64,000 bases of DNA from a virus, in the IMG/VR virus record IMGVR_UViG_3300034104_004920, positions 1-64,000 of that record; one strand, written 5' to 3'. Below the pieces are notes generated by a model, which had not been told where the DNA came from, made no database searches, and saw only the letters and a program-made list of their open reading frames with translations. The first letter of the stretch is position 1, and the number at the start of each line of letters is the position of its first letter. The translations under genes and the position numbers were made by a program. Below are positions 1 through 64,000 of the stretch, in pieces.

Positions 1-8
1 TGTTTTTC

Positions 9-101
9 TTGACCCTAAACCGTACCGGGCTTGTGTGGGCTGGGGGTGGTTGGTGTGGGTTTGGTGTGGGTTTGGTACGGTTTGACTCAGCTTAGGGTCA
101 G
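9..101. repeat. Nested inverted repeats at the left edge
   Basis: TTGACCCTAA (9-18) is matched by its reverse complement at 92-101, and AAACCGTACC (17-26) by its reverse complement at 74-83. The loop between carries short direct repeats of a GGTGTGGGTTT unit. No coding sequence is visible here. Such nested repeats are compatible with a protein-binding or origin region, but nothing seen here proves a function. Confidence 0.6.
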
Positions 102-117
102 TTGTGTAAAACTGATC

Positions 118-147
118 TTGACTCAATGAGGTTTTGCACTGTATAAT
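118..147 (+). promoter_or_regulatory. Rightward sigma70-like promoter
   Basis: TTGACT (118-123) and TATAAT (142-147) are separated by 18 bp, the same spacing as most rightward promoters further right, but without their palindrome around the -10. It points into the repeat region 180-400, where no convincing plus-strand gene exists, so any transcript would be noncoding. Confidence 0.55.
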
Positions 148-180
148 GTGGGCGCAGAACGGGGGGTGTGATTTTTTAGA

Positions 181-302
181 GATTTTGCACTGGCGCAGGT
201 GGCTTTTGGGGAATAAATTTTTCAAGGTTTTCCACTGGCGCAGGTGACCCACGGGGCGAAAAATTTCAAGGTTTTCCACTGGCGCAGGTGGGTCACCTGC
301 GC
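181..302. repeat. Three iteron-like direct repeats ending in an inverted repeat
   Basis: CACTGGCGCAGGTG occurs at 188-201, 233-246 and 277-290, a spacing of 44-45 bp (about four helical turns). Copies two and three share a longer block reading TTTCAAGGTTTTC before the core. The third copy runs into an inverted repeat, GCGCAGGTG (282-290) against CACCTGCGC (294-302). The regular phasing suggests an iteron array bound by a phage protein, for example an origin or packaging site; that role is inferred. Confidence 0.65.
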
Positions 303-331
303 TAATTAAGTGGATGGTTATATTCGTGAAC

Positions 332-407
332 GCTTATATAAGCGGTGGCTTATATTCGTGGTGGCTTATATAAGCCGACACTTATATAAGCAGTGGCTTA
401 TGTGTGG
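332..407. repeat. Cluster of CTTATATAAG palindromes
   Basis: GCTTATATAAGC occurs at 332-343, GGCTTATATAAGCC at 363-376 and CTTATATAAG at 381-390. Two half copies beginning GTGGCTTAT lie at 345-360 and 393-407. The cluster follows the iterons directly. It could be a set of operator or initiator sites. No gene covers it. Confidence 0.65.
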
Positions 408-492
408 CCAAACCTTTCATTGTAGCATGGGCCCGGGAAGGGGGTCAAGTGGTTTTTTAACCACACACGGTTTAGTCGGGATTAGAAAAACC

Positions 493-528
493 TTGACACG
501 GTCGCCAATATTATGTTATAATATTGGC
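493..528 (+). promoter_or_regulatory. Palindromic rightward promoter 1
   Basis: -35 TTGACA 493-498, 18-bp spacer, -10 TATAAT 517-522. Arms GCCAATATTAT (504-514) and ATAATATTGGC (518-528) form an 11-bp inverted repeat over the -10. It fires into the hairpin at 533-569 and towards the 3' end of the minus-strand gene at 603-767. Confidence 0.7.
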
Positions 529-532
529 GCCA

Positions 533-569
533 TAATACCCCTATAACCTGGTCAACAATAGGGGTATTA
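533..569. terminator. Hairpin after promoter 1
   Basis: TAATACCCCTAT (533-544) pairs with ATAGGGGTATTA (558-569), giving a 12-bp stem. It starts a few bases after the expected start site of promoter 1 and has no clear T run on either strand. Confidence 0.5.
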
Positions 570-574
570 GGTCA

Positions 575-607
575 AATAATAAGGGGCTATAAGCCCCTTT
601 TATTATT
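575..607. terminator. Bidirectional terminator of the leftmost minus-strand operon
   Basis: AATAATAAGGGGCT and AGCCCCTTTTATTATT form a stem with an ATA loop. The arms are A-rich and T-rich, so it can work on both strands. It overlaps the stop codon of the 54-residue gene at 603-767. Confidence 0.6.
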
Positions 608-767
608 CCCTGATATGTTCTAGTATATCCATTGCCAATTTTTCCATTTCGTCTGTAATATCCACATCAGACATCGGCTGTAGAGCCAGTTTAATAATAA
701 GTGCCAACCGTATCATTTCTTCGTGGCTGAGTGAAATAATATATTCAGTTTTGGTTTCAATTTGCAT
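603..767 (-). CDS. Small hypothetical protein, 54 aa
   Basis: A short open frame starting MQIETKTEYI and ending LEHIRE. A good Shine-Dalgarno (AAGGAGAATC) precedes the ATG at 767, which is the main support, together with its place as last gene of the operon 1918-603. The product looks helical and acidic, with no recognised motif. It lies 30 bp downstream of the SprT-like gene and ends in the 575-607 terminator. Function unknown. Confidence 0.6.
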   Translation of the reverse strand: MQIETKTEYIISLSHEEMIRLALIIKLALQPMSDVDITDEMEKLAMDILEHIRE

Positions 768-796
768 TTTTGATTCTCCTTTTGAAAATGCGGATT

Positions 797-1183
797 TTAG
801 TCCAAATCAGTAACGGGTGAATATAATTCTCCGGTACTGAATCCTAGATCATTTAATATCTTTTCCAAGTGTGCTGCAATTAATTGGAATCGGTCATCGT
901 GATGATAGTTTTCATTAAAGCTGTTATCCTCGATCATTTTGGCATGGATTAATTCGTGTGCAATTACCCCATACACATCAAAATTGGATTCTAGTGTCTG
1001 GCCTAAATTAATAACAATTTTGTGTTTTTGGAGACGATTATTGCGAAACACAGTATCGCACCAACCGGCCAAACGACGTTGAGTCTTATTAAAAACTCGG
1101 GTTTTCAATACTACGTCAACTGGTTTCTGTATTTCCAATACAGAAACCACGGCTTGAATAAGCAACAATACGTCAGATTTCAT
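797..1183 (-). CDS. SprT-like zinc metalloprotease, 128 aa
   Basis: The motif HELIHA near residues 77-82, with a further histidine cluster (HHDD) about 15 residues on, matches the zinc-binding arrangement of SprT-like metallopeptidases. Known family members include SPRTN, which cleaves DNA-protein crosslinks; a similar DNA-repair or host-takeover role is inference. Length suits a minimal catalytic domain without the C-terminal zinc ribbon. The gene lies 36 bp after the DEDDh exonuclease gene, separated by a hairpin, and no clear Shine-Dalgarno precedes the ATG. A second SprT-like gene lies at 4961-5326. Confidence 0.75.
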   Translation of the reverse strand: MKSDVLLLIQAVVSVLEIQKPVDVVLKTRVFNKTQRRLAGWCDTVFRNNRLQKHKIVINLGQTLESNFDVYGVIAHELIHAKMIEDNSFNENYHHDDRFQLIAAHLEKILNDLGFSTGELYSPVTDLD

Positions 1184-1216
1184 GGTGTGTTATATGGGGG
1201 TTATTAGCCCCCATAT
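1184..1216 (-). terminator. Hairpin between exonuclease and SprT-like genes
   Basis: TATGGGGG and CCCCCATA pair around CTAATAA (minus strand), just after the exonuclease stop. There is no T tract, so it may be an mRNA-processing or partial-termination hairpin. Confidence 0.45.
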
Positions 1217-1219
1217 ATT

Positions 1220-1918
1220 TTACTTGGCTACGAAATGTTCTTTTACTTGGTGTTTATTCCAGTCATATGGAATTACCTTTTCTCGCCAATCACGTTTTTT
1301 CAAGATATTGACCAAAATAGGAACCTCAAAATCTCGGGCATCTTCCAATGCAGTATGTGGCTCAGTCTTAAACTCGCCACTCACAAAACCACAAACACTT
1401 TCAGCTGTGGTTTTGTAGGTCATGTTTTGGTTGACAGTGGGAGAATTGAATAGGTGATTATCCATGCAAAACTGCCGATAGCGCTTAGTATGGGTAATAT
1501 TACCGATACTAGCGTGCCAAAGGCAGAATTTATCATTGAAAATGTTAAGATCAATTCCGGTTTTGTCGCACTTATCACGATCAAAAGCCAGATTGTATGC
1601 GGTAAGGGTTGGATTATATTTACCAACAGCCTGATTCAGCCATTTATTAATGGCAGCTGTACTGGCAAGCATACGAATACCCGAATTAAGCATGGAGACA
1701 TATGCTGCTTTACGCTTTTCCAAACCCTCATACCCCCAAATATCATTTGCACGTTTATCGTGGAACAATTCATATGTGCCATAATGGTCTTTTACCAATA
1801 CTGCACATTGGTTATAAATCTTGCCATCACGGTCAACAATAACCGCGGCAAAATCAGCCACGGTATTTTCCATCGTGGTTTCAGTATCCACCACGCACCA
1901 GAATTGCTTTTTAGCCAT
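1220..1918 (-). CDS. DEDDh 3'-5' exonuclease, 232 aa
   Basis: Three exonuclease motifs are visible: Exo I DTET near residue 11, Exo II with the aspartate of NLAFDRDK near residue 115, and Exo III HTALED (H-x4-D) near residue 205. This is the DnaQ / DNA polymerase III epsilon / oligoribonuclease fold, which degrades DNA or RNA from the 3' end with two metal ions. The ATG at 1918 is preferred over an upstream one at 2011, because the -35/-10 of the likely promoter (1983-2011) overlaps that longer N terminus and an AAGG lies before 1918. Likely role is early nucleic-acid degradation or proofreading; substrate unknown. Confidence 0.8.
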   Translation of the reverse strand: MAKKQFWCVVDTETTMENTVADFAAVIVDRDGKIYNQCAVLVKDHYGTYELFHDKRANDIWGYEGLEKRKAAYVSMLNSGIRMLASTAAINKWLNQAVGKYNPTLTAYNLAFDRDKCDKTGIDLNIFNDKFCLWHASIGNITHTKRYRQFCMDNHLFNSPTVNQNMTYKTTAESVCGFVSGEFKTEPHTALEDARDFEVPILVNILKKRDWREKVIPYDWNKHQVKEHFVAK

Positions 1919-1982
1919 ATTAACCTTCACACATGAAACCGGAAAGGGCCGGAGTCTCGCCCATGCTTTGCAGCACCTGCCG

Positions 1983-2011
1983 AGTGTACCGGTTTTTGTG
2001 ATGTATTGCAA
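1983..2011 (-). promoter_or_regulatory. Leftward promoter of the exonuclease operon
   Basis: On the minus strand, TTGCAA (2006-2011), a 17-bp spacer and TACACT (1983-1988). It serves the genes at 1918-1220, 1183-797 and 767-603 and is back to back with rightward promoter 2. Confidence 0.65.
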
Positions 2012-2046
2012 GCCCCTACAGTGTGGTCAACTATTGACCAGGCGGC

Positions 2047-2080
2047 TTGACGGGGGCCAATTATATAATATATAATTGGC
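2047..2080 (+). promoter_or_regulatory. Palindromic rightward promoter 2
   Basis: -35 TTGACG 2047-2052, 18-bp spacer, -10 TATAAT 2071-2076. Palindrome arms GCCAATTATAT (2056-2066) and ATATAATTGGC (2070-2080). A box GTGGTCAACTATTG lies just upstream (2023-2036); similar boxes precede several other members. Confidence 0.7.
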
Positions 2081-2083
2081 GCC

Positions 2084-2107
2084 AATATAAGGGTTTACCC
2101 TTATATT
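2084..2107. terminator. Hairpin after promoter 2
   Basis: AATATAAGGGT pairs with ACCCTTATATT, an 11-bp perfect stem with a TT loop. It sits between promoter 2 and the stop of the PQ-loop gene and can end that leftward operon. Confidence 0.55.
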
Positions 2108-2110
2108 GAT

Positions 2111-2359
2111 TTATTTCCTTTCCCAGATTTTATATCTTATCATTATGACGACGAAAAACAGATTTAGTATGTAGTTGAATAACAGTGGCATATCTCCTTT
2201 TGGAAATATATAAACAATGGTGAATAACTCCCCAAAGAACCAACAACCCAAGAAAAAGGGGTTTAATCCTCGGGCGTGGCCGTCTTTTGCACATTGCAAA
2301 ACCTGGGGAATTGCACATATTGCAAATAATATGCTACCAATCCAACCTATAGTTTCCAT
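2111..2359 (-). CDS. PQ-loop membrane protein, SemiSWEET-like, 82 aa
   Basis: Three hydrophobic segments (about residues 5-20, 33-50 and 58-75) and a PQ dipeptide in IPQV (residues 17-20, end of the first helix) match the bacterial SemiSWEET / PQ-loop fold. Those proteins are about 85-95 residues and dimerise to move sugars across the inner membrane. Start chosen at 2359, one base after the stop of the phosphatase gene, with AGGG upstream; an upstream ATG at 2392 would overlap that gene. A sugar or metabolite transporter in a phage is unusual; the substrate cannot be told. Confidence 0.6.
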   Translation of the reverse strand: METIGWIGSILFAICAIPQVLQCAKDGHARGLNPFFLGCWFFGELFTIVYIFPKGDMPLLFNYILNLFFVVIMIRYKIWERK

Positions 2360-2360
2360 T

Positions 2361-2825
2361 TTAGTGACCCTGAACCGAGGGAATATAAACACCGCGGATA
2401 TTGAAATGATCGCAAACTGCTTTTAGGTAACTCACATTGTCTTCGTAAAATACACAATCCGCAGTTTTGAATTGCTTCAAGTTGAAAAACTTTTGCAAAC
2501 CCTTGATTTTAAGAGTTTTGCCAGACTGATTATCACCGTCACGACGCGAGATAAGATAATCGGGACTGCCGAGAATCTCACGGATAAACACATTATCCAA
2601 TTCGCGCACAATACGCGCAGTGGCGATAATTACATAAGTATTTGGGTCTTGCAAATCACGACGATATTGAGACACAAGAGGAAGCAAACCATCTTGCATA
2701 CACCGATTTTCATTATCGCGCCAGTATTGCAAATCGATTTTGACAATACCATTTTCTGTTACCGTGCGGTAACGGTGGCTGCTATCAACGATCGTGCCGT
2801 CCATGTCATAAATTGCAACCTTCAT
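2361..2825 (-). CDS. HAD-superfamily phosphatase, 154 aa
   Basis: HAD motif I is DMDGT (residues 6-10, nucleophile Asp6 and Asp8), motif II is ATAR near residue 72, and the acidic motif IV is YEDN near residue 127. The C terminus resembles the polynucleotide 3'-phosphatase or deoxynucleotidase type of HAD enzyme found in phages. The natural substrate is inferred at best. The start MKVAIYDMDG at 2825 is set by motif I and by the promoter at 2853-2881; a longer frame would include the promoter. It is translationally coupled to the PQ-loop gene, with a 1-bp gap. Confidence 0.75.
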   Translation of the reverse strand: MKVAIYDMDGTIVDSSHRYRTVTENGIVKIDLQYWRDNENRCMQDGLLPLVSQYRRDLQDPNTYVIIATARIVRELDNVFIREILGSPDYLISRRDGDNQSGKTLKIKGLQKFFNLKQFKTADCVFYEDNVSYLKAVCDHFNIRGVYIPSVQGH

Positions 2826-2852
2826 TTTGAACCCCTTGTTTTGTAGAGCCCG

Positions 2853-2881
2853 AGTGTAGCACGTTCGCCCAGGCGACACAA
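2853..2881 (-). promoter_or_regulatory. Leftward promoter of the HAD phosphatase operon
   Basis: On the minus strand, TTGTGT (2876-2881), a 17-bp spacer and TACACT (2853-2858). The expected start is about 20 bases before the ATG at 2825. Confidence 0.65.
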
Positions 2882-2928
2882 GCCCCCAACAATGACCCTA
2901 CGTCGTGGTCAACCATTGATGTGGTGGC

Positions 2929-2961
2929 TTGACACGGCCCAATTTTATATTATAAAATTGG
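2929..2961 (+). promoter_or_regulatory. Palindromic rightward promoter 3
   Basis: -35 TTGACA 2929-2934; -10 either TATAAA at 2951-2956 (16-bp spacer) or TAAAAT at 2953-2958 (18 bp). Palindrome arms CCAATTTTAT (2939-2948) and ATAAAATTGG (2952-2961). Confidence 0.65.
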
Positions 2962-2963
2962 CG

Positions 2964-2996
2964 CCCCTATTAGGGTTTACCCTAATAGGGGTTTTT
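2964..2996 (+). terminator. Intrinsic terminator directly after promoter 3
   Basis: CCCCTATTAGGG (2964-2975) and CCCTAATAGGGG (2980-2991) form a 12-bp stem with a TTTA loop, followed by TTTTT (2992-2996). This is a textbook intrinsic terminator in the plus direction. A transcript from promoter 3 should end after only about 35 nt. Confidence 0.75.
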
Positions 2997-3000
2997 AAAT

Positions 3001-3023
3001 AATAAGGGGTATAACCCCTTATT
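3001..3023. terminator. Second hairpin, end of minus-strand operon 3
   Basis: AATAAGGGGT and ACCCCTTATT form a 10-bp stem with an ATA loop, just past the stop of the gene at 3027-3359. Confidence 0.5.
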
Positions 3024-3026
3024 ATG

Positions 3027-3359
3027 TTAGGCAATGGCTTTTGCAATATCTCGAGCCTTTGCCCCTAGCCGGTTCACAATATTTTCTGACCAGTGGCCGC
3101 CAATATTGCAGGGCAATACCTGCATACTCGCCCAACGGTCCAACACAAGATACTCGGCAACATCGTAGCGATACAGGGATTCTTCCACGCTGGCAAGACT
3201 CAGCGCAAATTTGCCAGTATCAATGCCGGTTTGCTTGATACCAACACAAACCCCCAGCAGGGGAAAATGAAAGATAACCACGTCGGGATAATCCGCCCGC
3301 ATATCTTGCAGAATATCCAATTCCGTATCATTCAAGACGGTTTGATTCACATTACGCAT
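3027..3359 (-). CDS. Hypothetical protein, 110 aa
   Basis: Not recognised. The protein begins MRNVNQTVLNDTELD and has a mixed alpha/beta look with one hydrophobic stretch (VVIFHFPLLGVCVGI, near residues 27-41). The ATG at 3359 follows AGAAAGGGCTTATC, a good ribosome site. It is second in an operon after the helix-turn-helix gene; two overlapping hairpins at 3395-3442 lie in the leader and may control its expression. Confidence 0.6.
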   Translation of the reverse strand: MRNVNQTVLNDTELDILQDMRADYPDVVIFHFPLLGVCVGIKQTGIDTGKFALSLASVEESLYRYDVAEYLVLDRWASMQVLPCNIGGHWSENIVNRLGAKARDIAKAIA

Positions 3360-3394
3360 GATAAGCCCTTTCTATGGCTTGGTTGGGAAAATGG

Positions 3395-3442
3395 TTTGCT
3401 TAGAGTATGTTATACCCTAAGCAAACCCCTTTCGGGGTTTGC
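3395..3442 (-). promoter_or_regulatory. Two mutually exclusive hairpins, attenuator-like
   Basis: On the minus strand the first hairpin is GCAAACCCC-GAAA-GGGGTTTGC (3442 to 3421). The second is TTTGCTTAG paired with CTAAGCAAA (3425 to 3395). The TTTGC at 3421-3425 belongs to both, so both cannot form fully. The pair sits between the helix-turn-helix gene and the 110-residue gene, a classic place for attenuation. Regulation is inferred. Confidence 0.5.
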
Positions 3443-3447
3443 GTCAA

Positions 3448-3780
3448 TCATTCGATTGGACGGGAATTGGCCAGTGCATCGAAGATCGCTTTCAATGCAC
3501 GCTTGTTAGCCTTGGTGAGACTGTCCACGTCAGGCTCCGACAGCATGAGGATTTTGCCGATAGCCTCGGCGTGTGCATCCTTCTTCACGGGAGACTCACC
3601 AGTCTTGGTAACATAGGTCTTCTTCTGGTAAACACCCTCACGACTCAGTTTCGCAACAATCGAGCGAACCGATTTACCGAGACTCTCGGCAAGGGCTTCG
3701 ACCGTAGTGCCGGCCTTGTACGCTTCGACCAGAGCAGCAGTCTGCTCAGGAGTATAATTCACAACCTTTTCACTAGCCAT
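3448..3780 (-). CDS. Helix-turn-helix DNA-binding protein, 110 aa
   Basis: A region around residues 13-45 reads as a helix-turn-helix (GKSVRSIVAKLSREGVY). This is closely repeated in the paralogue at 5921-6241, which also shares YVTKTGE after it. Similar small proteins occur in many phages and are thought to bind DNA; the target is unknown. The ATG at 3780 is preferred over 3807 because of the upstream GGAG. Two tandem leftward promoters serve it. It is one of two obvious candidates to bind the palindromes in this region. Confidence 0.65.
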   Translation of the reverse strand: MASEKVVNYTPEQTAALVEAYKAGTTVEALAESLGKSVRSIVAKLSREGVYQKKTYVTKTGESPVKKDAHAEAIGKILMLSEPDVDSLTKANKRALKAIFDALANSRPIE

Positions 3781-3853
3781 TTTCAGTTTCTCCGAGTTAA
3801 CACGCATGGGGAAATTTTGGCAATGCCGGGCAATCCCCTCAACCTATGCTGAT

Positions 3854-3882
3854 ATTATACAGGGTCAGTATTCCCCCGTCAA
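3854..3882 (-). promoter_or_regulatory. Leftward promoter, proximal, of the helix-turn-helix gene
   Basis: On the minus strand, TTGACG (3877-3882), a 17-bp spacer and TATAAT (3854-3859), close to consensus. It gives a leader of about 65 nt. Confidence 0.7.
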
Positions 3883-3926
3883 GTATTGTGTTTTCTTTCC
3901 TTTCTGTTCGTCGTCGTCAGGGACAC

Positions 3927-3955
3927 AGTATAACGGTTTTTCAGCCTGGACACAA
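3927..3955 (-). promoter_or_regulatory. Leftward promoter, distal, with orphan ribosome site
   Basis: On the minus strand, TTGTGT (3950-3955), a 17-bp spacer and TATACT (3927-3932), the same type as the promoter at 6589-6617. A strong AGAAAGGAAAG follows at about 3890-3903, but no start codon stands behind it. The next element is the promoter at 3854-3882. This looks like the remains of a cassette whose gene was lost. Confidence 0.6.
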
Positions 3956-4029
3956 TACCCTAGTGCAATGTGGGGTCTTTGCGCCAGGCGGTGATTGGCA
4001 GTTAACCAGGCGGTAGCCAGCAGTTAACC

Positions 4030-4073
4030 AGGGGTAAGTCCCTATTGACAGCTGAGTTAGATTGTGATATAAT
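4030..4073 (+). promoter_or_regulatory. Rightward promoter 4 (half-palindrome type)
   Basis: -35 TTGACA 4045-4050, 17-bp spacer, -10 TATAAT 4068-4073. Only the right half of the usual palindrome is kept (TATAATTTTGGCGC). A 23-bp block over the -35 and upstream (4030-4052) is identical to 6654-6676 at promoter 8, which also has 17-bp spacing. It drives the hairpin RNA at 4080-4179. Confidence 0.7.
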
Positions 4074-4079
4074 TTTGGC

Positions 4080-4179
4080 GCACCCCATAGGTGTTACCTA
4101 TGGGGTGCGGCGGCTCAATAGGTAACACCTATTGAGCCGCACACAAAAAAGCCGACAAAAACAGTCGGCTTTTTTGTGT
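4080..4179 (+). ncRNA. Candidate small RNA of three perfect hairpins
   Basis: Beginning at the expected start site of promoter 4, three stems follow. Hairpin 1 is 4080-4108 (13 bp, loop GTT). Hairpin 2 is 4110-4140 (14 bp, loop AAC). Hairpin 3 is 4141-4179 (16 bp) and ends in GTCGGCTTTTTT, an intrinsic terminator. The tops of hairpins 1 and 2 are exact reverse complements of each other over 15 nt (ATAGGTGTTACCTAT against ATAGGTAACACCTAT). They could kiss or re-pair. No open frame is present on either strand. The RNA is predicted only from sequence. Confidence 0.6.
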
Positions 4180-4184
4180 GGCCC

Positions 4185-4219
4185 TTGACAGGGCCCAAAA
4201 TTATATGTTATAATTTTGG
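4185..4219 (+). promoter_or_regulatory. Palindromic rightward promoter 5
   Basis: -35 TTGACA 4185-4190, 18-bp spacer, -10 TATAAT 4209-4214. Palindrome arms CCAAAATTAT (4195-4204) and ATAATTTTGG (4210-4219). The -35 itself is framed by GGCCCT and AGGGCC. Confidence 0.7.
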
Positions 4220-4223
4220 CGCA

Positions 4224-4251
4224 AATTAGCCGCCTGGCCAGGCGGCTAATT
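4224..4251. terminator. Hairpin after promoter 5
   Basis: A perfect 28-bp palindrome, AATTAGCCGCCTGG followed by its complement. It lies between promoter 5 and the stop of the 53-residue gene at 4264-4425. Confidence 0.55.
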
Positions 4252-4263
4252 ATACTGTGATTA

Positions 4264-4425
4264 TTATTCGTCGGTGTTGACGACAATGGTGGAAACGTGG
4301 GGGTCGGAATTGGGGACGTCGTCCAGCATCTTGACCCTATACGCCACCCAGTTGATGCTGGTGTAGTATTCCTGATGATGCTTGAAGTGTTGTTCGTCCC
4401 ACCATTCGATCATGTAAACCTTCAT
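4264..4425 (-). CDS. Small hypothetical protein, 53 aa
   Basis: Starts MKVYMIEWWDEQHFKHH and ends VVNTDE. It is tryptophan- and histidine-rich at the N terminus and acidic at the C terminus, with no known motif. The ATG at 4425 follows GAAAGGAACCC. It is a single-gene unit with its own promoter (4455-4484) and 3' hairpin, which supports it despite its size. Confidence 0.6.
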   Translation of the reverse strand: MKVYMIEWWDEQHFKHHQEYYTSINWVAYRVKMLDDVPNSDPHVSTIVVNTDE

Positions 4426-4454
4426 TTGGGTTCCTTTCGTGTTGCAGAGAACAC

Positions 4455-4484
4455 AGTATAACGCTTTTTAAGCCGCACAGCACA
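4455..4484 (-). promoter_or_regulatory. Leftward promoter of the 53-residue gene
   Basis: -10 TATACT (4455-4460, minus strand). The best -35 is TGTGCT (4479-4484) with an 18-bp spacer, weaker than its relatives at 3927 and 6589. Confidence 0.5.
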
Positions 4485-4520
4485 TACCCGAGCGCATCGT
4501 GGGGTCTTTTAGCCAGGCCC

Positions 4521-4555
4521 TTGACAGGGCCCAAAATTATATGTTATAATTTTGG
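4521..4555 (+). promoter_or_regulatory. Palindromic rightward promoter 6
   Basis: -35 TTGACA 4521-4526, 18-bp spacer, -10 TATAAT 4545-4550. From the -35 through GGCGC it is almost identical to promoter 5, with the same CCAAAATTAT / ATAATTTTGG palindrome. Confidence 0.7.
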
Positions 4556-4558
4556 CGC

Positions 4559-4591
4559 CATAATAACCCTATAATATATAGGGTTATTATG
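4559..4591. terminator. Hairpin after promoter 6
   Basis: CATAATAACCCTATA and TATAGGGTTATTATG form a perfect 15-bp stem with an ATA loop, 7 bp beyond the stop of the minus-strand gene at 4598. Confidence 0.55.
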
Positions 4592-4597
4592 TGGTCG

Positions 4598-4759
4598 TTA
4601 GAAAAACCCCATGTTGATTATTTTGTAGTCCAGTTTGGGGCACTTTTTGCCTAAATTCTTTTTCAATTCTACACAATCCCTTTCTAAATCCGATAGGTTT
4701 TGATAGTGACACACCAAAACATTATCGAAAAACAAACCCCAGACTTTTACAACACCCAT
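4598..4759 (-). CDS. Small hypothetical protein, 53 aa
   Basis: Starts MGVVKVWGLFFDN and ends NMGFF. Its ATG at 4759 overlaps the end of the membrane-protein gene at 4747-4959 by 13 bp in another frame, which suggests translational coupling. The C-terminal half is lysine-rich with two cysteines. No family recognised. It is last in the operon 5326-4598, just before the hairpin at 4559-4591. Confidence 0.5.
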   Translation of the reverse strand: MGVVKVWGLFFDNVLVCHYQNLSDLERDCVELKKNLGKKCPKLDYKIINMGFF

Positions 4760-4959
4760 TTTGAAATCCCCACCAGGTTAGCGCACAAGAAAAACCCGTT
4801 CAATACACTGAGGGATTTATCCCTTTTCGTGATCCCTATATATAGCCACGATATCGAACCAATAATAAACAAACTGTATCCCAAAATATATATCTGAAAC
4901 GCAACCAGAAAACTGCCGATAACCGAGCTTATAGTGCCTAGCCACGATATATACCCCAT
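4747..4959 (-). CDS. Three-helix membrane protein, 70 aa
   Basis: Nearly the whole chain is hydrophobic, in three segments (about residues 5-22, 25-42 and 50-68) with a short basic stretch KRDK near residue 46. The layout of three helices in 70 residues resembles the PQ-loop gene at 2111-2359, though the PQ motif is missing. It could be a small inner-membrane protein of the YgjV or PnuC-like kind, but this is a guess. It starts one base after the stop of the SprT-like gene. Confidence 0.6.
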   Translation of the reverse strand: MGYISWLGTISSVIGSFLVAFQIYILGYSLFIIGSISWLYIGITKRDKSLSVLNGFFLCANLVGISKWVL

Positions 4960-4960
4960 T

Positions 4961-5326
4961 TCAAATCCGTTTGTAGTTTACCATGTTATGGCATCGTTCT
5001 GGAGGCAGACCTAATTCTTTCATAATCTTTTTCCAGCTTTTGCCATGCCCAAAATCATTATACACCAGAAAAGCCACACAGTGTGCCAATTCATGGGGAA
5101 TAATGACGTTACAAAATTCGTCGGGATATTGTTCGAACAATTCAACCGACAAGTCTATATACTGCGGGTCGTGCTCAATAAAAGCACGTCCTGCGGTAGT
5201 TTTCAGCCGTTTATTCAAAACTACCGCAGGAGCAGTTTTGGTTAAGTTGGGGTACAGATTGCACAGTATGTCCCAAGTGTTTTGGGCACTGCGGTCTGCG
5301 ACTTGTTGCATTGTGGAGTCTTTCAT
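4961..5326 (-). CDS. SprT-like zinc metalloprotease, 121 aa, probably leaderless
   Basis: HELAH near residues 81-85 followed by a histidine in FGHGKSW gives the HExxH...H zinc site of SprT-like peptidases. It is only distantly similar to the protein at 797-1183, so it is a second, diverged copy rather than a recent duplicate. The ATG at 5326 starts exactly 7 nt after a strong -10 (5334-5339) and no Shine-Dalgarno can be seen, so the mRNA is probably leaderless. It heads an operon with the small membrane protein and a 53-residue gene. Confidence 0.75.
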   Translation of the reverse strand: MKDSTMQQVADRSAQNTWDILCNLYPNLTKTAPAVVLNKRLKTTAGRAFIEHDPQYIDLSVELFEQYPDEFCNVIIPHELAHCVAFLVYNDFGHGKSWKKIMKELGLPPERCHNMVNYKRI

Positions 5327-5333
5327 GGGCCGG

Positions 5334-5362
5334 ATTCTACTACAAAAATTTGGCTACCACAA
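5334..5362 (-). promoter_or_regulatory. Leftward promoter giving a leaderless transcript
   Basis: On the minus strand, TTGTGG (5357-5362), a 17-bp spacer and TAGAAT (5334-5339). Only 7 nt separate the -10 from the ATG at 5326, so transcription should start at or next to the start codon. Confidence 0.65.
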
Positions 5363-5397
5363 GACCCCTCGACCAGGTCAACTATTGCTAGTGTCAC

Positions 5398-5432
5398 TTG
5401 ACACGGTCGCCAATATTATATTATAATATTGG
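5398..5432 (+). promoter_or_regulatory. Palindromic rightward promoter 7
   Basis: -35 TTGACA 5398-5403, 18-bp spacer, -10 TATAAT 5422-5427. Core palindrome GCCAATATTAT / ATAATATTGGC, the same sequence class as promoter 1. Confidence 0.7.
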
Positions 5433-5434
5433 CG

Positions 5435-5462
5435 CCAGTATTAGGGTTTACCCTAATACTGG
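5435..5462. terminator. Hairpin after promoter 7
   Basis: CCAGTATTAGGG and CCCTAATACTGG make a 12-bp stem with a TTTA loop. It ends the leftward operon 6581-5468. Confidence 0.55.
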
Positions 5463-5467
5463 CCTTA

Positions 5468-5659
5468 TTAAATAGGTTCGACTTTGTAGACAGTATGTTG
5501 AACAAGCCTTACAGGAATACCATCATATATTTGAAGGTATTGCATATCGATTGGTCTGTCATCAGACCACGATTCCAATTGCTCCACAATTTCTTCGACG
5601 GTTGAACCCGTAGCGATATACTCGGCGATATCGCTGGCAGTATAGATTCCAAACAGCAT
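5468..5659 (-). CDS. Small hypothetical protein, 63 aa
   Basis: Starts MLFGIYTASDIAEYI; acidic in the middle and with no recognised domain. The leader CAAGAAAGGAAACATC before the ATG is identical to that of the next gene upstream (5684-5878), and both proteins open with ML and a short beta-like stretch. They may be diverged duplicates. Last gene of the operon 6581-5468. Confidence 0.6.
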   Translation of the reverse strand: MLFGIYTASDIAEYIATGSTVEEIVEQLESWSDDRPIDMQYLQIYDGIPVRLVQHTVYKVEPI

Positions 5660-5683
5660 GATGTTTCCTTTCTTGAAATGTGG

Positions 5684-5878
5684 TTAGTCCGGCAAGACAT
5701 CCCATTTAGCAACCATAGTCATGGAAACCTTGACTTCTTCAGCCCTAAATACCTTTAGGTATATTGGGTCTATTTCTTCCCCTGCTTGACGAGTCAAGTC
5801 TGCGATTATTGGCTCAAGACTGCTGGCACACGCCCACAAGTCTTCACCGTGATCGGTGTAATACACTGCAATAAGCAT
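5684..5878 (-). CDS. Small hypothetical protein, 64 aa
   Basis: Starts MLIAVYYTDHGEDLW. The strong ribosome site AAGAAAGGAAAC and its place within the five-gene operon support it. The region after residue 12 looks amphipathic and acidic. No known family; possibly related to the gene at 5468-5659 by the shared leader and N-terminal pattern. Confidence 0.6.
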   Translation of the reverse strand: MLIAVYYTDHGEDLWACASSLEPIIADLTRQAGEEIDPIYLKVFRAEEVKVSMTMVAKWDVLPD

Positions 5879-5920
5879 GATGTTTCCTTTCTTGAAAAGG
5901 GGGATACTATCCCCCGGATA

Positions 5921-6241
5921 TCACACGATCAACGAGAGCTTTTGCAGAATCTTTTGCAATGCGGTTTTGTTCGCCTTGGTGAGACTGCTAGTCTCGGGCT
6001 CTGTCAATTCACAAAGAACCCCGATTTTGTCTGCCAGCTCTTCTTTTGAAACAACTGTTTCACCAGTCTTGGTAACATACTCCTTTTTCTTGTAAACACC
6101 TTCCCGGCTCAGTTTGGCCACCACACTGCGAACACTCTTGCCCAGCGTGGCTGCAATACTTTCCACGGGAACACCCTTGCTATACCCGTCCAGCATTTGT
6201 TGGACCTGCTCGGGAGTGTAGTTTGCGGTTTTCTCAGTCAT
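5921..6241 (-). CDS. Helix-turn-helix DNA-binding protein, 106 aa (paralogue of 3448-3780)
   Basis: NYTPEQ near the N terminus, GKSVRSVVAKLSREGVY in the middle and YVTKTGE after it align without gaps to the protein at 3448-3780, as does LTKAN near the C terminus. The recognition-helix region is nearly unchanged while the flanks have diverged. The two may bind the same kind of site, perhaps with different partners. A good AAGGAAAG lies before the ATG. It sits mid-operon, behind a 31-residue membrane peptide. Regulatory role is inferred from the fold. Confidence 0.65.
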   Translation of the reverse strand: MTEKTANYTPEQVQQMLDGYSKGVPVESIAATLGKSVRSVVAKLSREGVYKKKEYVTKTGETVVSKEELADKIGVLCELTEPETSSLTKANKTALQKILQKLSLIV

Positions 6242-6256
6242 CTTCTTTCCTTTCAG

Positions 6257-6352
6257 TCAAAGACCATCGCCGACAATAATAGCAATTCCCATTGCAAGAA
6301 TCGCCACCCAGAATGGGCTAGTAGCCCACAAAATCAGAAAAAGATCCGACAT
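6257..6352 (-). CDS. Tiny membrane peptide, 31 aa
   Basis: Reads MSDLFLILWATSPFW followed by a hydrophobic run to a final GDGL, so nearly the whole peptide is one membrane helix. The ATG lies one base after the stop of the upstream gene, with GAGGGG as ribosome site inside that gene's end. The coupling and the ribosome site make it likely real although it is very short. Small phage membrane peptides often act on host membrane proteins; that is only a possibility here. Confidence 0.5.
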   Translation of the reverse strand: MSDLFLILWATSPFWVAILAMGIAIIVGDGL

Positions 6353-6353
6353 T

Positions 6354-6581
6354 TTAACCCCTCTTTGAATAAACAACCAGACCCGTGAGATACTCGCGCT
6401 TGCCTGCCATGTAGCTGCGACGCACCACATAGGACTTCAAGCCCAGCATGTTAGCAGACCTAATGGCTTCAGTCAACAGGCTAGTGCCCGTGGTGACTGG
6501 TTTGTAGGCAACTTCACTGTGAAAAACAGTGTAAACAGGTTCGTAACCCATCGAAGGTCTCCGGTTGTTCGTCGTTTCCAT
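6354..6581 (-). CDS. Hypothetical protein, 75 aa, probably leaderless
   Basis: Starts METTNNRRPSMGYEPVY and is basic, with several arginines (VVRRSYMAGKREYL near residues 51-64). No domain recognised. A longer frame to 6617 is rejected, because the promoter at 6589-6617 lies inside it. The ATG at 6581 is 7 nt past the -10 with no Shine-Dalgarno, the same arrangement as the SprT-like gene at 5326. First gene of a five-gene operon. Confidence 0.6.
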   Translation of the reverse strand: METTNNRRPSMGYEPVYTVFHSEVAYKPVTTGTSLLTEAIRSANMLGLKSYVVRRSYMAGKREYLTGLVVYSKRG

Positions 6582-6588
6582 GGGATAG

Positions 6589-6617
6589 AGTATAACGGTT
6601 TTTCGGCCCATCCACAA
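6589..6617 (-). promoter_or_regulatory. Leftward promoter giving a leaderless transcript
   Basis: On the minus strand, TTGTGG (6612-6617), a 17-bp spacer and TATACT (6589-6594), only 7 nt before the ATG at 6581. It serves the operon 6581-5468. Confidence 0.65.
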
Positions 6618-6653
6618 TACCCTAGTGCATCGTGTGGTCTTTGAACCAGGCCT

Positions 6654-6697
6654 AGGGGTAAGTCCCTATTGACAGCAAGAATTTGGTGTGGTATAAT
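6654..6697 (+). promoter_or_regulatory. Rightward promoter 8 (half-palindrome type)
   Basis: -35 TTGACA 6669-6674, 17-bp spacer, -10 TATAAT 6692-6697. Bases 6654-6676 repeat the 23-bp block of promoter 4 exactly. It stands in tandem with promoter 9. Confidence 0.7.
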
Positions 6698-6707
6698 TTT
6701 GGCGCCA

Positions 6708-6736
6708 CAAAAACCCTACGATCTGTAGGGTTTTTG
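6708..6736 (+). terminator. Terminator after promoter 8
   Basis: CAAAAACCCTAC and GTAGGGTTTTTG form a 12-bp stem whose right arm ends in TTTTT. It lies between promoters 8 and 9, with no gene between, so promoter 8 appears to make only this hairpin. Confidence 0.6.
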
Positions 6737-6747
6737 CAGCCAGGCCG

Positions 6748-6782
6748 TTGACACGGCCCAAAATTATGTGTTATAATTTTGG
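6748..6782 (+). promoter_or_regulatory. Palindromic rightward promoter 9
   Basis: -35 TTGACA 6748-6753, 18-bp spacer, -10 TATAAT 6772-6777, palindrome arms CCAAAATTAT and ATAATTTTGG. Promoter 10 at 7076 is identical from the -35 through the following hairpin. Confidence 0.7.
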
Positions 6783-6787
6783 CGCCA

Positions 6788-6816
6788 CAAAGCCCCCACA
6801 TTCTGTGGGGGCTTTG
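6788..6816. terminator. Hairpin after promoter 9
   Basis: CAAAGCCCCCACA and TGTGGGGGCTTTG form a 13-bp stem with a TTC loop, 4 bp beyond the stop of the gene at 6821-6979. Confidence 0.6.
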
Positions 6817-6820
6817 GTTA

Positions 6821-6979
6821 TCACTCCCACATAGTTTTACGGGTCGCGATAGAGGCGATTGTAGCAAGAGGAAATTTCTTCCTGAAGTCTTCGATGGCCA
6901 GATCGCGGGTCTCAGCACGAATAGCCACCGAGTAGCTGCCGAAACCTTCAACTGCGTTAAAGTAGAACCAGGTCTTCAT
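6821..6979 (-). CDS. Small hypothetical protein, 52 aa
   Basis: Starts MKTWFYFNAVEGFGSYS and ends RKTMWE. The ATG at 6979 is preceded by AAAGGAACACGAG, a leader shared with several neighbours. A much longer frame through the upstream promoter is not used. Predicted beta strands followed by a basic helix; no family recognised. Single-gene unit. Confidence 0.6.
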   Translation of the reverse strand: MKTWFYFNAVEGFGSYSVAIRAETRDLAIEDFRKKFPLATIASIATRKTMWE

Positions 6980-7008
6980 CTCGTGTTCCTTTCTGCTGCT
7001 GTGAACAC

Positions 7009-7036
7009 AGTATAGCACAACACCGCAACACCTAAC
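7009..7036 (-). promoter_or_regulatory. Leftward promoter of the 52-residue gene
   Basis: -10 TATACT at 7009-7014 (minus strand), followed by the shared leader TGTGTTCACAGCAGCAG. The -35 is weak (GTTAGG, 7031-7036, 16-bp spacer). Confidence 0.45.
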
Positions 7037-7075
7037 TTTTAACCCCTCAGTGTGGTCAACTATCCGGGCACGCGC

Positions 7076-7110
7076 TTGACACGGCCCAAAATTATGTGTT
7101 ATAATTTTGG
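7076..7110 (+). promoter_or_regulatory. Palindromic rightward promoter 10
   Basis: -35 TTGACA 7076-7081, 18-bp spacer, -10 TATAAT 7100-7105. Identical to promoter 9, including its palindrome. The upstream box GTGGTCAACTAT is at 7052-7063. Confidence 0.7.
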
Positions 7111-7115
7111 CGCCA

Positions 7116-7144
7116 CAAAGCCCCCACATTCTGTGGGGGCTTTG
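7116..7144. terminator. Hairpin after promoter 10
   Basis: Same 13-bp stem and TTC loop as at 6788-6816. It lies 12 bp beyond the stop of the gene at 7157-7348. Confidence 0.6.
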
Positions 7145-7156
7145 ATTGATTGGTGA

Positions 7157-7348
7157 TTACTTTGACTTCAAGTCATTCGTGTGCCATTCCACGCTACGCG
7201 CCACGCTCTCGTTTTCGCGCACAGCACTGGCCAGCATACCCGTCAGGTAACCGACAACAAAGGACTCGGAATAGCCCTTGCTAGCAGCGCGCTCGCGGGC
7301 GGCCTGGAGCAGGGCTTGGACTTGGTTGTAGGCTTCGGTAGCAGTCAT
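7157..7348 (-). CDS. Small hypothetical protein, 63 aa
   Basis: Starts MTATEAYNQVQALLQ and is mostly alpha-helical, with an Ala-rich, Arg-rich amphipathic N-terminal half and a short hydrophobic stretch (VVGYLTGMLA). AAAGGAACACGAG precedes the ATG. Single-gene unit between promoter 7379-7406 and the 7116-7144 hairpin. Function unknown. Confidence 0.6.
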   Translation of the reverse strand: MTATEAYNQVQALLQAARERAASKGYSESFVVGYLTGMLASAVRENESVARSVEWHTNDLKSK

Positions 7349-7378
7349 CTCGTGTTCCTTTCCTGTTGCAGTGAACGC

Positions 7379-7406
7379 AGTATAGCACAAGACCGTGCCC
7401 GTGCAA
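7379..7406 (-). promoter_or_regulatory. Leftward promoter of the 63-residue gene
   Basis: On the minus strand, TTGCAC (7401-7406), a 16-bp spacer and TATACT (7379-7384), then the shared leader ending in AAAGGAACACGAG. Confidence 0.55.
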
Positions 7407-7453
7407 GACCTAAATTTTAACCCCTCAGTGTGGTCAACTATCCAGGCCACCGC

Positions 7454-7488
7454 TTGACACGGGCCAATTATATAATATATAATTGGCG
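7454..7488 (+). promoter_or_regulatory. Palindromic rightward promoter 11
   Basis: -35 TTGACA 7454-7459, 18-bp spacer, -10 TATAAT 7478-7483. Palindrome GCCAATTATAT / ATATAATTGGC as in promoter 2. Confidence 0.7.
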
Positions 7489-7490
7489 CC

Positions 7491-7514
7491 CGAATAGGGG
7501 TTTACCCCTATTCG
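7491..7514. terminator. Hairpin after promoter 11
   Basis: CGAATAGGGG and CCCCTATTCG, a 10-bp stem with a TTTA loop, directly abutting the stop codon of the gene at 7515-7646. Confidence 0.55.
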
Positions 7515-7646
7515 TTATTCTTCATATACTATGAAGTATGGAGTTTCCCCATAATCTCCAGAGTATTCAATGGGATGGTCCGGATTGAACAGAGTCATAT
7601 CAATCCCAGTATCCCAGAAAACATCAAAAACCCAGTCCTGATACAT
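7515..7646 (-). CDS. Small acidic protein, 43 aa
   Basis: Begins MYQDWVFDVFWDTG and ends VYEE. The ATG at 7646 follows GAAAGGAAGTAT. It shares the pattern YQDWV ... D ... NP ... EY with the 44-residue gene at 8619-8753, so the two are probably duplicates in different operons. The aromatic and strongly acidic composition is typical of phage proteins that bind host enzymes, but no target can be named. Last gene of the operon 8096-7515. Confidence 0.55.
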   Translation of the reverse strand: MYQDWVFDVFWDTGIDMTLFNPDHPIEYSGDYGETPYFIVYEE

Positions 7647-7656
7647 ATACTTCCTT

Positions 7657-7881
7657 TCAATAGTCTAGCCAATCGCCCATACTCTCGATTTTGGAGGCTG
7701 CTTCCTCCACACTAACCACATACTGAACCCGATCAACCCAGTTGGGGCTATCCGGGCCAATATACATAACACAACACCAGCGGCCCGTAGCACCACGCGC
7801 AAGACAGTGGATACCCTGTATGGGCCGGGGATACTTCGTACCCGTCATGTCGCATTCGGTGATCATGCCAAAAATCATCAT
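7657..7881 (-). CDS. Hypothetical protein, 74 aa
   Basis: Starts MMIFGMITECDMTG; contains two adjacent cysteines (RWCCVMY) and an acidic helical C terminus. AGGAG nine bases before the first ATG supports the start. Middle gene of a three-gene operon. No family recognised. Confidence 0.6.
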   Translation of the reverse strand: MMIFGMITECDMTGTKYPRPIQGIHCLARGATGRWCCVMYIGPDSPNWVDRVQYVVSVEEAASKIESMGDWLDY

Positions 7882-7901
7882 GGTATATACTCCTGATTTG
7901 A

Positions 7902-8096
7902 TTACGCCATTACTCGGTCGATATAAGCCTGGGCCTGTTCCACAGTCTTAAAAGACTTGACCTGCTTGGTGACCCAGTAGGCGTCCTGCCGGATGGTGTC
8001 AAACTTGAACACCTGCACCTGGACAGTGCGAGTAGCCCACGGTACAACAAACGCCCTGACAGTACCAAGGGCCGGGGGAGTGTAGGTGGTGGTCAT
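7902..8096 (-). CDS. Hypothetical protein, 64 aa
   Basis: Starts MTTTYTPPALGTVRAF; alternating valines and aromatics suggest a small beta sheet, followed by a helix (KTVEQAQAYIDRVMA) of the kind seen in many small phage proteins. AGAGGAACACGAG precedes the ATG. First gene of the operon 8096-7515. Function unknown. Confidence 0.6.
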   Translation of the reverse strand: MTTTYTPPALGTVRAFVVPWATRTVQVQVFKFDTIRQDAYWVTKQVKSFKTVEQAQAYIDRVMA

Positions 8097-8126
8097 CTCG
8101 TGTTCCTCTTGTGTTGCTGTGAACAC

Positions 8127-8154
8127 AGTATAGCACAACACCACACCAGCACAA
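8127..8154 (-). promoter_or_regulatory. Leftward promoter of the operon 8096-7515
   Basis: On the minus strand, TTGTGC (8149-8154), a 16-bp spacer and TATACT (8127-8132), then the shared TGTGTTCACAGCAACA leader. Confidence 0.55.
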
Positions 8155-8201
8155 CATCAAAATTTTAACCCCTCGACCAGGTCAACTATTGTGCGGGGGG
8201 C

Positions 8202-8236
8202 TTGACCAGGCCACCAAAATTATGATATAATTTTGG
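8202..8236 (+). promoter_or_regulatory. Palindromic rightward promoter 12
   Basis: -35 TTGACC 8202-8207, 18-bp spacer, -10 TATAAT 8226-8231. Palindrome CCAAAATTAT / ATAATTTTGG with a shorter centre than in promoters 5 and 9. Confidence 0.7.
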
Positions 8237-8240
8237 CGCC

Positions 8241-8269
8241 CGAATAAGGGTTGTCCCTTATTCGGTTTT
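8241..8269 (+). terminator. Hairpin after promoter 12
   Basis: CGAATAAGGG and CCCTTATTCG, a 10-bp stem with a TTGT loop, followed by GTTTTG. Confidence 0.55.
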
Positions 8270-8289
8270 GTCTTACTGAGAGTAGGATA

Positions 8290-8451
8290 TCAACCTATCG
8301 AGTAAGTGCCTCCGCGTGGCACGCCGATGTCATCTAGTAGGACGTCAATTACCGTTTGGGAAACCACAGCCCTACCATTGACAAACACGGCATCGACCAA
8401 GTAAGAATACCTGCGGCCGTTGAAACGGATGGAAACAAAAACCTTTTTCAT
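8290..8451 (-). CDS. Small hypothetical protein, 53 aa
   Basis: Starts MKKVFVSIRFNGRRYSYLV and looks like a compact beta-rich fold with a glycine-containing end (GGTYSIG). AGGAGAACATGA precedes the ATG at 8451. Single-gene unit with its own promoter and 3' hairpin. No family recognised. Confidence 0.6.
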   Translation of the reverse strand: MKKVFVSIRFNGRRYSYLVDAVFVNGRAVVSQTVIDVLLDDIGVPRGGTYSIG

Positions 8452-8478
8452 TTCATGTTCTCCTGCTGCTGTGAACAC

Positions 8479-8506
8479 AGTATAACACAAGACCGTGCCT
8501 GGACAA
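8479..8506 (-). promoter_or_regulatory. Leftward promoter of the 53-residue gene
   Basis: On the minus strand, TTGTCC (8501-8506), a 16-bp spacer and TATACT (8479-8484). Confidence 0.5.
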
Positions 8507-8555
8507 CAATAAATTTTTGACCCTACAACCTACTCGGCTATTGTGGCCAAGCGGC

Positions 8556-8590
8556 TTGACCAGGCCACCAAAATTATGATATAATTTTGG
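8556..8590 (+). promoter_or_regulatory. Palindromic rightward promoter 13
   Basis: -35 TTGACC 8556-8561, 18-bp spacer, -10 TATAAT 8580-8585. Identical to promoter 12 from the -35 through GGCGCC. Confidence 0.7.
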
Positions 8591-8596
8591 CGCCCC

Positions 8597-8616
8597 AATA
8601 GGGGTAAACCCCTATT
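8597..8616. terminator. Hairpin after promoter 13
   Basis: AATAGGGGT and ACCCCTATT, a 9-bp stem with a two-base loop, 2 bp before the stop of the minus-strand gene at 8619. Confidence 0.5.
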
Positions 8617-8618
8617 AA

Positions 8619-8753
8619 TTAGTCCGACCAACACCCCAATAATGGGGGATACTCTGTTTCTGGATATTCCCAGTTTACAGGATTATCCATTGCAATCTCC
8701 GTCAAATCCCAGTCATACAAATAGGGCAAAACCCAGTCTTGATAGTCGCTCAT
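8619..8753 (-). CDS. Small acidic protein, 44 aa
   Basis: Begins MSDYQDWVLPYLYDWD and ends GCWSD. It resembles the 43-residue protein at 7515-7646 in its YQDWV start, NP in the middle and WEYPE-like end. ATAAGGG lies nine bases before the ATG. It is the last gene of the operon 9307-8619, as its relative is the last gene of another operon. Confidence 0.5.
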   Translation of the reverse strand: MSDYQDWVLPYLYDWDLTEIAMDNPVNWEYPETEYPPLLGCWSD

Positions 8754-8764
8754 TTGTCGAACCC

Positions 8765-8899
8765 TTATTCTGTTAGTTCTCTGTATACCTGATCATAACT
8801 AACACAGTATTCCCATGCCGCATTTCTGCAAGCATCAAAGAAACTCATGTGATATACAGACATCAATTGCTTTGCGTAACACACGGCAGCTTCAAGCAT
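8765..8899 (-). CDS. Small hypothetical protein, 44 aa
   Basis: Starts MLEAAVCYAKQLMS and contains three cysteines. The ATG at 8899 overlaps the end of the preceding gene, with AGAAAG upstream; an alternative ATG at 8917 would add six residues but lacks a ribosome site. Probably helical. No family recognised. Confidence 0.45.
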   Translation of the reverse strand: MLEAAVCYAKQLMSVYHMSFFDACRNAAWEYCVSYDQVYRELTE

Positions 8900-9092
8900 T
8901 TTGTTGCTTTCTGGCATAAACACACAGTTTGTAATAATGGTTTACCATATCCATCAACTGCTGGGCATTTTCTCTTTGTTTAGGATCCTTCAATTCATTT
9001 TCAATTTGTTCGATAAACGCTTTGAAGGTAACGAACAGAAAACCATCGCTCATGGTTTCGGAAATGTATTGCAGTTTTTCTGTAGTATTCAT
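8892..9092 (-). CDS. Hypothetical helical protein, 66 aa
   Basis: Starts MNTTEKLQYISETM; mostly alpha-helical with a charged middle (IEQIENELKDPKQREN). GAAAGGGTAAGA precedes the ATG. Second gene in the operon 9307-8619. Function unknown. Confidence 0.6.
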   Translation of the reverse strand: MNTTEKLQYISETMSDGFLFVTFKAFIEQIENELKDPKQRENAQQLMDMVNHYYKLCVYARKQQNA

Positions 9093-9103
9093 TTCTTACC
9101 CTT

Positions 9104-9307
9104 TCAAACCCGGAACGTGGGGCTCACGCCGACCTTGTCAGCCACCATCCACACGTACTCCACGTACACTTCTTCTTCGCGGGCTTCCTGAGCCGCCACG
9201 TCCAGATCCCAGTTGGCCTGGTCGTATTCTTCACGAATGGTGATTTCGGCCATGTCCAGCTCAAAGGACTCGATGTCTTCACGGGTCATGTCAGCGGGGT
9301 AGTACAT
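9104..9307 (-). CDS. Acidic helical protein, 67 aa
   Basis: Starts MYYPADMTREDIESFELDM. Very rich in Glu and Asp (EAREEEVYVEY in the second half) and tryptophan-containing, the composition of DNA-mimic or host-enzyme-binding phage proteins, which is only a suggestion. AAGGAGCCCCAAG precedes the ATG at 9307. First gene of its operon. Confidence 0.6.
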   Translation of the reverse strand: MYYPADMTREDIESFELDMAEITIREEYDQANWDLDVAAQEAREEEVYVEYVWMVADKVGVSPTFRV

Positions 9308-9338
9308 CTTGGGGCTCCTTGTCTGTGTCAGTAGAGTT

Positions 9339-9368
9339 AGTATAACGCAAAACAGCGTGTTGTGTCAA
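9339..9368 (-). promoter_or_regulatory. Leftward promoter of the operon 9307-8619
   Basis: On the minus strand, TTGACA (9363-9368), an 18-bp spacer and TATACT (9339-9344). Confidence 0.6.
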
Positions 9369-9402
9369 ACCCGATCTTTGTGTGGGGTCTTTGGCCAGGC
9401 CC

Positions 9403-9438
9403 TTGACCTGGCCCAGAATTACATGATATAATTCTGGC
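9403..9438 (+). promoter_or_regulatory. Palindromic rightward promoter 14
   Basis: -35 TTGACC 9403-9408, 18-bp spacer, -10 TATAAT 9427-9432, palindrome CCAGAATTA / TAATTCTGG. The arms differ from promoters 9-13 but stay complementary, so the symmetry itself is being conserved. Confidence 0.7.
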
Positions 9439-9443
9439 GCCAT

Positions 9444-9470
9444 AAAGCCCTTACAGTCTGTAAGGGCTTT
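9444..9470. terminator. Hairpin after promoter 14
   Basis: AAAGCCCTTACA and TGTAAGGGCTTT, a 12-bp stem with a GTC loop. The same hairpin recurs at 10062-10088. Confidence 0.6.
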
Positions 9471-9474
9471 GGTA

Positions 9475-9666
9475 TCAATGCCATTCCGGCTTGATCCTGG
9501 GCTTCTTCATACGCCAGAACATACGCCACTTGCATCCCTGGGGCGTAAGGGCTTGGGTATTTTCGTAGACCACGAACCTGTTACCTCTCAGCTTTCCAAC
9601 CGGCTTGCCCGGGAGCTGGCCACGCAATAGCCTTTCGGCAGTCTTTTCATAGGTCTTGACAAGCAT
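9475..9666 (-). CDS. Basic hypothetical protein, 63 aa
   Basis: Starts MLVKTYEKTAERLLRGQ and carries many Lys and Arg residues with a tryptophan-rich C terminus (WRMFWRMKKPRIKPEW), so nucleic-acid binding is plausible but unproven. The ATG at 9666 follows GAGGAAGACTGCG. A GTG at 9681 overlapping the upstream stop is an alternative start. Second gene of the operon 9926-9475. Confidence 0.55.
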   Translation of the reverse strand: MLVKTYEKTAERLLRGQLPGKPVGKLRGNRFVVYENTQALTPQGCKWRMFWRMKKPRIKPEWH

Positions 9667-9677
9667 CGCAGTCTTCC

Positions 9678-9926
9678 TCACTTCTTCTTCAAGAAAGTCT
9701 TTTCGTAATTGTCGATCATTGCAGTCTGTCGCTGATTCTGGTCCCTCAGCTTCTTAAGCTCAATTTGACTGAAGCCATACCGGGCTTCCATGTAGTTGAT
9801 GTAGTCGAGGGATTCTTCCAGCAGCTTCCAGAGCTTATCAGCATCGTGAGCCGCAAGCAGGGCTTTTCGAATCGTCTTGAGCCTAAAATCCTGGTCGCTG
9901 GACAGTTGGGGTTGATCGTTAGGCAT
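9678..9926 (-). CDS. Hypothetical helical protein, 82 aa
   Basis: Starts MPNDQPQLSSDQDFRLK; nearly all predicted helix with a charged C terminus ending KKK. AAGGGAGCAAAG precedes the ATG at 9926; longer frames would run through the promoter. No family recognised. Confidence 0.6.
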   Translation of the reverse strand: MPNDQPQLSSDQDFRLKTIRKALLAAHDADKLWKLLEESLDYINYMEARYGFSQIELKKLRDQNQRQTAMIDNYEKTFLKKK

Positions 9927-9957
9927 CTTTGCTCCCTTGTGTGTTGCAGTGAAGACA

Positions 9958-9987
9958 GTATAACCCAAAACACCACAGTCAGTCAAA
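9958..9987 (-). promoter_or_regulatory. Leftward promoter of the operon 9926-9475
   Basis: On the minus strand, TTGACT (9982-9987), an 18-bp spacer and TATACT (9958-9963). It is back to back with rightward promoter 15. Confidence 0.6.
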
Positions 9988-10020
9988 CCCGAGTGTTTTG
10001 TGGTGGAATTGTGTAGGGCC

Positions 10021-10055
10021 TTGACGGGGGCCAGAATATTGTGATATAATTCTGG
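10021..10055 (+). promoter_or_regulatory. Palindromic rightward promoter 15
   Basis: -35 TTGACG 10021-10026, 18-bp spacer, -10 TATAAT 10045-10050, palindrome CCAGAATAT / ATATAATTCTGG (imperfect). Confidence 0.65.
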
Positions 10056-10061
10056 CGCCAT

Positions 10062-10088
10062 AAAGCCCTTACAGTCTGTAAGGGCTTT
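10062..10088. terminator. Hairpin after promoter 15
   Basis: AAAGCCCTTACA and TGTAAGGGCTTT with a GTC loop, 7 bp before the stop of the minus-strand gene at 10095. Confidence 0.6.
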
Positions 10089-10094
10089 GGTCAA

Positions 10095-10337
10095 TCACAC
10101 CAACCGATACCGACCCGCATCATACTCGCGAAGCACAGCCCGACCTATGTTGGCGTTAGTGTCCATATCGAGCCCCCACAACACAACCACGCCGGAAATG
10201 TGGCGTGAGGCATCGTGAAAGAAAACCTCTACATCGTCCAGGTTTAGCTCTACCGCATCCTGTTCTTCAAACACAATGTCCAAGAATTGTTGATTGTTGT
10301 AGACCCGGCCGGTGTTGTAAACAATGTGCCTTCTCAT
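10095..10337 (-). CDS. Hypothetical protein, 80 aa
   Basis: Starts MRRHIVYNTGRVYNNQQ; beta-rich with an acidic centre (FEEQDAVELNLDDVEVFF). AAAGGAACACTAAG precedes the ATG. Second gene of the operon 10515-10095. No family recognised. Confidence 0.6.
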   Translation of the reverse strand: MRRHIVYNTGRVYNNQQFLDIVFEEQDAVELNLDDVEVFFHDASRHISGVVVLWGLDMDTNANIGRAVLREYDAGRYRLV

Positions 10338-10359
10338 CTTAGTGTTCCTTTGTGGGTTA

Positions 10360-10515
10360 TTAGAAGCTGCCGGAAAGTATGGGGATGTTACGGGCCGGAC
10401 CGATAAGGACAACATCCTCCAGAGGAGCGGTGTCGTCCAGGTACGGATGCTGAATGCGAACTTCCTCAGACGGGTCAAGGGTTTGCAGAATCTGGATCAG
10501 GTCTTGTACGGTCAT
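10360..10515 (-). CDS. Small hypothetical protein, 51 aa
   Basis: Starts MTVQDLIQILQTLDPSEEV and ends ILSGSF. The pattern of a helix, then DP-E-V and beta strands, is seen in many small phage and prophage proteins of unknown role. AGAGGAACACCAAA precedes the ATG. First gene of the rightmost unit of the array. Confidence 0.6.
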   Translation of the reverse strand: MTVQDLIQILQTLDPSEEVRIQHPYLDDTAPLEDVVLIGPARNIPILSGSF

Positions 10516-10546
10516 TTTGGTGTTCCTCTCGTGTTGCAGTGATGAC

Positions 10547-10576
10547 AGTATAACGCAAAACACCACAGTCAGTCAA
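10547..10576 (-). promoter_or_regulatory. Leftward promoter of the operon 10515-10095
   Basis: On the minus strand, TTGACT (10571-10576), an 18-bp spacer and TATACT (10547-10552). Divergent from the rightward promoter at 10611. Confidence 0.6.
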
Positions 10577-10610
10577 ACCCGATCTTTGTGTGGGGTCTTT
10601 GTGTGGCCCC

Positions 10611-10640
10611 TTGACGTGGCCTAAAAACACATGGTACAAT
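10611..10640 (+). promoter_or_regulatory. Rightward promoter 16, towards the structural genes
   Basis: -35 TTGACG 10611-10616, 18-bp spacer, -10 TACAAT 10635-10640. It keeps the flanking GGCC of the array members but has no palindrome and no hairpin behind it. It faces the terminase genes, which supports reading the whole array as real promoters. Confidence 0.6.
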
Positions 10641-10782
10641 AGGGGCGGTTAACAGACTAGTTACTTTACTGAGTGTGCTGCGCCCCCCAACACGGCCTCT
10701 TTTAAAAAATATCACACAAAGTTTTCGGTGCCAAAACCCAACAAATCTTCTTTTAAAATAATACCCAAGTCAAAAATAGTGG

Positions 10783-10811
10783 TTGAATTTTTTTAACACA
10801 TGTTTTATAAT
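10783..10811 (+). promoter_or_regulatory. Promoter of the terminase operon
   Basis: TTGAAT (10783-10788), a 17-bp spacer and TATAAT (10806-10811), about 30 bp before the small terminase gene. Between 10641 and 10780 nothing else is seen apart from AT-rich sequence. Confidence 0.65.
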
Positions 10812-10840
10812 TCAGTTTTACACTACCCACAACACCAACC

Positions 10841-11326
10841 ATGAACACACTGCCCGTTCCACACTCACCTGCAGAGGTAGTGCAATTGACGCCCGAAGAC
10901 GTATTGATCTGCAATACGTACTTGACAACAGGAAGCATTGACATCACGAGCTCCCAGTTGGACATTCCACAAGAACTGGTGGTCAAAACCTTGGAATCTC
11001 CGCTCTCAAAAAGCTATGTAGATCGTGTGTTTTTAGACTGGGGGTTTAACAATCGCTTTAAAATCCGCAAAGCAATGGATTTGGTGTTAGAAAAAAAGTT
11101 TCAAGAATTGGATGAGAGTGGGACTGGGTCTTCAAAAGATATCGCAGAATTGTTGGAGTTGTCACACAAAATGACAATGAACGAACTGGACCGCCAGATT
11201 GCATTAGAAAAGATACGATCAAAAAACGCTCCCACCATCAAAAAACAAACAAACATTCAAGTAAACGACAACTCTGTGACGTCTAACTACCACAACTTAC
11301 TATCAACACTATTAAAAAATGCTTGA
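10841..11326 (+). CDS. Terminase small subunit, 161 aa
   Basis: Assigned mainly by position, directly before the large terminase subunit with an 8-bp overlap, and by size. An N-terminal region around residues 28-60 (TTGSIDITSSQLDIP) looks like the helix-turn-helix that recognises phage DNA. The helical middle would form the ring. The C terminus would contact the large subunit. The ATG has no evident Shine-Dalgarno. It would select genomic DNA for packaging. Confidence 0.65.
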   Translation: MNTLPVPHSPAEVVQLTPEDVLICNTYLTTGSIDITSSQLDIPQELVVKTLESPLSKSYVDRVFLDWGFNNRFKIRKAMDLVLEKKFQELDESGTGSSKDIAELLELSHKMTMNELDRQIALEKIRSKNAPTIKKQTNIQVNDNSVTSNYHNLLSTLLKNA

Positions 11327-12599
11327 AATCTCACGCAGCGATATAGTCTCCACCCACATTCAAACTTGGCCTCAACCCATAATCCAGCTTCCAATTGAAC
11401 CGTACTTGAAGCTGCTGCCCGTGGGTACTACCACTGCGTACGAGGGTTTGAACCGACCCCAAATTGCATTAATCAACGCAGTCAACGCACCTCACTACCG
11501 CTTTATTACTTGTGCGTACAGCCGTCGTCTGGGCAAGACCTTTATTTCAAACGTGTTGGGACAATTGATCTTTTTGATTCCAAACAAGCACGTGTTGATC
11601 ATGAGTCCTAACTACAGCTTGTCTAACATCAGCTTTGATCTACAGCGAAGTTTTATAAAGTCCTTTGATTTAGAGGTCACACGAGACAACACAAAAGACA
11701 GAATTATTGAATTAAGTAACAACAGCACCATACGAATGGGGTCAGTCTCAACAGTGGACTCTAGCGTAGGACGCAGTTACGACTTAATCATTTTTGATGA
11801 AGCTGCACTTCACACAGACGGAGAAGACGCTTTTAACATTGCTCTTCGTCCCACATTAGACAAACCCACTTCAAAAGCAATCTTTATTAGTACCCCTCGG
11901 GGAAAATCAAACTGGTTCTCCAGCTTCTACAACCGTGGGTTTGATAGTTCCTACCCATACTGGTGTTCACTACGAGCAACCTACGACGAAAATCCCCGTA
12001 TGTCGGAGGCCGACGTGTTGGAGGCCAAATCCTCGATGAGTACTGCCCAGTTCGAACAAGAGTATTTAGCGTCTTTTAATAGTTACGAGGGTCAGATTTA
12101 CAAGTTTAGTGAACACAATGTAGTGGTGGAGGAATGTGTGGGCGAGTGTTTTAGTGGGTTAGATCCGGGCTACCGGGACGAAACTGCGTATGTAGTGATT
12201 CAGTATTGTTATGAAAAGGATTGGTTCTATGTGTTGGACGAGTATGTCGATAAAAACCTTCCCACCTCAGTCCACGCAGAGCGCATTAACAACCTCAATA
12301 ATATGTATGGTGTAGAAACGGTGTTTATTGACTCGGCCGCAGCACAAATGAGTGCGGACCTGGCCTACAACTACAACATCAGTTGCACAAGATCAAAAAA
12401 GGACGTTTTAGCAGGCATCAGCTTTGTGCAAAACTTAGTAGAAACCAATCGTTTAAAAGTGCACCCTCGTTGTAAAGAAGTGTTAAAGATGTTGGACCAA
12501 TATCGCTGGGATGATTCCACGTCCGGAAAACCAGTTCACGACCGTTACTCGCACATGGCAGATGCTGTCCGATATGCACTATACAGTTTTGTTACCTAA
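11319..12599 (+). CDS. Terminase large subunit, 426 aa
   Basis: Packaging ATPase and nuclease. The Walker A-like motif is RRLGKT (residues 69-74), Walker B LIIFDE (156-161) and the coupling motif STPRG (191-195). The C-terminal RNase H-like nuclease shows LDPG (Asp282), FIDSA (Asp338) and HMADAVR near residue 415. Length is typical for this family. It cuts concatemeric DNA and pumps it through the portal into the prohead. It is followed by an HNH gene with its own promoter. Confidence 0.9.
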   Translation: MLEISRSDIVSTHIQTWPQPIIQLPIEPYLKLLPVGTTTAYEGLNRPQIALINAVNAPHYRFITCAYSRRLGKTFISNVLGQLIFLIPNKHVLIMSPNYSLSNISFDLQRSFIKSFDLEVTRDNTKDRIIELSNNSTIRMGSVSTVDSSVGRSYDLIIFDEAALHTDGEDAFNIALRPTLDKPTSKAIFISTPRGKSNWFSSFYNRGFDSSYPYWCSLRATYDENPRMSEADVLEAKSSMSTAQFEQEYLASFNSYEGQIYKFSEHNVVVEECVGECFSGLDPGYRDETAYVVIQYCYEKDWFYVLDEYVDKNLPTSVHAERINNLNNMYGVETVFIDSAAAQMSADLAYNYNISCTRSKKDVLAGISFVQNLVETNRLKVHPRCKEVLKMLDQYRWDDSTSGKPVHDRYSHMADAVRYALYSFVT

Positions 12600-12611
12600 C
12601 AAAAAATTTGC

Positions 12612-12640
12612 TTGAGAAATTTTTGCCTTTAGTATATAAT
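12612..12640 (+). promoter_or_regulatory. Promoter before the HNH gene
   Basis: TTGAGA (12612-12617), a 17-bp spacer and TATAAT (12635-12640), 11 bp before the ATG at 12651. A short leader with AAGGA follows. Confidence 0.65.
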
Positions 12641-12650
12641 AAGGACTGCT

Positions 12651-13145
12651 ATGGGAACAAACACAAACAAGCGAATTCCTGTAAAATGGATTCGTGACAA
12701 AGCAAAAAGTGCATACCAAAAACAGGACCACTGTTTTGTGTGTGGTGTGGAGTTGGACCTAGAACTACACCATTTAGGGTCAGTTACCCTATTATTGGAG
12801 CGCTGGTGCAAGGGTAGGGGGTTAGTCTTAAAAACGGATGACGACGTTTTAAACATTCGTGATGAGTTTATTGAAAATCACCAAACAGAATTGTACAAAG
12901 ACGTTTACACTCTTTGTAATCATCACCATGTTTTATTACACTCCGTTTTTGGAAAAGCACCGCCTCTGTCAAGCGTAGCCAAACAGCGTAACTGGATTGA
13001 GATTCAAAAGAACAAAAAAACCGATAAAATTGTTTTAAACAGTAACATCCTTACTTTTAGCAGTTTTTACGGAAATTTTGAGTCCTTTAAACCATTGTAC
13101 GAGAAAACAAATGAAAATAAGCACCGTATTCAAGAACTGGATTGA
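12651..13145 (+). CDS. HNH-type endonuclease, 164 aa
   Basis: A zinc-type pair CFVC (near residue 27) is followed by LELHHLGS with the key histidines. A later CNHHH (near residue 90) completes an HNH-like beta-beta-alpha metal site. HNH nucleases next to terminase genes are known to help DNA packaging in several phages; a homing role is the other option. It has its own promoter and overlaps the portal gene by 35 bp. Confidence 0.7.
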   Translation: MGTNTNKRIPVKWIRDKAKSAYQKQDHCFVCGVELDLELHHLGSVTLLLERWCKGRGLVLKTDDDVLNIRDEFIENHQTELYKDVYTLCNHHHVLLHSVFGKAPPLSSVAKQRNWIEIQKNKKTDKIVLNSNILTFSSFYGNFESFKPLYEKTNENKHRIQELD

Positions 13146-14289
13146 AAAACTCAATCCAGCTCAAGTCGTTATATCACGAGAAGAAGGTAGTTTAGTTGAC
13201 ACAACCAGTATTATCACTTACAAACAAGCGTTTGATAGGCTGGAAAGTGTTAATAGAGGCGTAAACATGATTGTTAGCGCCTGCAGCGGACTAGACTACG
13301 ACATAAAAGATAAAAAATTAGATGGTGTGTTTCAAGGAATGCGCCAGAAAACACTAAACACAATATTAAATTATCAGCCAAATCCTTATCAAAGTGTTCA
13401 AGAGTTCCGACGCAACATATTCACAGACTTTTTATTAGACGGAAATGTGTTTTTGTACTGGGACGGAGCGTCATTGTACCACTTGCCAGCTGAAAATGTA
13501 ACAATAGAAACAAGTGCAAAAACATTTGTTAGTCGTTACAACTACAACTCAGAAATATTCTTTAAACCAGAAGAAGTATTGCACTTTAAAGACTTGAGTT
13601 CAAAGAGCATTTATCGTGGTGATAGCCGGTTGCAGAGCTGTGACCGCAACATAAAAACTCTTTACAAAATGCAAAATTTTCAGGACGGGTTCTTTGAAAA
13701 TGGAGCTGTAATGGGAATGGTGTTGACCTCAGAAAACACACTGTCCCAGATTGCAAAAGACAGAACAATTCAAAACTGGACTTCAAAGTACAACCCTAAA
13801 CTGGGTCCGCGGAAGCCAGTTATATTGGACAGCGGGTTGAAGCCTGTTAAGCTGGGTGACGAAAGCTTTAAAGATTTAGATTTTGACAATTCTATCAAAA
13901 CTCACGACAGCAAGATTTTAAAAGCACTTGGAGTTCCGCCTATCTTGTTGGAGGGTGGAAACAACGCAAACATTAGTCCTAACTTGAGATTGTTTTACCT
14001 AGAAACAGTAATTCCTATCTTAAATAACTACGTTTCAAGTTTAGAAAGATTCTTCGGATACGATATTGCTCCAGTGACAAGCAACGTATCCGCGATGCAG
14101 CCTGAGTTGAAAGACTTGGCTGCCTACTACACAACACTAGTAAACGGAGGGATTTTGAGTCCAAACGAAGCTAGAGTTGAACTTCGCTATCAATCAAAGC
14201 CAGACTCGGATAATTTAAGAATTCCAGCAAATATTGCTGGAAGTGCAAGCAATCCAAGTACGGGCGGACGACCAAGCGAATCAAATTAA
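13111..14289 (+). CDS. Portal protein, 392 aa
   Basis: HK97-type portal by order and features. An N-terminal segment reads VNRGVNMIVSACSG. The central region includes HLPAENV and LHFKDLSS, and the ALGVPPILLEGG motif near residue 270 is typical of the family. The C terminus is Pro/Ser-rich and probably disordered. It forms the 12-subunit ring at one head vertex through which DNA passes. Start at 13111 (MKISTVF) is favoured over 13078, which would lie deep inside the HNH gene. Confidence 0.85.
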   Translation: MKISTVFKNWIEKLNPAQVVISREEGSLVDTTSIITYKQAFDRLESVNRGVNMIVSACSGLDYDIKDKKLDGVFQGMRQKTLNTILNYQPNPYQSVQEFRRNIFTDFLLDGNVFLYWDGASLYHLPAENVTIETSAKTFVSRYNYNSEIFFKPEEVLHFKDLSSKSIYRGDSRLQSCDRNIKTLYKMQNFQDGFFENGAVMGMVLTSENTLSQIAKDRTIQNWTSKYNPKLGPRKPVILDSGLKPVKLGDESFKDLDFDNSIKTHDSKILKALGVPPILLEGGNNANISPNLRLFYLETVIPILNNYVSSLERFFGYDIAPVTSNVSAMQPELKDLAAYYTTLVNGGILSPNEARVELRYQSKPDSDNLRIPANIAGSASNPSTGGRPSESN

Positions 14290-14299
14290 AAGGAAGCAC

Positions 14300-16231
14300 A
14301 TGGATAAAAACAAAGTACTACGAATAAATAGTGCTTTTTCCATTAAAAGTGATGCCTCTAGCGATAGTTCTGTTTATATCGAGGGCTATGCAAGCACAAA
14401 CGATGTGGACAGGCACGGAGACGTTGTCCCTAGTAGTGTGTGGGAAAAAGGCATCCAAAACTACTTGAAGAATCCAGTTGTGTTAGCATACCACGATCAT
14501 GGTCAGCCCATTGGTCGAATGGTAGAACACAAAGCGGACTCTAAAGGGTTATGGATAAAAGCCAGGGTTAGCTCTGCTGCAAAGCAGTTCAGTTTAATCA
14601 AAGACGGCATACTATCCGCTTTTAGCATTGGATTCCGCGTTTTAGACGCTGAGTACAATTCTGCAGCAGAAGTATTTTTAATCAAAGAACTAGAGCTGGT
14701 AGAGATTTCGGTCGTAAGTGTTCCAGCAAATCAAAATAGTCTTTTTGAACTATCTAAGGCGTTTAAAACGCCTGAGGAATTTAAACTTTTTAAGGAGCAG
14801 TTTGCACTTCGTAGCGAATCAGCTAAAGGGCTTGAGTCCAAAGAAGCAAACAGCAATAAATCAAAGGAAATCATTATGAATCCAGAAGAAATCAAGCAAA
14901 TGGTTGCTGAAGCAGCCAAGTCAGCCGCAGAGGCTCTAGTAAAAGAGCAAAAGATTGCTCAAGAAAAAGCAGAAAAAGAAGCCCAAGAAAAGGCTGCTTT
15001 CGAAGCAAAGGTAAAAGAAGCAGTACAAGTACATATCAAGACCGTTGATACCGGTGCTGAAAAGCTATTGAAAGAAGTTCAAGACCGTTTGGAAGCAGAG
15101 CGCGTTGCTAACAAGTCAGCTCTTGAAGGTCTACACGCCTCCATTAAAGAAAAGGCTGCTGAACTAGAAGCCATGCAAAAGTCAAAGATGACCTTTGCCG
15201 ACAAGCAGACCCAAGAATCTGTAAGTTACAGCGAAAAAGAGAATGCAGTTCTTTTGGCCAAGGTCATGGGCAAGAGCATTGACAACACTCGCTACGGCAA
15301 GACAATCATTGAAAAGGCCGGTGCTCACCAGCCAACAAACGCCAATGTTAACTACTGGGAAACAGAAGTTAGCATGAACATGGAAAACGAAGTACGTCGT
15401 CGGCTAGTAATGGCTCCTCTAATGAGAGGCATTGCAATGCAGACAAACGTAATGAAGATTCCTGTAAACCCAGAAGCAGGTGTTGCAACTTGGGTTCAGA
15501 ACAGTGAGTTTGGTACTGCCGCTTCAGCAGGTGCAGCTCAGACTCATCAACTAAAAGAAATCACATTGAGCGCCTACAAGGTTGCAACACGTGAGTACTT
15601 GGCCTACGAAGAAGAAGAAGATTCAATGCTTGTTCTACTTCCAGTAGTTCGTGACGGCATGATCCGCAGAGTTGCTCGTGCAGTTGACAAGGCCATGATC
15701 AACGGTGCTGGTACTGCCAGCGATCCAGTACAAGGCGTTGCAATGTACGATGCCACATCAGCTGTAACAGTTGATTCAAGTGCTGCCGTAACAGTTGCCA
15801 ACATGCGCTCTCTACGCAAGGACTTGGGTGCTTGGGGTCTAGATCCAGCTGAATTGGTTTATGTTGTAAACACCGAAGTTTACTACAACCTATTGGACGA
15901 CACCAACTTCCTAACAGTTGACAAGGTCGGCGATCGTGCCACATTGCTAACTGGTCAGATCGGTGCTATCGGTAACACACCAGTTGTAGTAAGCGGAGAA
16001 TTCCCTGCTATCGCTGAAGGTGCTGCTACTGCATCAACAAACATCGCAGCATTCTGCTTTGCTCCTGCTAACTTCTTGGTTGGTAACCAGCGCGGTCTAC
16101 GTGTTGACACCGACAGCCTAGTAGAGACACAACGCAGAGTATTAGTTGCTTCACTACGTACTGGTCTAGTACAGCTTACAACCAACCTTGGTCCAGCTGT
16201 TTCTACACTACGCTACGTTAACGCAGCCTAA
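14300..16231 (+). CDS. Prohead protease-major capsid protein fusion, 643 aa
   Basis: Residues 1-150 are an HK97-family (U35) prohead protease, with catalytic histidine in AYHDH (His65), serine in AFSIGF (Ser109) and an acidic residue near 135. A charged coiled-coil region (about 193-310) follows, like the scaffold delta domain, then the HK97-fold capsid protein. AAGGAAGCAC precedes the ATG at 14300. An in-frame ATG at 14876 (Met193) with its own AAAGGA could make a capsid-only form. Self-cleavage during head maturation is expected. Confidence 0.85.
   Translation: MDKNKVLRINSAFSIKSDASSDSSVYIEGYASTNDVDRHGDVVPSSVWEKGIQNYLKNPVVLAYHDHGQPIGRMVEHKADSKGLWIKARVSSAAKQFSLIKDGILSAFSIGFRVLDAEYNSAAEVFLIKELELVEISVVSVPANQNSLFELSKAFKTPEEFKLFKEQFALRSESAKGLESKEANSNKSKEIIMNPEEIKQMVAEAAKSAAEALVKEQKIAQEKAEKEAQEKAAFEAKVKEAVQVHIKTVDTGAEKLLKEVQDRLEAERVANKSALEGLHASIKEKAAELEAMQKSKMTFADKQTQESVSYSEKENAVLLAKVMGKSIDNTRYGKTIIEKAGAHQPTNANVNYWETEVSMNMENEVRRRLVMAPLMRGIAMQTNVMKIPVNPEAGVATWVQNSEFGTAASAGAAQTHQLKEITLSAYKVATREYLAYEEEEDSMLVLLPVVRDGMIRRVARAVDKAMINGAGTASDPVQGVAMYDATSAVTVDSSAAVTVANMRSLRKDLGAWGLDPAELVYVVNTEVYYNLLDDTNFLTVDKVGDRATLLTGQIGAIGNTPVVVSGEFPAIAEGAATASTNIAAFCFAPANFLVGNQRGLRVDTDSLVETQRRVLVASLRTGLVQLTTNLGPAVSTLRYVNAA
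14864..16231 (+). other. Internal in-frame translation start: capsid-only product
   Basis: AAAGGA at about 14864-14869 lies seven bases before the ATG at 14876 and is in frame with the protease-capsid fusion. Initiation here would give a 451-residue protein starting MNPEEIKQMVAEAAK, that is delta domain plus capsid without protease. Many capsid copies but few protease copies are needed per head, so a nested start makes sense. The product is predicted, not shown. Confidence 0.55.
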
Positions 16232-16237
16232 TAAAAT

Positions 16238-16263
16238 CGGGGAGGAATTCCTCCCCGTTTTTT
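16238..16263 (+). terminator. Intrinsic terminator after the capsid gene
   Basis: CGGGGAGGAA and TTCCTCCCCG form a 10-bp stem closed by itself (perfect palindrome), followed by TTTTTT. A second, imperfect hairpin follows to about 16289. It probably lets capsid mRNA outnumber downstream messages. Confidence 0.8.
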
Positions 16264-16310
16264 CTAAGCAGATAGTGGTCTGTTTAGAAAAAACAAACCA
16301 GGAGTAATAC

Positions 16311-16880
16311 ATGGGACTAAATTTGATTACATTACAAGAATACAAAACATACAGTGGAATCAACAGTCCAAATGAAGACCAACTCATTAACTCCTTGATT
16401 CCAAAAGTATCAGATTTCGTAAAAACATACTGCAACCGCACTTTTATCGACTGGGTGAACGAACCTAAAACTGAGGTATTTAGCGGCGGTGTGGCATACT
16501 TGCCACAAGAGTTTCCAATCAAGAGCGTCTTGAGTTTGGAATACTCACAAGACTACGGCAACAATTATACTGAACTGGTAGAGTATGTCGACTGGGTGTT
16601 GAACAGCACCGGCGACATCATCCTGATTAACGGCACGGGAATATTTGACACCAAACCAAACAGTTATAGGTTAACGTACTTTGCTGGATTGGATGCGGTC
16701 CCAGGCGATTTGAAATTGGCTGTTATGGACTTGTTGACGTACTACAGACGCAATGATAGCGCAATCCACAGCACAAAAGCAGCCGGGTCGAACTCAGTAC
16801 AGATTGAATACATTTCAACCACAAGTCTTCCAGCACACATCAAACGTGTGTTGGACTTGTACGTAAATAACTACAATTAA
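16311..16880 (+). CDS. Head-tail connector (gp6-like adaptor), 189 aa
   Basis: The opening (LITLQEYKTYSGI, then PNEDQLINSLIPKVSDFV) and the following CNRTF match the HK97 gp6 / SPP1 gp15 type of connector. In that family alpha-helical subunits bind under the portal ring. A beta-rich middle and a C-terminal helix agree. AGGAGTAATAC precedes the ATG. It should form the ring between portal and tail. Confidence 0.75.
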   Translation: MGLNLITLQEYKTYSGINSPNEDQLINSLIPKVSDFVKTYCNRTFIDWVNEPKTEVFSGGVAYLPQEFPIKSVLSLEYSQDYGNNYTELVEYVDWVLNSTGDIILINGTGIFDTKPNSYRLTYFAGLDAVPGDLKLAVMDLLTYYRRNDSAIHSTKAAGSNSVQIEYISTTSLPAHIKRVLDLYVNNYN

Positions 16881-16882
16881 TC

Positions 16883-18379
16883 ATGAGTGTTCAAGAGTTT
16901 ACTAAAACTCTACAGGACAAAGTATATAAGAGCTGGCTGGAAAAGTTGGATAAGAACATAGTTACCTCTGCTGCAACAGCACTGCGTAGTCGAGAACAAA
17001 CAGCAGCAAAAACAAGTTTTTATATCACTGAAGGCACTGTTAGAGATATTTACAAGACAATAACTGGAAACAATATAGCTTCTGAAGAACTACAGTTGTT
17101 TATGCGTGAATTGGTAAAGCCACTCGGCTCACCAGACAAAGAACTGAATACTCTGGTTGGTGAAAATATAGTTGTAAACGGTCAAAAAGCTGTATTCTTT
17201 AAAAATATCGGTTTTGATACTATTACAACAAAACTAAACTCTTTGCTAAATGATTACCCAGACGTTCAAGAAGCATATAGAGATGCAGAAGAACAATATG
17301 AGAGAGCTGAGCTTAAGGCTCTTCAGTCAAAGCCAGAATACAAAAAACTACCTGTTGCAAGAAAAAGAGCTTTAGAAACTGAAATAAGAAATAAAGCCAA
17401 AGAAAGAGCAACTTTTGGTTATTATTTCAATAAGGGTCACGTAATCAGTATTGCAACCAACTTAACAAAGCAGTTCAGAGACGAAATAAGAAAAGCAGAT
17501 GTACTGGCAAAAAATCAACGTGATGTTTTAATAGAAGTTTTAGACAAGTACATACAAAAGCTGGAGTCAGATGACTTGGCTACTGCCAACTTGCCAAATG
17601 CAGTAAATCAGGAATTGTACGCTTCTTATGTTAAGACCAGCACTAGTTATCTTGTAGAGATTCAGCACAGAGTAGGAAATATACAGTCTGGCAGAGAATC
17701 GATAAAAGTAGTAGAAGAATTGCGCAGTGTATTTGGCTTAACGCAAAAAAATCTAGAAGACGTAGTAAAAAGCTCGCCAGCACTGGGCAATGCCTTATTA
17801 GGAAGTGAAGGATCTCCCAGTCTTTTGCAATTAATTGAGCAAGACATAGTAGGCAGTATTAAAGGTATTCCTACTAAAAACATAGTATATAAACAAGCTC
17901 CTGTTTTAATTGGGCGAAAAAAGAATACGATAAAAAAGCCAAAGTCTAATACTGGAAAGATCCTTAAAGCAAAACAATTAAAAACAAAGCTAAAAAATAC
18001 AAAGTCAAAGTCTGATAGAGATACATTTAAATCAGATCCTATCGTAATAGAAAAATCTCCGATTGATCTGCTAACTCTGATCAACAGCAGACTTCACGAT
18101 CAGTTAAAAGCCAACATGGGCAGTGGCGATCGCCGAGATATTTTGAACTATCAAAGTGGGCGTTTTGCAGAAAGTGTAAAAGTTGAAAGACTGTCAGAAA
18201 GCCGCATGGGCATGATAACTGCGTTTTATACTTACATGAGAAATCCATATGCAACGTTTTCTGCTGGTGGACGTCAGCAGTTTCCGCGATCACGAGACCC
18301 TAAGCTGTTAATAAGTCGTAGTATAAGACAAATCGCATCAGATCTAGTAACCAATCAACTGAGGGCTGTAAATGTCTAA
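16883..18379 (+). CDS. Large structural protein with gp10-like C terminus, 498 aa
   Basis: Not clearly assignable as a whole. The N-terminal 400 residues are charged and helical, with long Lys/Glu-rich stretches (AELKALQSKPEYKKLP). A basic segment lies near residues 345-375. The last 100 residues (YQSGRFAESV, then RNPYATFSAGGRQQFP) resemble HK97 gp10-type neck or tail-completion proteins, which are normally only 110-150 residues long. So it looks like a neck protein with a large N-terminal extension. It overlaps the next gene by 8 bp. Confidence 0.55.
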   Translation: MSVQEFTKTLQDKVYKSWLEKLDKNIVTSAATALRSREQTAAKTSFYITEGTVRDIYKTITGNNIASEELQLFMRELVKPLGSPDKELNTLVGENIVVNGQKAVFFKNIGFDTITTKLNSLLNDYPDVQEAYRDAEEQYERAELKALQSKPEYKKLPVARKRALETEIRNKAKERATFGYYFNKGHVISIATNLTKQFRDEIRKADVLAKNQRDVLIEVLDKYIQKLESDDLATANLPNAVNQELYASYVKTSTSYLVEIQHRVGNIQSGRESIKVVEELRSVFGLTQKNLEDVVKSSPALGNALLGSEGSPSLLQLIEQDIVGSIKGIPTKNIVYKQAPVLIGRKKNTIKKPKSNTGKILKAKQLKTKLKNTKSKSDRDTFKSDPIVIEKSPIDLLTLINSRLHDQLKANMGSGDRRDILNYQSGRFAESVKVERLSESRMGMITAFYTYMRNPYATFSAGGRQQFPRSRDPKLLISRSIRQIASDLVTNQLRAVNV

Positions 18380-18812
18380 AAGAAGTTCAATAACAAAAGC
18401 CCTGAGTACAAAGATCAATGAATTATTGGTGGGTGATAATAATTACACTACCAACTTGTACAACAACTGTTATCCGTACTTAAAGTTCTGGGATGAAGTA
18501 GACAACTTTCCCTCAGTGTACATAACACCAGGTAGTGAGACTCGCGAGTACTTGCCCAGCAACTTTACTTGGGGATTCTTGAACTTGAGTGTTAAACTGT
18601 ATTGCAAGGGTGAAAATAGTACACAAGACTTGGAAACCCTATTAGAAGACTTTGAAAACGCAATAGATGCAAACAGAGTGTTGACTTACGACGACGTCAA
18701 CAGTCTAGAAACAACAGAAATCCTTGTTGTCAGTATAACAACAGACGAAGGGTTGTTGGCTCCGTATGCAGTAGGAGAAATAAATCTGCAAGTAAGATAC
18801 GAAATTTCATAA
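18372..18812 (+). CDS. Tail terminator-like protein, 146 aa
   Basis: Position between the neck protein and the tail tube gene, size, and the pattern of an N-terminal helix, a PSVYITPG turn and long beta strands (NLSVKLYCKG, then EINLQVRYEIS) fit the lambda gpU-like tail terminator group. Such proteins cap the finished tail tube and join it to the head. Assignment rests more on context than on motifs. Confidence 0.6.
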   Translation: MSKRSSITKALSTKINELLVGDNNYTTNLYNNCYPYLKFWDEVDNFPSVYITPGSETREYLPSNFTWGFLNLSVKLYCKGENSTQDLETLLEDFENAIDANRVLTYDDVNSLETTEILVVSITTDEGLLAPYAVGEINLQVRYEIS

Positions 18813-18879
18813 ATTACAATCAAGCAATAAGCAGACAAATGTCTAGCAAAGCAAGATTGTTCGTAAAAAAGGAAAAATC

Positions 18880-20025
18880 ATGGCAGTAAATTTAATCCGT
18901 AATGCCAGAGTATTTTTTAGCTCAAACGTAAATGCAACAACTGGCGAACTAGTAGAAAATGCCGCTACTAGTGCCATGACAAACACAAATACTTTTGAAC
19001 TACAAGTACTCGAAGGCATGACATTCAGCCAAGATACTAACGTAGAAACGGTTACTGTTAGCGAATCCGGCGAAACCCCTGCTCGTGGACAGCAGGCTTT
19101 CAACACAGCATTAAACCCCGTAAGTTTCAGTTTTAGTACATACATCAAGCCAGCTGAGTCTAGTACTACACGAACAGCTGAAGAAGCTCCTCTGTGGAAC
19201 GCTTTGACTTCAAGTGACGCAATCGGATCCGCAAATGGTTGGAGTGACGGAACAGATCCTAATCCAGCAACAGTAAACTTTACAGCAAGTGATAAAAATC
19301 AGCTTCAAAAGTTTGCTTTAATCGTTGCAATGGATGACCAGACCTTCATTATTCAAAACTGCGCTTTGAATGAAGCAACAATTGATTTTGGACTAGACGG
19401 TATTGCAACAGTTGCTTGGAGTGGACAAGCTACCTCCATTAAACGAGCTGTTGCACTAACAGTTGGAACACCTGCTGCTGGTTCAGAATCTCTTAGTGGA
19501 GCAGGACTGACTGGATCACACGCAGCAAAGCCAAGAATTACAACAGATTGTTTCTACTTGGCAAACAAGTTGAGCACTGCAAGTATTGTATACGGCACCA
19601 CGCCTGCTACATACAGCTTGGCTATCACTGGCGGTAGTATTACTATTAGTAATAATATTACTTATCTAACACCTGCAAATATCGGTGTGGTAAATAAACC
19701 TATTACGTACTTTACCGGCACAAGAGCTATCAGCGGAAGCTTGAGCGCTTATCTACGTACAGGAGCCAACAGTACAGGTGCTTTATTCGATGCGTTAATA
19801 ACAGCATCAGCAAGTACTGCTCAGCCAATAGGTACTTTGACTATTAATATTGGTGGTTCGAGCTCAACAATCCCAAGAGTTACACTATCGGCAGCACAGG
19901 CAATGTTTAGTATTCCAAACATTAATACAGAACAGGTTGTTGGAACAACAATCAACTTTACCTGTATTGGTACAAACATTGACTCACAAAACGAACTAAC
20001 TCTAAGCTACTACGCAAACGTTTAA
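18880..20025 (+). CDS. Major tail tube protein, 381 aa
   Basis: Thr-, Ser- and Ala-rich beta protein starting MAVNLIRNARVFFSS. The size, the place just before the frameshifted chaperone genes, and the segment with GETPARGQQAFNT then PVSFSFSTYIKP support the tube subunit. It is longer than the usual 170-250 residues; the second half (from about residue 205) may be an extra surface domain. AAAAAAGGAAAAATC precedes the ATG; a hairpin follows the stop. Confidence 0.75.
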   Translation: MAVNLIRNARVFFSSNVNATTGELVENAATSAMTNTNTFELQVLEGMTFSQDTNVETVTVSESGETPARGQQAFNTALNPVSFSFSTYIKPAESSTTRTAEEAPLWNALTSSDAIGSANGWSDGTDPNPATVNFTASDKNQLQKFALIVAMDDQTFIIQNCALNEATIDFGLDGIATVAWSGQATSIKRAVALTVGTPAAGSESLSGAGLTGSHAAKPRITTDCFYLANKLSTASIVYGTTPATYSLAITGGSITISNNITYLTPANIGVVNKPITYFTGTRAISGSLSAYLRTGANSTGALFDALITASASTAQPIGTLTINIGGSSSTIPRVTLSAAQAMFSIPNINTEQVVGTTINFTCIGTNIDSQNELTLSYYANV

Positions 20026-20032
20026 AAAATAG

Positions 20033-20056
20033 TGGCCGAGAACCTCGGCCACTTTT
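20033..20056 (+). terminator. Terminator after the tail tube gene
   Basis: GTGGCCGAG and CTCGGCCAC form a 9-bp GC-rich stem with an AAC loop, followed by TTTT. Probably partial, favouring tube mRNA. Confidence 0.65.
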
Positions 20057-20074
20057 AGAATAAAAAGGAAACAA

Positions 20075-20473
20075 ATGTCAGTTACAAATATTAAGGCACT
20101 ACTAACTCCTGTTAAAATGGTAGAAGTGGAGTATCCGGGCCTGCCTGGATTTAAGATCAAATTGTGTTATTTGAGCAAAGACACTCTAATCAATATTAGA
20201 AAGAAGTCTACTAAAGTAACATATAAAAATCGTCAAAGCGTAGAAGAAGTAGACGATGAACTGTTCTTGAAGTTATATACTCAAAACACTATCAAGTCTT
20301 GGACTGGACTCACACTTGACTACTTAAGCAAATTGGTTCCAGTAGATTTAGGTGACAACGACCCAAACACAGAAGTAGACTATTCTGAAGAAAATGCCTT
20401 GGACTTAATCAAGAACAGTAGCAATTTTGATAACTTTGTAACTGAACAGGTAAGTGACTTGGGAAACTTCTAA
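20075..20473 (+). CDS. Tail assembly chaperone, short form, 132 aa
   Basis: Lambda gpG-like position between the tube and tape measure genes. The protein starts MSVTNIKALLTPVKMVEVEYPG and ends SDLGNF. The slippery heptamer GGGAAAC sits at 20461-20467, just two codons before the stop, in the correct X-XXY-YYZ phase. A fraction of ribosomes should shift -1 and continue to 20838. The chaperone coats the tape measure protein during tail assembly. Confidence 0.8.
   Translation: MSVTNIKALLTPVKMVEVEYPGLPGFKIKLCYLSKDTLINIRKKSTKVTYKNRQSVEEVDDELFLKLYTQNTIKSWTGLTLDYLSKLVPVDLGDNDPNTEVDYSEENALDLIKNSSNFDNFVTEQVSDLGNF
20461..20467 (+). promoter_or_regulatory. Slippery site for programmed -1 frameshift
   Basis: G-GGA-AAC, read in the zero frame as GGA AAC, is a classic -1 slippery heptamer, as in lambda G/GT. 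The -1 frame is open from here to 20838. Confidence 0.85.
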
Positions 20474-20838
20474 CAGAGCAATTAGAGTCACTAGAAGCAG
20501 CCGTTAGTAGCTATTTCAAAAATTCAGAGTTTCACATGACAAAGGATTCGTACTTTGAAATGTGTGAATTAATGAATACAGAGCCAGTAGAGTCAGATAT
20601 TCCAGTAGATTTTTCCGATTTTCCACAAGAGTTGCAACAGTGTTTTGAAATATACAACATACTTCAAGATAACTGGGATACAATGAATGGAGTTTATTTA
20701 GGAAAAAATTGGACTGGTATAAAAGAAATGCTGGAAATGTATCAAGTAAATAAAGATGAAATGGTTTTTTACTTGGGTCTGATAAATCTAATTGATCGCG
20801 TTAGAAAGCAAACATTAAATAAGAAGCCCACTAACTAG
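20467..20838 (+). CDS. Tail assembly chaperone, T domain made by -1 frameshift
   Basis: This frame has no good start of its own (the first ATG, at 20536, lacks a ribosome site), but it is open right from the slippery site. Fusion gives 131 residues of the short form plus 123 from this frame, 254 in all, the counterpart of lambda gpGT. The T part is thought to bind tail tube subunits. Its stop lies inside the terminator at 20824-20850. Confidence 0.8.
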   Translation, partial: LLTEQLESLEAAVSSYFKNSEFHMTKDSYFEMCELMNTEPVESDIPVDFSDFPQELQQCFEIYNILQDNWDTMNGVYLGKNWTGIKEMLEMYQVNKDEMVFYLGLINLIDRVRKQTLNKKPTN

Positions 20839-20850
20839 TGGGCTTTTTGT
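20824..20850 (+). terminator. Intrinsic terminator before the tape measure gene
   Basis: AAGCCCACTA and TAGTGGGCTT form a 10-bp stem with an AC loop, followed by TTTGT. It closes the first part of the late operon. Confidence 0.75.
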
Positions 20851-20858
20851 TTTTTGGT

Positions 20859-20887
20859 TTGACAATTTTTATCTTAAATGATATAAT
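20859..20887 (+). promoter_or_regulatory. Promoter of the tape measure/tail tip operon
   Basis: TTGACA (20859-20864), a 17-bp spacer and TATAAT (20882-20887): full consensus. It sits right after a terminator, so it restarts transcription for 20946 onward. Confidence 0.75.
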
Positions 20888-20945
20888 TGTGACCAAAGCC
20901 TTTTTGGTACCATAAAGTTTAATGGTTTTTTATGTAGGGGCACTT

Positions 20946-23900
20946 ATGGCAAATATAAAGATAGGACTGCTTGTATCTGATGATACAAGCAGCATGAAGA
21001 AAAGAAAAGACGAAGCAGAAAAACTAAATAAAGAGCTTCAAAAAACACAAGCACTGAGTAAGTCCGCTATTCAACCAAAAGAAGTCGTTGGTTATAATCA
21101 GCAGAGGTCAATTGTAGGCACAGGTGCAAGTGCCAGAGATTTCGCCAACCAAGCGCAAGGCATGGGTGGAGTTGTTCGTCTATACGCTACGTTTGCCGCT
21201 AACATATTTGCAGTTACTGCCGCCTATCAAGCATTGAACCGTGCAGCCCAAATGGATCGATTGATTCAGGCCAGTGAAATAATGAGCCAAAGAACTGGCG
21301 TGAATTTAAAAAGACTTGGTCAAAACCTACAAGAAGCAACAGGATACGCCATAAGCTTTGAAGAGTCAATGAGATTTGCTAACGTAGGTATTTCAGCAGG
21401 TATTGCAGCAAAAGACCTAAAAGAACTAGTAACTATTGCAAAAGGTGCCGCCGCAGGATTAGGTCGTGATGTAAACGACAGCATTACCAGAATTATACAG
21501 GGTACTGCAAAGCAAGAACAAGAAATTTTGGACGAATTGGGTATTTTTATTAAAGCAAAAGATGCTTACGAACAATACGCACAAAGATTCCAAATAGAAG
21601 GCGGAGCTGATGCTTTAAGTGCACAACAAAGAGTTGTTGCGTATTCTGATGCCGTTATTAAAGCAGGTCAGCAGTGGAAAGAGTTTGCAAAAATTCCAGA
21701 TCCTTTTGCAGAATTGACAGCAAGAGGACAAGAAGCACTTCAAAAAATATTAAGTAGTGCCAACCAAATTGTAGTACCTGTACTAGAAATACTAGCAAAA
21801 AGCAGTAGTGCAGTTCAGGCATTGATACTGTTGATCGGCGGTACTCTTGTAAAAAGAGCTCTTCCAGAACTGGGAAGTGCTCTTACTCAGATTTTTACCT
21901 ACGAAGGCTCACGCAAAAAAGCAGAAGCTGACAAAGCTCGTGCAGAGATTATAGCAGACTACAACAAGACTACTCAACAGCTAACAGCAGCAAAAACCAT
22001 TCGTGACAAATTAATGGTTGATACCTTTACAGGAATAGGTACTGCACTAGGACCCCAAGCTGGAGTAAGAGCAACAAAAGATCAACCAGGCGTTGCTGGT
22101 ATAAGTGCTCAAAGACTTACTACTGCTATTTTTGGAACTGAAGCCGCACCAAAAGATTTGAGCAAATTAAAGTCAGCCGAAGACGTAAACAACAGAATAC
22201 TAACAACATTAAAGTCTCAGGTAAAAGCCAGTAAAGATCAAGATGATTTTGTACAAAAACTAATACAAAACAAAGTATTGGAAGCAAAGAGTACAAAAGA
22301 CAATCTAATACTTACTCAACAAATTCAACAAGTTGGAAGTACTATTTACACCGACATTGTTTCAAAAAGAATAAAAGCACAAAAAGACTTATTAGATCTT
22401 ACTGCACGTGAGGCCGATCTTTCAAGACAAATTCAAGGCTTTCAAACAGGAATAACTACAACTGTTACAGCTCGTAGAACAGCCGCAGCAGGGGCCGGTG
22501 CAGCAGCAGGCACAGCAGCCACAGCAGCCACAGCCGCAGCCGCTACAGCCGCTTCTGTTAGTTTAAGAGATGCTTTTAGTGCTGGCTTGGGTCAGGCCGG
22601 TGACAGATCAAGAGAACTGGCTTCTCAACTAGATCAAGGCCCAATAAGAACATTTAAAGCTTTTACCAGCGCTATAGGCGACAACTTAAAAGCCATAACA
22701 ACAGCAGGCCAAGGCTTGGGCTTTATGGCTCGTAGCGCAGCAATGGCAGGAGCAGCAGTTGGAGCATTGGGAACAGTTGTTAGTGGCGCGTTTAGACTTA
22801 TTGGAGCCGCTTTCGGCCCAGTAATGATTATTTTTACACTTTGGGAATTGTTTGGAGACAAGATAATTCCAGAAAATATTAAGAAAACAAACGAACTAAA
22901 CACAAAAATAAAAGAACTAACAGACAGCTTAACTAACTCCAATAAAGCATTGACAAATGCAGCTATTGCATATGAAAACTCAACAAAAGGTCCAGAAAGT
23001 TATCTTGCTTACGTACAGACAACTAATACTGCATTGAGAACTCAAATTGCTTCAATACAAGAAATAGTAGAACTAGAAAAAGAAAAAGCAAGAATAGCAA
23101 GAGGAGAAAAACCAGAAACCGAGGCAGAAAGACAAAAGAGGCTGTTGGGCACTAGAGTAGGTATTGGAGCAGAGGATAGGGCAGCCTTGCAGAAACAGTT
23201 AGATGCAATAATCAAAATGCAAGAACCCCCAAGAGGAACACAAGTACTATCCGCAGAAGCAAGAAAACAAATATTAGAAAAATATGATGCTGAAATAAGA
23301 GTTCTTGCAAGCAGGTTAAATGCACAGGCAACTTTAGATAGAGCTGCAAATGAAGAAGATATACAAGCTGCTAGACGAGTACTTGAAGCAATAAACAAAG
23401 GCCAAATTAACCAAGTAGGATCTGTACCTAGACAGCTTTATGAAACAGCACGTACAACATTGGGTGGTGATGTTGAACTTGCCAGACGAATTGCAAAAGC
23501 AGAGGCTGATGCTTACAATGCAATGGCCAATGCTCAACCAGGACAAAATGACGAAGCTAGAGCAAAAGCATGGGACAACTATAGTGCAGCATTGCAAAAA
23601 GCATTGGCAAAAGGGCAACAACTAGAAGCTTCTGTTTCTGGAATGTCAAGCAAAATGAAAGACGCCGCCACAGCAGGCAGAGACCTTGCTGCAGAAATGA
23701 GAAAGATTCCGGAATTGTCTGGTGTTGGAAAAACGCCAGAAGCCATGAAATTAGAAGGTGCATTTAAAGAACTCTACAAACCATTAATAGCACCAGAACA
23801 ACAAAAAGCTACAGTAGAAGGCATAAAAGAAGTATTGGACGCTTATGGACAGTTTGATAGCAGTGCCAGGTCTTTACGTGATAGTATTAGTAGAACGACA

Positions 23901-25910
23901 GATCCAAGTAAATTTCTTGCAGAAGTAGGACAAGGTAAATGGGGCGATCAGTTCAAGAATGTTTTAGAAAACGTAAACGAAGCCACGTCTGAATATAATA
24001 AAAATGCAAGATTGAGTTTTATTGGTCAACAAAAAGAAATTGACAACACTCAAACAAGTTTAATAAAGCTAAATACAGAACAAGACAGGTTAAATTATTT
24101 AATGTCTGTTTATACAAGAGCTGGTGGCTCAGCCATGCCAAAACAGATAGCTGCGGAGTTTAATCTTAGAAAAAACGCTTTAGAACTTCAATACAGTCTA
24201 ACAGAAAAAACAGCTGCATTAGAACGTGACAGGGTGTTGGAAAATAAGAAGGCTGACGGAGAAGAAAAACAGGCTGCAAGAGCAAAATATGATGCGACTA
24301 TACAGCAGGCACAAGCCAATAGAGCCGCAGCATTGGAACAGGCATTCCAAACTAGATCAGCAAAAGAACTCGAAGACAGACTTAATGGAATAAACATTGA
24401 GTATGAAAAACAAGCAAGAACAGCAAGTTTAGCCGCTGAAAAACAAGCAGCTATATTTGATTTAGAATCCAGCAGCCTGAGTGCTAGAATAGGTGTCGGG
24501 GCAGTTAATGAACAAGAGGCAGCAAGTCTTCAATATCAATTTAATTTAAACAAAGCAAATTTTGATTTACAAGTAAAATTAGATGATTTAGAAAGACAGC
24601 GTCTTAAAGAACGTGCAGAACAACGAGCACTGCTGCTAACCGATAGTGCAGCCCTTGCATTCCAATATGGAAGAATTGATGAAAAATATAATGAACAAAA
24701 AGTAGCAGCACAAGAAATATTAGAAACCAGAAAACAACAGTTAAGAGTAGAAGAAAATATAGCAAAGTTAAATGCAAGAATAAAGACAAGACAAGAACTA
24801 GAAGTATCTAGACCTATGGAAGATCGCACAGCTGCAAGAGAATTTATAGTGGAATACAATGATTTACAAATGCAGTTGCTGGAAAAGAGTAGAGAAAATC
24901 GAAAAATATCTGAAGTAGATTATTTAACAGATAAAAAACACAATGACGAAATAAGAAGACAGCTCGATTACGGTCGTAAGAGGGACGAAATAGAGTCAAG
25001 ATACTTAACCAAAAAAATAGAGCTACAAGAAAAAATAAAAGAATTTGGAGAAACTGACGCTCTACAACAGGATGAAGCTCTCAACGAAGCAAGAAGAACT
25101 CGAGATTTGGCATACTTAGACAAAATAAAAGAAGCTCAAGACAACTTGGCTGCTTCTACTGAGTATTACACTGAGCGTCAAAAAGGTTGGGGTCAAGCTA
25201 TTGAAGGGTTCTTTAGTAATATGACAAGTGAGTTTGAGAACTGGGCAAAAACAGGGACATTTAGCAGCAAAAAACTGTTTGATAGCTTATTAGCAGATAT
25301 TGCACGATATGAGTTAAAACTGATAATGCTAGATAGGTGGGCCAGTGTCAGAAAACCAGTACTAGACTTTATAGGTAGTATATTTGGATCTGTAGCCACC
25401 GGAGGAGGGGTCGGAAACAGATACAGTGATCTTTATAGTCTTACACGTCAGTCATCGCCAGAACTAGGTGGGTTAAGATTGGGCGGAGGAACTAGTGTGC
25501 GCCTAGGTGGCGGGATGGCACTTGGAATGTCTTACAATACTGGAGGAGTAGAATACTTTGCAAAAGGTGGAACTTTTACTAATTCAATTGTAAACTCTCC
25601 AACCCTCTTTAAGGCAGCAAAAGGCATTGGTGTTATGGGCGAAGCAGGACCAGAAGCTATTATGCCCCTAAAGCGCGACGGCAACGGCAATCTTGGGGTT
25701 CGTGGAGGGGGAAGCAACGTAGCAGTAGTTATTAATAACTACTCCAGCGAGAAGGCTTCTTCAAAGGAAGTTGTTGATAGTCGCGGAAATAAGAGCATAG
25801 AAGTAACAATAGGTGATGCTGTTTCAGCACAGCTAACTAAAACTGGCAGTAATATGCAAAGATCTATGAGCAGTACTTACGGTATGCGACCACAGCTAAT
25901 AAGGAGATAA
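20946..25910 (+). CDS. Tail tape measure protein, 1654 aa
   Basis: Very long helical protein in the right place. The N-terminal third has the ASEIMSQRTGVNLKRL-type segment and GRDVNDSITRIIQG of tape measure proteins. An Ala-rich stretch near residues 510-540 and a hydrophobic region near 590-640 (GAVGALGTVVSGAF) could be the membrane-active part. Long coiled coils follow. The C terminus is Gly-rich, with GVMGEAGPEAIMPL, a common tape measure end. Start at 20946 (MANIKIG), with AGGGG upstream, rather than 20922. It sets tail length and is ejected with the DNA. Confidence 0.9.
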   Translation: MANIKIGLLVSDDTSSMKKRKDEAEKLNKELQKTQALSKSAIQPKEVVGYNQQRSIVGTGASARDFANQAQGMGGVVRLYATFAANIFAVTAAYQALNRAAQMDRLIQASEIMSQRTGVNLKRLGQNLQEATGYAISFEESMRFANVGISAGIAAKDLKELVTIAKGAAAGLGRDVNDSITRIIQGTAKQEQEILDELGIFIKAKDAYEQYAQRFQIEGGADALSAQQRVVAYSDAVIKAGQQWKEFAKIPDPFAELTARGQEALQKILSSANQIVVPVLEILAKSSSAVQALILLIGGTLVKRALPELGSALTQIFTYEGSRKKAEADKARAEIIADYNKTTQQLTAAKTIRDKLMVDTFTGIGTALGPQAGVRATKDQPGVAGISAQRLTTAIFGTEAAPKDLSKLKSAEDVNNRILTTLKSQVKASKDQDDFVQKLIQNKVLEAKSTKDNLILTQQIQQVGSTIYTDIVSKRIKAQKDLLDLTAREADLSRQIQGFQTGITTTVTARRTAAAGAGAAAGTAATAATAAAATAASVSLRDAFSAGLGQAGDRSRELASQLDQGPIRTFKAFTSAIGDNLKAITTAGQGLGFMARSAAMAGAAVGALGTVVSGAFRLIGAAFGPVMIIFTLWELFGDKIIPENIKKTNELNTKIKELTDSLTNSNKALTNAAIAYENSTKGPESYLAYVQTTNTALRTQIASIQEIVELEKEKARIARGEKPETEAERQKRLLGTRVGIGAEDRAALQKQLDAIIKMQEPPRGTQVLSAEARKQILEKYDAEIRVLASRLNAQATLDRAANEEDIQAARRVLEAINKGQINQVGSVPRQLYETARTTLGGDVELARRIAKAEADAYNAMANAQPGQNDEARAKAWDNYSAALQKALAKGQQLEASVSGMSSKMKDAATAGRDLAAEMRKIPELSGVGKTPEAMKLEGAFKELYKPLIAPEQQKATVEGIKEVLDAYGQFDSSARSLRDSISRTTDPSKFLAEVGQGKWGDQFKNVLENVNEATSEYNKNARLSFIGQQKEIDNTQTSLIKLNTEQDRLNYLMSVYTRAGGSAMPKQIAAEFNLRKNALELQYSLTEKTAALERDRVLENKKADGEEKQAARAKYDATIQQAQANRAAALEQAFQTRSAKELEDRLNGINIEYEKQARTASLAAEKQAAIFDLESSSLSARIGVGAVNEQEAASLQYQFNLNKANFDLQVKLDDLERQRLKERAEQRALLLTDSAALAFQYGRIDEKYNEQKVAAQEILETRKQQLRVEENIAKLNARIKTRQELEVSRPMEDRTAAREFIVEYNDLQMQLLEKSRENRKISEVDYLTDKKHNDEIRRQLDYGRKRDEIESRYLTKKIELQEKIKEFGETDALQQDEALNEARRTRDLAYLDKIKEAQDNLAASTEYYTERQKGWGQAIEGFFSNMTSEFENWAKTGTFSSKKLFDSLLADIARYELKLIMLDRWASVRKPVLDFIGSIFGSVATGGGVGNRYSDLYSLTRQSSPELGGLRLGGGTSVRLGGGMALGMSYNTGGVEYFAKGGTFTNSIVNSPTLFKAAKGIGVMGEAGPEAIMPLKRDGNGNLGVRGGGSNVAVVINNYSSEKASSKEVVDSRGNKSIEVTIGDAVSAQLTKTGSNMQRSMSSTYGMRPQLIRR

Positions 25911-25911
25911 T

Positions 25912-26274
25912 ATGGCTATACCTACATGGCCGGTAACACTGCCACAAGATCCGCAAAAAAACTTTAGTTCTACAGGAGGCGTAAATGTTTTACGTACTCC
26001 TGTAGACAAAGGCCCAGCAAAACAACGTTATAAAAGCAAAAAGCCAGAACTTTTAGATCTGGCTTTTATAATGACAAAAGATCAGGTAGCGTCTTTAAAG
26101 ACCTTTATAGAAGACGTTGTATACGGAACAAAAAGATTTAATTTTAAACATCCAATAACTGCTTCTACAGTAGAAGTACGTTTTATACCTCAAGGCGATG
26201 GAGATATATATAGTTTATCTAATATAGCTCCAGATTATTATAATGTATCAATTAAACTAGAAGTAATGTTATGA
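25912..26274 (+). CDS. Minor tail protein (gpM-like), 120 aa
   Basis: A small beta-rich protein beginning MAIPTWPVTLPQDPQ, right after the tape measure gene, where lambda gpM-like proteins lie. Such proteins shape the junction between tail tube and tip. The reading starts one base after the tape measure stop and ends overlapping the next gene by four bases. Function is by position and general similarity. Confidence 0.65.
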   Translation: MAIPTWPVTLPQDPQKNFSSTGGVNVLRTPVDKGPAKQRYKSKKPELLDLAFIMTKDQVASLKTFIEDVVYGTKRFNFKHPITASTVEVRFIPQGDGDIYSLSNIAPDYYNVSIKLEVML

Positions 26275-26795
26275 GCAGATTAGCAAGTATGTCCCCAGAA
26301 GCTATTAGATCACTGTTTAGTCCAGACAGTGACAGCACTCTTATATGTTTGTTGACTATTACATACAGTAATACTGAACCAAGTGTAAGATTGGCAGATA
26401 ATTTTACTGGACGACTTACTTCGCTTACAACAGACGACGAAGTTGTTTATGGCGTTACAAGCAGAAATCAAGAATATATATTTTTACCTTTTGAAGTAAC
26501 ACTGCCACAAGAGCAAGAAGATCAAGTACCTTCTTGTACTTTAACAATTTATGATGTTACTCAATATTTAACCGAAATTATCAGAGAACAGTTCGAAATA
26601 GTACCAAAAATAAAACTAGAATTGGTACTGTCAAAAACTCCAGACACAGTAGAAGTTTCTTTTGATGGGCTTTATGTAACGTCAATTACTTATAACGAAA
26701 ATTCTGTGTCTTTGTCTATAGAAATGGTGGACTACTCCAAAGAACCATTTCCTCAGCATCGTTTTGTACCACAATATTTTCCAGGACTATTTTAA
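26271..26795 (+). CDS. Minor tail protein, DUF1833-like (gpL position), 174 aa
   Basis: Pattern of LTITYSN near residue 26, PFEVTLPQEQED near 80 and a C-terminal PFPQHRFVPQYFPGLF resembles the DUF1833 tail proteins, which take the place of lambda gpL next to the K/I/J genes. It would be part of the tail tip hub. ATGA overlap with the gene before; the next gene starts directly after its stop. Confidence 0.65.
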   Translation: MSRLASMSPEAIRSLFSPDSDSTLICLLTITYSNTEPSVRLADNFTGRLTSLTTDDEVVYGVTSRNQEYIFLPFEVTLPQEQEDQVPSCTLTIYDVTQYLTEIIREQFEIVPKIKLELVLSKTPDTVEVSFDGLYVTSITYNENSVSLSIEMVDYSKEPFPQHRFVPQYFPGLF

Positions 26796-29700
26796 ATGGA
26801 TATTAATAAATACATAGGAATACCTTTTAAAGCTAACGGAAGAGACAGCACTGGGTTAGATTGCTGGGGATTGGTTCGTCTCGTTTATAAACAAGAGTAC
26901 AATATAGACTTACCAAGTTTTACTACTGAATACGACATAAATGATGATGAAAGAATAAAAGAATTATTTGATCAGTACAAAGAAGGTTGGATTAAACTAG
27001 ATTTCCCAGAGCCTGGCTGCGCCGTTATATTTAATATTCTAGGTGAAACCACACATATCGGCATATTTGTAGAAAATAATAAATTTTTACATGTACGAGA
27101 AGGGATGGATTCTGTTTTAGAAAGTTTGGAAAATCAAAAATGGAATCGCAGAGTACAGGGGTTTTATAAGTACAATGAAAACACAGGTGTAGTATTAAAT
27201 GGAATACCACATCCATTACGTACCGTAAGATTTACAGCAGTAATACAACCAAATACTACTATTTCTGATTTAGTACAACAACTAAAATCTGAACACGACA
27301 TAAGCGAGGACTTTGATGCAAAATACAGAATACTTGTAAACGGCGTTCCAATTGACAGTTCTGTATGGAATGAATATACTCTAAAAGAGGGCGATCGTGT
27401 AGAATACAGAGCAATACTTGGAAAAAATAACAAAGTTGTTAGAATAGTAGCATTACTAGCAGTAGCCTATGTTTCTATGGGTGTTGCCGCATTTGTAACC
27501 GAGGTAGCTGCCGGAGGAGCTTTAGTAGCTGGAGCAAGTGTAGGTCTAGCTAAATTTATCGGAGCTGCAGCAGGTGCAGTAGCTTATGCTGCTACTAATT
27601 CGCTTGGAATGAAGTTAATAGATGCCATTGCTCCTATTGTTCCAAAGGAGCAGGCTGACCCAGGTATGTCAGAGCGTCAACTATTGGTAGATGGCGGCTC
27701 AAATCAGGCCAATAAATATGGCTCAATTCCCGTAGTGTTGGGAAAAGTAAAATTAACTCCGCCACTTGGAGCAGAACCAGTATCTCAGTTTTCAGGAGAC
27801 GAGAGTACTGCTGGAGCAGAAACAGGAACTGAAAACTTTCTCAAAATGTTGCTTATTTGGGGATATGGCCCTCTATCCATTGACTACAACACACTAAAAG
27901 TAGGCGATGTTTTATTGAGCGAATATGACGGCGTAACACAAGTTCACTTAGACAGAATAAACGAACCAACCACTGCTCAACTAGCTGCATTTGACGCCAT
28001 TTATGGAAGCGACACTCAGCAGTTACCAGGAAACAGCCTTCCAGGCCCAAAACAGACAGTTAATAACGTAGTAACTGACACAGCACCTCCATTGAGTGTT
28101 GGTGATACTGACTGGGTTCCTAGTACTGGAGTAGGTGAGTGGAGAGAGTTTGCCTTTACTCAGCCATCAGAAAGAATAGCTGTAGTATTACACTTTTCTC
28201 AGGGATTGAGACGTATTCGTGTATCTGGCAGCGAAGCCGGAGCTACGGATGCAGCTCCTGTCCGTATTGGATTTCAATACAGAATTGGTACAGGAAGCTG
28301 GCAGCCTTGGACTACAAAAACAATAGGCGGCACACTAACAACTAATAACTACATAGCTAGTGGGGCACCGAAAAAGGATGCATTTAGCTGGAGTATTACC
28401 CTAAATCGCGGTAATCGTTGGGGCCCTAACGATTTGATCTCTATTAGAGCAAGAAGAGAAACAGGTGCATTAACAGATCCAAGTGCAGTTTGGAGATATA
28501 GCCACGACTGTGCGGTACACAGCCTTACAAGTTATAGAAACACAAAACCAACAATTGATCCAATAAATTCAAAAATAGCAAAGTCAGCCCTTAGCATTAA
28601 AGCAACAGAACAAGTAAATGGAAGAATTGAAGGCATTAATGCAGTAGTACAAACGTACTGCAAAGACTACTATCAAGGTACTTGGACAGACGACAGAGCC
28701 ACTAACAATCCGGCCAGCTTATTCCGTCATGTATTAACACACCCAGGTACACCAAACAGAATACTGGATGCAGACATAGCCGCAAAAATAGACTTAACAA
28801 AATTGCAGCACTGGCATAGTTATTGTGTTACAAAAGGTTTTACTTACAACAGTGTCATTGCTGGAAATAACAGTGTTTTAGACGTACTAAGAGAAATTTG
28901 TGCAGCAGGAAGGGCAAGTCCTATTATAGTAGACGGAAAGTGGAGTGTTGTTATTGACGAAGTTCAAAACAACATTGTACAACACTTTACTCCACACAAC
29001 AGTTGGGACTTTGAAGGTTCAAAGGCCGTAGTAAAGTATCCAGATTGTTTGAGAATAAGATTTTTTGATGAAGACAACAATTACCAAGAAGACGAAGTTT
29101 TAGTTTATAAAGCAGGTAAAAATAGTACTAACAGTGAACTGTTTGAAGAAATGCAGTTTCCTGGCGTAACAAAAAGAAGTGCTGTAATCGACCACGCCCG
29201 TTGGCATATGGCTCAGGGAGTATTGCGTCCAGAACGGTATACAATACAAACTGACTTGGAATACTTGGTGTGTAACAGGGGCGACCGCGTAAAAGTAACG
29301 CACGATGTTCCGTTGTGGGGATTAGGCAGTGGACGTATAAAAACCTACTTTTCAGAAAACTGGAGTGCAATATCAAACGGAATACTGGCTGCTGCAACAA
29401 ACCAAGAGCCACATAACTCAATATTTAAAGAAGTATTTAATAACAGATTTTTAGGTGATATAAACAATAGTGGAGGAGTAAGTAGTGCAGATTCTATAGC
29501 AGCAATTCAATATAGTAATGGAAGTACTACAAATGCCACTTATATAAACGGAATATTCAGGCATGTTTTAGGTAACAATGTCTCAAAGTATGCTAGTTAT
29601 TTAACTTTTAATGCAACAGCAACACAGATACAGTTAGAAGAAGCAGTATACTTAGATGTTACAAAAAGCTATACCATAAGAATCAGAAAGCAAGATGGCA

Positions 29701-32700
29701 GCAGTGTTACTTCTACAATAGTTAATCCAACTACCAGTGGATATTACAACAGTGTTATTTTAAGTACTCCATTAACAGGTTTAAATGAATTAGACTTGTA
29801 CATGTTTGGTGAGCTCAATAAGGAGTCACAAGATTTAATAGTATTAGGCATTCAGCCAGAAAGTAGTGGTAATGCTACTATTACACTCATGGATTATGGT
29901 GTTACCAGTACATACAACATATTTACTGAATATTTAAACTATACCGAACTACCGTCTTTCAACACAAATATTACAAAAACATCAAGAAATTTAATAGACA
30001 GTTTTGGAACAAAAGTACCGACAAATATTGTATTTACAAGTAATGAAACTGTAATGGAACGCAAAGGTCCGGCAGACTTTGTTTACAGATTGTTGGTGAG
30101 CTTTATCAACGCAAACAATCTTCCAAAAACAAAAAACTTTGTGGAATGCCAACTGGACTTTGCGGCCTCTACAGATGAAAGTTCTGTTGTAACAAAGATT
30201 GTAAAAGCAGAAACCTACTCAGTACTTTTCGAAGATGTCTTGGTTAATAAAGCATATCGTGTTAGACTGCGATATGTGGGAGAAGATGGAAGAACAGGTC
30301 CTTGGACTGTTTGGTATACCCATACAATACTAGGAAAGAGTGGTAGGCCAACCGACGTTACCGGATTTATCAGTACAGTATCAGAAACAGGAATAGTATT
30401 AACATGGAATGCTGCAACAGATTCTGACTATTCTTACAGCATTATAAAGCTAGGTTCTTCTTGGAGTACTGCTACAACTTTATTTAGAGGAAGTGCCAAC
30501 AGTTGGTCTTTTAACAGGCCGGCAACTGGTAATTATACATTTTTAATAAAACATATAGATACGTCGGGCAATGAAAGTTTAGTAGCAACAAGTCGTGGTG
30601 TAAGTTATACCAGTGCCGCAGTAAATAATGCTGGTATTACTATTAATAATGGAGCAATACAAGGTATTGGTACTGGATCAGGTACAACTGTAGCCAATAC
30701 CAGTATTGGTATCGTCGGAGGAGCTATTACTGGTATTGGTACTGGCAACAATACAACTGTAGCTAATAGCAGTATTACTGTAGATAGCAATGGTTCACTA
30801 CAAGGTATTGGTACTGGAGCAGGTACTACAGTAGATAATAGCCGCATACAAACAATAGAATTAACAACCTACAACGGTGGCAGAGTCATCAACGGTAATT
30901 CTTTTGAACCTGGTCCAACCACTCCAGTAGGCCAAAGTGCTTCGTTTATTTCAAAACAGGCATTTGCTAATGGCTGTTTTGTTACCTATAAACCAACATT
31001 TGTAAGTACTGTAAATGAGTCCTCCATTGTTGTAGCTATATCACAATCGCAAATAGGATTCAATGTTAGTCCTAATGATATTTTTGTGGCTTTAGCTGTT
31101 TATAATGACGGAAGATTATACGCCTACACAAATACAGCACCAAATAGCCTTCAATCAATACAATTAAATTCTGCTTATGTAAGCGGTGACTTTTTTAGTA
31201 TTACTTATGATGGTTCAAGAGTAATATTTTATAAAAATGGCACAGTTATATACGAACTCAGCTATACAAACACTAATCCATTATATATTTACGGAAACTC
31301 AGGTGCTACTGGCAGTGTGACTGTAAATTCAATATCTAGACTGTCTTTTGGACCAATGTCTTCTAATGCGTGGAGTCAAATAACAGGACAGCCGGCCGGA
31401 ATTTATAATAGCAATATTACTATTACTGATGGGGCTATCACTGGTATTGGTACTGGAAACAATACAACTGTAGCTAATAGCAGTATTGCTATTAGTAATG
31501 GAGCTATTACTGGTATTGGTACTGGAAACAATACTGCTGTAGCTAATAGCAGTATCAGTATTAATGCAGACGGTACTTTAAGTGGGGCAGGTAGTGGACA
31601 GGTAAATTTAAGCGATTTACCTGGGTCAATTAATCTTGCTCAGTTTGCAAGTGGTATAGAGCCTGTTAGTATAGTAAGCACTTTGCCGACAACAAAAACT
31701 ACAAGTAATGTATTTTTAACAACAAATAACAAACTATATCGTTGGAACGGTACTGATTATGTAAGTACGTTACTGGCCGGCGACATAGAAGGCACACTGT
31801 CGGCTGCTCAAATAGAATCAGTTGCAGCAGGTCAAATAACTGGAAAGTTGACTGATAACCAATTAGATGCAATCAGTGCTGCAAAACTCACAGGACAGAT
31901 TACAGGAACGCAAATAACAGACGAAGCTATTAGTGCTGCTAAAATTGCCGCAAACACGATTACTGCTAGTCAAATAGCTGCCAACACTATTACTGCTGCA
32001 GAGATTGCTGCAAATGCAATCACTGCAACAGAACTTGCAGCAGGTGCAGTAACAGCAGGAAAGATTGCTGCTGGTACAATAGAAGCAGGAGATATTGCTG
32101 CAGGTGCTATCACAGCAGGAAAAATTGCCGCAAATGCAATTACTGCAACAGAACTTGCCGCAGATTCAGTAACAGCAGGTAAAATTGCAGCAGCAGCAGT
32201 TAATACTACGGCTCTCGCAGCAGAAGCTGTAACAGCAGATAAAATTGCAGCAGCAGCAGTTAATACTACGGCTCTCGCAGCAGAAGCTGTAACAGCAGGT
32301 AAAATTGCAGCAGATACTTTAAGCTCAGATAATGTTTTAACTCGTGGCTTGACTGTTAGGGATAGCAACGGCAACATCATACTTTCTGCAGGCAGTAACT
32401 TGGATTGGACAAGGCTCGCCAACCAACCGTCCGGTATTTACAACAGTAATATTACTGTAGATACAAATGGAGCAATACAAGGCATTGGAACAGGAGCAGG
32501 TACCCAGGTAAACAATGCATTTGTAGAAAATCTGGTGTTGCTGGCCGGAACAAGGGTGTCGGTATATGGTAATTCCGTAAAAAGAACTGACGCAGGTACC
32601 GCGGCTTGGAATGCTCATGCTTATTCAAAAGATGGGTACATAGCCGGTGTATACTGTTCTTTTAAGCCGGATCAAACTAATAGCGCTTTAATGGTTGGAT

Positions 32701-33896
32701 TGAATAGTGATCCAGAATTGAATGAAAGCTACGATTCATTAGATTATGCATGGTATTTTGAAAACACCAATTTAAAAATATACGAGAGTGGAAGCCAAGT
32801 AGCAAACTTAAACGAAACTTATACAACAAGTGATGTATTTGCTGTTACATACGATGGGTCTTATGTTCGTTACCTAAAAAATGGCGAAGTAAAGAGAACC
32901 GTATCAGTTAATACTAACCCAAGACTGTATTTTGATTGTTCTATTTTTAGTCTAAATGCAGGTGTTTCCAAAATAAATTTTGGTCCAATGACGTCTAATC
33001 GTTGGGAGAATATTGGTGGCGGAGAAACTGCACTAAATACTCGACTTGCAAAAGCAGGAGACACAATAACAGGCAGAATAAATCTAGGTGTAGCCGATGG
33101 AGTTTTTGCCGGAACCGACTTAAATAACGGAGTTTATTTTGGTAATGGTGGCTTAGTAGGTAAAAAAGCCGGAAATACTACTTTTGCTATAAGTACTACT
33201 GGTGATGCAATATTTGCTGGAACAATTGCTGCAAACACTATTGAGACTAACAGTCTTAAAGTAGGTGCCGGCACTAATTCTACACTGCTTAATAGTTCAT
33301 TTAGCGGACGCAGTTATAATTTTTTCCCAAATACTGGGATGACTACTTACACAGTTTATACTGATTTTGTTAATAGTAATAAAATAGAATCTAGGTCTCA
33401 AGTAAGTGTTAATATAAATTATTATTTTCAAATTGGGGCAGCAACAACTAACGCCAATTTTTGTTATTTAATAATAGAACCTGAGTGGTACTTTCAAACG
33501 ATCGAAATCTCAACACTTAATTCATATAGTTCTCCAACGTATGGTTCAAACAGCGTTTTAGCTATACCAAAAGGAGAACGTTTTATGTCTAGTTGGACAT
33601 ATACTAATCCAGTTGGACAGATAAGAAATTTTTATGAAAGTAATAGTTTTAATTTTGTTCTATCCCCCGCTCTCATATCTGGAACTACGTTAGTAACTGG
33701 TCAAAACAATGAGCAGTACTACACGTGGCCTATACCTGAAGGGCATTTCGGAAGAGTATGGATTAGATTAAAAAGAGTTATAAGATTTTATCCTACAGCC
33801 GCTACACTTACCCCTGTAGCTGGAGATACCTCCTCGGTAAGTGCTGGAGACTATCTTGGCAATATTGTATATAACATAAGAAACACGAGGATTTGA
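26796..33896 (+). CDS. Tail tip host-specificity protein, K-I-J-like fusion, 2366 aa
   Basis: Residues 1-125 are an NlpC/P60 peptidase like lambda gpK, with Cys23 in LDCWGLV, His87 in THIGIF and His99. Residues 135-290 look like gpI, with PHPLRTVRF, a ubiquitin-like strand region and two hydrophobic segments. From about 290 to 1260 it follows gpJ, with fibronectin-like domains near 1150-1260. Then come GIGTG repeats (about 1270-1345 and 1540-1590), an AGKIAA/ITATELAA repeat stalk (1708-1845) and a C-terminal receptor-binding region. It opens peptidoglycan locally and binds the host. Confidence 0.85.
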   Translation: MDINKYIGIPFKANGRDSTGLDCWGLVRLVYKQEYNIDLPSFTTEYDINDDERIKELFDQYKEGWIKLDFPEPGCAVIFNILGETTHIGIFVENNKFLHVREGMDSVLESLENQKWNRRVQGFYKYNENTGVVLNGIPHPLRTVRFTAVIQPNTTISDLVQQLKSEHDISEDFDAKYRILVNGVPIDSSVWNEYTLKEGDRVEYRAILGKNNKVVRIVALLAVAYVSMGVAAFVTEVAAGGALVAGASVGLAKFIGAAAGAVAYAATNSLGMKLIDAIAPIVPKEQADPGMSERQLLVDGGSNQANKYGSIPVVLGKVKLTPPLGAEPVSQFSGDESTAGAETGTENFLKMLLIWGYGPLSIDYNTLKVGDVLLSEYDGVTQVHLDRINEPTTAQLAAFDAIYGSDTQQLPGNSLPGPKQTVNNVVTDTAPPLSVGDTDWVPSTGVGEWREFAFTQPSERIAVVLHFSQGLRRIRVSGSEAGATDAAPVRIGFQYRIGTGSWQPWTTKTIGGTLTTNNYIASGAPKKDAFSWSITLNRGNRWGPNDLISIRARRETGALTDPSAVWRYSHDCAVHSLTSYRNTKPTIDPINSKIAKSALSIKATEQVNGRIEGINAVVQTYCKDYYQGTWTDDRATNNPASLFRHVLTHPGTPNRILDADIAAKIDLTKLQHWHSYCVTKGFTYNSVIAGNNSVLDVLREICAAGRASPIIVDGKWSVVIDEVQNNIVQHFTPHNSWDFEGSKAVVKYPDCLRIRFFDEDNNYQEDEVLVYKAGKNSTNSELFEEMQFPGVTKRSAVIDHARWHMAQGVLRPERYTIQTDLEYLVCNRGDRVKVTHDVPLWGLGSGRIKTYFSENWSAISNGILAAATNQEPHNSIFKEVFNNRFLGDINNSGGVSSADSIAAIQYSNGSTTNATYINGIFRHVLGNNVSKYASYLTFNATATQIQLEEAVYLDVTKSYTIRIRKQDGSSVTSTIVNPTTSGYYNSVILSTPLTGLNELDLYMFGELNKESQDLIVLGIQPESSGNATITLMDYGVTSTYNIFTEYLNYTELPSFNTNITKTSRNLIDSFGTKVPTNIVFTSNETVMERKGPADFVYRLLVSFINANNLPKTKNFVECQLDFAASTDESSVVTKIVKAETYSVLFEDVLVNKAYRVRLRYVGEDGRTGPWTVWYTHTILGKSGRPTDVTGFISTVSETGIVLTWNAATDSDYSYSIIKLGSSWSTATTLFRGSANSWSFNRPATGNYTFLIKHIDTSGNESLVATSRGVSYTSAAVNNAGITINNGAIQGIGTGSGTTVANTSIGIVGGAITGIGTGNNTTVANSSITVDSNGSLQGIGTGAGTTVDNSRIQTIELTTYNGGRVINGNSFEPGPTTPVGQSASFISKQAFANGCFVTYKPTFVSTVNESSIVVAISQSQIGFNVSPNDIFVALAVYNDGRLYAYTNTAPNSLQSIQLNSAYVSGDFFSITYDGSRVIFYKNGTVIYELSYTNTNPLYIYGNSGATGSVTVNSISRLSFGPMSSNAWSQITGQPAGIYNSNITITDGAITGIGTGNNTTVANSSIAISNGAITGIGTGNNTAVANSSISINADGTLSGAGSGQVNLSDLPGSINLAQFASGIEPVSIVSTLPTTKTTSNVFLTTNNKLYRWNGTDYVSTLLAGDIEGTLSAAQIESVAAGQITGKLTDNQLDAISAAKLTGQITGTQITDEAISAAKIAANTITASQIAANTITAAEIAANAITATELAAGAVTAGKIAAGTIEAGDIAAGAITAGKIAANAITATELAADSVTAGKIAAAAVNTTALAAEAVTADKIAAAAVNTTALAAEAVTAGKIAADTLSSDNVLTRGLTVRDSNGNIILSAGSNLDWTRLANQPSGIYNSNITVDTNGAIQGIGTGAGTQVNNAFVENLVLLAGTRVSVYGNSVKRTDAGTAAWNAHAYSKDGYIAGVYCSFKPDQTNSALMVGLNSDPELNESYDSLDYAWYFENTNLKIYESGSQVANLNETYTTSDVFAVTYDGSYVRYLKNGEVKRTVSVNTNPRLYFDCSIFSLNAGVSKINFGPMTSNRWENIGGGETALNTRLAKAGDTITGRINLGVADGVFAGTDLNNGVYFGNGGLVGKKAGNTTFAISTTGDAIFAGTIAANTIETNSLKVGAGTNSTLLNSSFSGRSYNFFPNTGMTTYTVYTDFVNSNKIESRSQVSVNINYYFQIGAATTNANFCYLIIEPEWYFQTIEISTLNSYSSPTYGSNSVLAIPKGERFMSSWTYTNPVGQIRNFYESNSFNFVLSPALISGTTLVTGQNNEQYYTWPIPEGHFGRVWIRLKRVIRFYPTAATLTPVAGDTSSVSAGDYLGNIVYNIRNTRI
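30655..31560 (+). repeat. Coding repeats GIGTG in the tail tip gene
   Basis: The unit GGTATTGGTACTGG, encoding GIGTG followed by NNTTVANSS-like sequence, recurs at about 30663, 30730, 30800, 31442 and 31510. Probably a triple beta-helix or similar fibre fold; also a site prone to recombination. Confidence 0.6.
32170..32289 (+). repeat. Tandem 60-bp duplication in the tail tip stalk
   Basis: Two neighbouring 60-bp units (32170-32229 and 32230-32289) differ at one base (AGGT against AGAT). They encode 20 residues with NTTALAAEAVTA. The near identity means a recent duplication within the stalk. Confidence 0.75.
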
Positions 33897-34258
33897 TGAA
33901 TAAACTCTATGGTATAATTCAAAATAATTATGTTATTACATTTTTGACTTCTGATTCTGTACAAGAGGCTCCGTGGGTAGAATTAAATACCGAGATCTTG
34001 GAAACCAAACCGTCGCCAACAGCTAAGTTTAATTACGACCAACAGGTTTGGGAAACATTAAATGTAGACCTTTTAGTACCTCAATGGTATGTTGTGCGAG
34101 AACAAAGAAATCAGCTTTTACAAGAATCTGATTGGACCCAGCTTCCTGATGTGCCGCTAAGTACGAAGGAAAGCTGGGCAACTTATCGCCAACAATTACG
34201 CGATGTAACGACCCAACCAGATCCATTCAACATAACTTGGCCGACCGCACCGGCCTAA
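33896..34258 (+). CDS. Tail fibre assembly chaperone-like protein, 120 aa
   Basis: The C-terminal half, with RNQLLQESDWTQLPD then STKESWATYRQQLRD and a final ITWPTAP, is the familiar module at the end of phage tail assembly chaperones acting on fibres. The ATG at 33896 overlaps the TGA of the tip gene (a TTG at 33893 is an alternative), so it is translationally coupled to it. It most likely folds or protects the tip protein's C-terminal fibre. Confidence 0.7.
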   Translation: MNKLYGIIQNNYVITFLTSDSVQEAPWVELNTEILETKPSPTAKFNYDQQVWETLNVDLLVPQWYVVREQRNQLLQESDWTQLPDVPLSTKESWATYRQQLRDVTTQPDPFNITWPTAPA

Positions 34259-34259
34259 C

Positions 34260-34294
34260 AATAATACCCAGCTTTTGGCTGGGTATTATTTTGA
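34260..34294 (+). terminator. Terminator after the tip chaperone gene
   Basis: AATAATACCCAGC and GCTGGGTATTATT form a perfect 13-bp stem with a TTTTG loop, followed by TTG. Confidence 0.7.
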
Positions 34295-34295
34295 C

Positions 34296-34324
34296 TTGAT
34301 TATACTTATCCTTTGTGATATAAT
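34296..34324 (+). promoter_or_regulatory. Promoter of the fibre and glycan genes
   Basis: TTGATT (34296-34301), a 17-bp spacer and TATAAT (34319-34324), immediately after a terminator. Downstream genes up to the lysis block are tightly packed and may all depend on it. Confidence 0.65.
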
Positions 34325-34368
34325 TGTTACTATAAAAAAGCGCACCTATTTTTAATTAGGAGTTTAAT

Positions 34369-34953
34369 ATGACAGCACCGACCCGATTAAATTTAAAGAT
34401 TTATCAGGGCAGTACCTTTAGGCAAATCTTACGTTGGGAAAGTGCTACAAAGGTATATGCGCCTGTAACCTCTATTACCAACGCAGCACCAATGGTAATC
34501 ACAGCCAATGCTCATGGAGCTCCTCAAGGCTGGAGAGTAAAAGTCAGCAATGTTGGTGGAATGAAAGAAGCCAATAATTTAGACTACGTAATAGCCACTG
34601 GAACGACTACAAATACTGTTACTATAAATAGTGTAAACAGTATTGGTTTCGCTACTTATACTAGCGGAGGCGTATTGGAGTACAATCAGCCCGTTGATTT
34701 AAGTGGTGTAACAGCAAGAATGCAGATCAGACCAAAAGTAGACAGTGACCAAATATTAGACAGTTTGACAACAGAAAATAATAAGATTGTTTTAGATAAC
34801 GTTTTAAAAACTATTACAGTTCAAATAGATGAATCTGTAACTGCGTCGTACTCTTTTAAGAGTGCAGTCTATGATCTAGAAATAGTTAAGAATAACGATG
34901 TTATACCATTTTTAACAGGAACAGTCTTGCTTACTAAAGAGGTAACTAGATGA
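34369..34953 (+). CDS. Tail fibre-associated protein with FCCH-like insert, 194 aa
   Basis: The N terminus (LNLKIYQGSTFRQILRW) and C-terminal part (TARMQIRPKVDS, then YDLEI) match a phage baseplate or fibre-base protein. Inserted at about residues 35-105 is a module with ANAHGAPQGWRVKVSNVGG and a TSGGVLEYN end, like the FCCH-type beta domain often inserted in phage structural proteins. AGGAGTTTAAT precedes the ATG. It probably anchors the collagen-like fibre encoded next, whose ATG overlaps its stop. Confidence 0.55.
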   Translation: MTAPTRLNLKIYQGSTFRQILRWESATKVYAPVTSITNAAPMVITANAHGAPQGWRVKVSNVGGMKEANNLDYVIATGTTTNTVTINSVNSIGFATYTSGGVLEYNQPVDLSGVTARMQIRPKVDSDQILDSLTTENNKIVLDNVLKTITVQIDESVTASYSFKSAVYDLEIVKNNDVIPFLTGTVLLTKEVTR

Positions 34954-36554
34954 CTACGTACACTACTGTAGAAAATGAAAATGCTCCTAGCTTAGTAGTT
35001 GTCGACGATACCAGAGATATTATTGTTGTTACAACTGGTATTGGGCCTCGCGGAGAAACGGGCCCACAAGGTGAGGCCGGACCTCAAGGTATCCAAGGTA
35101 TTCAGGGTGAAACAGGACCTCAAGGCGAGACCGGACCTCAAGGCGAGACCGGACCTCAAGGCGAGACCGGATCTCAAGGTATCCAAGGTCCTCAAGGTAT
35201 TCAGGGTCCTCAAGGCGAGACCGGATCTCAAGGTATCCAAGGTCCTCAAGGTATCCAAGGTATTCAGGGTGAAACAGGACCTCAAGGTATCCAAGGTATC
35301 CAAGGTGAGACCGGTATGGGATTCACCATAGCCAAAACATATAGCAGTGTGGCATTACTTTTAGCAGACACTAGTCCTGCTAATATTTTAAGTGGGCAAT
35401 TTGCTATTATTGATACAGGGGATCCAAACAATACAGATAATAATAGACTGTATTTATGGAACGGGTTATCGTACTCGTATATAACAGATATCAGTGGTTC
35501 TCAAGGTATTCAAGGCGAAACAGGTCCACAAGGTAGTCAAGGTATCCAGGGTATCCAAGGCGAAACAGGTCCACAAGGTATCCAAGGTATCCAAGGTATC
35601 CAAGGTATCCAAGGTGAGACCGGGCCTCAAGGTACGCAAGGTATCCAAGGCGAAACAGGTCCACAAGGTATTCAGGGCGAAACAGGTCCACAAGGTATTC
35701 AAGGCGAAACAGGTCCAATGCCTTGGAACCTGCCGGCTGCACCATACAACAATGGCATATCATATAATATTGGAGCTGCTGTAACATACAATGGGGGATA
35801 TTATTATAGATCTGGTAATCCATTAAATCCAGGATATCCACCAACACCTGGTTCAATTAATGAATCTTGGACCCCTGTTGCCGATCGCGGTGAAACAGGA
35901 CCTCAGGGTATTCAGGGCATTCAGGGAGAAACAGGTCCTCAAGGTATTCAGGGTCCTCAAGGTGAAACAGGACCTCAGGGTATTCAGGGCATTCAGGGAG
36001 AAACAGGTCCTCAAGGTATTCAGGGTCCTCAAGGCGAAACAGGGCCTCAGGGTCCTCAAGGTATTCAGGGTCCTCAAGGCGAAACAGGCGACATAGACCT
36101 TTTAGAAGTATACAGCGACATACTACCAGGAATAGCATCAATATACGATATAGGAAATCAAGATTTTCCGTGGTATAGTGCATATTTTCATGATAGTATA
36201 AATATTGGTACAAATAAGCTATATGACTTACCTGATGATGCTTTAGCCATATACAGCAGTTCTATAGTAACGAATGCCGACGTAATTGCAAATTCATTGC
36301 TTTTAGACGAGCTTTTTATAAATCAAAATATAATTACGCCATTAAAAACGCCACTATACGGCGAGCCTACTTTAATTATACAAGGCAGCTTGGATGTGGT
36401 AGGAGATTGGTTAAAAATACCAAACAGCAGCAAAAAAATAGAACAACCGCAGAGCGGGCAGCTAAGAAGCAACACACAAAGTTATTCGTATAAAAAAATG
36501 AGTACGGGTACTTTTTTTACTTTATCAAATTCAGAACAATACTATTTGCAATAA
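34950..36554 (+). CDS. Collagen-like tail fibre protein, 534 aa
   Basis: Long Gly-X-Y runs built from GETGPQ and GIQGIQ units occur in three blocks (about residues 30-128, 183-256 and 313-380). They are separated by globular inserts, one with YSSVALLLADTSP and one with aromatic-rich NNGISYNIGAAVTYNGG, the latter like a carbohydrate-binding module. Gly-X-Y blocks form a triple helix in phage fibres. The C terminus (380-534) is probably the trimer cap or an attachment domain. Confidence 0.8.
   Translation: MTTYTTVENENAPSLVVVDDTRDIIVVTTGIGPRGETGPQGEAGPQGIQGIQGETGPQGETGPQGETGPQGETGSQGIQGPQGIQGPQGETGSQGIQGPQGIQGIQGETGPQGIQGIQGETGMGFTIAKTYSSVALLLADTSPANILSGQFAIIDTGDPNNTDNNRLYLWNGLSYSYITDISGSQGIQGETGPQGSQGIQGIQGETGPQGIQGIQGIQGIQGETGPQGTQGIQGETGPQGIQGETGPQGIQGETGPMPWNLPAAPYNNGISYNIGAAVTYNGGYYYRSGNPLNPGYPPTPGSINESWTPVADRGETGPQGIQGIQGETGPQGIQGPQGETGPQGIQGIQGETGPQGIQGPQGETGPQGPQGIQGPQGETGDIDLLEVYSDILPGIASIYDIGNQDFPWYSAYFHDSINIGTNKLYDLPDDALAIYSSSIVTNADVIANSLLLDELFINQNIITPLKTPLYGEPTLIIQGSLDVVGDWLKIPNSSKKIEQPQSGQLRSNTQSYSYKKMSTGTFFTLSNSEQYYLQ
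35041..36088 (+). repeat. Collagen-coding repeat tracts
   Basis: Three tracts (35041-35310, 35499-35716 and 35889-36088) of 9- and 18-bp units such as GGTATCCAA and GGCGAAACAGGTCCACAA. They leave other frames and the opposite strand open, producing many false reading frames. Near-identical units allow length changes by recombination. Confidence 0.75.
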
Positions 36555-36566
36555 GGACATGTCACA

Positions 36567-38111
36567 ATGCCATACGTCAATTTTTTAAGTACAGACAATG
36601 ATTGTGGAAATCCGGCTAGTAGTATAATGTATACCGAAGGATTTGGTGCAACACATATTACAGCCGGTTCTTTGTCATTTCAGGGGACCACAGGAACATC
36701 TTCTGCGGGAAACTTTACAGTTTCCAGAGCCTATAAAAATATTTATAGATGGAGAGCTAGCTATTTATTAGTTGAACTAGATTACTACTTTAAGTTTGGA
36801 GCAAGAGAATATAATAACTTTTTATTGTTAGGAAATGGTTACGTATTGTTTGGCGGTATTGAATTACTTACAAGTTTTGCCGATTATTTAGAACAAAATG
36901 CAGGCCAAAGTGACTACAGTGCTGAATCTTTTTCTAACACTGCTGGAACTGCTTATAACATTAAAAATAATGAGTACGCATTATTTGCACCAACTTTGAG
37001 TAGTATTACCCTAAGTCAGTACGATAATTATGATTCTCCATATCCTTACTATGTAGAACTAGCTGAATATACAGGAGTAAAAAGAAAATTAAAATTACGT
37101 TGGATTGGACAAAACGGCGGCTATAATACTAATTTTCCAACCCCTTACCAGTATAATAATGCGCCTAACGATGGCGAATATTCAAGTGATGCGAATTTAG
37201 TTGTAACGTATGAATTTTCCGAAAACGACGCAGTAAAATTAAGCCTAGATCAAAATGAATATGGTACCGCTAACAATAGCAGTGTGTATTACCTAACAGG
37301 CAGACCGCTTGGATATTTTAACAATGATTTTACAGCTATAGAATCTGGTGAGATTTATAAAAATAAAAATAGTGGTGTACAAAATACTAGTTTCTTAGAC
37401 AGTAGTGAATACACATATTCACAAAATTATAGCAGTGTACCCGCTAACAGAGTTTGGACTTTTAGTGGCACACCGATTCAAGAATTACTAGAAACTATAG
37501 AGCATACAAAAGTAGAAGTTTATGGTTTTGGAAAGAATTCCGCTTGGTCAGAGCTTTCTGTAGGTGGGGCTGCTTACAATATATTTCCATATGATAAAAC
37601 CAACACAAAAAAATTTGCAACGGCACCCTTATCAGACTTAACAGAAAGAGAAGTAACGGGCAATTATATACTAGATATAGATATGTCTAGTTATACTAGT
37701 AATAAACCTTTAGTTATATCTATTCCTGAATTACCCAACCTAGTTACCGGCCAAGGAAGTTCTAATATTAGATTTAATTTTAAAAATCTAGATTTACCAA
37801 AGCATTCTGGTATTGTGGTAAAGTGTATTGTAAAATACAATGGCGGTAATTTAAGAGTCTACTTACCCTATATTAATGGATATAATCCTTTAATACCCGA
37901 TTCTTCAACCTATGATGGTATGACGAATCAATATAGTAGCGCTTATGTAAGCATATCTTCTTCGGTACTAAATTACACTAGACTATTGGAGTTTTACATT
38001 GAAAATGTAGGTGGTATAGAGATAACAGACTACTATAACGTGTCGTATAAGTTTCCAGACGATAATAGTTACAAAGTAAGTTTTTTTGCTCCTGATTATG
38101 TAATTGTATAA
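36567..38111 (+). CDS. Putative tail fibre / receptor-binding protein, 514 aa
   Basis: No known family. It is rich in Tyr, Asn and Ser with aromatic beta strands (for example SQYDNYDSPYPYYVEL), typical of fibre tips. Its place right after the collagen fibre and before a fibre-chaperone-like gene supports a structural role. Parts (residues about 60-190, with YYFKFGA and ending KLKLRWIG) recall the C-terminal domain of the tip protein (YYFQIGA, then RVWIRLK), so both may carry the same kind of receptor-binding fold. Confidence 0.55.
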   Translation: MPYVNFLSTDNDCGNPASSIMYTEGFGATHITAGSLSFQGTTGTSSAGNFTVSRAYKNIYRWRASYLLVELDYYFKFGAREYNNFLLLGNGYVLFGGIELLTSFADYLEQNAGQSDYSAESFSNTAGTAYNIKNNEYALFAPTLSSITLSQYDNYDSPYPYYVELAEYTGVKRKLKLRWIGQNGGYNTNFPTPYQYNNAPNDGEYSSDANLVVTYEFSENDAVKLSLDQNEYGTANNSSVYYLTGRPLGYFNNDFTAIESGEIYKNKNSGVQNTSFLDSSEYTYSQNYSSVPANRVWTFSGTPIQELLETIEHTKVEVYGFGKNSAWSELSVGGAAYNIFPYDKTNTKKFATAPLSDLTEREVTGNYILDIDMSSYTSNKPLVISIPELPNLVTGQGSSNIRFNFKNLDLPKHSGIVVKCIVKYNGGNLRVYLPYINGYNPLIPDSSTYDGMTNQYSSAYVSISSSVLNYTRLLEFYIENVGGIEITDYYNVSYKFPDDNSYKVSFFAPDYVIV

Positions 38112-38120
38112 GGTTTTATT

Positions 38121-38756
38121 ATGGAATTATACGCAAAACTAAATAATAGGCAAGAAGTTATTCAATTTCCAGTTTTATTGCCTTATAAACTGGAAGCCGG
38201 ACTTGCTAGGTATAATAATCTAGTATTAGTTAGTCAAGATGATAAACCAGAATACGTAGACTGGAAAAAACAATCTGTCCCAGTAGGTTTAAAAAAATCA
38301 ATAGACTTTAAAAATCCAAAAAACTTTTTTAAAGCCGTTTATGAAGTAAAATCGGTTGTAGATAATACAACCGATTTTAAAACAAAACAAAATAAATTTT
38401 TAGAAGTTTACAATGAGTATAAAAATACAAACTACAAAGTATTTCAGCAAAAAGTAAAAGATCTAACAGGTGACTATAAGCAGGAAGAGTTTGATACTTG
38501 GGACCAACAATTGGCTGAGGCAAAAGCCTATATAAGTACTAAAGAAGAAGGATTGCTATTAAAGAATATAAGCAATGAAAGAGGCATTTCATTACAAAAT
38601 TTAGTAGATAAAATAATATCTAAATCTAATTCTTATAATTCTACTTATGGAAAATTATTGGGAAAATATAGAAAAAACCAAGAAATACTAGACTCAATTG
38701 ACTTAAAAAATGAAGCTACTTGGGACGGAGTAAACAACTATAATTGGAATTTATGA
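38121..38756 (+). CDS. Tail fibre assembly-like protein, 211 aa
   Basis: An N-terminal beta region (MELYAKLNNRQEVIQFP) and a helical C-terminal half with EFDTWDQQLAEAKAYI and a lysine-rich end resemble phage fibre chaperones of the DUF4376 type. Position directly after the fibre gene agrees. AAGG precedes the ATG; its stop overlaps the first glycan gene (ATGA), linking fibre and glycan genes in one operon. Confidence 0.55.
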   Translation: MELYAKLNNRQEVIQFPVLLPYKLEAGLARYNNLVLVSQDDKPEYVDWKKQSVPVGLKKSIDFKNPKNFFKAVYEVKSVVDNTTDFKTKQNKFLEVYNEYKNTNYKVFQQKVKDLTGDYKQEEFDTWDQQLAEAKAYISTKEEGLLLKNISNERGISLQNLVDKIISKSNSYNSTYGKLLGKYRKNQEILDSIDLKNEATWDGVNNYNWNL

Positions 38757-40306
38757 TACCTAAACAAATTTGGCAAACTTGGAAAAGTTTAAAACTACCA
38801 GAAGAATTAGAATCTTATGTTAACGGCTGGAAGACTTTAAATAAAGACTACAAACATACTATATCAACAGATATAGTATGTAGACAATTAGTTCTGCAGC
38901 ACTTCGGCCAGAGTGTGGTAGAACTGTACGACAGTCTACCACAATCTATAATGAGAGCTGATTTTTGGAGAATTTTAGTTTTATATATAAACGGCGGAAT
39001 TTACTGCGATCTTGACTTAGAAGCTAAAAAACCAATAGAAGATATTATTAATATAAATTGTGATTTAATAGTCGTTAAAGATTTGGATAATATTGTAAAT
39101 TTCTTTATAGCAGCTACCCCAAAACATCCGGTATTAAAAATTTGCATAGATTATATGCTAGAAGAAGCTAATAGCATACTAGCGTTAGATACGCAGAGTT
39201 TTGGGATGCACAGCTTACACAGAGCTTTCAGAGAATACTATAAAGTAATAGGAACAAACTATCCAAATAATAATGAAGTACAAACCTTGGATGTAAAACA
39301 CTTAGAGCAGAAGAATGTACTTATACACCATGCAATAAGTGGTAATCCTAGTACGTATGATTATACCAGTTGGAGAGATAGCAATAATTTAATGTTAAAA
39401 AATAGAAGTCTCTCTAAAGATATATTATTTTTTACAACATTTAATAAGTCAGGATTTGATCTTTATGGTCAAAGCTGGATTAAATCTTTTACACAAATAT
39501 CCAACTATTACCCAAGCATAAAAGCAAAAATATATTACGAAGGCCCAAGTCTGCCTAATATAAGACATCCTAATTTAGAATGGGTTAATTTTAACACTGC
39601 TATACCACACCATAAAACTTGGAAAGCTGATTTTTTAATTAAATCTAAGCATGAAGAATATGTAAAAACAATGACAGTTAAATTCAGTCATAAAAGTTTT
39701 GTAATACAACACGTATTAGATACCTGTAAAAACAATTATCTAATTTGGTTAGATGGTGATTGTATTTTTTTACCTAGTGATTACACTAATTTTCCTACAA
39801 ATATTTTGAATAATAAATTTTTAGCTTGTCAAGTGGAGGAAAATTGGGATTTAGATCACATAGAAAGTGGTATTCTTATTTTTGATACTACAAATGAAAA
39901 TACTAAAAAATTTAATGAAATTTTTAAAAATAATTATGTACCACAAACTTTAGTTATAATGGGCCAGCCATATGATGGATTTGTAATAAGTAAAACACTT
40001 ATAAATCTAAATGCAGAATATGTTAATTTAAACAGTAATTATGGTTTGGGCGGCATACAGAGTGACCCATCAAGAACCTTTCAAAATCCAGAATTAAAGT
40101 CAAAATTTATACATAATATAGGATGGACTGGTAAAAATAAGTACGAGTCTTGGGAAAGAGTTTTTAATAATGATCCGGTGTACACTACTATTAAAAAATT
40201 TCTATTTGGAGGCAGTGAGTCAAAGAAAGAAAAACTTACTAATCATGTAGAAAAGTTGAAAAATCTACGGGAAAAAAGAGATCTGTTCATAAAACAAAAT
40301 GGATAA
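38753..40306 (+). CDS. Two-domain glycosyltransferase, 517 aa
   Basis: The N-terminal domain has PKQIWQTWK, RADFWR (residues 68-73) and GGIYCDLDLE with the sugar-nucleotide and metal-binding DxD at 86-88, as in the GT32 / OCH1-like family. A second domain from about residue 220 has its own DGD in IWLDGDC (about 334-336) and TFNKSGFDLYG near its start, suggesting a second transferase activity. Start at 38753, overlapping the previous stop. It probably adds two different sugars; whether to a host glycan or a virion protein is unknown. Confidence 0.7.
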   Translation: MIPKQIWQTWKSLKLPEELESYVNGWKTLNKDYKHTISTDIVCRQLVLQHFGQSVVELYDSLPQSIMRADFWRILVLYINGGIYCDLDLEAKKPIEDIININCDLIVVKDLDNIVNFFIAATPKHPVLKICIDYMLEEANSILALDTQSFGMHSLHRAFREYYKVIGTNYPNNNEVQTLDVKHLEQKNVLIHHAISGNPSTYDYTSWRDSNNLMLKNRSLSKDILFFTTFNKSGFDLYGQSWIKSFTQISNYYPSIKAKIYYEGPSLPNIRHPNLEWVNFNTAIPHHKTWKADFLIKSKHEEYVKTMTVKFSHKSFVIQHVLDTCKNNYLIWLDGDCIFLPSDYTNFPTNILNNKFLACQVEENWDLDHIESGILIFDTTNENTKKFNEIFKNNYVPQTLVIMGQPYDGFVISKTLINLNAEYVNLNSNYGLGGIQSDPSRTFQNPELKSKFIHNIGWTGKNKYESWERVFNNDPVYTTIKKFLFGGSESKKEKLTNHVEKLKNLREKRDLFIKQNG

Positions 40307-40994
40307 AAATATTTTTCAAATACTTATATGCGACGAACCAGCCTCTAATGATTTCAAATATTCTTTAAAACAAAAAATTACTGATGTTTATAGTAATTAT
40401 AACTACAACCTCTACGATAATGAGGCTATAAGAAATTTTTTATATTCCTTCGACAAAGATATACTTAATGCATATGATAATTTATTACCTTATGCATTTA
40501 AGGCTGACTTGGCCAGATATTGTTTACTTTATGAATTTGGTGGTTGGTATTTTGATATATCTGTTTTTCCAATTTTTAAATATACTACAAATAAAACAGG
40601 TCTTGTATTTTTTAACACATTTTTTAAGATATTAGAAAATAGTATCATGTATTTTCAATCAAAACATGTACTGCTGGAAAAAACAATACGTATTTCCGTT
40701 GAAAATATTAATAATAAAAACTATGGCACTAGTCCTATAGATATAACTGGTCCTCTAGTATTGACTTCAGCATTTAATTCTTTAGGTGCTGCTTCAAAAA
40801 GAAGTATTGAATACGGGTTATTTAATCTAGCTGATAAAAATGACATTTCTTCTAATAGACGGTACGACATAAAGAAAAAAAGATTTTCTAACTATAAAGA
40901 TTATAAAAATGTTAGTGATATATCGTACTTAGGACTATCTGGAACAAACAATTATGTAGATATGTGGAAAGAGAAGAGTGTATACAGACAATAA
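40299..40994 (+). CDS. GT32-like glycosyltransferase, 231 aa
   Basis: FKADLARYCLLYEFGG (residues 67-82) followed by WYFDIS matches the core of the GT32 capsular-polysaccharide transferases. The second acidic residue of the DxD is a serine here (Asp86-Ile-Ser88), so activity or metal use may differ. It overlaps both neighbours by a few bases, as in an assembled biosynthetic operon. Strongly AT-rich codon use. Confidence 0.6.
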   Translation: MDKNIFQILICDEPASNDFKYSLKQKITDVYSNYNYNLYDNEAIRNFLYSFDKDILNAYDNLLPYAFKADLARYCLLYEFGGWYFDISVFPIFKYTTNKTGLVFFNTFFKILENSIMYFQSKHVLLEKTIRISVENINNKNYGTSPIDITGPLVLTSAFNSLGAASKRSIEYGLFNLADKNDISSNRRYDIKKKRFSNYKDYKNVSDISYLGLSGTNNYVDMWKEKSVYRQ

Positions 40995-41841
40995 AATAAT
41001 ACCATCAACCTTAAATCCTAGAGTAGAGGATGAAAAGTTTCAAAAAATACCAAAAATCATATATCAGACGTTTAAATCAAATATAGTAAGTGATAAAATA
41101 TATGAAGGTATTGAATCTTATATAAGTTTAAATCCTGATTATAGATACGAATTCTATGATGACGACAGGATGTGTAGTTATATAGATTCATATAATTGTA
41201 GTGATTTTAATTTTAATTTGGAAGAATTAAAAAAGGCATTTTACAACATAGTTCCACCTGCCGGCAAAGCGGATATTTGGCGATATTTAATCATATATGA
41301 GAATGGTGGCATATACACAGATATTGATAGTAAATGTATAAAACCATTTTCATCATACATTAATCCAGATGATGATATAGTTACATGTTTAACAGGAATT
41401 GCTCATAATTACGACAATCCTACTGTAGTATGGAGACATTTATTTCCGCAATGGTTTTTGATTTATTCACCAAAATGTTCTATACTAAAGGAAATAATAG
41501 AAGAATGCGTAAAAGCAGTAAATACAAAAATTCCAGTGCCTAACTCAGAAGACTGCAAAAATATGTTGGAAAGATACACTGGTGTTTGTTTATCAAATTA
41601 TGTGTACAGAAAGCTATTTAATTTTAAAGATAAAGATAAAGAGGCAAGATTGCAGCCAAGAGTATACAGCATAAAACATAGTAAAAACAAATATAATTTA
41701 GCTATACACGACAGTTTACCAGATATTTTTAACACAGCACTTATCAGTAAAAATTTCGAAAGATTCGAAGATTATAAAAAGGAATTATTAACAAATAATT
41801 CCAATCATTGGTTGAGCTATGATTCAATATTTAAAAGTTGA
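40978..41841 (+). CDS. GT32-family glycosyltransferase, 287 aa
   Basis: KIPKIIYQTFK (residues 23-33), GKADIWRYLIIYENGG (96-111) and the DxD in YTDIDS (Asp115 to Asp117) give a clear GT32 signature, the Och1/capsule type that moves sugar from a nucleotide donor. A GTG start at 40978 overlaps the previous gene by 17 bp and is preceded by GGAAAGAGAA. Likely cytoplasmic and acting with the two transferases upstream. Confidence 0.75.
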   Translation: MYTDNKIIPSTLNPRVEDEKFQKIPKIIYQTFKSNIVSDKIYEGIESYISLNPDYRYEFYDDDRMCSYIDSYNCSDFNFNLEELKKAFYNIVPPAGKADIWRYLIIYENGGIYTDIDSKCIKPFSSYINPDDDIVTCLTGIAHNYDNPTVVWRHLFPQWFLIYSPKCSILKEIIEECVKAVNTKIPVPNSEDCKNMLERYTGVCLSNYVYRKLFNFKDKDKEARLQPRVYSIKHSKNKYNLAIHDSLPDIFNTALISKNFERFEDYKKELLTNNSNHWLSYDSIFKS

Positions 41842-41847
41842 CTTTTA

Positions 41848-42354
41848 ATGATTAATCTTGATAAAAAATATACGGAATATATTTTAAATAAAACAGATAT
41901 ATTCCAATATATTCATCCAAATGCGGTATCAGTTTTAGGTTTATTTACTGATTTTTTTATTTTGTACTTTATAAGCTCACATAACATTGTACTAGCAGGC
42001 ATAGCAATTTTTATAAGATATTCCTGCGATACATTGGATGGTGGCATAGCAAGAAAATATAAGAAGGTAAGCGATCTAGGTGGGGCCTTAGATACTATTG
42101 CAGATAATACGCTTATATTTGTATTATCTTATTCTATATTGAAATTATACGGCAGTAATTACTCGTTATTAGTATCAGGCATAATAGTGGCTGCAAACCT
42201 GCTGTATATGTACAGAAAAAAAGCTTTGTTACATCATGAGCATTTGCATGATTCACGTAGTCTATGTGCTAAGATTTATACCTTTGGTATGAATAATACT
42301 TGTATACTGTATGCTTTTATATACTTATGGATAGTTGCACTGATATGCTTTTAA
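41848..42354 (+). CDS. CDP-alcohol phosphatidyltransferase, 168 aa
   Basis: The full family signature D-x2-D-G-x2-A-R-x8-G-x3-D-x3-D is present (Asp61, Asp64, Gly65, Ala68, Arg69, Gly78, Asp82, Asp86), among several membrane helices. These integral membrane enzymes transfer a phospho-alcohol from a CDP-alcohol to an alcohol acceptor, as in phospholipid or phosphoglycan synthesis. With a cytidylyltransferase three genes on, it may attach a phospho-alcohol to a lipid or glycan. Rare in phages. Confidence 0.8.
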   Translation: MINLDKKYTEYILNKTDIFQYIHPNAVSVLGLFTDFFILYFISSHNIVLAGIAIFIRYSCDTLDGGIARKYKKVSDLGGALDTIADNTLIFVLSYSILKLYGSNYSLLVSGIIVAANLLYMYRKKALLHHEHLHDSRSLCAKIYTFGMNNTCILYAFIYLWIVALICF

Positions 42355-43064
42355 ATAAAAAAATAATAATTTGTGCTGGAGGAGATGGAGGACCAAAGTG
42401 GAATAGACATTTAGGCATTTCAAAACACATGATTACAGCATATGGTGAAGCTCTAGTTCACAGAATCCAACGACAGTTATTAGAATCTGGATTCAACAAT
42501 ATATATGTAGCTTGCTCTTACGAATACAAAGACACCTATCTATTAAAACATATAAAATATATAGAATCGCCAAAATTATCTGGTGACTTAGGCGACTACT
42601 CATGTGTTTGGCATTATAAAAAATTTTTAGATGTTTATTCTACAACTGTTATATTATTTGCAGATGTTTATTACACAGATGAATTTATAAACGTTCTAAA
42701 GCATGATTCAGGCAATCATTTTAAAATATATGGTAGAAGCGATGCTTCTCATATAACTAAAAATTGGAGGCAAGGAGAACCATTTGCCATAATTTTAAGT
42801 AGTAATGCTGTTAAAAAATACTTTAAATCTTTGAAAGAAGTAATGCTGGTTCTTCCAGATTTTATACAAAAAGGTAAAGCTATACGAGAAGATATAGGAA
42901 AATATACTTATAGAAAATTTGTTGGTATACCATATGAAGCGCCAGGTAATGTAACCGAAGACACACATTGGCACGAATGGAACGATTTAACGGATGATTT
43001 TGATGATCCAAACGATTGGAAAATAAAATCTGAATTGTTTCCTAATATATTCTACATAAAATGA
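42345..43064 (+). CDS. Nucleotidyltransferase-like protein, 239 aa
   Basis: The N terminus (KKIIICAGGDGGPKW, then SKHMI) resembles the G-G-x-G...K nucleotide-binding loop of sugar-1-phosphate nucleotidyltransferases. ILFADVYY near residue 103 gives the expected metal-binding Asp. It would activate a sugar or alcohol phosphate with an NTP. The ATG at 42345 overlaps the previous stop and is preferred to 42300. The HWHEWND segment near the C terminus is unusual. Confidence 0.65.
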   Translation: MLLNKKIIICAGGDGGPKWNRHLGISKHMITAYGEALVHRIQRQLLESGFNNIYVACSYEYKDTYLLKHIKYIESPKLSGDLGDYSCVWHYKKFLDVYSTTVILFADVYYTDEFINVLKHDSGNHFKIYGRSDASHITKNWRQGEPFAIILSSNAVKKYFKSLKEVMLVLPDFIQKGKAIREDIGKYTYRKFVGIPYEAPGNVTEDTHWHEWNDLTDDFDDPNDWKIKSELFPNIFYIK

Positions 43065-43741
43065 CTCTTGGAAATGTACTATTTTTAGGCAGATATAACT
43101 GTGAAGTCAGCAATAGTGCTATGCGCTATTTACAAAAACACTGTAATAAACTTGATGTAATATGGTCGAAGGATATGTCAGAGAGGTTGCCTGAATTTGT
43201 AAATAATTGGGAAGGCGATTACATTGTATCTTTTATGAGTTTTTTCATCTTGCCAAAGTCTTTGTTGAATAAAGCAAAAAAAGATGCTATAAATTTTCAC
43301 CCAGGACCGCCAAAGTATCGTGGCAGAGGGGCGGCTTCTTTTGCTATATACAATGACGACAGTATATTTGGTGTTACCGCGCATCTTATAGACGAATTAA
43401 TAGACAATGGAAAGATAGTTGCTGTACTAGAGTTTTCCATAGAAGAAGGCGATACTGTTGAAACAATAGTTTACAAGAGTAGAGAGGCTTTGTATGAATT
43501 ATTTACCCTAGTGATTGATAGTATATTATTAGATGGTAATTATATACAAAAATCAATTAATAGTTGTATATATCAGTGGAGTGGTAAACTTAGGTCTATT
43601 AAAGAAATAGATAGTTTACGAAAAATTAAACTAGATATTACAAAAAATGAATTGGATAAAATAATAAAAGCCACAGCTATAGGTACTACTGTACCATACA
43701 TAGAACTATATGGACATAAGTTTGTATTTAGAGAGACGTGA
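43061..43741 (+). CDS. Formyltransferase, 226 aa
   Basis: INFHPGPPKYRGRG (residues 77-90), with catalytic Asn78 and His80, and HLIDELIDNG with Asp115, are the active-site motifs of the N10-formyltetrahydrofolate-dependent formyltransferase fold. The linker and C-terminal part of methionyl-tRNA formyltransferase are not seen. Within this glycan cassette a sugar N-formyltransferase, as found in O-antigen synthesis, is the best guess. It would also imply an amino sugar in the product. Confidence 0.75.
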   Translation: MTLGNVLFLGRYNCEVSNSAMRYLQKHCNKLDVIWSKDMSERLPEFVNNWEGDYIVSFMSFFILPKSLLNKAKKDAINFHPGPPKYRGRGAASFAIYNDDSIFGVTAHLIDELIDNGKIVAVLEFSIEEGDTVETIVYKSREALYELFTLVIDSILLDGNYIQKSINSCIYQWSGKLRSIKEIDSLRKIKLDITKNELDKIIKATAIGTTVPYIELYGHKFVFRET

Positions 43742-43744
43742 TAT

Positions 43745-44518
43745 ATGGTAAAAGATATCGTTATTGTAACTGGTGGATTTGATCCAATACATTCAGGACA
43801 TATTGCTTATATTCAGGATGCTTCTACCTACGGAAAAGTAGTTGTTGGTGTTAATAGCGACAATTGGCTTGTACGAAAAAAAGGTAAAGTATTTATGCCG
43901 TTTCAAGAGCGTGCAGCTGTAGTACAGAGTATGAGAAATGTTATGTCTGTTATTGACTTCGATGACTCAGACAATTCAGCCTGTGATGCTATTAACAAAG
44001 TACGAAAAATGTACCCACATAACAAAATATTATTTGTGAATGGTGGTGATCGCACAGCAGAAAATATTCCTGAAATGCGCGTTAATGATACCAATTTAGA
44101 ATTTATATTTGGAGTTGGTGGTACAAACAAGTTGAATAGTAGCAGCTGGATACTTAAAGAATGGCAAAAGCCTTTAAAGTTTTCAAAGCCTTGGGGTTAC
44201 TACACTGTTTTAGACGAAACTAATGCGCATGTAAAAGTAAAAAAATTACATGTTATTCCAAAAGCATCTCTTAGTATGCAGAGACATTTTAAAAGAAATG
44301 AACTTTGGTTTGTAGCAAACGGAGTAGCGTCGCTAGAACTTTTAGACCAAGATAAAAATAAATATACTCTAACATACAATAAGTATGACCGTATAGATAT
44401 TCCTTTAAACAGTTGGCATAGACTGCATAATGAATCAGAGGATATATTAGAAGTAATAGAAGTACAATACGGCTTGGAATGTTCCGAGGAGGATATAGAA
44501 CGAATCTATGCTTTATAA
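43745..44518 (+). CDS. Cytidylyltransferase fused to a cupin domain, 257 aa
   Basis: Residues 1-135 are a nucleotidyltransferase of the HxGH class (GGFDPIHSGH, His16 and His19), the group of glycerol-3-phosphate cytidylyltransferase and the HldE ADP-heptose synthase domain. Residues 150-250 form a cupin (LHVIPKASLSMQRHFKRN, and DIPLNSWHRL) like the C-terminal isomerase-type domain of mannose-1-phosphate enzymes. The fusion suggests it makes an activated alcohol or sugar for the membrane transferase at 41848-42354. Confidence 0.75.
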   Translation: MVKDIVIVTGGFDPIHSGHIAYIQDASTYGKVVVGVNSDNWLVRKKGKVFMPFQERAAVVQSMRNVMSVIDFDDSDNSACDAINKVRKMYPHNKILFVNGGDRTAENIPEMRVNDTNLEFIFGVGGTNKLNSSSWILKEWQKPLKFSKPWGYYTVLDETNAHVKVKKLHVIPKASLSMQRHFKRNELWFVANGVASLELLDQDKNKYTLTYNKYDRIDIPLNSWHRLHNESEDILEVIEVQYGLECSEEDIERIYAL

Positions 44519-44534
44519 ATAAAGGAGTCCCAAT

Positions 44535-44999
44535 ATGGACCCTATTACTGCAATAGCTATGGCGAGTACTGCATTGGGTACAATTAAAAGCGCTATTAAC
44601 ACTGGAAAGGAAATTCACGAAGTAACCAGTGAAATAGGCAAATTTTTTGGAGCCGTAACAACCGCAAGGAGTATTCCAAAAAAGAAAAAGTCTGTTTTTA
44701 AAAAGTTATTGGATAGAGGGTCCGTAGAGCAAGAAGCTCTGGAAACAATTGTCAATCAGAAAAAGCTGGAGCAGATGGAGTCTGAACTACGCGAGTTAAT
44801 CGTGTATACTTATGGTGTAGAAACCTACAGAGACATGATTATCTTGCGTAGAAAGATAAAACTGGACAGAGAGTTAGAAGAAAAGAAAGAGCTTTTGAAA
44901 AGAAAAGAACTGTTTGAAAACTATATTTATGCAGCCACCATACTTGGATGCGTAGGGGTAATAGCTTGGATAACAATCGTAATACTACAAAATATATAA
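44535..44999 (+). CDS. Membrane-anchored protein of the lysis/tail block, 154 aa
   Basis: N-terminal Ala/Thr-rich helix (ITAIAMASTALGTI), a basic middle (PKKKKSVFKKLL), charged coiled coil and one C-terminal membrane helix (about residues 130-152). Proteins of this type sit before lysis genes in many phages; their exact job is unknown. AAAGGAGTCCC precedes the ATG. It begins just after the glycan cassette. Confidence 0.55.
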   Translation: MDPITAIAMASTALGTIKSAINTGKEIHEVTSEIGKFFGAVTTARSIPKKKKSVFKKLLDRGSVEQEALETIVNQKKLEQMESELRELIVYTYGVETYRDMIILRRKIKLDRELEEKKELLKRKELFENYIYAATILGCVGVIAWITIVILQNI

Positions 45000-45003
45000 A
45001 ATC

Positions 45004-45471
45004 ATGGAACAAGTATTGTGGATTTTAGGGTTCTTGCCCAAAGCTTTCTGGTTTCTTTTGTTGATAATCTCTTTTTTAGTGTTGTTATTGAATAGGCTTT
45101 TAAATAAAATTCCAGGATTTTATTTGTACAGTGGTTACATAAAAACCGCCTCCGTAATAGCACTGATTGTTTCATCTTGGTTTATTGGGTACAACTACAA
45201 TGAAACCAAATGGCAAACAGAAATACAGCAAACAAAACAAAAGATAGAAGTACTGGAACAAAAGAATAAAGACTTGAGTAACACACTAGAAACCCGTTCT
45301 CAAGAAAAGATTGTTGAAATACAAGAAAAAACAAGAAACGTAATAAAGTTTGTAGAAAAGCAAGTGTTCCAAGACAAAGAAGTAATTAAGTATGTAGAAA
45401 GTTGTCCAAAACTGCCAGATGCTGTATTAGAAGCACATAATAGAGCAGCTCACTTGGAGAAGCAAAAATGA
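45004..45471 (+). CDS. i-spanin (Rz-like), 155 aa
   Basis: Two N-terminal hydrophobic segments (about residues 12-33 and 48-66), a long coiled coil (70-120) and a C terminus with CPKLPDAVLEAHNRAAH, a typical Rz ending. Rz proteins span the periplasm with a lipoprotein partner and fuse inner and outer membranes at lysis. The stop overlaps the partner's ATG by four bases. The first membrane segment is extra compared with standard Rz and leaves room for a holin-like function. Confidence 0.7.
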   Translation: MEQVLWILGFLPKAFWFLLLIISFLVLLLNRLLNKIPGFYLYSGYIKTASVIALIVSSWFIGYNYNETKWQTEIQQTKQKIEVLEQKNKDLSNTLETRSQEKIVEIQEKTRNVIKFVEKQVFQDKEVIKYVESCPKLPDAVLEAHNRAAHLEKQK

Positions 45472-45725
45472 AAATTTTTGTAGGTTTAGTACTGAGTTTG
45501 TTATTAACCGGCTGTTGGAAAACTATTCCCACTTTTCCAACACCTCCGCCTTCAGCCATGGAAAGTTGCCCCGTTTTAGAAAAAGCAAATGACGCAGATT
45601 TAGAGTCTTTTATTAAAACAGTAATAAAAAACTATGAGTCTTATTATTTGTGTAAAAATAAAACAGATACTTGGATAAAGTGGTATAGTGATACTTCAAA
45701 AAACTATAAGGAATCTATTAAATGA
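45468..45725 (+). CDS. o-spanin lipoprotein (Rz1-like), 85 aa
   Basis: Lipoprotein signal with lipobox LLTGC (Cys16), then a proline-rich stretch (PTFPTPPPS) as in Rz1. The C-terminal half has ESYYLCKNKTDTWIKWY, common in phage lysis lipoproteins. It should be anchored in the outer membrane and join the i-spanin at 45004-45471. It follows that gene rather than lying inside it, the separated spanin arrangement. Confidence 0.75.
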   Translation: MKIFVGLVLSLLLTGCWKTIPTFPTPPPSAMESCPVLEKANDADLESFIKTVIKNYESYYLCKNKTDTWIKWYSDTSKNYKESIK

Positions 45726-46333
45726 TTTCAGAAGATAAATTAAAGGAATTGATTCCTAAAAACAAATATGTCCCTCAGTGGTCAAAAGCTTTGAATTTAA
45801 TACTTCCAGACTATGAGATTAATAGTACACTGAGAATTGCTGCATTTTTAGCACAGTGTATTCATGAAAGTGGTGGTTTTATTTTCTTAACAGAAAACCT
45901 AAACTACAAGGCTGAAAGTTTAATGAGAGTATGGCCACGTCATTTCCCTACTTTAGAAATTGCAAAAAGCTATGAGCGTAATCCACAAAAGATTGCAAAT
46001 AAGGCGTACGCAAACAGAATGGGTAATGGGGATGAAAACAGTGGCGACGGTTGGCGATACTGCGGACGCGGGTTAATTCAATTAACTGGTAAATCAAACT
46101 ATCAAGCATTTGCAGACTCAATTGAAACATCACTACAAGATATTCCAGAATACCTTCAGACATTCGAAGGGGCGGTTCAAAGTGCTTGCTGGTTCTGGGA
46201 AACAAATAACTTGAATGTGTTAGCTGACAAAAAAGATATTTTGGGATTAACTAAAAAGATCAATGGCGGAACTATTGGACTAGATGATAGAATAAAACAC
46301 TACGAACATGCACTCCATGTTTTAGGAGGCTAA
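45722..46333 (+). CDS. Endolysin, GH19 chitinase-like, 203 aa
   Basis: Catalytic glutamate in CIHESGGF (Glu49) and TENL (near Glu58), with GRGLIQLTGKSNYQ near residue 118, define the GH19 fold used by many phage endolysins. It cleaves the beta-1,4 glycan of peptidoglycan. No signal peptide is seen, so it needs a holin to reach the wall. ATGA overlap with the spanin gene. Confidence 0.85.
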   Translation: MISEDKLKELIPKNKYVPQWSKALNLILPDYEINSTLRIAAFLAQCIHESGGFIFLTENLNYKAESLMRVWPRHFPTLEIAKSYERNPQKIANKAYANRMGNGDENSGDGWRYCGRGLIQLTGKSNYQAFADSIETSLQDIPEYLQTFEGAVQSACWFWETNNLNVLADKKDILGLTKKINGGTIGLDDRIKHYEHALHVLGG

Positions 46334-46335
46334 TA

Positions 46336-46635
46336 ATGTTAAATGACAAAAAATTGTTTTTGGGATTATTGGCACTATTAATAATTCCTATCACGGCATC
46401 CTTTATAATGTTTGGAAAAGATCATTTTAGATATCAATGTCAGGATCCAAAAAATTGGAGCTCAGAACAGTGTAAGCCGCCTATATGTGATGTTACGCGC
46501 TCTTGCCCAGAACACGTATTTAAAGGTCAAAGAGATCCGCGATTAGGGCCACCACCACCAGCCGTATTTACCGCACAGCCCCCAAGCTGTCCTAGTAGTT
46601 GTGTTGCAGGAGCACAAGATGGAAAACAAAAATAA
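46336..46635 (+). CDS. Single-span membrane protein, 99 aa
   Basis: One membrane helix (about residues 8-27) followed by a cysteine- and proline-rich tail (CQDPKNWSSEQCKPPIC, then PPPPAVF), six cysteines in all, probably facing the periplasm. Position between endolysin and the next membrane protein suggests a lysis role, such as an accessory holin or antiholin. No family recognised. Confidence 0.55.
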   Translation: MLNDKKLFLGLLALLIIPITASFIMFGKDHFRYQCQDPKNWSSEQCKPPICDVTRSCPEHVFKGQRDPRLGPPPPAVFTAQPPSCPSSCVAGAQDGKQK

Positions 46636-47035
46636 TTTTATGTACACAGAAGAACAACTCATGGCAAGATTAAAGTTTTTTATAGGTGTATGTCTTGCAC
46701 TAACACTGTTCGGAATTGTGTTTGTGGTACTGTACAGCATTATATTTGTTGCTCAACCATTGAATGCAATAAGTCCAATAGATCAAAAGTTCTTTGAATT
46801 GATTGTTCCTATCGCAACTTTTTTGACTGGTACATTGAGCGGTATTATGTTGGCTGGTAATAAAAAAGAAGATCAAGAAGCAATGTTGAGTGCTCAAAAA
46901 CTGGCAAACGACAACTTTGCAGAAACAAAAAAGACTATTGCACGAGTTCATGAAGAAAAAAAGGAACCGGCTTTAGGTCTTCCACAACCACAAGTGTTAA
47001 AAGCCCCAGTTCAACCACCACATCCGGAGATTTAA
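46619..47035 (+). CDS. Two-span membrane protein, holin candidate, 138 aa
   Basis: Membrane helices at about residues 17-40 and 57-78 and a charged, Pro-rich C terminus (KKEPALGLPQPQVLKAP). Size, topology and place in the lysis block fit a class II-like holin that releases the endolysin. The ATG at 46619, with AGGAG just upstream, lies inside the end of the previous gene. Confidence 0.55.
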   Translation: MENKNNFMYTEEQLMARLKFFIGVCLALTLFGIVFVVLYSIIFVAQPLNAISPIDQKFFELIVPIATFLTGTLSGIMLAGNKKEDQEAMLSAQKLANDNFAETKKTIARVHEEKKEPALGLPQPQVLKAPVQPPHPEI

Positions 47036-47036
47036 A

Positions 47037-47234
47037 ATGAAAAAAGTTTTTGCACTGTTAGTTTCCTTTAGTTTGTTGATGCCGGTATATGCGGCAGAAA
47101 CAAAAGAAGTATGCAAGCCCAAGATGACAAAAGATAACAAAGAGGTTTTGGATAAAAATAAGAAACCTGTTATGGACTGCAAAAAAATAAAAGTTCATAA
47201 AAAGCATGAAGGAACTCCTGTACCTTCAAAATAA
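47037..47234 (+). CDS. Small exported protein, 65 aa
   Basis: A signal peptide with a cleavage site after VYA (residue 19; MKKVFALLVSFSLLMPVYA) is followed by a lysine-rich periplasmic part with two cysteines. A low-complexity basic chain of this kind may bind nucleic acid or cell wall, but nothing specific is known. It starts one base after the holin-candidate stop. Confidence 0.55.
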   Translation: MKKVFALLVSFSLLMPVYAAETKEVCKPKMTKDNKEVLDKNKKPVMDCKKIKVHKKHEGTPVPSK

Positions 47235-47257
47235 TCTTTAACTAACCAAGGAATAGC

Positions 47258-47944
47258 ATGGCAGTATCAAGTGGTAAAAAAGCTAGAAAAGCTCATAACT
47301 CGGAAGACTCTTTTTTTGCAACAGAATTTAAAGAAGTCAAACCACTTAATTATATCCAAGAAACATATTTAGATGCTATAAAACATAACGATATAGTGTT
47401 TGGTGTAGGTAGTGCAGGTACTGGCAAAACCTACATTGCTGCAAATTACGCAGCACATGAACTGTATCACAGAAACATAGAAAAAGTAATACTAACACGT
47501 CCAAATATTGAAACTGGCAAAGGTCTTGGATTTTTGCCGGGTACATTGGAGGAAAAATATCAGCCGTACTTAGAACCATTTGATTCAATATTTTCTAGAT
47601 CTCTTGGCAAAGGATTTTATGAATACTGCTTGAAGAACAAAAGCATTGAGCCGCGTCCATTAGGCTTTATGAGAGGCACTACGTTTGAAAACTGTGTTGT
47701 TTTAGTCGACGAGGCTCAAAACTGCACAAAGACCGAACTAAAAATGCTATTGACAAGAGCTGGTAGAAATTGTAAAATAATAGTTTCAGGAGACACCGAT
47801 CAGTGTGATATTGAAAACAGTGGTCTGCAAGACGCAGTAAACCGCCTGAGTCACATAGAAGGAATAGAAGTAGTTCGCTTCTTAGACTCTGACATTGTTC
47901 GTAGCAGACTTTGTAAGAATATAATTATGGCTTATAGGAATTAA
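47258..47944 (+). CDS. phoH: PhoH-like ATPase, 228 aa
   Basis: Walker A GSAGTGKT (residues 51-58), LTRPNIETGKGLGFLPG and Walker B VVLVDEAQN (near residue 147) are the hallmarks of the PhoH family, an ATPase common in phages and thought to act on RNA. AAGGAATAGC precedes the ATG. Its exact role in infection is not settled. The next gene follows after one base. Confidence 0.85.
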   Translation: MAVSSGKKARKAHNSEDSFFATEFKEVKPLNYIQETYLDAIKHNDIVFGVGSAGTGKTYIAANYAAHELYHRNIEKVILTRPNIETGKGLGFLPGTLEEKYQPYLEPFDSIFSRSLGKGFYEYCLKNKSIEPRPLGFMRGTTFENCVVLVDEAQNCTKTELKMLLTRAGRNCKIIVSGDTDQCDIENSGLQDAVNRLSHIEGIEVVRFLDSDIVRSRLCKNIIMAYRN

Positions 47945-47945
47945 A

Positions 47946-48716
47946 ATGGAAGAACTAAAAAGTTGCCCTGTTGGTACACTGTACTCAGAGGTAAATCTAC
48001 AAAATCATATTTTTGCGTTAGAACTTGGTGAGTACGGACCAGCAGACCCTCGTCAGCCCAATACAGAGTTTTGGCAAAACAAAATGAAAATCTGGGACGT
48101 AAATGAGGGCACCGCAATAATGAGAGTTTGCACCAGCTGTCATTTTGCAGATAAAACTGCAGAAATGCAAGACTGCATTATTGAAGGACCGGGCGGCGAG
48201 TTCAAAGAAAGCGATCTTCCATTGAACCCTGTTTGGGCAGAGATTGATGGATTACCGTACTACTACTGTACCAGATGGAACATGACAATCAATCCACTGC
48301 GTACATGCAACGGTTGGCAACCAGAAGACTGGGAGCCCGACGAAGACGAAGACGAGGAACACTCTAAAAACTACGTCGAAAAAGCACTTACTTACAAACC
48401 TACAACCGGAATGGCAAGTGCAGCGCGCAGAGCATTAAAGTGGAAAGACGAAGGTCAGCGTGGAGGTACACGAGTAGGATTGGCACGAGCTAATCAGCTT
48501 GTGCGCCGTGAAAACCTGAGTGAGAGTACTGTGTTACGTATGTATTCTTTCTTTAGTCGACACGCTGTTGACAAACAAGCAACAGGATTTAGTAGTGGCG
48601 AAGAAGGTTTTCCTAGCCCTGGCCGAGTTGCGTGGGACTTGTGGGGTGGTGACGCTGGCGAGAGTTGGAGCAAAGCCAAGCGTGATCAAATCATGAGAAG
48701 ACGAGAAAGCAAGTAA
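47946..48716 (+). CDS. Conserved phage protein with Cys-rich N terminus, 256 aa
   Basis: Two parts. The N-terminal 130 residues have spaced cysteines (CTSCHF, MQDC, YYYC, RTC) that could bind zinc or an iron-sulphur cluster. The C-terminal 100 residues (ASAARRALKWKDEGQRGG, later GRVAWDLWGGDAGESW) are a module met in many phage and prophage proteins, whose function is not known to me. An acidic linker (EDEDEEHS) joins them. Last gene of the rightward block, before a bidirectional terminator. Confidence 0.6.
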   Translation: MEELKSCPVGTLYSEVNLQNHIFALELGEYGPADPRQPNTEFWQNKMKIWDVNEGTAIMRVCTSCHFADKTAEMQDCIIEGPGGEFKESDLPLNPVWAEIDGLPYYYCTRWNMTINPLRTCNGWQPEDWEPDEDEDEEHSKNYVEKALTYKPTTGMASAARRALKWKDEGQRGGTRVGLARANQLVRRENLSESTVLRMYSFFSRHAVDKQATGFSSGEEGFPSPGRVAWDLWGGDAGESWSKAKRDQIMRRRESK

Positions 48717-48720
48717 ATAA

Positions 48721-48757
48721 AAAAGCCCGCTTAGTATTATCTAAGCGGGCTTTTTGT
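48721..48757. terminator. Bidirectional terminator between convergent blocks
   Basis: AAAAAGCCCGCTTAG and CTAAGCGGGCTTTTT form a 15-bp stem with a TATTAT loop. A and T runs on both sides let it stop the rightward late genes and the leftward gene at 48759. Confidence 0.85.
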
Positions 48758-48758
48758 T

Positions 48759-48968
48759 TTAGTCGTCGTGTTCGTGAACAAGGTGTTTGTAGTGTTTCAT
48801 TGTTAACACAGCACCCTTCTTTTCTTCTGTTAAACGCACAATCTTTTCCATCAATTCGTGCAAGTCTTCGTCTGTTGCATCTGTTGCGTATTCCATAAGC
48901 CGTAGCAGCAGTGGAATATTTAGTTTAACAACATCTTCTGTATCCTGACGTACAATAAATAGCATCAT
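48759..48968 (-). CDS. Small acidic protein, 69 aa
   Basis: Starts MMLFIVRQDTEDVVK and ends KHLVHEHDD. Predominantly helical and acidic. GGAAAG precedes the ATG at 48968; an alternative ATG at 49010 would overlap the preceding gene by 26 bp. Last gene of the fibre-like cluster 51723-48759. Function unknown. Confidence 0.55.
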   Translation of the reverse strand: MMLFIVRQDTEDVVKLNIPLLLRLMEYATDATDEDLHELMEKIVRLTEEKKGAVLTMKHYKHLVHEHDD

Positions 48969-48984
48969 GATATTCTGCTTTCCA

Positions 48985-49389
48985 TTAAACTGCGTTCCAA
49001 TTTGTTCCATTAAATACTAATGTAACACTACCGTCTGTTGCTGCTAAAATTGTATAGCTTGCTGCATTTTCAATCGTTTCTGCTCCGTTTGGAACAATGG
49101 TGATGTCACTTGTTTGGCCGGCTTCTGATTTGATTACAACTGTTCTGCCGTTAGTGCCTGCAGTTAGGTTGATCGTAACACCGCCTCCAGCCCCCTGCAC
49201 GCCCAAATAATAATTTGGAGTAGTACCAGCACTGTCTAATGTATAGGGACTGGCTGCATCAGTAACTGTGTAAACATTAACAGTGTCGTTTCCTACACCA
49301 GAAATAACACCGTTGGTTACACTGATATTTGTTCCAACTTTAACTACACCGTAGCCTGTAGTTGAGGCTAATGGACTATTGAATGCCAT
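48985..49389 (-). CDS. Head-fibre-like structural protein, 134 aa
   Basis: The N terminus (GYGVVKVGTNISVTNGVIS) matches that of the protein at 49714-50274, a motif common at the start of phage head-fibre or decoration proteins. The C-terminal domain, with VTINLTAGTNGRTVVIK and TLVFNGTNWNAV, is a beta module also found at 49407-49712 and 50271-50774. So it joins a virion-binding part to a surface module. AAAGGAAAAAATC precedes the ATG. Confidence 0.6.
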   Translation of the reverse strand: MAFNSPLASTTGYGVVKVGTNISVTNGVISGVGNDTVNVYTVTDAASPYTLDSAGTTPNYYLGVQGAGGGVTINLTAGTNGRTVVIKSEAGQTSDITIVPNGAETIENAASYTILAATDGSVTLVFNGTNWNAV

Positions 49390-49406
49390 GATTTTTTCCT
49401 TTAAAG

Positions 49407-49712
49407 TTATCCTGCTATTGTTTTCCAGTTAATGCCGTCATATAATAACAACAATCGGCCGAATTGGGTGTTTATAATAGCAAATGCTGCACCATCAATG
49501 GTCTTGCCACCAGGTGCTGTGATTGTAATTGGGTTGACTTTGGAATTGCCCGAAAAATCTTTAACGTAATAACTTCTGCCCTTTTTATCGCCAGAAACTG
49601 CTGGTAGTATTATGGACGAACTTGTGGCTACATTACTCAGTATTACCTCGTCATCGGTAGTGATGGTATAAGGAGTTGTGGTAATTATTTTGGTGTCATA
49701 ATTTATGGCCAT
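49407..49712 (-). CDS. Small beta-module structural protein, 101 aa
   Basis: Consists almost wholly of the beta module of the neighbouring genes (SSIILPAVSGDKKGRSYYVKD, cut short here, then LLLLYDGINWKTI). It lacks an N-terminal virion-binding part. Could be a stand-alone cap or decoration protein. It lies between two relatives in the same orientation. Confidence 0.55.
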   Translation of the reverse strand: MAINYDTKIITTTPYTITTDDEVILSNVATSSSIILPAVSGDKKGRSYYVKDFSGNSKVNPITITAPGGKTIDGAAFAIINTQFGRLLLLYDGINWKTIAG

Positions 49713-49713
49713 T

Positions 49714-50274
49714 TTAGTCTATCCTTGTTACCGTGACTTTGGCAGCATAACCAGTTGGTCGTGTTGGATTAACCTGTGTAGCAATAGGAGAAAAACCGGT
49801 TGTTATATCAGGACTACTCCAGCACATTTGAATATTATCACCAGCTGCTAGTGCTAGTGTAAAATTACCACTTAAAAATACAATAGATAACACGTTGGTT
49901 AGTTGTAGCTCTTGAGTACTACCAACCACATCTACACCGTTTTTTCTTAACCAAATACTAAGCGTTGCAGTTCCACCGCTGGTTTTTGTAGTGATCAAAT
50001 CAAATATTTGAGTGTATGTTCCAGCATTGCTGACAACAATACTGTTGCCACCACCACCAATGCTAACACCATTTGAAGGACCCAAAGTATCAAAGGTCAC
50101 GATGTTGATTGCATTAGCAACTGGATTGGACTGAGGTGTGCTGCTGTTAATAAAACCGTAATTGTTAGACCCTGCAGCTCCAGCACTGATTATTCCATTT
50201 GTTACACTTATGCCACTTCCTACTTTTACAACTCCATAGTCTGTGGCACTAGCTATATTCTGATTGTAGCTCAT
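49714..50274 (-). CDS. Head-fibre-like structural protein, 186 aa
   Basis: N-terminal [15 protein letters not shown], as at 48985-49389, followed by a beta-rich domain (residues about 50-185) with a jelly-roll look ([16 protein letters not shown], then [15 protein letters not shown]), like C1q/TNF-type phage surface domains. The ATG at 50274 overlaps the preceding stop (ATGA). Probably exposed on the head. Confidence 0.6.
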
Positions 50275-50774
50275 ACCACGTTCCATTCTATTCCGTTGTA
50301 GATTAAACTAATAGATCCCCAGTCTGTATTTAGAGTATAACTTGGTTGAATATCTATTGTTGAGGACGTTGCAGTTATTGTAATAGGATTTGTATTTGCA
50401 GCTCCAACACTGTCTTTTATAACAAACACTTTGCCTAAAGTACCTGCAGGTAGGTTTATTGTAACTGCACCATCATAAATAACGCCTAAAAAGTATTCAT
50501 CAACAGTGGCGTTGTATGTGGGGTCGTCTATTAAAGTAACAGGAACGTTTGCAAGTGTGCCTGGTGGACCCTGTGGACCGGCCGGACCTTGCGGGCCAAC
50601 TGGTCCTTGAGGACCAGGCGGGCCGGGCGGGCCTGGTTGACCAACAATACTACTGTTAATAAAAATATCAGAATCATCAATCAGTGGTAGTGGAGGACAC
50701 GGCAGCGGCATCAATGGAGGCGGGGGCAACATATACCAAGACGGCATAAATCCTTGACGTTGATTTTGTTGCAT
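50271..50774 (-). CDS. Collagen-like surface protein with beta module, 167 aa
   Basis: The first 40 residues are proline-rich ([15 protein letters not shown]). A Gly-X-Y block ([16 protein letters not shown] and onward, residues 53-80) follows, and the C-terminal 85 residues hold the beta module ending [13 protein letters not shown] short triple-helix stalk with a trimeric head is likely. Its Gly-X-Y codons differ from those of the long tail fibre, so the two were acquired independently or have diverged far. Confidence 0.65.
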
Positions 50775-50785
50775 AATTATACCTA

Positions 50786-50824
50786 CAATAAAAAATCCCC
50801 CACAGATCGTGGCTGAGGGGGATT
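50786..50824 (-). terminator. Terminator of the gene at 50836
   Basis: On the minus strand, AAAATCCCCC and GGGGGATTTT pair (with an inner CCACGATCTGTGG hairpin), followed by a T-rich run. It separates the 295-residue gene from the fibre cluster. Confidence 0.7.
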
Positions 50825-50835
50825 TTCAACAAATA

Positions 50836-51723
50836 TTAGCGGATGTTAGTATTTGTGTTTGTTGGGTTGGCGGTTAGTGTGCCGCTTCCAACGTTGATTG
50901 CTTCGTTGTTTGAACGAATGTTTTGAGCTAGACCCCACAACACATTGTAGAGCTGACCCCACTGTTGCTGCTGCTGCTGCTGTTGCTGCATCTGGTTGAT
51001 GTTGTTTGTTGTTGTAACTTCAACACCACGAGTTGCTGAGCTTGTGTCAAGCTTTGCCTGTAGAGCAATAACTGCTGCATTAGCATCACTTAGCTGGCGA
51101 TTTAGCGTGGCCTCATACTGTTGTGTGATTAGAGCACGAGTCTTTTCTCCGTCACTACTAATATCTTTACTCAGCTCATAACGGTTTTCCATTACTTGTT
51201 GCTGTAGACCATTTAATTGCTGGGCCAGTACCATTGTGCCAGAGCTAACATTGTCCTTTACGCCTTGGATGGCGATTAGATTAGCGCTCGTGGCCGCATT
51301 AACTGCATTAGTTAGTTGACCTGTTTGTGTAGCATTAGAGGTCTCCGTAGTAGCTGTACCAAGAGCAACTGAACGGTTTATATCGCCAAGTGCTTGCATG
51401 ATACTCATATTGGCTTGACTCTGTTCAGGCGGGCTTCTTAGAGCTGCACCTTCTGCACCATTTCCGAAAAGATTTCCGTTGTTGCGTAGAAGGCTTCCGA
51501 GGATAAGACCGCCAATTAGTCCGCCTCCGCCAGCGCCGAAAAGACCGTCGCCACCACCGCCACCCATAATCATACTTGGAGTTAATACTTCTGCCATTTC
51601 ATTTTCCTTTTCAGTAATTTTATCAGCCAGTTTCTTGTAATAACGCTTAGCTGATTCTTCTAATTTTCTTACATCTGCTGCTATGCTGTCCATAGTAGCA
51701 GGTACAACTGCTTCTTCTGCCAT
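50836..51723 (-). CDS. Gly/Gln-rich putative virion protein, 295 aa
   Basis: Residues 1-45 form a charged helix (KLEESAKRYYKKLADKI). A glycine-rich region (GGGGGDGLFGAGGGG) follows with a small hydrophobic segment (LIGGLILGSLL, about residues 70-80), then a long Asn/Gln- and Ala-rich coiled coil with a run of glutamines near residue 255. No family known. Own promoter (51803-51831), AAGGAAGGAAAAT ribosome site and own terminator suggest high expression, as for a structural protein. Confidence 0.55.
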   Translation of the reverse strand: MAEEAVVPATMDSIAADVRKLEESAKRYYKKLADKITEKENEMAEVLTPSMIMGGGGGDGLFGAGGGGLIGGLILGSLLRNNGNLFGNGAEGAALRSPPEQSQANMSIMQALGDINRSVALGTATTETSNATQTGQLTNAVNAATSANLIAIQGVKDNVSSGTMVLAQQLNGLQQQVMENRYELSKDISSDGEKTRALITQQYEATLNRQLSDANAAVIALQAKLDTSSATRGVEVTTTNNINQMQQQQQQQQQWGQLYNVLWGLAQNIRSNNEAINVGSGTLTANPTNTNTNIR

Positions 51724-51802
51724 ATTTTCCTTCCTTTGTAAGTTTTGCAGGAAGTTCGTTTTGTTGATTTTTATATTTGTTATTTTACCACCAACTTTTA
51801 GT

Positions 51803-51831
51803 ATTATACTATTTTTGCTGGTAAAAAACAA
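51803..51831 (-). promoter_or_regulatory. Leftward promoter of the gene at 51723
   Basis: On the minus strand, TTGTTT (51826-51831), a 17-bp spacer and TATAAT (51803-51808), followed by a leader of about 70 nt. Confidence 0.65.
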
Positions 51832-51851
51832 TATGTAATTTTTTATGACAA

Positions 51852-51887
51852 TAAAAAAAGCCTGCTAAATTTTTAGCAGGCTTTTTT
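51852..51887 (-). terminator. Terminator after the ribonucleotide reductase gene
   Basis: AAAAAAGCCTGCTAA and TTAGCAGGCTTTTTT form a strong stem; the T run is right on both strands. It ends the leftward replication operon. Confidence 0.8.
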
Positions 51888-51888
51888 G

Positions 51889-53913
51889 TTAACGTATTGG
51901 ACAAGCGCCAGTACTGCAGTCTTGATCTAGCAATTCATCGAAACTATTGCTGGTTTCGATATCTACTGGTAACAACTTACGAACATATTCTTCATATGCT
52001 TCTTTGGTTGTTACTTCTTGAGGCAGATAAGGATACCCTAAATCTTTAGCAGTCTTGCTTGGATCGTTACGGAATAAGAAACTTACGGCAACATAACTAT
52101 CCCAGTTTTGGTATAGCCAGTTTACGATTTCTTCTGTTTCATCCACGCTGTAAGAAATTGTACAGCTCACATTTTGTTGACAGTAATTGTCCATCAACAT
52201 CTTGTAAACCTCTAACTGCTGAACAGCTGAGTCTAGGTTTACTTCTTTGTTGTCGACTACATCAAACTCTACTCCGTCGTTTTTAACTGGAAATGTAATC
52301 AGTGTAGCACTGTCGTCGTAGGGATGGTTGAAAACATTATAGTTTGCACTACGTAGCTTTTCCACTAGTGGATCGTACTTTGAAAAAGCAACATTGTTGA
52401 AAATGTACTTTCCAAGTGGCTTGTGCATTCCTTCCAGTGAATCATAGCACTTTGATTGTGTACCTTCTGGCTTCAAAGCTGTGATATTCTTTGGATAGGA
52501 CAAGTCCAGTTCTTTAGCCATTTCGTACGCAGCGGCTGTAACAACACGCTCTAAACGTCGATAGTCATAAGCCTTCATGTCATTGCGACCGGCTACACCC
52601 ATCAAGCTAACACCACACAGCCGCAGGTGTTCGTTGTTTAAGTGCCAGCTTTCTTGTAGGATACCGTCTCTGAAATCTACAACAGTCTGACGGTAATTGG
52701 CGCGAGCAATAATTTTTGCTGCACGCAATAACCCCAAGTTGTCGTTTTTGAACTTCAACACATCAATACTGACCAGGTTGCAGAAGCCCTTATTTGGCAA
52801 CAAGATCTCTGCACAAGGATTCATTCCAACTGCCCAAGGTGCACGAGCACGAAGTTGTTGGCCGTTGATTAGTCCAGGCTCACCATTACCACCCTTGTTG
52901 ATCTTTTCAAACCAAGCAGTTAGTTCTTCGTAGCTGGGCTTTTTCCAGAAAATAATAGAATTATTACTCTGTGCACGATGGTTATTGCCGTTTTCCCAAA
53001 TGTTGTACTTTGCTTCTGCAAAGTCGTAGATCACTGGACTGTGATCATCCAACACAGCAATCTGTGCGCTCCGACGAGTGCTCAACACAGTACCCAACAG
53101 ATTTACAATGTCTAAGATGTCGATTTCTGATAGTAATGAATCTGCCTTTGCATTTAAGATTTCATAGACCTTTGTGTAGGCTTTTGTCAAACCAACATCG
53201 CCCTGACTCAACCAGCCGTAGTTCTTTAAACGAACGCCAGGCTTGCGAATCTGTGAAAAGTCCAACACCAGCTTTTGGGCTGCAAACTTGCCGGCCAACA
53301 GTTTGCCAATACTCTTGGCCCATGCCTCAGCTGAGTCTCCGATTCTAATGGTCCAGGTCTTGGTAGTATTGTCCCAAGTCTCTGTATTGGTTTCGATTCC
53401 TTTATCGGTAGAATTATTACTGCGTACAATCTCCAGTTCTGGAATGTACTTTCGGAATCCGGTTAAGGAACCGCTAACAGGACGGAAGCCTACTCCACAG
53501 CCCTGCAGTAGCAGCCAGAACACATCTACTACGTCGTATACAGTTTCCACATTTGTAAAGCTGCAATTAAACATACTGGCTTCACGACGACGAGCAATGT
53601 CTGTTCCACCCAACCACAGGGTACGACCCGCAACCGCTACCTTGCGATCGTGCAGTAGTGCCTTCAACTCTTGTAGTTCCGATTCTTCTTTTTCACTTAA
53701 AGCCACCCAGTCTTTTGACTCGCGTACAATGTTGTGAAGTGCAACGTCTGGAATTAGGTTGTGTGTTTTTGCTCGTTCCCACAAAAACCGTTGATGATTT
53801 ACAACTCGTTCAACAGTTTGAGCCCAAGTCTCAAAAACTGTTCCCTCGTCGTTCAATGGACGGTTGTAGGTTCGTCGTGTAATTACTTGTGCTCTTGTAC
53901 TAGGATTATTCAT
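51889..53913 (-). CDS. nrdJ: Class II ribonucleotide reductase (adenosylcobalamin-dependent), 674 aa
   Basis: Converts ribonucleotides to deoxyribonucleotides for DNA synthesis. NCSFTNVE (Cys117) carries one redox cysteine, NPCAEILL near residue 364 the active-site cysteine and glutamate, and the tail DCSTGACPIR (664-674) the reducing dithiol. One chain without a separate small subunit and the overall length fit the monomeric cobalamin type. It therefore depends on host adenosylcobalamin. It is co-directed with dUTPase and glutaredoxin genes. Confidence 0.85.
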   Translation of the reverse strand: MNNPSTRAQVITRRTYNRPLNDEGTVFETWAQTVERVVNHQRFLWERAKTHNLIPDVALHNIVRESKDWVALSEKEESELQELKALLHDRKVAVAGRTLWLGGTDIARRREASMFNCSFTNVETVYDVVDVFWLLLQGCGVGFRPVSGSLTGFRKYIPELEIVRSNNSTDKGIETNTETWDNTTKTWTIRIGDSAEAWAKSIGKLLAGKFAAQKLVLDFSQIRKPGVRLKNYGWLSQGDVGLTKAYTKVYEILNAKADSLLSEIDILDIVNLLGTVLSTRRSAQIAVLDDHSPVIYDFAEAKYNIWENGNNHRAQSNNSIIFWKKPSYEELTAWFEKINKGGNGEPGLINGQQLRARAPWAVGMNPCAEILLPNKGFCNLVSIDVLKFKNDNLGLLRAAKIIARANYRQTVVDFRDGILQESWHLNNEHLRLCGVSLMGVAGRNDMKAYDYRRLERVVTAAAYEMAKELDLSYPKNITALKPEGTQSKCYDSLEGMHKPLGKYIFNNVAFSKYDPLVEKLRSANYNVFNHPYDDSATLITFPVKNDGVEFDVVDNKEVNLDSAVQQLEVYKMLMDNYCQQNVSCTISYSVDETEEIVNWLYQNWDSYVAVSFLFRNDPSKTAKDLGYPYLPQEVTTKEAYEEYVRKLLPVDIETSNSFDELLDQDCSTGACPIR

Positions 53914-54223
53914 TTCTTGGTTTCCACAATTTGCTAAATTTTAATACATTTGGTACGTCTTGTCTTGGACACACCACAATACAGCTTTTGACACCATCTA
54001 GTGTTTTGCTTTCATGTGCTAAATACACCAGTTCTAAAGCTGCGATCTTCTCAAATTCTTTTTTGTTTACTCTTACAACACACTTTTTAAAGGAATTGTT
54101 TAGCCACAGATTGTAGTCTAGTATGTCCTTAAAAAGTAAATGCGCACCCAATACTGAGTGCGCAACAAGAGTCGGTGTTATAAAGTCTGGTACATCTTCT
54201 AACACCGCTATGTACAGTTTCAT
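53906..54223 (-). CDS. Conserved phage protein, perhaps peptidyl-tRNA hydrolase II-like, 105 aa
   Basis: Starts MKLYIAVLEDVPDFITPTLV with AHSVLGAHLLF following, somewhat like the start of Pth2 proteins (a conserved AH...G helix after the first strand). Ends with PNVLKFSKLWKPR. Size fits Pth2 (about 115 residues), but the match is weak, so function is open. It overlaps the reductase gene by 8 bp and the dUTPase gene by 4 bp, hence part of the nucleotide-metabolism operon. Confidence 0.5.
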   Translation of the reverse strand: MKLYIAVLEDVPDFITPTLVAHSVLGAHLLFKDILDYNLWLNNSFKKCVVRVNKKEFEKIAALELVYLAHESKTLDGVKSCIVVCPRQDVPNVLKFSKLWKPRNE

Positions 54224-54783
54224 TGCTTTCCAGTACTGCCAAATCCGCCAGCACCACGAGCTGTGTTATTCCACTGTTCTTCTGTGGAATAGTGATCTAC
54301 TTTTATCATTGTATAGGGAACAGGCATTACAACCAATTGTACTACGCGTTCATTTTTTGGAATTATTACGCCATTTTCAAATTCGCCCACGTACATCAAG
54401 CTGGCCAAAATCTCTCCGCGATAATCAGAGTCGATTACGCCAACAGAATTGGTCATCACAATACTGTTTTTGCTGAGCGAACTGCGAGGAAATAACAGTC
54501 CTACATGGTCTTCTGGAATAATCGCTCTGACCCCAGTACCTACCAGTGTGCGCTTGTTTGGCTTTAAAACAACGTCTTCTTTAGACCTTAAATCAAATCC
54601 AGCACTTCCGTTTGTGCCTTTTTGAGGAATCAAGTCTCCGTGTTCTACTTTTACCACTAGTGGCATATAGGGCTTTGTAAATCTCATACCAGTACCGCTA
54701 TCTGCATAACCGCTGTAGTAGTAGGTGTCTTTGTTTGTGTATTTAAACATGCCTTCATTTACACCGTCAAATTTAATAGCCAT
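54220..54783 (-). CDS. dut: dUTPase, 187 aa
   Basis: All five dUTPase motifs are present: AGFDLRS, PRSSLSK, GVIDSDYRGEI, ERVVQLVV and the C-terminal GAGGFGSTG. The trimeric enzyme removes dUTP and yields dUMP, keeping uracil out of phage DNA. About 30 extra residues at the N terminus, compared with the usual 150, may carry a small extra contact region. Overlaps both neighbours slightly. Confidence 0.9.
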   Translation of the reverse strand: MAIKFDGVNEGMFKYTNKDTYYYSGYADSGTGMRFTKPYMPLVVKVEHGDLIPQKGTNGSAGFDLRSKEDVVLKPNKRTLVGTGVRAIIPEDHVGLLFPRSSLSKNSIVMTNSVGVIDSDYRGEILASLMYVGEFENGVIIPKNERVVQLVVMPVPYTMIKVDHYSTEEQWNNTARGAGGFGSTGKQ

Positions 54784-55624
54784 TGCTTTTTAATACCTCT
54801 TTAATAATGCTGCAGTTTGTTTCGCCCAATGCTTCGTCGCAAAATTCTAACAAATCCATCAGTTTATAGTTGTTTAGTAGTTGCGCGGCCCCAAAATCGT
54901 TAAGATTACTGATATACTTATAACGACTGCTAATGGGCATATTAGCAATAATATCGTAACAAGTTCCGTACTCTTTAACAAGAGCTTGCGCTTTCTTAGG
55001 ACCAATGCCAACAACACCAGGAATGTTGTCACCAGCATCACCCATAAGACACTTGATAGAGATATGGTCATCTGGATCGTAGTCATAGTGAGTACTCCAG
55101 TTATCCCAAGTGACCTCTTTACGCGTTACGTAAGAGAACCTCATTACATCAGGTCTAATCAACAAATCCCAGTCTTTATCGCTAGAGATCAGAACAATAT
55201 TTTTGAAACCAAACTGCTTTTTGTGCTTTACCACATACGCAGCAATATCGTCGGCTTCACACTTGTCAAACCTAAAAACAGGATATTTGTTTTTGTTTTG
55301 ATAGTCTTCTATTGTTCTGTTGAACTCGTTAAAGAACATTTCAAATGCTTTACGTTCTTCTTCGGTTTGAGTTTCAAACTTGTCTTTGCGATTTTGCTTG
55401 TAGGTTGGTAGCAGATTCTTTCTGTAGCTGCTGCTACCACTATCACAAGCCAAGATTACTTTGGATGCTTTGTAAGACCTTTTTAGACTTTCTACTGTTT
55501 TTTGATATTCGTCTAGAAACTCAGCTGCTCCGCTGTGCTTCCAACGAAATCCCAAATTTAAGCAGTCTACAATCATTACCGTAGATTCTGCTTCTTGTGT
55601 TAAATTGTTAAATGTTTTGCTCAT
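54773..55624 (-). CDS. 5'-3' exonuclease / flap endonuclease, 283 aa
   Basis: FEN family. Acidic residues occur in MIVDCLNLGF, ILACDSGS and EADDIAAYV. ISSDKDWDLL follows, then GDAGDNIPGVVGIGPKKAQ, which contains the helix-hairpin-helix. Arg/Lys-rich YRKNLLPTYKQNRKDK is the arch region. It removes RNA primers and flaps during replication, like T5 D15 or T4 RNase H. Together with the partial PolA-like enzyme it splits the activities of bacterial Pol I. Confidence 0.85.
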   Translation of the reverse strand: MSKTFNNLTQEAESTVMIVDCLNLGFRWKHSGAAEFLDEYQKTVESLKRSYKASKVILACDSGSSSYRKNLLPTYKQNRKDKFETQTEEERKAFEMFFNEFNRTIEDYQNKNKYPVFRFDKCEADDIAAYVVKHKKQFGFKNIVLISSDKDWDLLIRPDVMRFSYVTRKEVTWDNWSTHYDYDPDDHISIKCLMGDAGDNIPGVVGIGPKKAQALVKEYGTCYDIIANMPISSRYKYISNLNDFGAAQLLNNYKLMDLLEFCDEALGETNCSIIKEVLKSNGY

Positions 55625-55655
55625 TTATAAATTATATAGTATTGTGGTATTTTTA

Positions 55656-56108
55656 TCAAGTCACAAATTTGGGATTTGTGTGGGTTATCCAGTCTTCTAG
55701 TATCGACACAAAAAACTGATGCGGATCTCTGGAAATATAAACAAAGTTATAGTCTACATCAGGAAAGTCTTCAAACCCAACAAAGATCTTGCTGCGATCG
55801 TGTTTGAATAACAACAGTGGCTTTTTATTTACTTGAACGGCCTGTCTAACAGCTTGAGACCACCAATCGATTATAGTAGGATTTTTACTTGTTAGTATTT
55901 CCGACGTCAAATGATCTTCTTTGTAGTGTTTGCATTCTACACAGAATAAGTTGGTAACTCCAGGCACGTATAGATCCCCCTTTAATAGATGTTTAGGGTC
56001 TAGTGCCCCGCTGCCTGGAGTTCTTTGCCAGCCCAAGCCCGTTAGGGCTTTGAGCTTGTCTTTTATTAGTGTTTCTGCTCTTGAACCTTTGTCTCTGCTG
56101 TCAACCAT
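55656..56108 (-). CDS. PDDEXK-type nuclease (Holliday junction resolvase-like), 150 aa
   Basis: KGDLYV (Asp near residue 47) followed by FCVECKHYK (Glu and Lys near 58-60) forms the D-ExK core of PDDEXK nucleases, after an N-terminal GSRAETLIKDKL helix like that of resolvases. Candidate for resolving branched replication intermediates before packaging. It overlaps the SbcC-like gene by 8 bp. Confidence 0.65.
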   Translation of the reverse strand: MVDSRDKGSRAETLIKDKLKALTGLGWQRTPGSGALDPKHLLKGDLYVPGVTNLFCVECKHYKEDHLTSEILTSKNPTIIDWWSQAVRQAVQVNKKPLLLFKHDRSKIFVGFEDFPDVDYNFVYISRDPHQFFVSILEDWITHTNPKFVT

Positions 56109-57900
56109 TCTCTATCCTTGATATATTCTTTGTTTTTACAACATGAATCTTTTCTAACAAAGGATGAGAAAATCCGTGAGAGATAATAAAAGTGTTCAAG
56201 TAAGGTTCTTGTAACAACACTTCTATTAGCTTTTCTTTGCCTTCTAGGTCTAGATTCTCAATTGTTTCGTCTAAAATCAACACATTGATTCGTGTATTGC
56301 TAATGCCCTGCATCAATTTGCGAATTCCCAACAGTGCAGCTGCATTTACTCGTGCACGCTCACCACTGCTTAACGCAGTCATTTCTATGTCTTTGCCGTT
56401 GTCTGTTACTACAACGTTCAATTTGTCACTGTCGTTGATTTTAAAGCTGAGCTGAAACCTTCCATCACTCAATGTACTCAAGTAACGGTTGATTAAGTCT
56501 TCTAAGTCTTTTACCAAACACTCTATCTTGTACGCAATCAATCCAGTACTGCTAAAAGTTTTTGTTAAAACGCCGATTTTGGAGATTTTATCTTCTAACA
56601 GCTTTTTGGACTCAAACAGTTCCAACAACTCTTTGTTGTGTTCTACTAGCTGTTCTTTTATTAACACCACTCTTGCATTGTGAGCCAATACTTCGTTGTT
56701 TGTTTTTGTGGCTACTGCAATAGAGGCTTCAATATCTTTTATTTTGGCACTATTGACAGCTATTTCTTTTTCTAGTTCTTTTTGATCTGTTGTTGTCTTT
56801 TCCATTGTTGGATCGTACAGATTGTAGTATTCTTCATACTGCTTTTTAGAACGCTCTTTACGTTCCCACTCTGAAACGTCCTTGTAAAAACTAGAAATAA
56901 CTTCTTCAAGAATTTTGGACTTGTTTAGTCCGGTCTCACAGATTTCATTGTGTTCTTGTACCAGTTCGTTGATCTTGGTCTGATCAATCTTCTGCAAACA
57001 GGTCGGACAAGAAGACCCTAACTTGTTCATTTTTAGTATAAAAGCAGAACTGTCTTTTACTGCTTTATCGTGTTCTGCTTTTTCAGTAATCAGTGTGTTG
57101 ACTAGTAGCTTCGGCTTTTCACCCGGTAGTTCAACAATTATGGAATCTAATAACTCTTTGTATTTGTTGTTTTGAACTACACGCTTGTTGAGCTTTTCTA
57201 AGTTTCTCAGCCTGTCCAACAATACAGCATTCTTTTCTTCCAAGTCTTTTGGGTAATTCAACACCTCTACTAACGCTTTTTGTTCTTGTGGCTCTTTGGA
57301 GTACTTTTTGATCAAACTATCTGTTGTGTTTATTTTGGTGTTTATAACAGCCAGGTTCTTGTCTAGACTCTTTAATTCTTCTTTAAAGTACTCGCCAATC
57401 TCAACGTACTTGTTCAAATTCAACAAATCAATCAAGAACTTTTTGCGATTTGTGTCAGTTGCTGTTAAAAACTCTAAACTTGCAGCACTGCTTTGGTATA
57501 CAATCTGACAAAACGTTTTGTGATCGTATCCTATCAAACCCTCTATTGCTTTAAATGTGGCCGTTGCAGTGTGGCTAGAAATGTCTGCGTTATCTTTTAA
57601 CAACACAACTGTTTGAGTAGCGCCTCTAACAGTTTTTATGTTGTAAACACTGTTGTCTTTTTCAAACTCCAGTTCAATAGAGTACGTCTTTGCTTTGGAG
57701 TTGCGGTTTAAGATATCGGCTTTTTTAATGTTTTTGCTGTTTTTGTTGTACAACACTTCTTCTAGTATAAGTGCTATACTACTCTTTCCGTGGCCGTTAA
57801 ATCCTACAATCTGCGTTAAGGGGCTGTTATCAAAATTAATAGAGTTATTTTCTCCATAAGAAAAAACATTGCTCCAACTCATCTTTTTTAGTTTAATCAT
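56101..57900 (-). CDS. SbcC/gp46-like recombination ATPase, 599 aa
   Basis: Walker A GFNGHGKSS (residues 33-41), coiled coils flanking a zinc hook CPTC (about 296-299), ABC signature LSSGERARVN (about 508) and Walker B ILDETIENLD (about 541). Pairs with the SbcD-like nuclease at 58129-59094 to process DNA ends for recombination-dependent replication, as T4 gp46/47 or T5 D13/D12. Shorter than bacterial SbcC (about 1000 residues), as usual in phages. Confidence 0.85.
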   Translation of the reverse strand: MIKLKKMSWSNVFSYGENNSINFDNSPLTQIVGFNGHGKSSIALILEEVLYNKNSKNIKKADILNRNSKAKTYSIELEFEKDNSVYNIKTVRGATQTVVLLKDNADISSHTATATFKAIEGLIGYDHKTFCQIVYQSSAASLEFLTATDTNRKKFLIDLLNLNKYVEIGEYFKEELKSLDKNLAVINTKINTTDSLIKKYSKEPQEQKALVEVLNYPKDLEEKNAVLLDRLRNLEKLNKRVVQNNKYKELLDSIIVELPGEKPKLLVNTLITEKAEHDKAVKDSSAFILKMNKLGSSCPTCLQKIDQTKINELVQEHNEICETGLNKSKILEEVISSFYKDVSEWERKERSKKQYEEYYNLYDPTMEKTTTDQKELEKEIAVNSAKIKDIEASIAVATKTNNEVLAHNARVVLIKEQLVEHNKELLELFESKKLLEDKISKIGVLTKTFSSTGLIAYKIECLVKDLEDLINRYLSTLSDGRFQLSFKINDSDKLNVVVTDNGKDIEMTALSSGERARVNAAALLGIRKLMQGISNTRINVLILDETIENLDLEGKEKLIEVLLQEPYLNTFIISHGFSHPLLEKIHVVKTKNISRIENG

Positions 57901-58145
57901 TTCTTAGTCATAAAGTAAAGTTCTAGCCCTCCAAGACCACCAACGTGTTCGCCTTCAATAAAAATCTGAGGCACACTTCGTGCATTTGGTAGTACCTCAA
58001 ACAAATCTTTTTTAGTCCAAGTGCTTTCGCCGATCAGTCTGTAGTCTACCACATAGTTCATGCTTTCTAATATTGCTTTTGCTTTTTTGCATGCAACACA
58101 GTTTGTTTGACCCCAAACTACAGCGGTTTTACCATTTTGATTCAT
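57897..58145 (-). CDS. Glutaredoxin-like protein, 82 aa
   Basis: Redox motif CVAC (residues 17-20), SVPQIFIEGEHVGG with cis-Pro, and the final GG of the glutaredoxin fold. It probably re-reduces the C-terminal cysteines of the phage ribonucleotide reductase. It lies between the two subunits of the SbcCD pair, overlapping both. Confidence 0.85.
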   Translation of the reverse strand: MNQNGKTAVVWGQTNCVACKKAKAILESMNYVVDYRLIGESTWTKKDLFEVLPNARSVPQIFIEGEHVGGLGGLELYFMTKK

Positions 58146-59094
58146 GATTTTTAAACTCCTCTATTACAGAACCCACAACTTCTTCGTTTAATCCAAGTGC
58201 GTATGTTAAGTACTCCTCCACTTCTTGTTGCAGTGTCATATTGGAGTCTAAAATAAGTGTTAGGTCATTTACTGTTTTTACTAACTTTTTGTCTACGAGT
58301 TCGCTGTCTTCTATGTTTATCAACTCAGAAAGATTGCCTTCTACTTCATAAACAACATGATCAAAAGTACCTGGCGTCATTTCTTCACCGGCTCTAACCG
58401 TTTTACGAATTAATTGAGGTAAATTCAATTTGTGCCAAGTATGTGTTAAGTCCTCTGTGTCTAACACTACTACACCAGTTTCTATGGTATTACGGTGAAA
58501 GCTTGTAGAAAGTGGACTACCGGGATAGACAATATTACGCTGACTATTACTATAACTGTGTAGATCGCCGGCAAGAACCACCTGCCATCTGGAGAAAATA
58601 TCGAGATCAACTTCTGCTTTAACATGGGGCGGAATATCTCCTCGGACATGAGTACACAATATACGATTGTGTAGGCTGTGAAAAGCGTTGTCTTGCTCTT
58701 TTTCGTATTCCTTTAACTTGTTGTAAGGAATAATATCGATTGGTAGAACTGGATGTGACCAGTAGTCGTCTACGACTGTCACTAATTTATTGACTTTGTT
58801 TGTGACCGCTTTTAGGCTGGTCAAGAATGTTGTGTTCTTTTTAACAGCTTCGTGATTTCCGCTGTAGATAAAAGTAGGAACCTTGCAACTGGCAACAAAA
58901 TTAAAGTAGATTTCTAACTCGTCCATGTTGGGCAGTTTGTCGAATACATCACCACCAACAATAAACAAGTCACAACCTTCTTGCAAGTCCCATAGCTGAT
59001 CCAACAACATTTCGTAGCGGTTTAGGGTCCAGGTAACTGGAACATTCTTTTGACCGATCTTTATGTGTATGTCTGCTGTGAATAGTAATTTCAT
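58129..59094 (-). CDS. SbcD/gp47-like nuclease, 321 aa
   Basis: Calcineurin-type metallophosphoesterase: ADIHIKIG (Asp8, His10), GGDVFDK (near 47), SGNHEAVK (near 77), later CTHVRGD and LAGDLHSY. Two-metal exo/endonuclease acting with the SbcC-like ATPase. Its length is typical of phage gp47 proteins. A terminator (59108-59145) lies just upstream, so its promoter is probably within the 50 bp before the start, or read-through is used. Confidence 0.85.
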   Translation of the reverse strand: MKLLFTADIHIKIGQKNVPVTWTLNRYEMLLDQLWDLQEGCDLFIVGGDVFDKLPNMDELEIYFNFVASCKVPTFIYSGNHEAVKKNTTFLTSLKAVTNKVNKLVTVVDDYWSHPVLPIDIIPYNKLKEYEKEQDNAFHSLHNRILCTHVRGDIPPHVKAEVDLDIFSRWQVVLAGDLHSYSNSQRNIVYPGSPLSTSFHRNTIETGVVVLDTEDLTHTWHKLNLPQLIRKTVRAGEEMTPGTFDHVVYEVEGNLSELINIEDSELVDKKLVKTVNDLTLILDSNMTLQQEVEEYLTYALGLNEEVVGSVIEEFKNHESKW

Positions 59095-59107
59095 AGTTTT
59101 TATAGTA

Positions 59108-59145
59108 AAAGAAGCCCCTAGGCTTTAGGCTTAGGGGCTTCTTTG
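59108..59145 (-). terminator. Terminator after the putative ssDNA-binding protein gene
   Basis: AAGAAGCCCCTA and TAGGGGCTTCTT form a 12-bp stem. On the minus strand it is followed by TTTTAC. It would make the upstream transcript of the abundant binding protein separate from the nuclease genes. Confidence 0.7.
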
Positions 59146-59146
59146 T

Positions 59147-59782
59147 TTATAGATCTTTGACTGATTCTTTGTCTACTGTTGCAGGAACTTCTTCGTCCGC
59201 ACCACTAGCAAACTTTTCTAGAAGTGCTAGTACGTCGTCGGGTGTTGGACGTGGATACTTTGCGTCAATGTTTTCCGCTGCGTCCGCAAGAGCTTGTTCG
59301 TCCTTTGACAGAGCCCTGCGCTTGCACTTCAAAACTGCAAGAGTGTATTCTACATTGAAAGGTAGAGGGCCAGTCTTGGCTCGCTTGAATACTACGTCCC
59401 AACCAGTATCGTAATCAGTAGGATCGCCCAGGTCTTCTGCAGCAGTTAGAATCTGCTCGAACAGCTTCTTTTTAAGATTCAATACCTTGACCTTGCCGTC
59501 CTTTGGATCAATACAGTTGATGCTGTAAGACCAAGAGCACTTGGCTTCTGGATAAAACGTTGGTACGTGATCTGTTTCTTTGTTTGTGAACTTTTCCTTG
59601 TCACGATCAAAAGCCAAGCACTCTACGGGAATATCCTTGTTGTTGCTTCCCTTTAGCCAGTAAACATACCGTGGCAGTACTCCGCCAATTAGTCGTACTA
59701 CGTTCTCGCCGTCTTTGTACTCGTATGCTTCTACTGACTTCTTTACTGCCTTGCCTTTTGTTTCGTTAAACTTTAGTGCCAT
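59147..59782 (-). CDS. Putative single-stranded DNA-binding protein, 211 aa
   Basis: An OB-like N-terminal region (residues 20-150) has a YVYWLKG strand, the cysteine-containing KCSWSYSINC and aromatic residues. The C terminus is acidic (SGADEEVPATVDKE), as in phage ssDNA-binding proteins such as T4 gp32. Position within the replication genes and a dedicated terminator after it agree. No strict motif exists for the family. Confidence 0.6.
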   Translation of the reverse strand: MALKFNETKGKAVKKSVEAYEYKDGENVVRLIGGVLPRYVYWLKGSNNKDIPVECLAFDRDKEKFTNKETDHVPTFYPEAKCSWSYSINCIDPKDGKVKVLNLKKKLFEQILTAAEDLGDPTDYDTGWDVVFKRAKTGPLPFNVEYTLAVLKCKRRALSKDEQALADAAENIDAKYPRPTPDDVLALLEKFASGADEEVPATVDKESVKDL

Positions 59783-60164
59783 GATCTTCCTCGTGTTTAA
59801 ACTTTATTTGTTTGTTGGTGATTGTTAGTAACGGATTGTTTTTTATGTTTTGTATATTTAAATCCGGAAAAAAACTTAAATCTAAGTATTTTATCTTGTA
59901 GGTTCTATACAGTAACAGATCGCGACGTCCTGCTAGTTTAATGTATTGTACTATGTCTGAGAGTTTGCGATCTGTACTATATAAAACCGGATTCGGATTT
60001 AAAATAAAACTATTTCCTGCAAGTGACTTTGTTAGTGGCTTGTATTTTTCTTTCTTGGGTACTACTATTGTTTTTTCGTGATGATACTTTAACAGTTTTA
60101 AAAACTTTTCATCATTGTTTTCAGCTTCTTGCTCTAGAAGACTCAAATTAAAAAATAAAGCCAT
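59766..60164 (-). CDS. Hypothetical replication-region protein, 132 aa
   Basis: Starts MALFFNLSLLEQEAEN and is lysine-rich (VVPKKEKYKPLTKSL), so DNA or RNA binding is possible. GAGGCGAAT precedes the ATG at 60164; the longer frame to 60212 would take in the promoter. Overlaps the ssDNA-binding protein gene by 17 bp. No family recognised. Confidence 0.55.
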   Translation of the reverse strand: MALFFNLSLLEQEAENNDEKFLKLLKYHHEKTIVVPKKEKYKPLTKSLAGNSFILNPNPVLYSTDRKLSDIVQYIKLAGRRDLLLYRTYKIKYLDLSFFPDLNIQNIKNNPLLTITNKQIKFKHEEDHGTKV

Positions 60165-60183
60165 ATTCGCCTCAAGAACAACT

Positions 60184-60212
60184 ATTATAGCACTTTGGCT
60201 ATGTTGTTGCAA
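60184..60212 (-). promoter_or_regulatory. Leftward promoter of the ssDNA-binding protein operon
   Basis: On the minus strand, TTGCAA (60207-60212), a 17-bp spacer and TATAAT (60184-60189). Transcription should start about 12 bases before the GAGG ribosome site of the gene at 60164. Confidence 0.7.
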
Positions 60213-60221
60213 GTCTAAATT

Positions 60222-60524
60222 TTAGTTAGGTTTGTTATTATTGCTAACAACTGGTTTACTGTAATAATAGGTTAGTTTTTCCCATAGTTTTACTAAACCA
60301 GGAGTATAGAGATCTACTATTAATGCGAAAATATTTATTACGGGCATAAAAGAAGCAACAAGCCTCAATACTACGTCACCCCACGTGAGTTTGACAACGT
60401 AGTAGTCTAAGTTTTCTCTGCCTTTATCTCGCTTATAATCTTGGTAGGTTTTGTAAGTATAACCAATCAAACACAGTATTGTTGGTAACACATACACTAG
60501 TAGTATTATATTAGAGTTGGTCAA
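60222..60524 (-). CDS. Small membrane protein, 100 aa
   Basis: Two hydrophobic segments (about residues 5-23 and 50-70) separated by a charged loop (YKTYQDYKRDKGRENLDYY). Overlaps the helicase gene by 14 bp, so it is made with the replication proteins. It might anchor replication at the membrane, but this is only a guess. Confidence 0.55.
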   Translation of the reverse strand: MTNSNIILLVYVLPTILCLIGYTYKTYQDYKRDKGRENLDYYVVKLTWGDVVLRLVASFMPVINIFALIVDLYTPGLVKLWEKLTYYYSKPVVSNNNKPN

Positions 60525-61827
60525 TTTTCCATCCTTTGCTCAAGTAAAATCCCATCTTTATAGCCTGTTGTTTCTTTTCTGCAGGACTATTGAAGTGTAA
60601 ATCAATAACTACGGGATCTTGTTTGTCTTCGTGCATTCTCATTACTCGTCCAATGATCTGCTCTAAGTTTACTAGGTTAGAGCTTGGTACAGGTAGAATA
60701 ACGCAACTCAAACGGTTAATTGAAATCCCTTCTGAGAATATCTGACGCGATCCAGCAATACACAACACTTCGCCGTTGTTGACTTTTTCTGCGATTTGCT
60801 GTCGTTCTTCAAAAGAGGTTTTGCCTGTAACAAGCGCGCAATCTTCACCAAGTTTTTCCTTTAAGTTTTCTAGAAATTCTACTCTATCAGCAATAACTAA
60901 AACACTGTGTTTTTGAAGGATTTGTGCTCTAGCTACACCGGCTACAAAGTTTTGATAGTCCTCATCGTACAATAATTCGTTTATTTTTTCAACCCAAGTT
61001 TTTGAACTACTCAACCGTAATCCTGTGTTCAATATTTTAACTGTGGGGTTCAACGTATTGCTTTGTGGTGGACGAATTACTTTTGTTCCAAAAAAGTCTT
61101 TGAACAAAACGTGCTTTTTGTCTTTTCGTTCCATTGTTCCACTCAATGCAATTCTATAACGAGAATACATAGAGTCTAAAAACTCGTGAAACGTTTCAGC
61201 TGGAACGTGGTGTGCTTCGTCTAAAATAATGGTTCCAAACTCTTTTTGAATTTGTGGAACCATTTTAATAGCAGTTTGAATGTTTGCTATAACAATAAAA
61301 TGATCTTCAATATCAAACACACCGCTGCCAATGATGCCAGGCTTCATTCCAAATAGCTTTTCTACTTCTGTAGCCCACTGATCTCGTAGGAAAGTATTGT
61401 GAGTTAAGACCAGTGTTTTTTGTTCTAGCTTTTTAGCAATGTGCAGTGCAGTAAAGGTCTTGCCCCAGCCTACTAGGGCATTAATAAAGCAAGTGTCGTT
61501 TACTTCTTCATACACAGGAGTTTGTGTGTCACGCAGTTCCAGCAGTGTTTTAGGAAACGGAACTTCGTTTTTTACTCGCTTGTCTACTATTAAGTAGTCT
61601 TGTGGAATCAAGTCTGTTCGACCTTGTGGAATGCTGATTACGTCACCTGGTAGTAGCTTGTAGTTTTTAATAATTTCTAGTCTTTTTGTTTTGCTAGTTT
61701 TTGCACTTCCGCCAATGTTGTGTTCTATTACATAAGTGAGTTCACTCATTATGAAATTTTTGTACTCGCGGTCTTTGCACTTAAAGTATATTCGATTGCT
61801 TATGATTGCTTTGTTTTGTTCTGTCAT
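60511..61827 (-). CDS. Superfamily 2 helicase (UvsW-like), 438 aa
   Basis: Walker A GWGKTFTALH (about residues 116-125), DEAHHVPAE for motif II (about 199), SGTMERKD for motif III, SRQIFSEGISI for motif V and IGRVMRMHEDK for motif VI. ATP-driven DNA translocase of the type that remodels forks and recombination intermediates. About 100 N-terminal residues before the helicase core are specific to this phage group. Overlaps both neighbours. Confidence 0.85.
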   Translation of the reverse strand: MTEQNKAIISNRIYFKCKDREYKNFIMSELTYVIEHNIGGSAKTSKTKRLEIIKNYKLLPGDVISIPQGRTDLIPQDYLIVDKRVKNEVPFPKTLLELRDTQTPVYEEVNDTCFINALVGWGKTFTALHIAKKLEQKTLVLTHNTFLRDQWATEVEKLFGMKPGIIGSGVFDIEDHFIVIANIQTAIKMVPQIQKEFGTIILDEAHHVPAETFHEFLDSMYSRYRIALSGTMERKDKKHVLFKDFFGTKVIRPPQSNTLNPTVKILNTGLRLSSSKTWVEKINELLYDEDYQNFVAGVARAQILQKHSVLVIADRVEFLENLKEKLGEDCALVTGKTSFEERQQIAEKVNNGEVLCIAGSRQIFSEGISINRLSCVILPVPSSNLVNLEQIIGRVMRMHEDKQDPVVIDLHFNSPAEKKQQAIKMGFYLSKGWKIDQL

Positions 61828-62345
61828 ACTGCTCTTACTGTGTCGTCGTACTTTTTATCGAACATTCCGTACAACACTGTGCCTTCTGGAAGAAGTAAAA
61901 TTCCTGCCCATTTTTGGTCTTCGGTTGGCGCGTACAAAGTTTTAAATCTTGTTACCATGCCTTCCACTTCAATCAACACACCTGCACTGTGTTGTATTAC
62001 TTTTTTTATCTTTTTGAACACCAGTGGCACACGTCTTGTCTTTTTATAGTTAAAGACCTTGCCATTGCTGTCTATAAACCAAGTGTTGCCTTTGCTTATC
62101 TTGATGAGATCGCCTACAAAATATACCCCATATTTTATATTGTACAACATATCGCCAGACTTAAAAACTTGTAGCCTTCTTTCTGCAAGAGTGTTTCCTG
62201 GTTTGTTTTTATCGTCAATGATCTTTATTATGTTGACGTCGTCTTCCAGGTTCTTTTTTCTGTACAAAAAGAAGGTTACATTGTTTTCAGTAATGGGTTC
62301 TTTACCTAACAGATATGCCGGAAAAGCTATATCTGCTAGATTCAT
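61824..62345 (-). CDS. Hypothetical protein of the replication operon, 173 aa
   Basis: Starts MNLADIAFPAYLLGKEPI and is beta-rich with many lysines (FNYKKTRRVPLVFKKIKKV). Four-base overlaps with the polymerase and helicase genes show co-translation. No motif recognised; perhaps a polymerase or helicase accessory factor. Confidence 0.55.
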   Translation of the reverse strand: MNLADIAFPAYLLGKEPITENNVTFFLYRKKNLEDDVNIIKIIDDKNKPGNTLAERRLQVFKSGDMLYNIKYGVYFVGDLIKISKGNTWFIDSNGKVFNYKKTRRVPLVFKKIKKVIQHSAGVLIEVEGMVTRFKTLYAPTEDQKWAGILLLPEGTVLYGMFDKKYDDTVRAV

Positions 62346-64000
62346 TTTTTAGTCAACAATTCACCATTTTTTACTTCGTAGTATTCGTCGTACTTTCCAA
62401 AGCTGTAATCGGTTCCCACATCTTGATCTACACCAATTGGAGTGTTTGGAATACTGCAGCCTCGATCGCGCTGAGTAGAAGCCTTTAAAACTTCACAGTA
62501 ACGCTCAACGTGTTCGTCTTTTACTAGTGCAACAATGGAGTCGTGTACTAGCATAAAGATTTTAGCATCCAGCTTCAAACGATTGATTTCGTCTTGAGCG
62601 TCCATTGCACCCAATAAGTTGATATCACTACAAACACTCTGAACTTCGGCATTGATTCCGCTTCTTACTTCGTGCGAAGCAATGCCCTTGTCTGCTGAAA
62701 ACACATTTTCCAATCGTCGTTTACGACCAAAGAAACTGTATGTATAGCCGTTGGTTTCAATAAACTCTTTGCGAGCTTTCAACCAGCTTTTTAGCTTATT
62801 GAATCGTGTAAAGTAGCTGTCAATATCGTCTTGAGCCTGCGATATTGGATAGTTTTCGCCTGTGGCTTTTGTAACGCTCTCTGATACCTTTTTGGCACCT
62901 GAACCGTATAAAATCCCGAAACTAATAGCTTTTGCACTCTGCCGCATGTTGCTATACAGTTTCTTGACGTCTTCTACACTGCACGGTAAATTGAATACCA
63001 TTTTTGCAATACTAGAGTGAAAGTCTCCTTTGGAAACAAACACACTCTGCAAGTTCTTATCTCCACTCAATACAGCTGCATAATACATTTCACCTGTTTG
63101 AAGGTCTTGTGAAACTATTTTGTAGCCGTCTGGGGCAACGATGCATCCTTTGATAATGGGATCATCACGAGGAATCTGTTGCGCATTAAACTTACCACTT
63201 GAAGATAAGCGCCCACTTGTGGTAAAAATAAGATTGAAATTTGTACGAATTCGCCCATCGCGGTCTAGTTCTGGTAGGATTTTAGAAACATAGCTAGATT
63301 GAATCTTGGCCAGTTGACGAACCTGCAGGATTTGGGCAGGCAGTGGATGTTGTTCACTAAGTTCTTCGAGTACTTCGGCATCTGTTGATAGGGCTCCGGT
63401 TTTTGTGAGCTTGCCCGTTGGTGAAAGTCCCACATAGTCGAATAAAACAGTTCGTAGTTGTTGAACTGAGTTGGGATTGAAGATTTTGTTACTGTCTTGT
63501 TCAAAACGTTTTACCTCATCAAACTCGTAGATTTTGTTTTTTGCAGCTTGGATCTTTTCGTCCAAGTAAGTCATTGCAGACTCTAAACGAGACTTGCTCA
63601 TTGGAATACCCACTTCTTCCATTTCCATTAAAAAGTGAGTTCCGCGAACTAGTAGGTTTTTGTATACCCAAGACAGTTTTGTGTTCTTTTCAATGAGTGG
63701 AAGAAACTTTTGATGTAATTCCCAAGTTACGCCAGTATCTTTTGCAGCATAAATTTTGATAATGTCAAACGGGATCAAGTCGTAAGTAAAGTCTTCTTCT
63801 TTGATTCCGTGCTTTCTGCAATAGTCCTTTTTAAAGGTCTCCAACGGAGAATCATAGTCTCCGTAGTCTGTGTACTTCAACGCCAAGTCTTTTAGACTGT
63901 GAGAACTGTTTTCGTCCAACACATAATGCTGAAGCATTGTGTCGTGTGTTCTAGACTTGTTGAAGTTTAAGGAAATATGGTAGCGCAACATTTTGAAGTC
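62342..64000 (-). CDS. Family A DNA polymerase, partial (5' end beyond the window)
   Basis: Motif A is SQDLQTGEMYYAA, motif B is RQSAKAISFGILYGSG and motif C is FMLVHDSIVAL. They mark the palm and fingers of a Pol I-type replicative polymerase. Upstream, ARDTGVTWELHQ-like sequence (AAKDTGVTWELHQ here) is the end of the 3'-5' exonuclease domain. The frame is still open at 64000, so the N terminus lies outside. Motif C has Ser where most Pol I enzymes have Glu (VHDE). No 5' nuclease domain is expected, as a separate FEN gene exists at 54773-55624. Confidence 0.85.
   Translation of the reverse strand, partial: DFKMLRYHISLNFNKSRTHDTMLQHYVLDENSSHSLKDLALKYTDYGDYDSPLETFKKDYCRKHGIKEEDFTYDLIPFDIIKIYAAKDTGVTWELHQKFLPLIEKNTKLSWVYKNLLVRGTHFLMEMEEVGIPMSKSRLESAMTYLDEKIQAAKNKIYEFDEVKRFEQDSNKIFNPNSVQQLRTVLFDYVGLSPTGKLTKTGALSTDAEVLEELSEQHPLPAQILQVRQLAKIQSSYVSKILPELDRDGRIRTNFNLIFTTSGRLSSSGKFNAQQIPRDDPIIKGCIVAPDGYKIVSQDLQTGEMYYAAVLSGDKNLQSVFVSKGDFHSSIAKMVFNLPCSVEDVKKLYSNMRQSAKAISFGILYGSGAKKVSESVTKATGENYPISQAQDDIDSYFTRFNKLKSWLKARKEFIETNGYTYSFFGRKRRLENVFSADKGIASHEVRSGINAEVQSVCSDINLLGAMDAQDEINRLKLDAKIFMLVHDSIVALVKDEHVERYCEVLKASTQRDRGCSIPNTPIGVDQDVGTDYSFGKYDEYYEVKNGELLTKK

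Follow-up and report, generated by a model that had tools for sequence, protein, structure and literature searches.

Backward-pointing promoter-like elements with self-complementary cores at the ends of early gene clusters in a little-known group of T5-like phages

The left end of a 64,000-nt viral sequence (IMG/VR record IMGVR_UViG_3300034104_004920, positions 1 to 64,000; hereafter the window) raises the question of why an array of near-consensus host-type promoters should point away from the early genes among which it lies. The phage behind the window is T5-like, with a TerL ~48% identical to those of Vibrio T5-like phages, and the carriers of the element described here are a little-known group of T5-like bacterial viruses. 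The array spans the stretch from a T5-type terminus motif (10644) to T5-nick-like repeats (118–300). More precisely, the terminus motif GGCGGTTAACAGACTA lies at 10644, and GGGCGGTTAACAGACTA (10643–10658, plus strand) is the counterpart of the T5 genome-end motif GGCGGTTAGCAGACTA, located 42 nt from the left end of the T5 genome. Some 10 kb away, R/GCGCRGG repeats at 192–288 include 3 exact plus-strand matches to the T5 major-nick consensus R/GCGCRGG (192, 237, and 281; consensus from PMC3517423) within TTTT[GC]CACTGGCGCAGGTG repeats. Judged by these landmarks, we regard the array stretch as the counterpart of T5 first-step-transfer DNA. Its early genes include one for an A2-like/D5-like DNA-binding protein (3448–3780, minus strand; paralogue at 5921–6241).

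A sequence-only reading of the window had proposed 16 rightward promoters, and all 16 were recovered at the same positions on the plus strand. Their −35 and −10 boxes score 12/12 at 9 sites, 11/12 at 6, and 10/12 at 1, as befits the promoter grade ascribed to them, and the sites conform to the sigma70 pattern of TTGACA and TATAAT 16–18 bp apart; the spacer, described as usually 18 bp, has this length at 14 of the 16 and measures 17 bp at 4045 and 6669. Chance or AT-richness as the source of the array is ruled out by shuffled sequences and a reversed-pattern control: allowing at most 1 mismatch, the window holds 20 occurrences of TTGAC-19N-TATAAT where 2.4 are expected (0/100 shuffles reach 20), and TTGACN{17,20}TAWAATN{0,4}GGCGC matches the whole 97-kb record 17 times forward, never in reverse and never as the reversed pattern. 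Each element runs in the order TTGACA, 18 bp, (TGn)TATAAT, GGCGC, and then, 0–5 nt on, an inverted repeat of arbitrary sequence. GGCGC follows the −10 at a variable distance of 0–4 nt in all palindromic copies as well as the two copies with a 17-bp spacer, and the element's own −10/discriminator has its exact reverse complement in the spacer.

That the −10 sits inside an inverted repeat at 13 sites was likewise borne out, the exceptions being 4045, 6669, and 10611. The thirteen palindromic elements, all on the plus strand, begin with cores at 493–530 (TTGACA, 18 bp, TATAAT, palindrome GCCAATATTAT/ATAATATTGGC, GGCGC; inverted repeat 533–569), 2047–2082 (12-1-12 palindrome; hairpin 2083–2108), and 2929–2964 (−10 TAAAAT; hairpin 2963–2992). 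They continue with cores at 4185–4222 (palindrome CCAAAATTAT/ATAATTTTGG; hairpin 4224–4251), 4521–4558 (hairpin 4559–4591), 5398–5435 (12-1-12 palindrome; hairpin 5434–5463), 6748–6785 (hairpin 6788–6816), 7076–7113 (hairpin 7116–7144), and 7454–7489 (hairpin 7491–7514). The last four cores lie at 8202–8239 (hairpin 8240–8265 with a T-rich tail), 8556–8593 (hairpin 8597–8616), 9403–9440 (9-bp arms CCAGAATTA; hairpin to 9473), and 10021–10058 (hairpin to 10091), the dyads of the final two being shorter (9 bp and 7 bp). Neither 17-bp-spacer element is palindromic: from the one at 4045–4179 an RNA of three tandem near-perfect hairpins is predicted (4078–4179; −77.8 kcal/mol, z −15.7), the last U-rich and terminator-like, and the one at 6669–6736, the tandem partner of 6748, carries a hairpin of the A5..T5 bidirectional-terminator type (6708–6736). 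Downstream hairpins had been claimed at 15 sites, and 15 of the 16 sites indeed have one more stable than shuffled sequence (z −2.4 to −15.7). The remaining promoter (10611–10640, plus strand; TTGACG-18-TACAAT) has no palindrome, no GGCGC, and no hairpin (z −0.5), and is the only array promoter that faces real plus-strand genes, terS (10841) and terL (11319). One further copy-like promoter of a terminal type, absent from the earlier 16 and without a palindrome, lies at 118–155 on the plus strand (TTGACT..TTTTGCACTG TATAAT GTGGGCGCAG).

Many related phages conserve this design, in which almost all early gene clusters end in a backward-pointing element. Fetched IMG/VR stretches that carry it number at least 86, with 259 copies in all; 59 of them carry several copies, and none carries copies of mixed orientation. 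The opposition to early genes noted in the window holds among these relatives: for each early gene, 143–196 comparisons are opposite, with 2 exceptions (160/160 for PNK, 155/155 for g1220, and 194/196 for A2-like genes), and all 167 comparable elements share the strand of terS and are located upstream of that gene, at TerL identities of 46–69%. Loci fetched by TerL alone provide an unbiased check, and there GGCGC is present in 64/64 matches to an 18-bp-spacer promoter upstream of ter. Hairpins that persist while the −35 and −10 boxes decay had been named as evidence against a promoter function, and relatives show the reverse: among 120 AT-rich palindromes ending in GG|CGC, searched without requiring a promoter, 118 have at least 5/6 of the −35, and of the other two, one is an element read on the reverse strand and one combines TTGACA with TACAAT. 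Apart from 10611, the elements are not promoters for plus-strand genes, since 138 of the 146 copies that a crude gene caller could classify (85 copies unclassified) are followed by a gene in the opposite orientation, and all but 2 of the homology-anchored cases agree. Searches of cultured phages, plasmids, and bacterial genomes gave no convincing match to the element (a match in JSF10 is merely a terminator-like hairpin), and tblastn found no homologues of g1220 or the A2-like protein in cultured phages. In T5, the element is absent from nicks and promoters.

How the palindromes vary bears on the constraint behind them. The co-variation of arms anticipated for relatives is present: a stem of at least 8 links the spacer to its own −10 arm in 151/204 copies, whereas permuting the spacers among copies gives a mean of 84 and a maximum of 99, and 102 left arms match the right arm of the same copy while 6 match that of another. 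Only 3 mismatches, none of them a G.T pair, occur across the 160 core dyads (0 G.T versus 3 A.C; 8 G.T versus 11 A.C in the downstream repeat). Pairing that is nearly free of mismatches and shows no G.T bias looks like the result of a constraint at the DNA level, not on a single RNA strand; the lack of wobble pairs rules out a one-strand RNA hairpin as the cause of the palindromic core, and the G.U tolerance of a structured RNA on one strand is seen in neither the core nor the downstream repeat. Compared with a second element-bearing stretch (L002), changes in palindromic copies of the window fall outside the stems except for whole-arm swaps at 493 and 2929 (the latter keeping its hairpin while its core is exchanged for another type), and the spacer of the non-palindromic 4045 drifts freely. 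Part of this co-variation could also have a non-selective origin: cores are swapped whole between copies, and hairpin-templated correction can make palindromes perfect.

As a tentative but leading account, we propose that a host-sigma70 promoter and a hairpin together form a boundary element between tandem early operons, one that also serves as a recombination joint and is possibly gated by cruciform formation. Each site would mark a boundary in a T5-type first-step-transfer region, separating the end of a leftward early operon from the promoter that serves the following one; it combines a near-consensus host promoter with GGCGC where transcription is expected to start and an inverted repeat right behind it. 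We infer that host RNA polymerase would start short plus-strand transcripts here, the first ~30–40 nt of which are predicted to fold into the hairpin, and that polymerase, hairpin, or both may keep plus-strand transcription from running antisense into the operon and leftward transcription from reading through into the next one. Read as DNA, the palindrome suggests that negative supercoils behind leftward polymerases could favour a cruciform over the −10, which might throttle the plus-strand promoter and buffer torsion, and early-gene cassettes may be lost or exchanged at the shared cores. The GC-rich discriminator may weaken the promoters, and roadblock and hairpin would combine poorly because a promoter-bound polymerase would stall an approaching one before transcription of the downstream hairpin. 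The hairpin itself is well supported among relatives (an inverted repeat of at least 8 bp in 177/226 unique copies versus 15/1130 shuffles), and several in the window, some with a U-tract, resemble bidirectional terminators; termination is nevertheless doubtful because many relatives' hairpins lack a U-tract (TTT on the 3′ side in 65/177). Rfam covariance models gave no match to a known RNA family in the window. Should the promoters fire, the early region would follow a widespread but undescribed layout in which a backward-facing, self-complementary promoter and a hairpin conserved only as structure close each small operon.

A more specific version gives the cruciform the central role: host-sigma70 promoters with a spacer that is the reverse complement of the −10 would each be switched off or on by supercoil-driven extrusion, an N4-like logic adapted to host RNA polymerase and repeated at each operon boundary within the DNA that enters first, and the GGCGC start may double as an entry for nicking. 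We consider it possible, if doubtful. Early promoters of the N4 virion RNA polymerase carry a hairpin near the −10 and over the promoter core whose stem bases are partly arbitrary as long as they pair; these promoters are limited to the first-entering ~10% of the genome, and supercoil-driven extrusion is their established mechanism (PMC4496689). A hairpin over the core with variable but paired bases is also what we see here; N4, however, relies on a T7-like virion polymerase and 5–7-bp stems to drive early genes (PMC4496689), whereas our elements have sigma70-consensus boxes, 9–12-bp stems, and no gene following. If the promoters are active, one system would allow the control of promoters on newly injected DNA by supercoiling and cruciforms to be tested and would at the same time probe the purpose of T5-type nicks and first-step-transfer DNA, with palindromic beside non-palindromic copies as a built-in natural control and promoter-grade sequences as useful reagents.

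The sequence-only reading had taken the symmetry as a sign of a palindrome-binding regulator, and while its promoter-grade elements, their opposition to early genes, the hairpins, and the arm co-variation are all supported, this part is not. A dimeric phage or host protein that binds the −10 palindrome and switches all plus-strand promoters to yield tiny regulatory or antisense RNAs would explain why palindromes exactly cover the −10, and candidates exist, as the region encodes two A2/D5-like DNA-binding proteins and A2-like genes co-occur with the element in 67 element-bearing stretches. In some relatives, moreover, the downstream palindrome is a recognizable host site (parS cores within 80 nt after an element in 14/15 cases, Fur-box-like sites in 8/9). 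Against such an operator, dyads are mostly 23 or 25 bp with loops of 0–5 nt and variable arms (AAAATTAT, ATATTAT, ATTATAT, ATTTTAT, and AGAATTA in one genome), each pairing with its own partner, so that self-complementarity rather than a fixed half-site is maintained; A2-bearing T5 and Vibrio D239, also T5-like, lack such an array in the stretches examined. We find this explanation unlikely. A classical bidirectional promoter shares the symmetry around the −10 but has one common −10 and starts 7–25 bp apart (PMC10268837), whereas the two arms here would give ~26–28 bp and the minus side has neither −35 nor TGn, both of which speak against it.

GGCGC could instead be a T5-type interruption site (N-R/GCGC-N) that the promoter bubble bares on the non-template strand and that hairpins flank, making the array a map of nicks in the mature strand. 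All GGCGC copies fit the loose NPu/GCGCN of the T5 record (AY543070), their strand relative to terL is that of the four annotated T5 nicks, the varying distance from the −10 looks like that of a separate signal, and the family's terminal promoters have R/GCGCRGG-like starts, and the 3 exact matches lie at 192–288. Most copies nonetheless miss the strict R/GCGCRGG, as the base after GGCGC is C in 140, A in 73, G in 18, and T in 1 of 232. T5 interruptions share the R/GCGC motif and the strand but are few, lie away from promoters, and follow R/GCGCRGG (PMC3517423, AY543070), with an upstream GTAA-containing motif that is absent here. Coupling of nicks to promoters seems improbable to us.

Similarly improbable is a late antisense switch, in which the plus-strand promoters would fire late, pass the hairpins, silence early operons through antisense RNA and collision, and feed terminase and structural genes. 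Every copy points to terS/terL, many hairpins lack a U-tract, and a long RNA would be stabilized by a hairpin at its very 5′ end; yet several hairpins of the window look like bidirectional terminators, and the promoter next to terS is the very one without palindrome or hairpin. Halovirus HF2 offers a likeness to the elements themselves in its genus-wide, position-conserved intergenic repeats, which are proven promoters with long counter-transcripts, but these promoters are archaeal, and a palindrome over the core with a hairpin is not reported in the abstract (PMC8707807).

Our boundary-element reading also has to account for recombination at the elements. Relative to the window, L002 has two gene deletions with both borders inside elements (8202/8556 and 9403/10021), its other indels do not have both borders in elements, and whole cores have been swapped between sites. 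All copies share the core, so the elements can act as homologous joints for the loss or exchange of early cassettes, and a role as recombination joints similar to promoter early stem-loops (PeSLs) is part of our leading account. PeSL promoters drive the next gene, unlike the promoters here, which face away from early genes (167/167 on the terS strand), have the stem-loop downstream, and hold the −10 in a palindrome. PeSLs of T4-like phages are intergenic host-type promoters with a stem-loop, repeated between small early genes and tied to gene-cassette shuffling (Arbiol 2010 and Comeau 2014, as cited in PMC4503421); the window array shares the repeated intergenic arrangement, and the two L002 indels match the shuffling. 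That the element is mainly a recombination joint or selfish repeat, with incidental promoter activity and palindromes perfected by template-switch correction, would suit these deletions and core swaps but is the least probable explanation, as joints alone need neither the −35, spacing, and −10 kept even without a palindrome (4045, 6669) nor the invariant orientation in 59 multi-copy stretches. As a separate observation on the window, one of its two largest ORFs is the tape-measure protein.

All 16 rightward promoter sites reported by the sequence-only reading (493, 2047, 2929, 4045, 4185, 4521, 5398, 6669, 6748, 7076, 7454, 8202, 8556, 9403, 10021, and 10611) are present, far above chance; the -10 lies within a palindrome at 13/16 (all except 4045, 6669, and 10611), and a downstream hairpin follows at 15/16 (z -2.4 to -15.7; none at 10611), as had been described. 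Nine sites match the sigma70 consensus at 12/12 positions, 6 at 11/12, and 10611 at 10/12, and no element-like sequence was found on the opposite strand or in the remainder of the 97-kb record. The consensus order is TTGACA CGG, a GC patch, a left arm, (TG)n, TATAAT plus a right arm ending in GG, CGC[C/A], and an inverted repeat. Spacer sequence is constrained, being the reverse complement of its -10/discriminator; dyads mostly measure 23 or 25 bp with a loop of 0-5 nt, and 0-4 nt (modes 3 and 1) separate the -10 from GGCGC.

The window covers positions 1-64000 of a 97,277-bp record, which is essentially a closed map because positions 1-197 recur at its end (97081-97277, 1 mismatch). Its terminase, head, tail, tape-measure, polymerase, helicase, SbcC-like, and ribonucleotide reductase genes are consistent with a T5-like phage, and TerL (11319-12599) matches T5-like phages, best the Vibrio D239/70E phages (48%). 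No cultured near relative was found, and the early proteins g1220 and A2-like gave 0 tblastn matches among 50,697 phage records. Scanning IMG/VR with TTGACN{17,22}TAWAATN{0,3}TGGCGC matched at least 119 stretches, and among the matches listed 95/119 code for proteins homologous to early or terminase proteins of the window. From 86 stretches (TerL identity 46-69%) we gathered 259 copies whose spacer is 18 bp long; none of the multi-copy stretches has mixed orientation, and wherever terS is present, all copies (167/167) lie upstream of it on its strand. The reported opposition to early genes extends to these relatives, in all cases for PNK, g1220, and SprT2 and in 194/196 for A2-like genes. As an ascertainment check, in the window and nine loci chosen by TerL only (L001-L009), GGCGC follows TTGAC-19N-TA[TA]AAT upstream of ter in 64/64 cases.

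In related genomes the palindrome arms co-vary, each with its own partner. A stem of at least 8 bp occurs in 151/204 unique copies; when spacers are permuted among copies of the same -10 geometry (300 trials), the number averages 84 and never exceeds 99. Stem lengths fall into two classes, one effectively absent (2-6) and one near-perfect (8-12). Across about ten right-arm types, 102 left arms fit the right arm of their own copy and 6 fit that of another. The 160 dyads hold 3 mismatches and 0 G.T. Between the window and its relative L002, palindromic copies differ in GC patch or loop, except 493 and 2929, where both arms are altered together, whereas the spacer of non-palindromic 4045 varies freely. 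Permutation, own-arm fit, mismatches, and the L002 patterns thus argue for a constraint that probably acts on DNA self-complementarity, although the copies are related to each other, whole cores are swapped among them (2929), and perfect palindromes can also arise by template-switch correction.

The downstream inverted repeat (at least 8 bp) is found in 177/226 unique copies versus 15/1130 shuffles and mostly begins 0-5 nt past GGCGC, with extremely diverse sequence; only 65/177 have TTT near the 3' side, and mismatches lack strand bias (8 G.T, 11 A.C). Recognisable host sites (parS core, Fur-box-like repeats) fill this slot in some relatives. Of 15 exact chromosomal parS cores GTTTCACGTGAAAC, 14 lie 31-53 nt downstream of an element (L048, L082, L030, L051, L062, L080, L097, L099, L111, L121, and L124), and these phages would carry host ParB-type sites in their early region. 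Fur-box-like palindromes AAATG[AC]GAATnATTC[GT]CATTT (L048, L055, L067, L082, L042, and L113) lie within 80 nt of an element in 8/9 cases; T5 has a similar sequence, GCGAATGATAATGAGAATC, near 9.7 kb, just past its first nick.

We favour the reading that these are boundary elements between adjacent small operons: a host-sigma70 start at GGCGC would yield a short hairpin RNA, the structure would limit read-through on both strands, and the palindrome would respond to supercoiling. The placement of the elements supports the last step: each lies just behind a leftward promoter, in the wake of transcribing polymerases, where negative supercoils are left. In phage N4, physiological supercoiling is shown to extrude hairpins of this sort in the DNA that enters first (PMC4496689).

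Alternatively, the elements could be T5-type strand-nick sites, with which strand, GCGC motif, and T5 kinship all agree, but they fail the stricter T5 major-nick consensus R/GCGCRGG (PMC3517423), which has 3 exact matches at 192-288. TTTT[GC]CACTGGCGCAGGTG repeats (118-300 and record 97081-97277) match the nick consensus, and palindromic TTATATAAGC units recur nearby (330-410). Readings as operators, late antisense sources, or recombination cassettes are further rivals; relative to L002 (TerL 94%), two gene-cassette losses (8202 to 8556 and 9403 to 10021) run element to element with the junction inside the element, and other small indels are not bounded by elements.

Intergenic promoter/stem-loop repeats are already known as a kind from the PeSLs of T4-like phages and the HF2 repeats. 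To our knowledge, a spacer complementary to its own -10, invariant opposition of promoter repeats to genes, and constant GGCGC with a structure-only downstream repeat are new; the conservation of all these features extends over a large, uncultured group of T5-like phages.

We infer that 493-10640 corresponds to the first-step-transfer DNA of T5; in T5, 9.1-10.1 kb separate the left end from the injection-stop region and the first nick. At 10644, GGCGGTTAACAGACTA is the counterpart of T5 GGCGGTTAGCAGACTA, located 42 nt from the left end and in both terminal repeats, and the same motif precedes terS in Vibrio D239 and L004. GGGCGGTTANC[AG]GAC before terS (window 10643-10658, L004 1436, L002 9324, L013 20288) matches the T5 chromosome end motif and is likely the group's terminal-repeat boundary or terminase site. 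Leftward genes in the array region encode two A2/D5-like DNA-binding proteins, a polynucleotide-kinase-like protein, and two SprT-like proteins with a metalloprotease fold (797-1183 and 4961-5326); no A1-sized ORF was seen in the early region, although A2-like genes are present.

Non-palindromic copies (often CCCTATTGACA) occur in tandem with a palindromic copy that follows 77-140 bp downstream (4045+4185 and 6669+6748; also L023, L024, and L079). The predicted RNA of 4045 folds into three perfect hairpins in tandem (-77.8 kcal/mol), of which the third is a canonical bidirectional terminator (A6/T6), making 4045-4180 a candidate source of a ~100-nt small RNA, which is kept in L002/L003. Leftward early promoters at 9339-9368, 9957-9986, and 10547-10576 (minus strand) each begin exactly 35 bp from the -35 box of the divergent plus-strand element, back to back.
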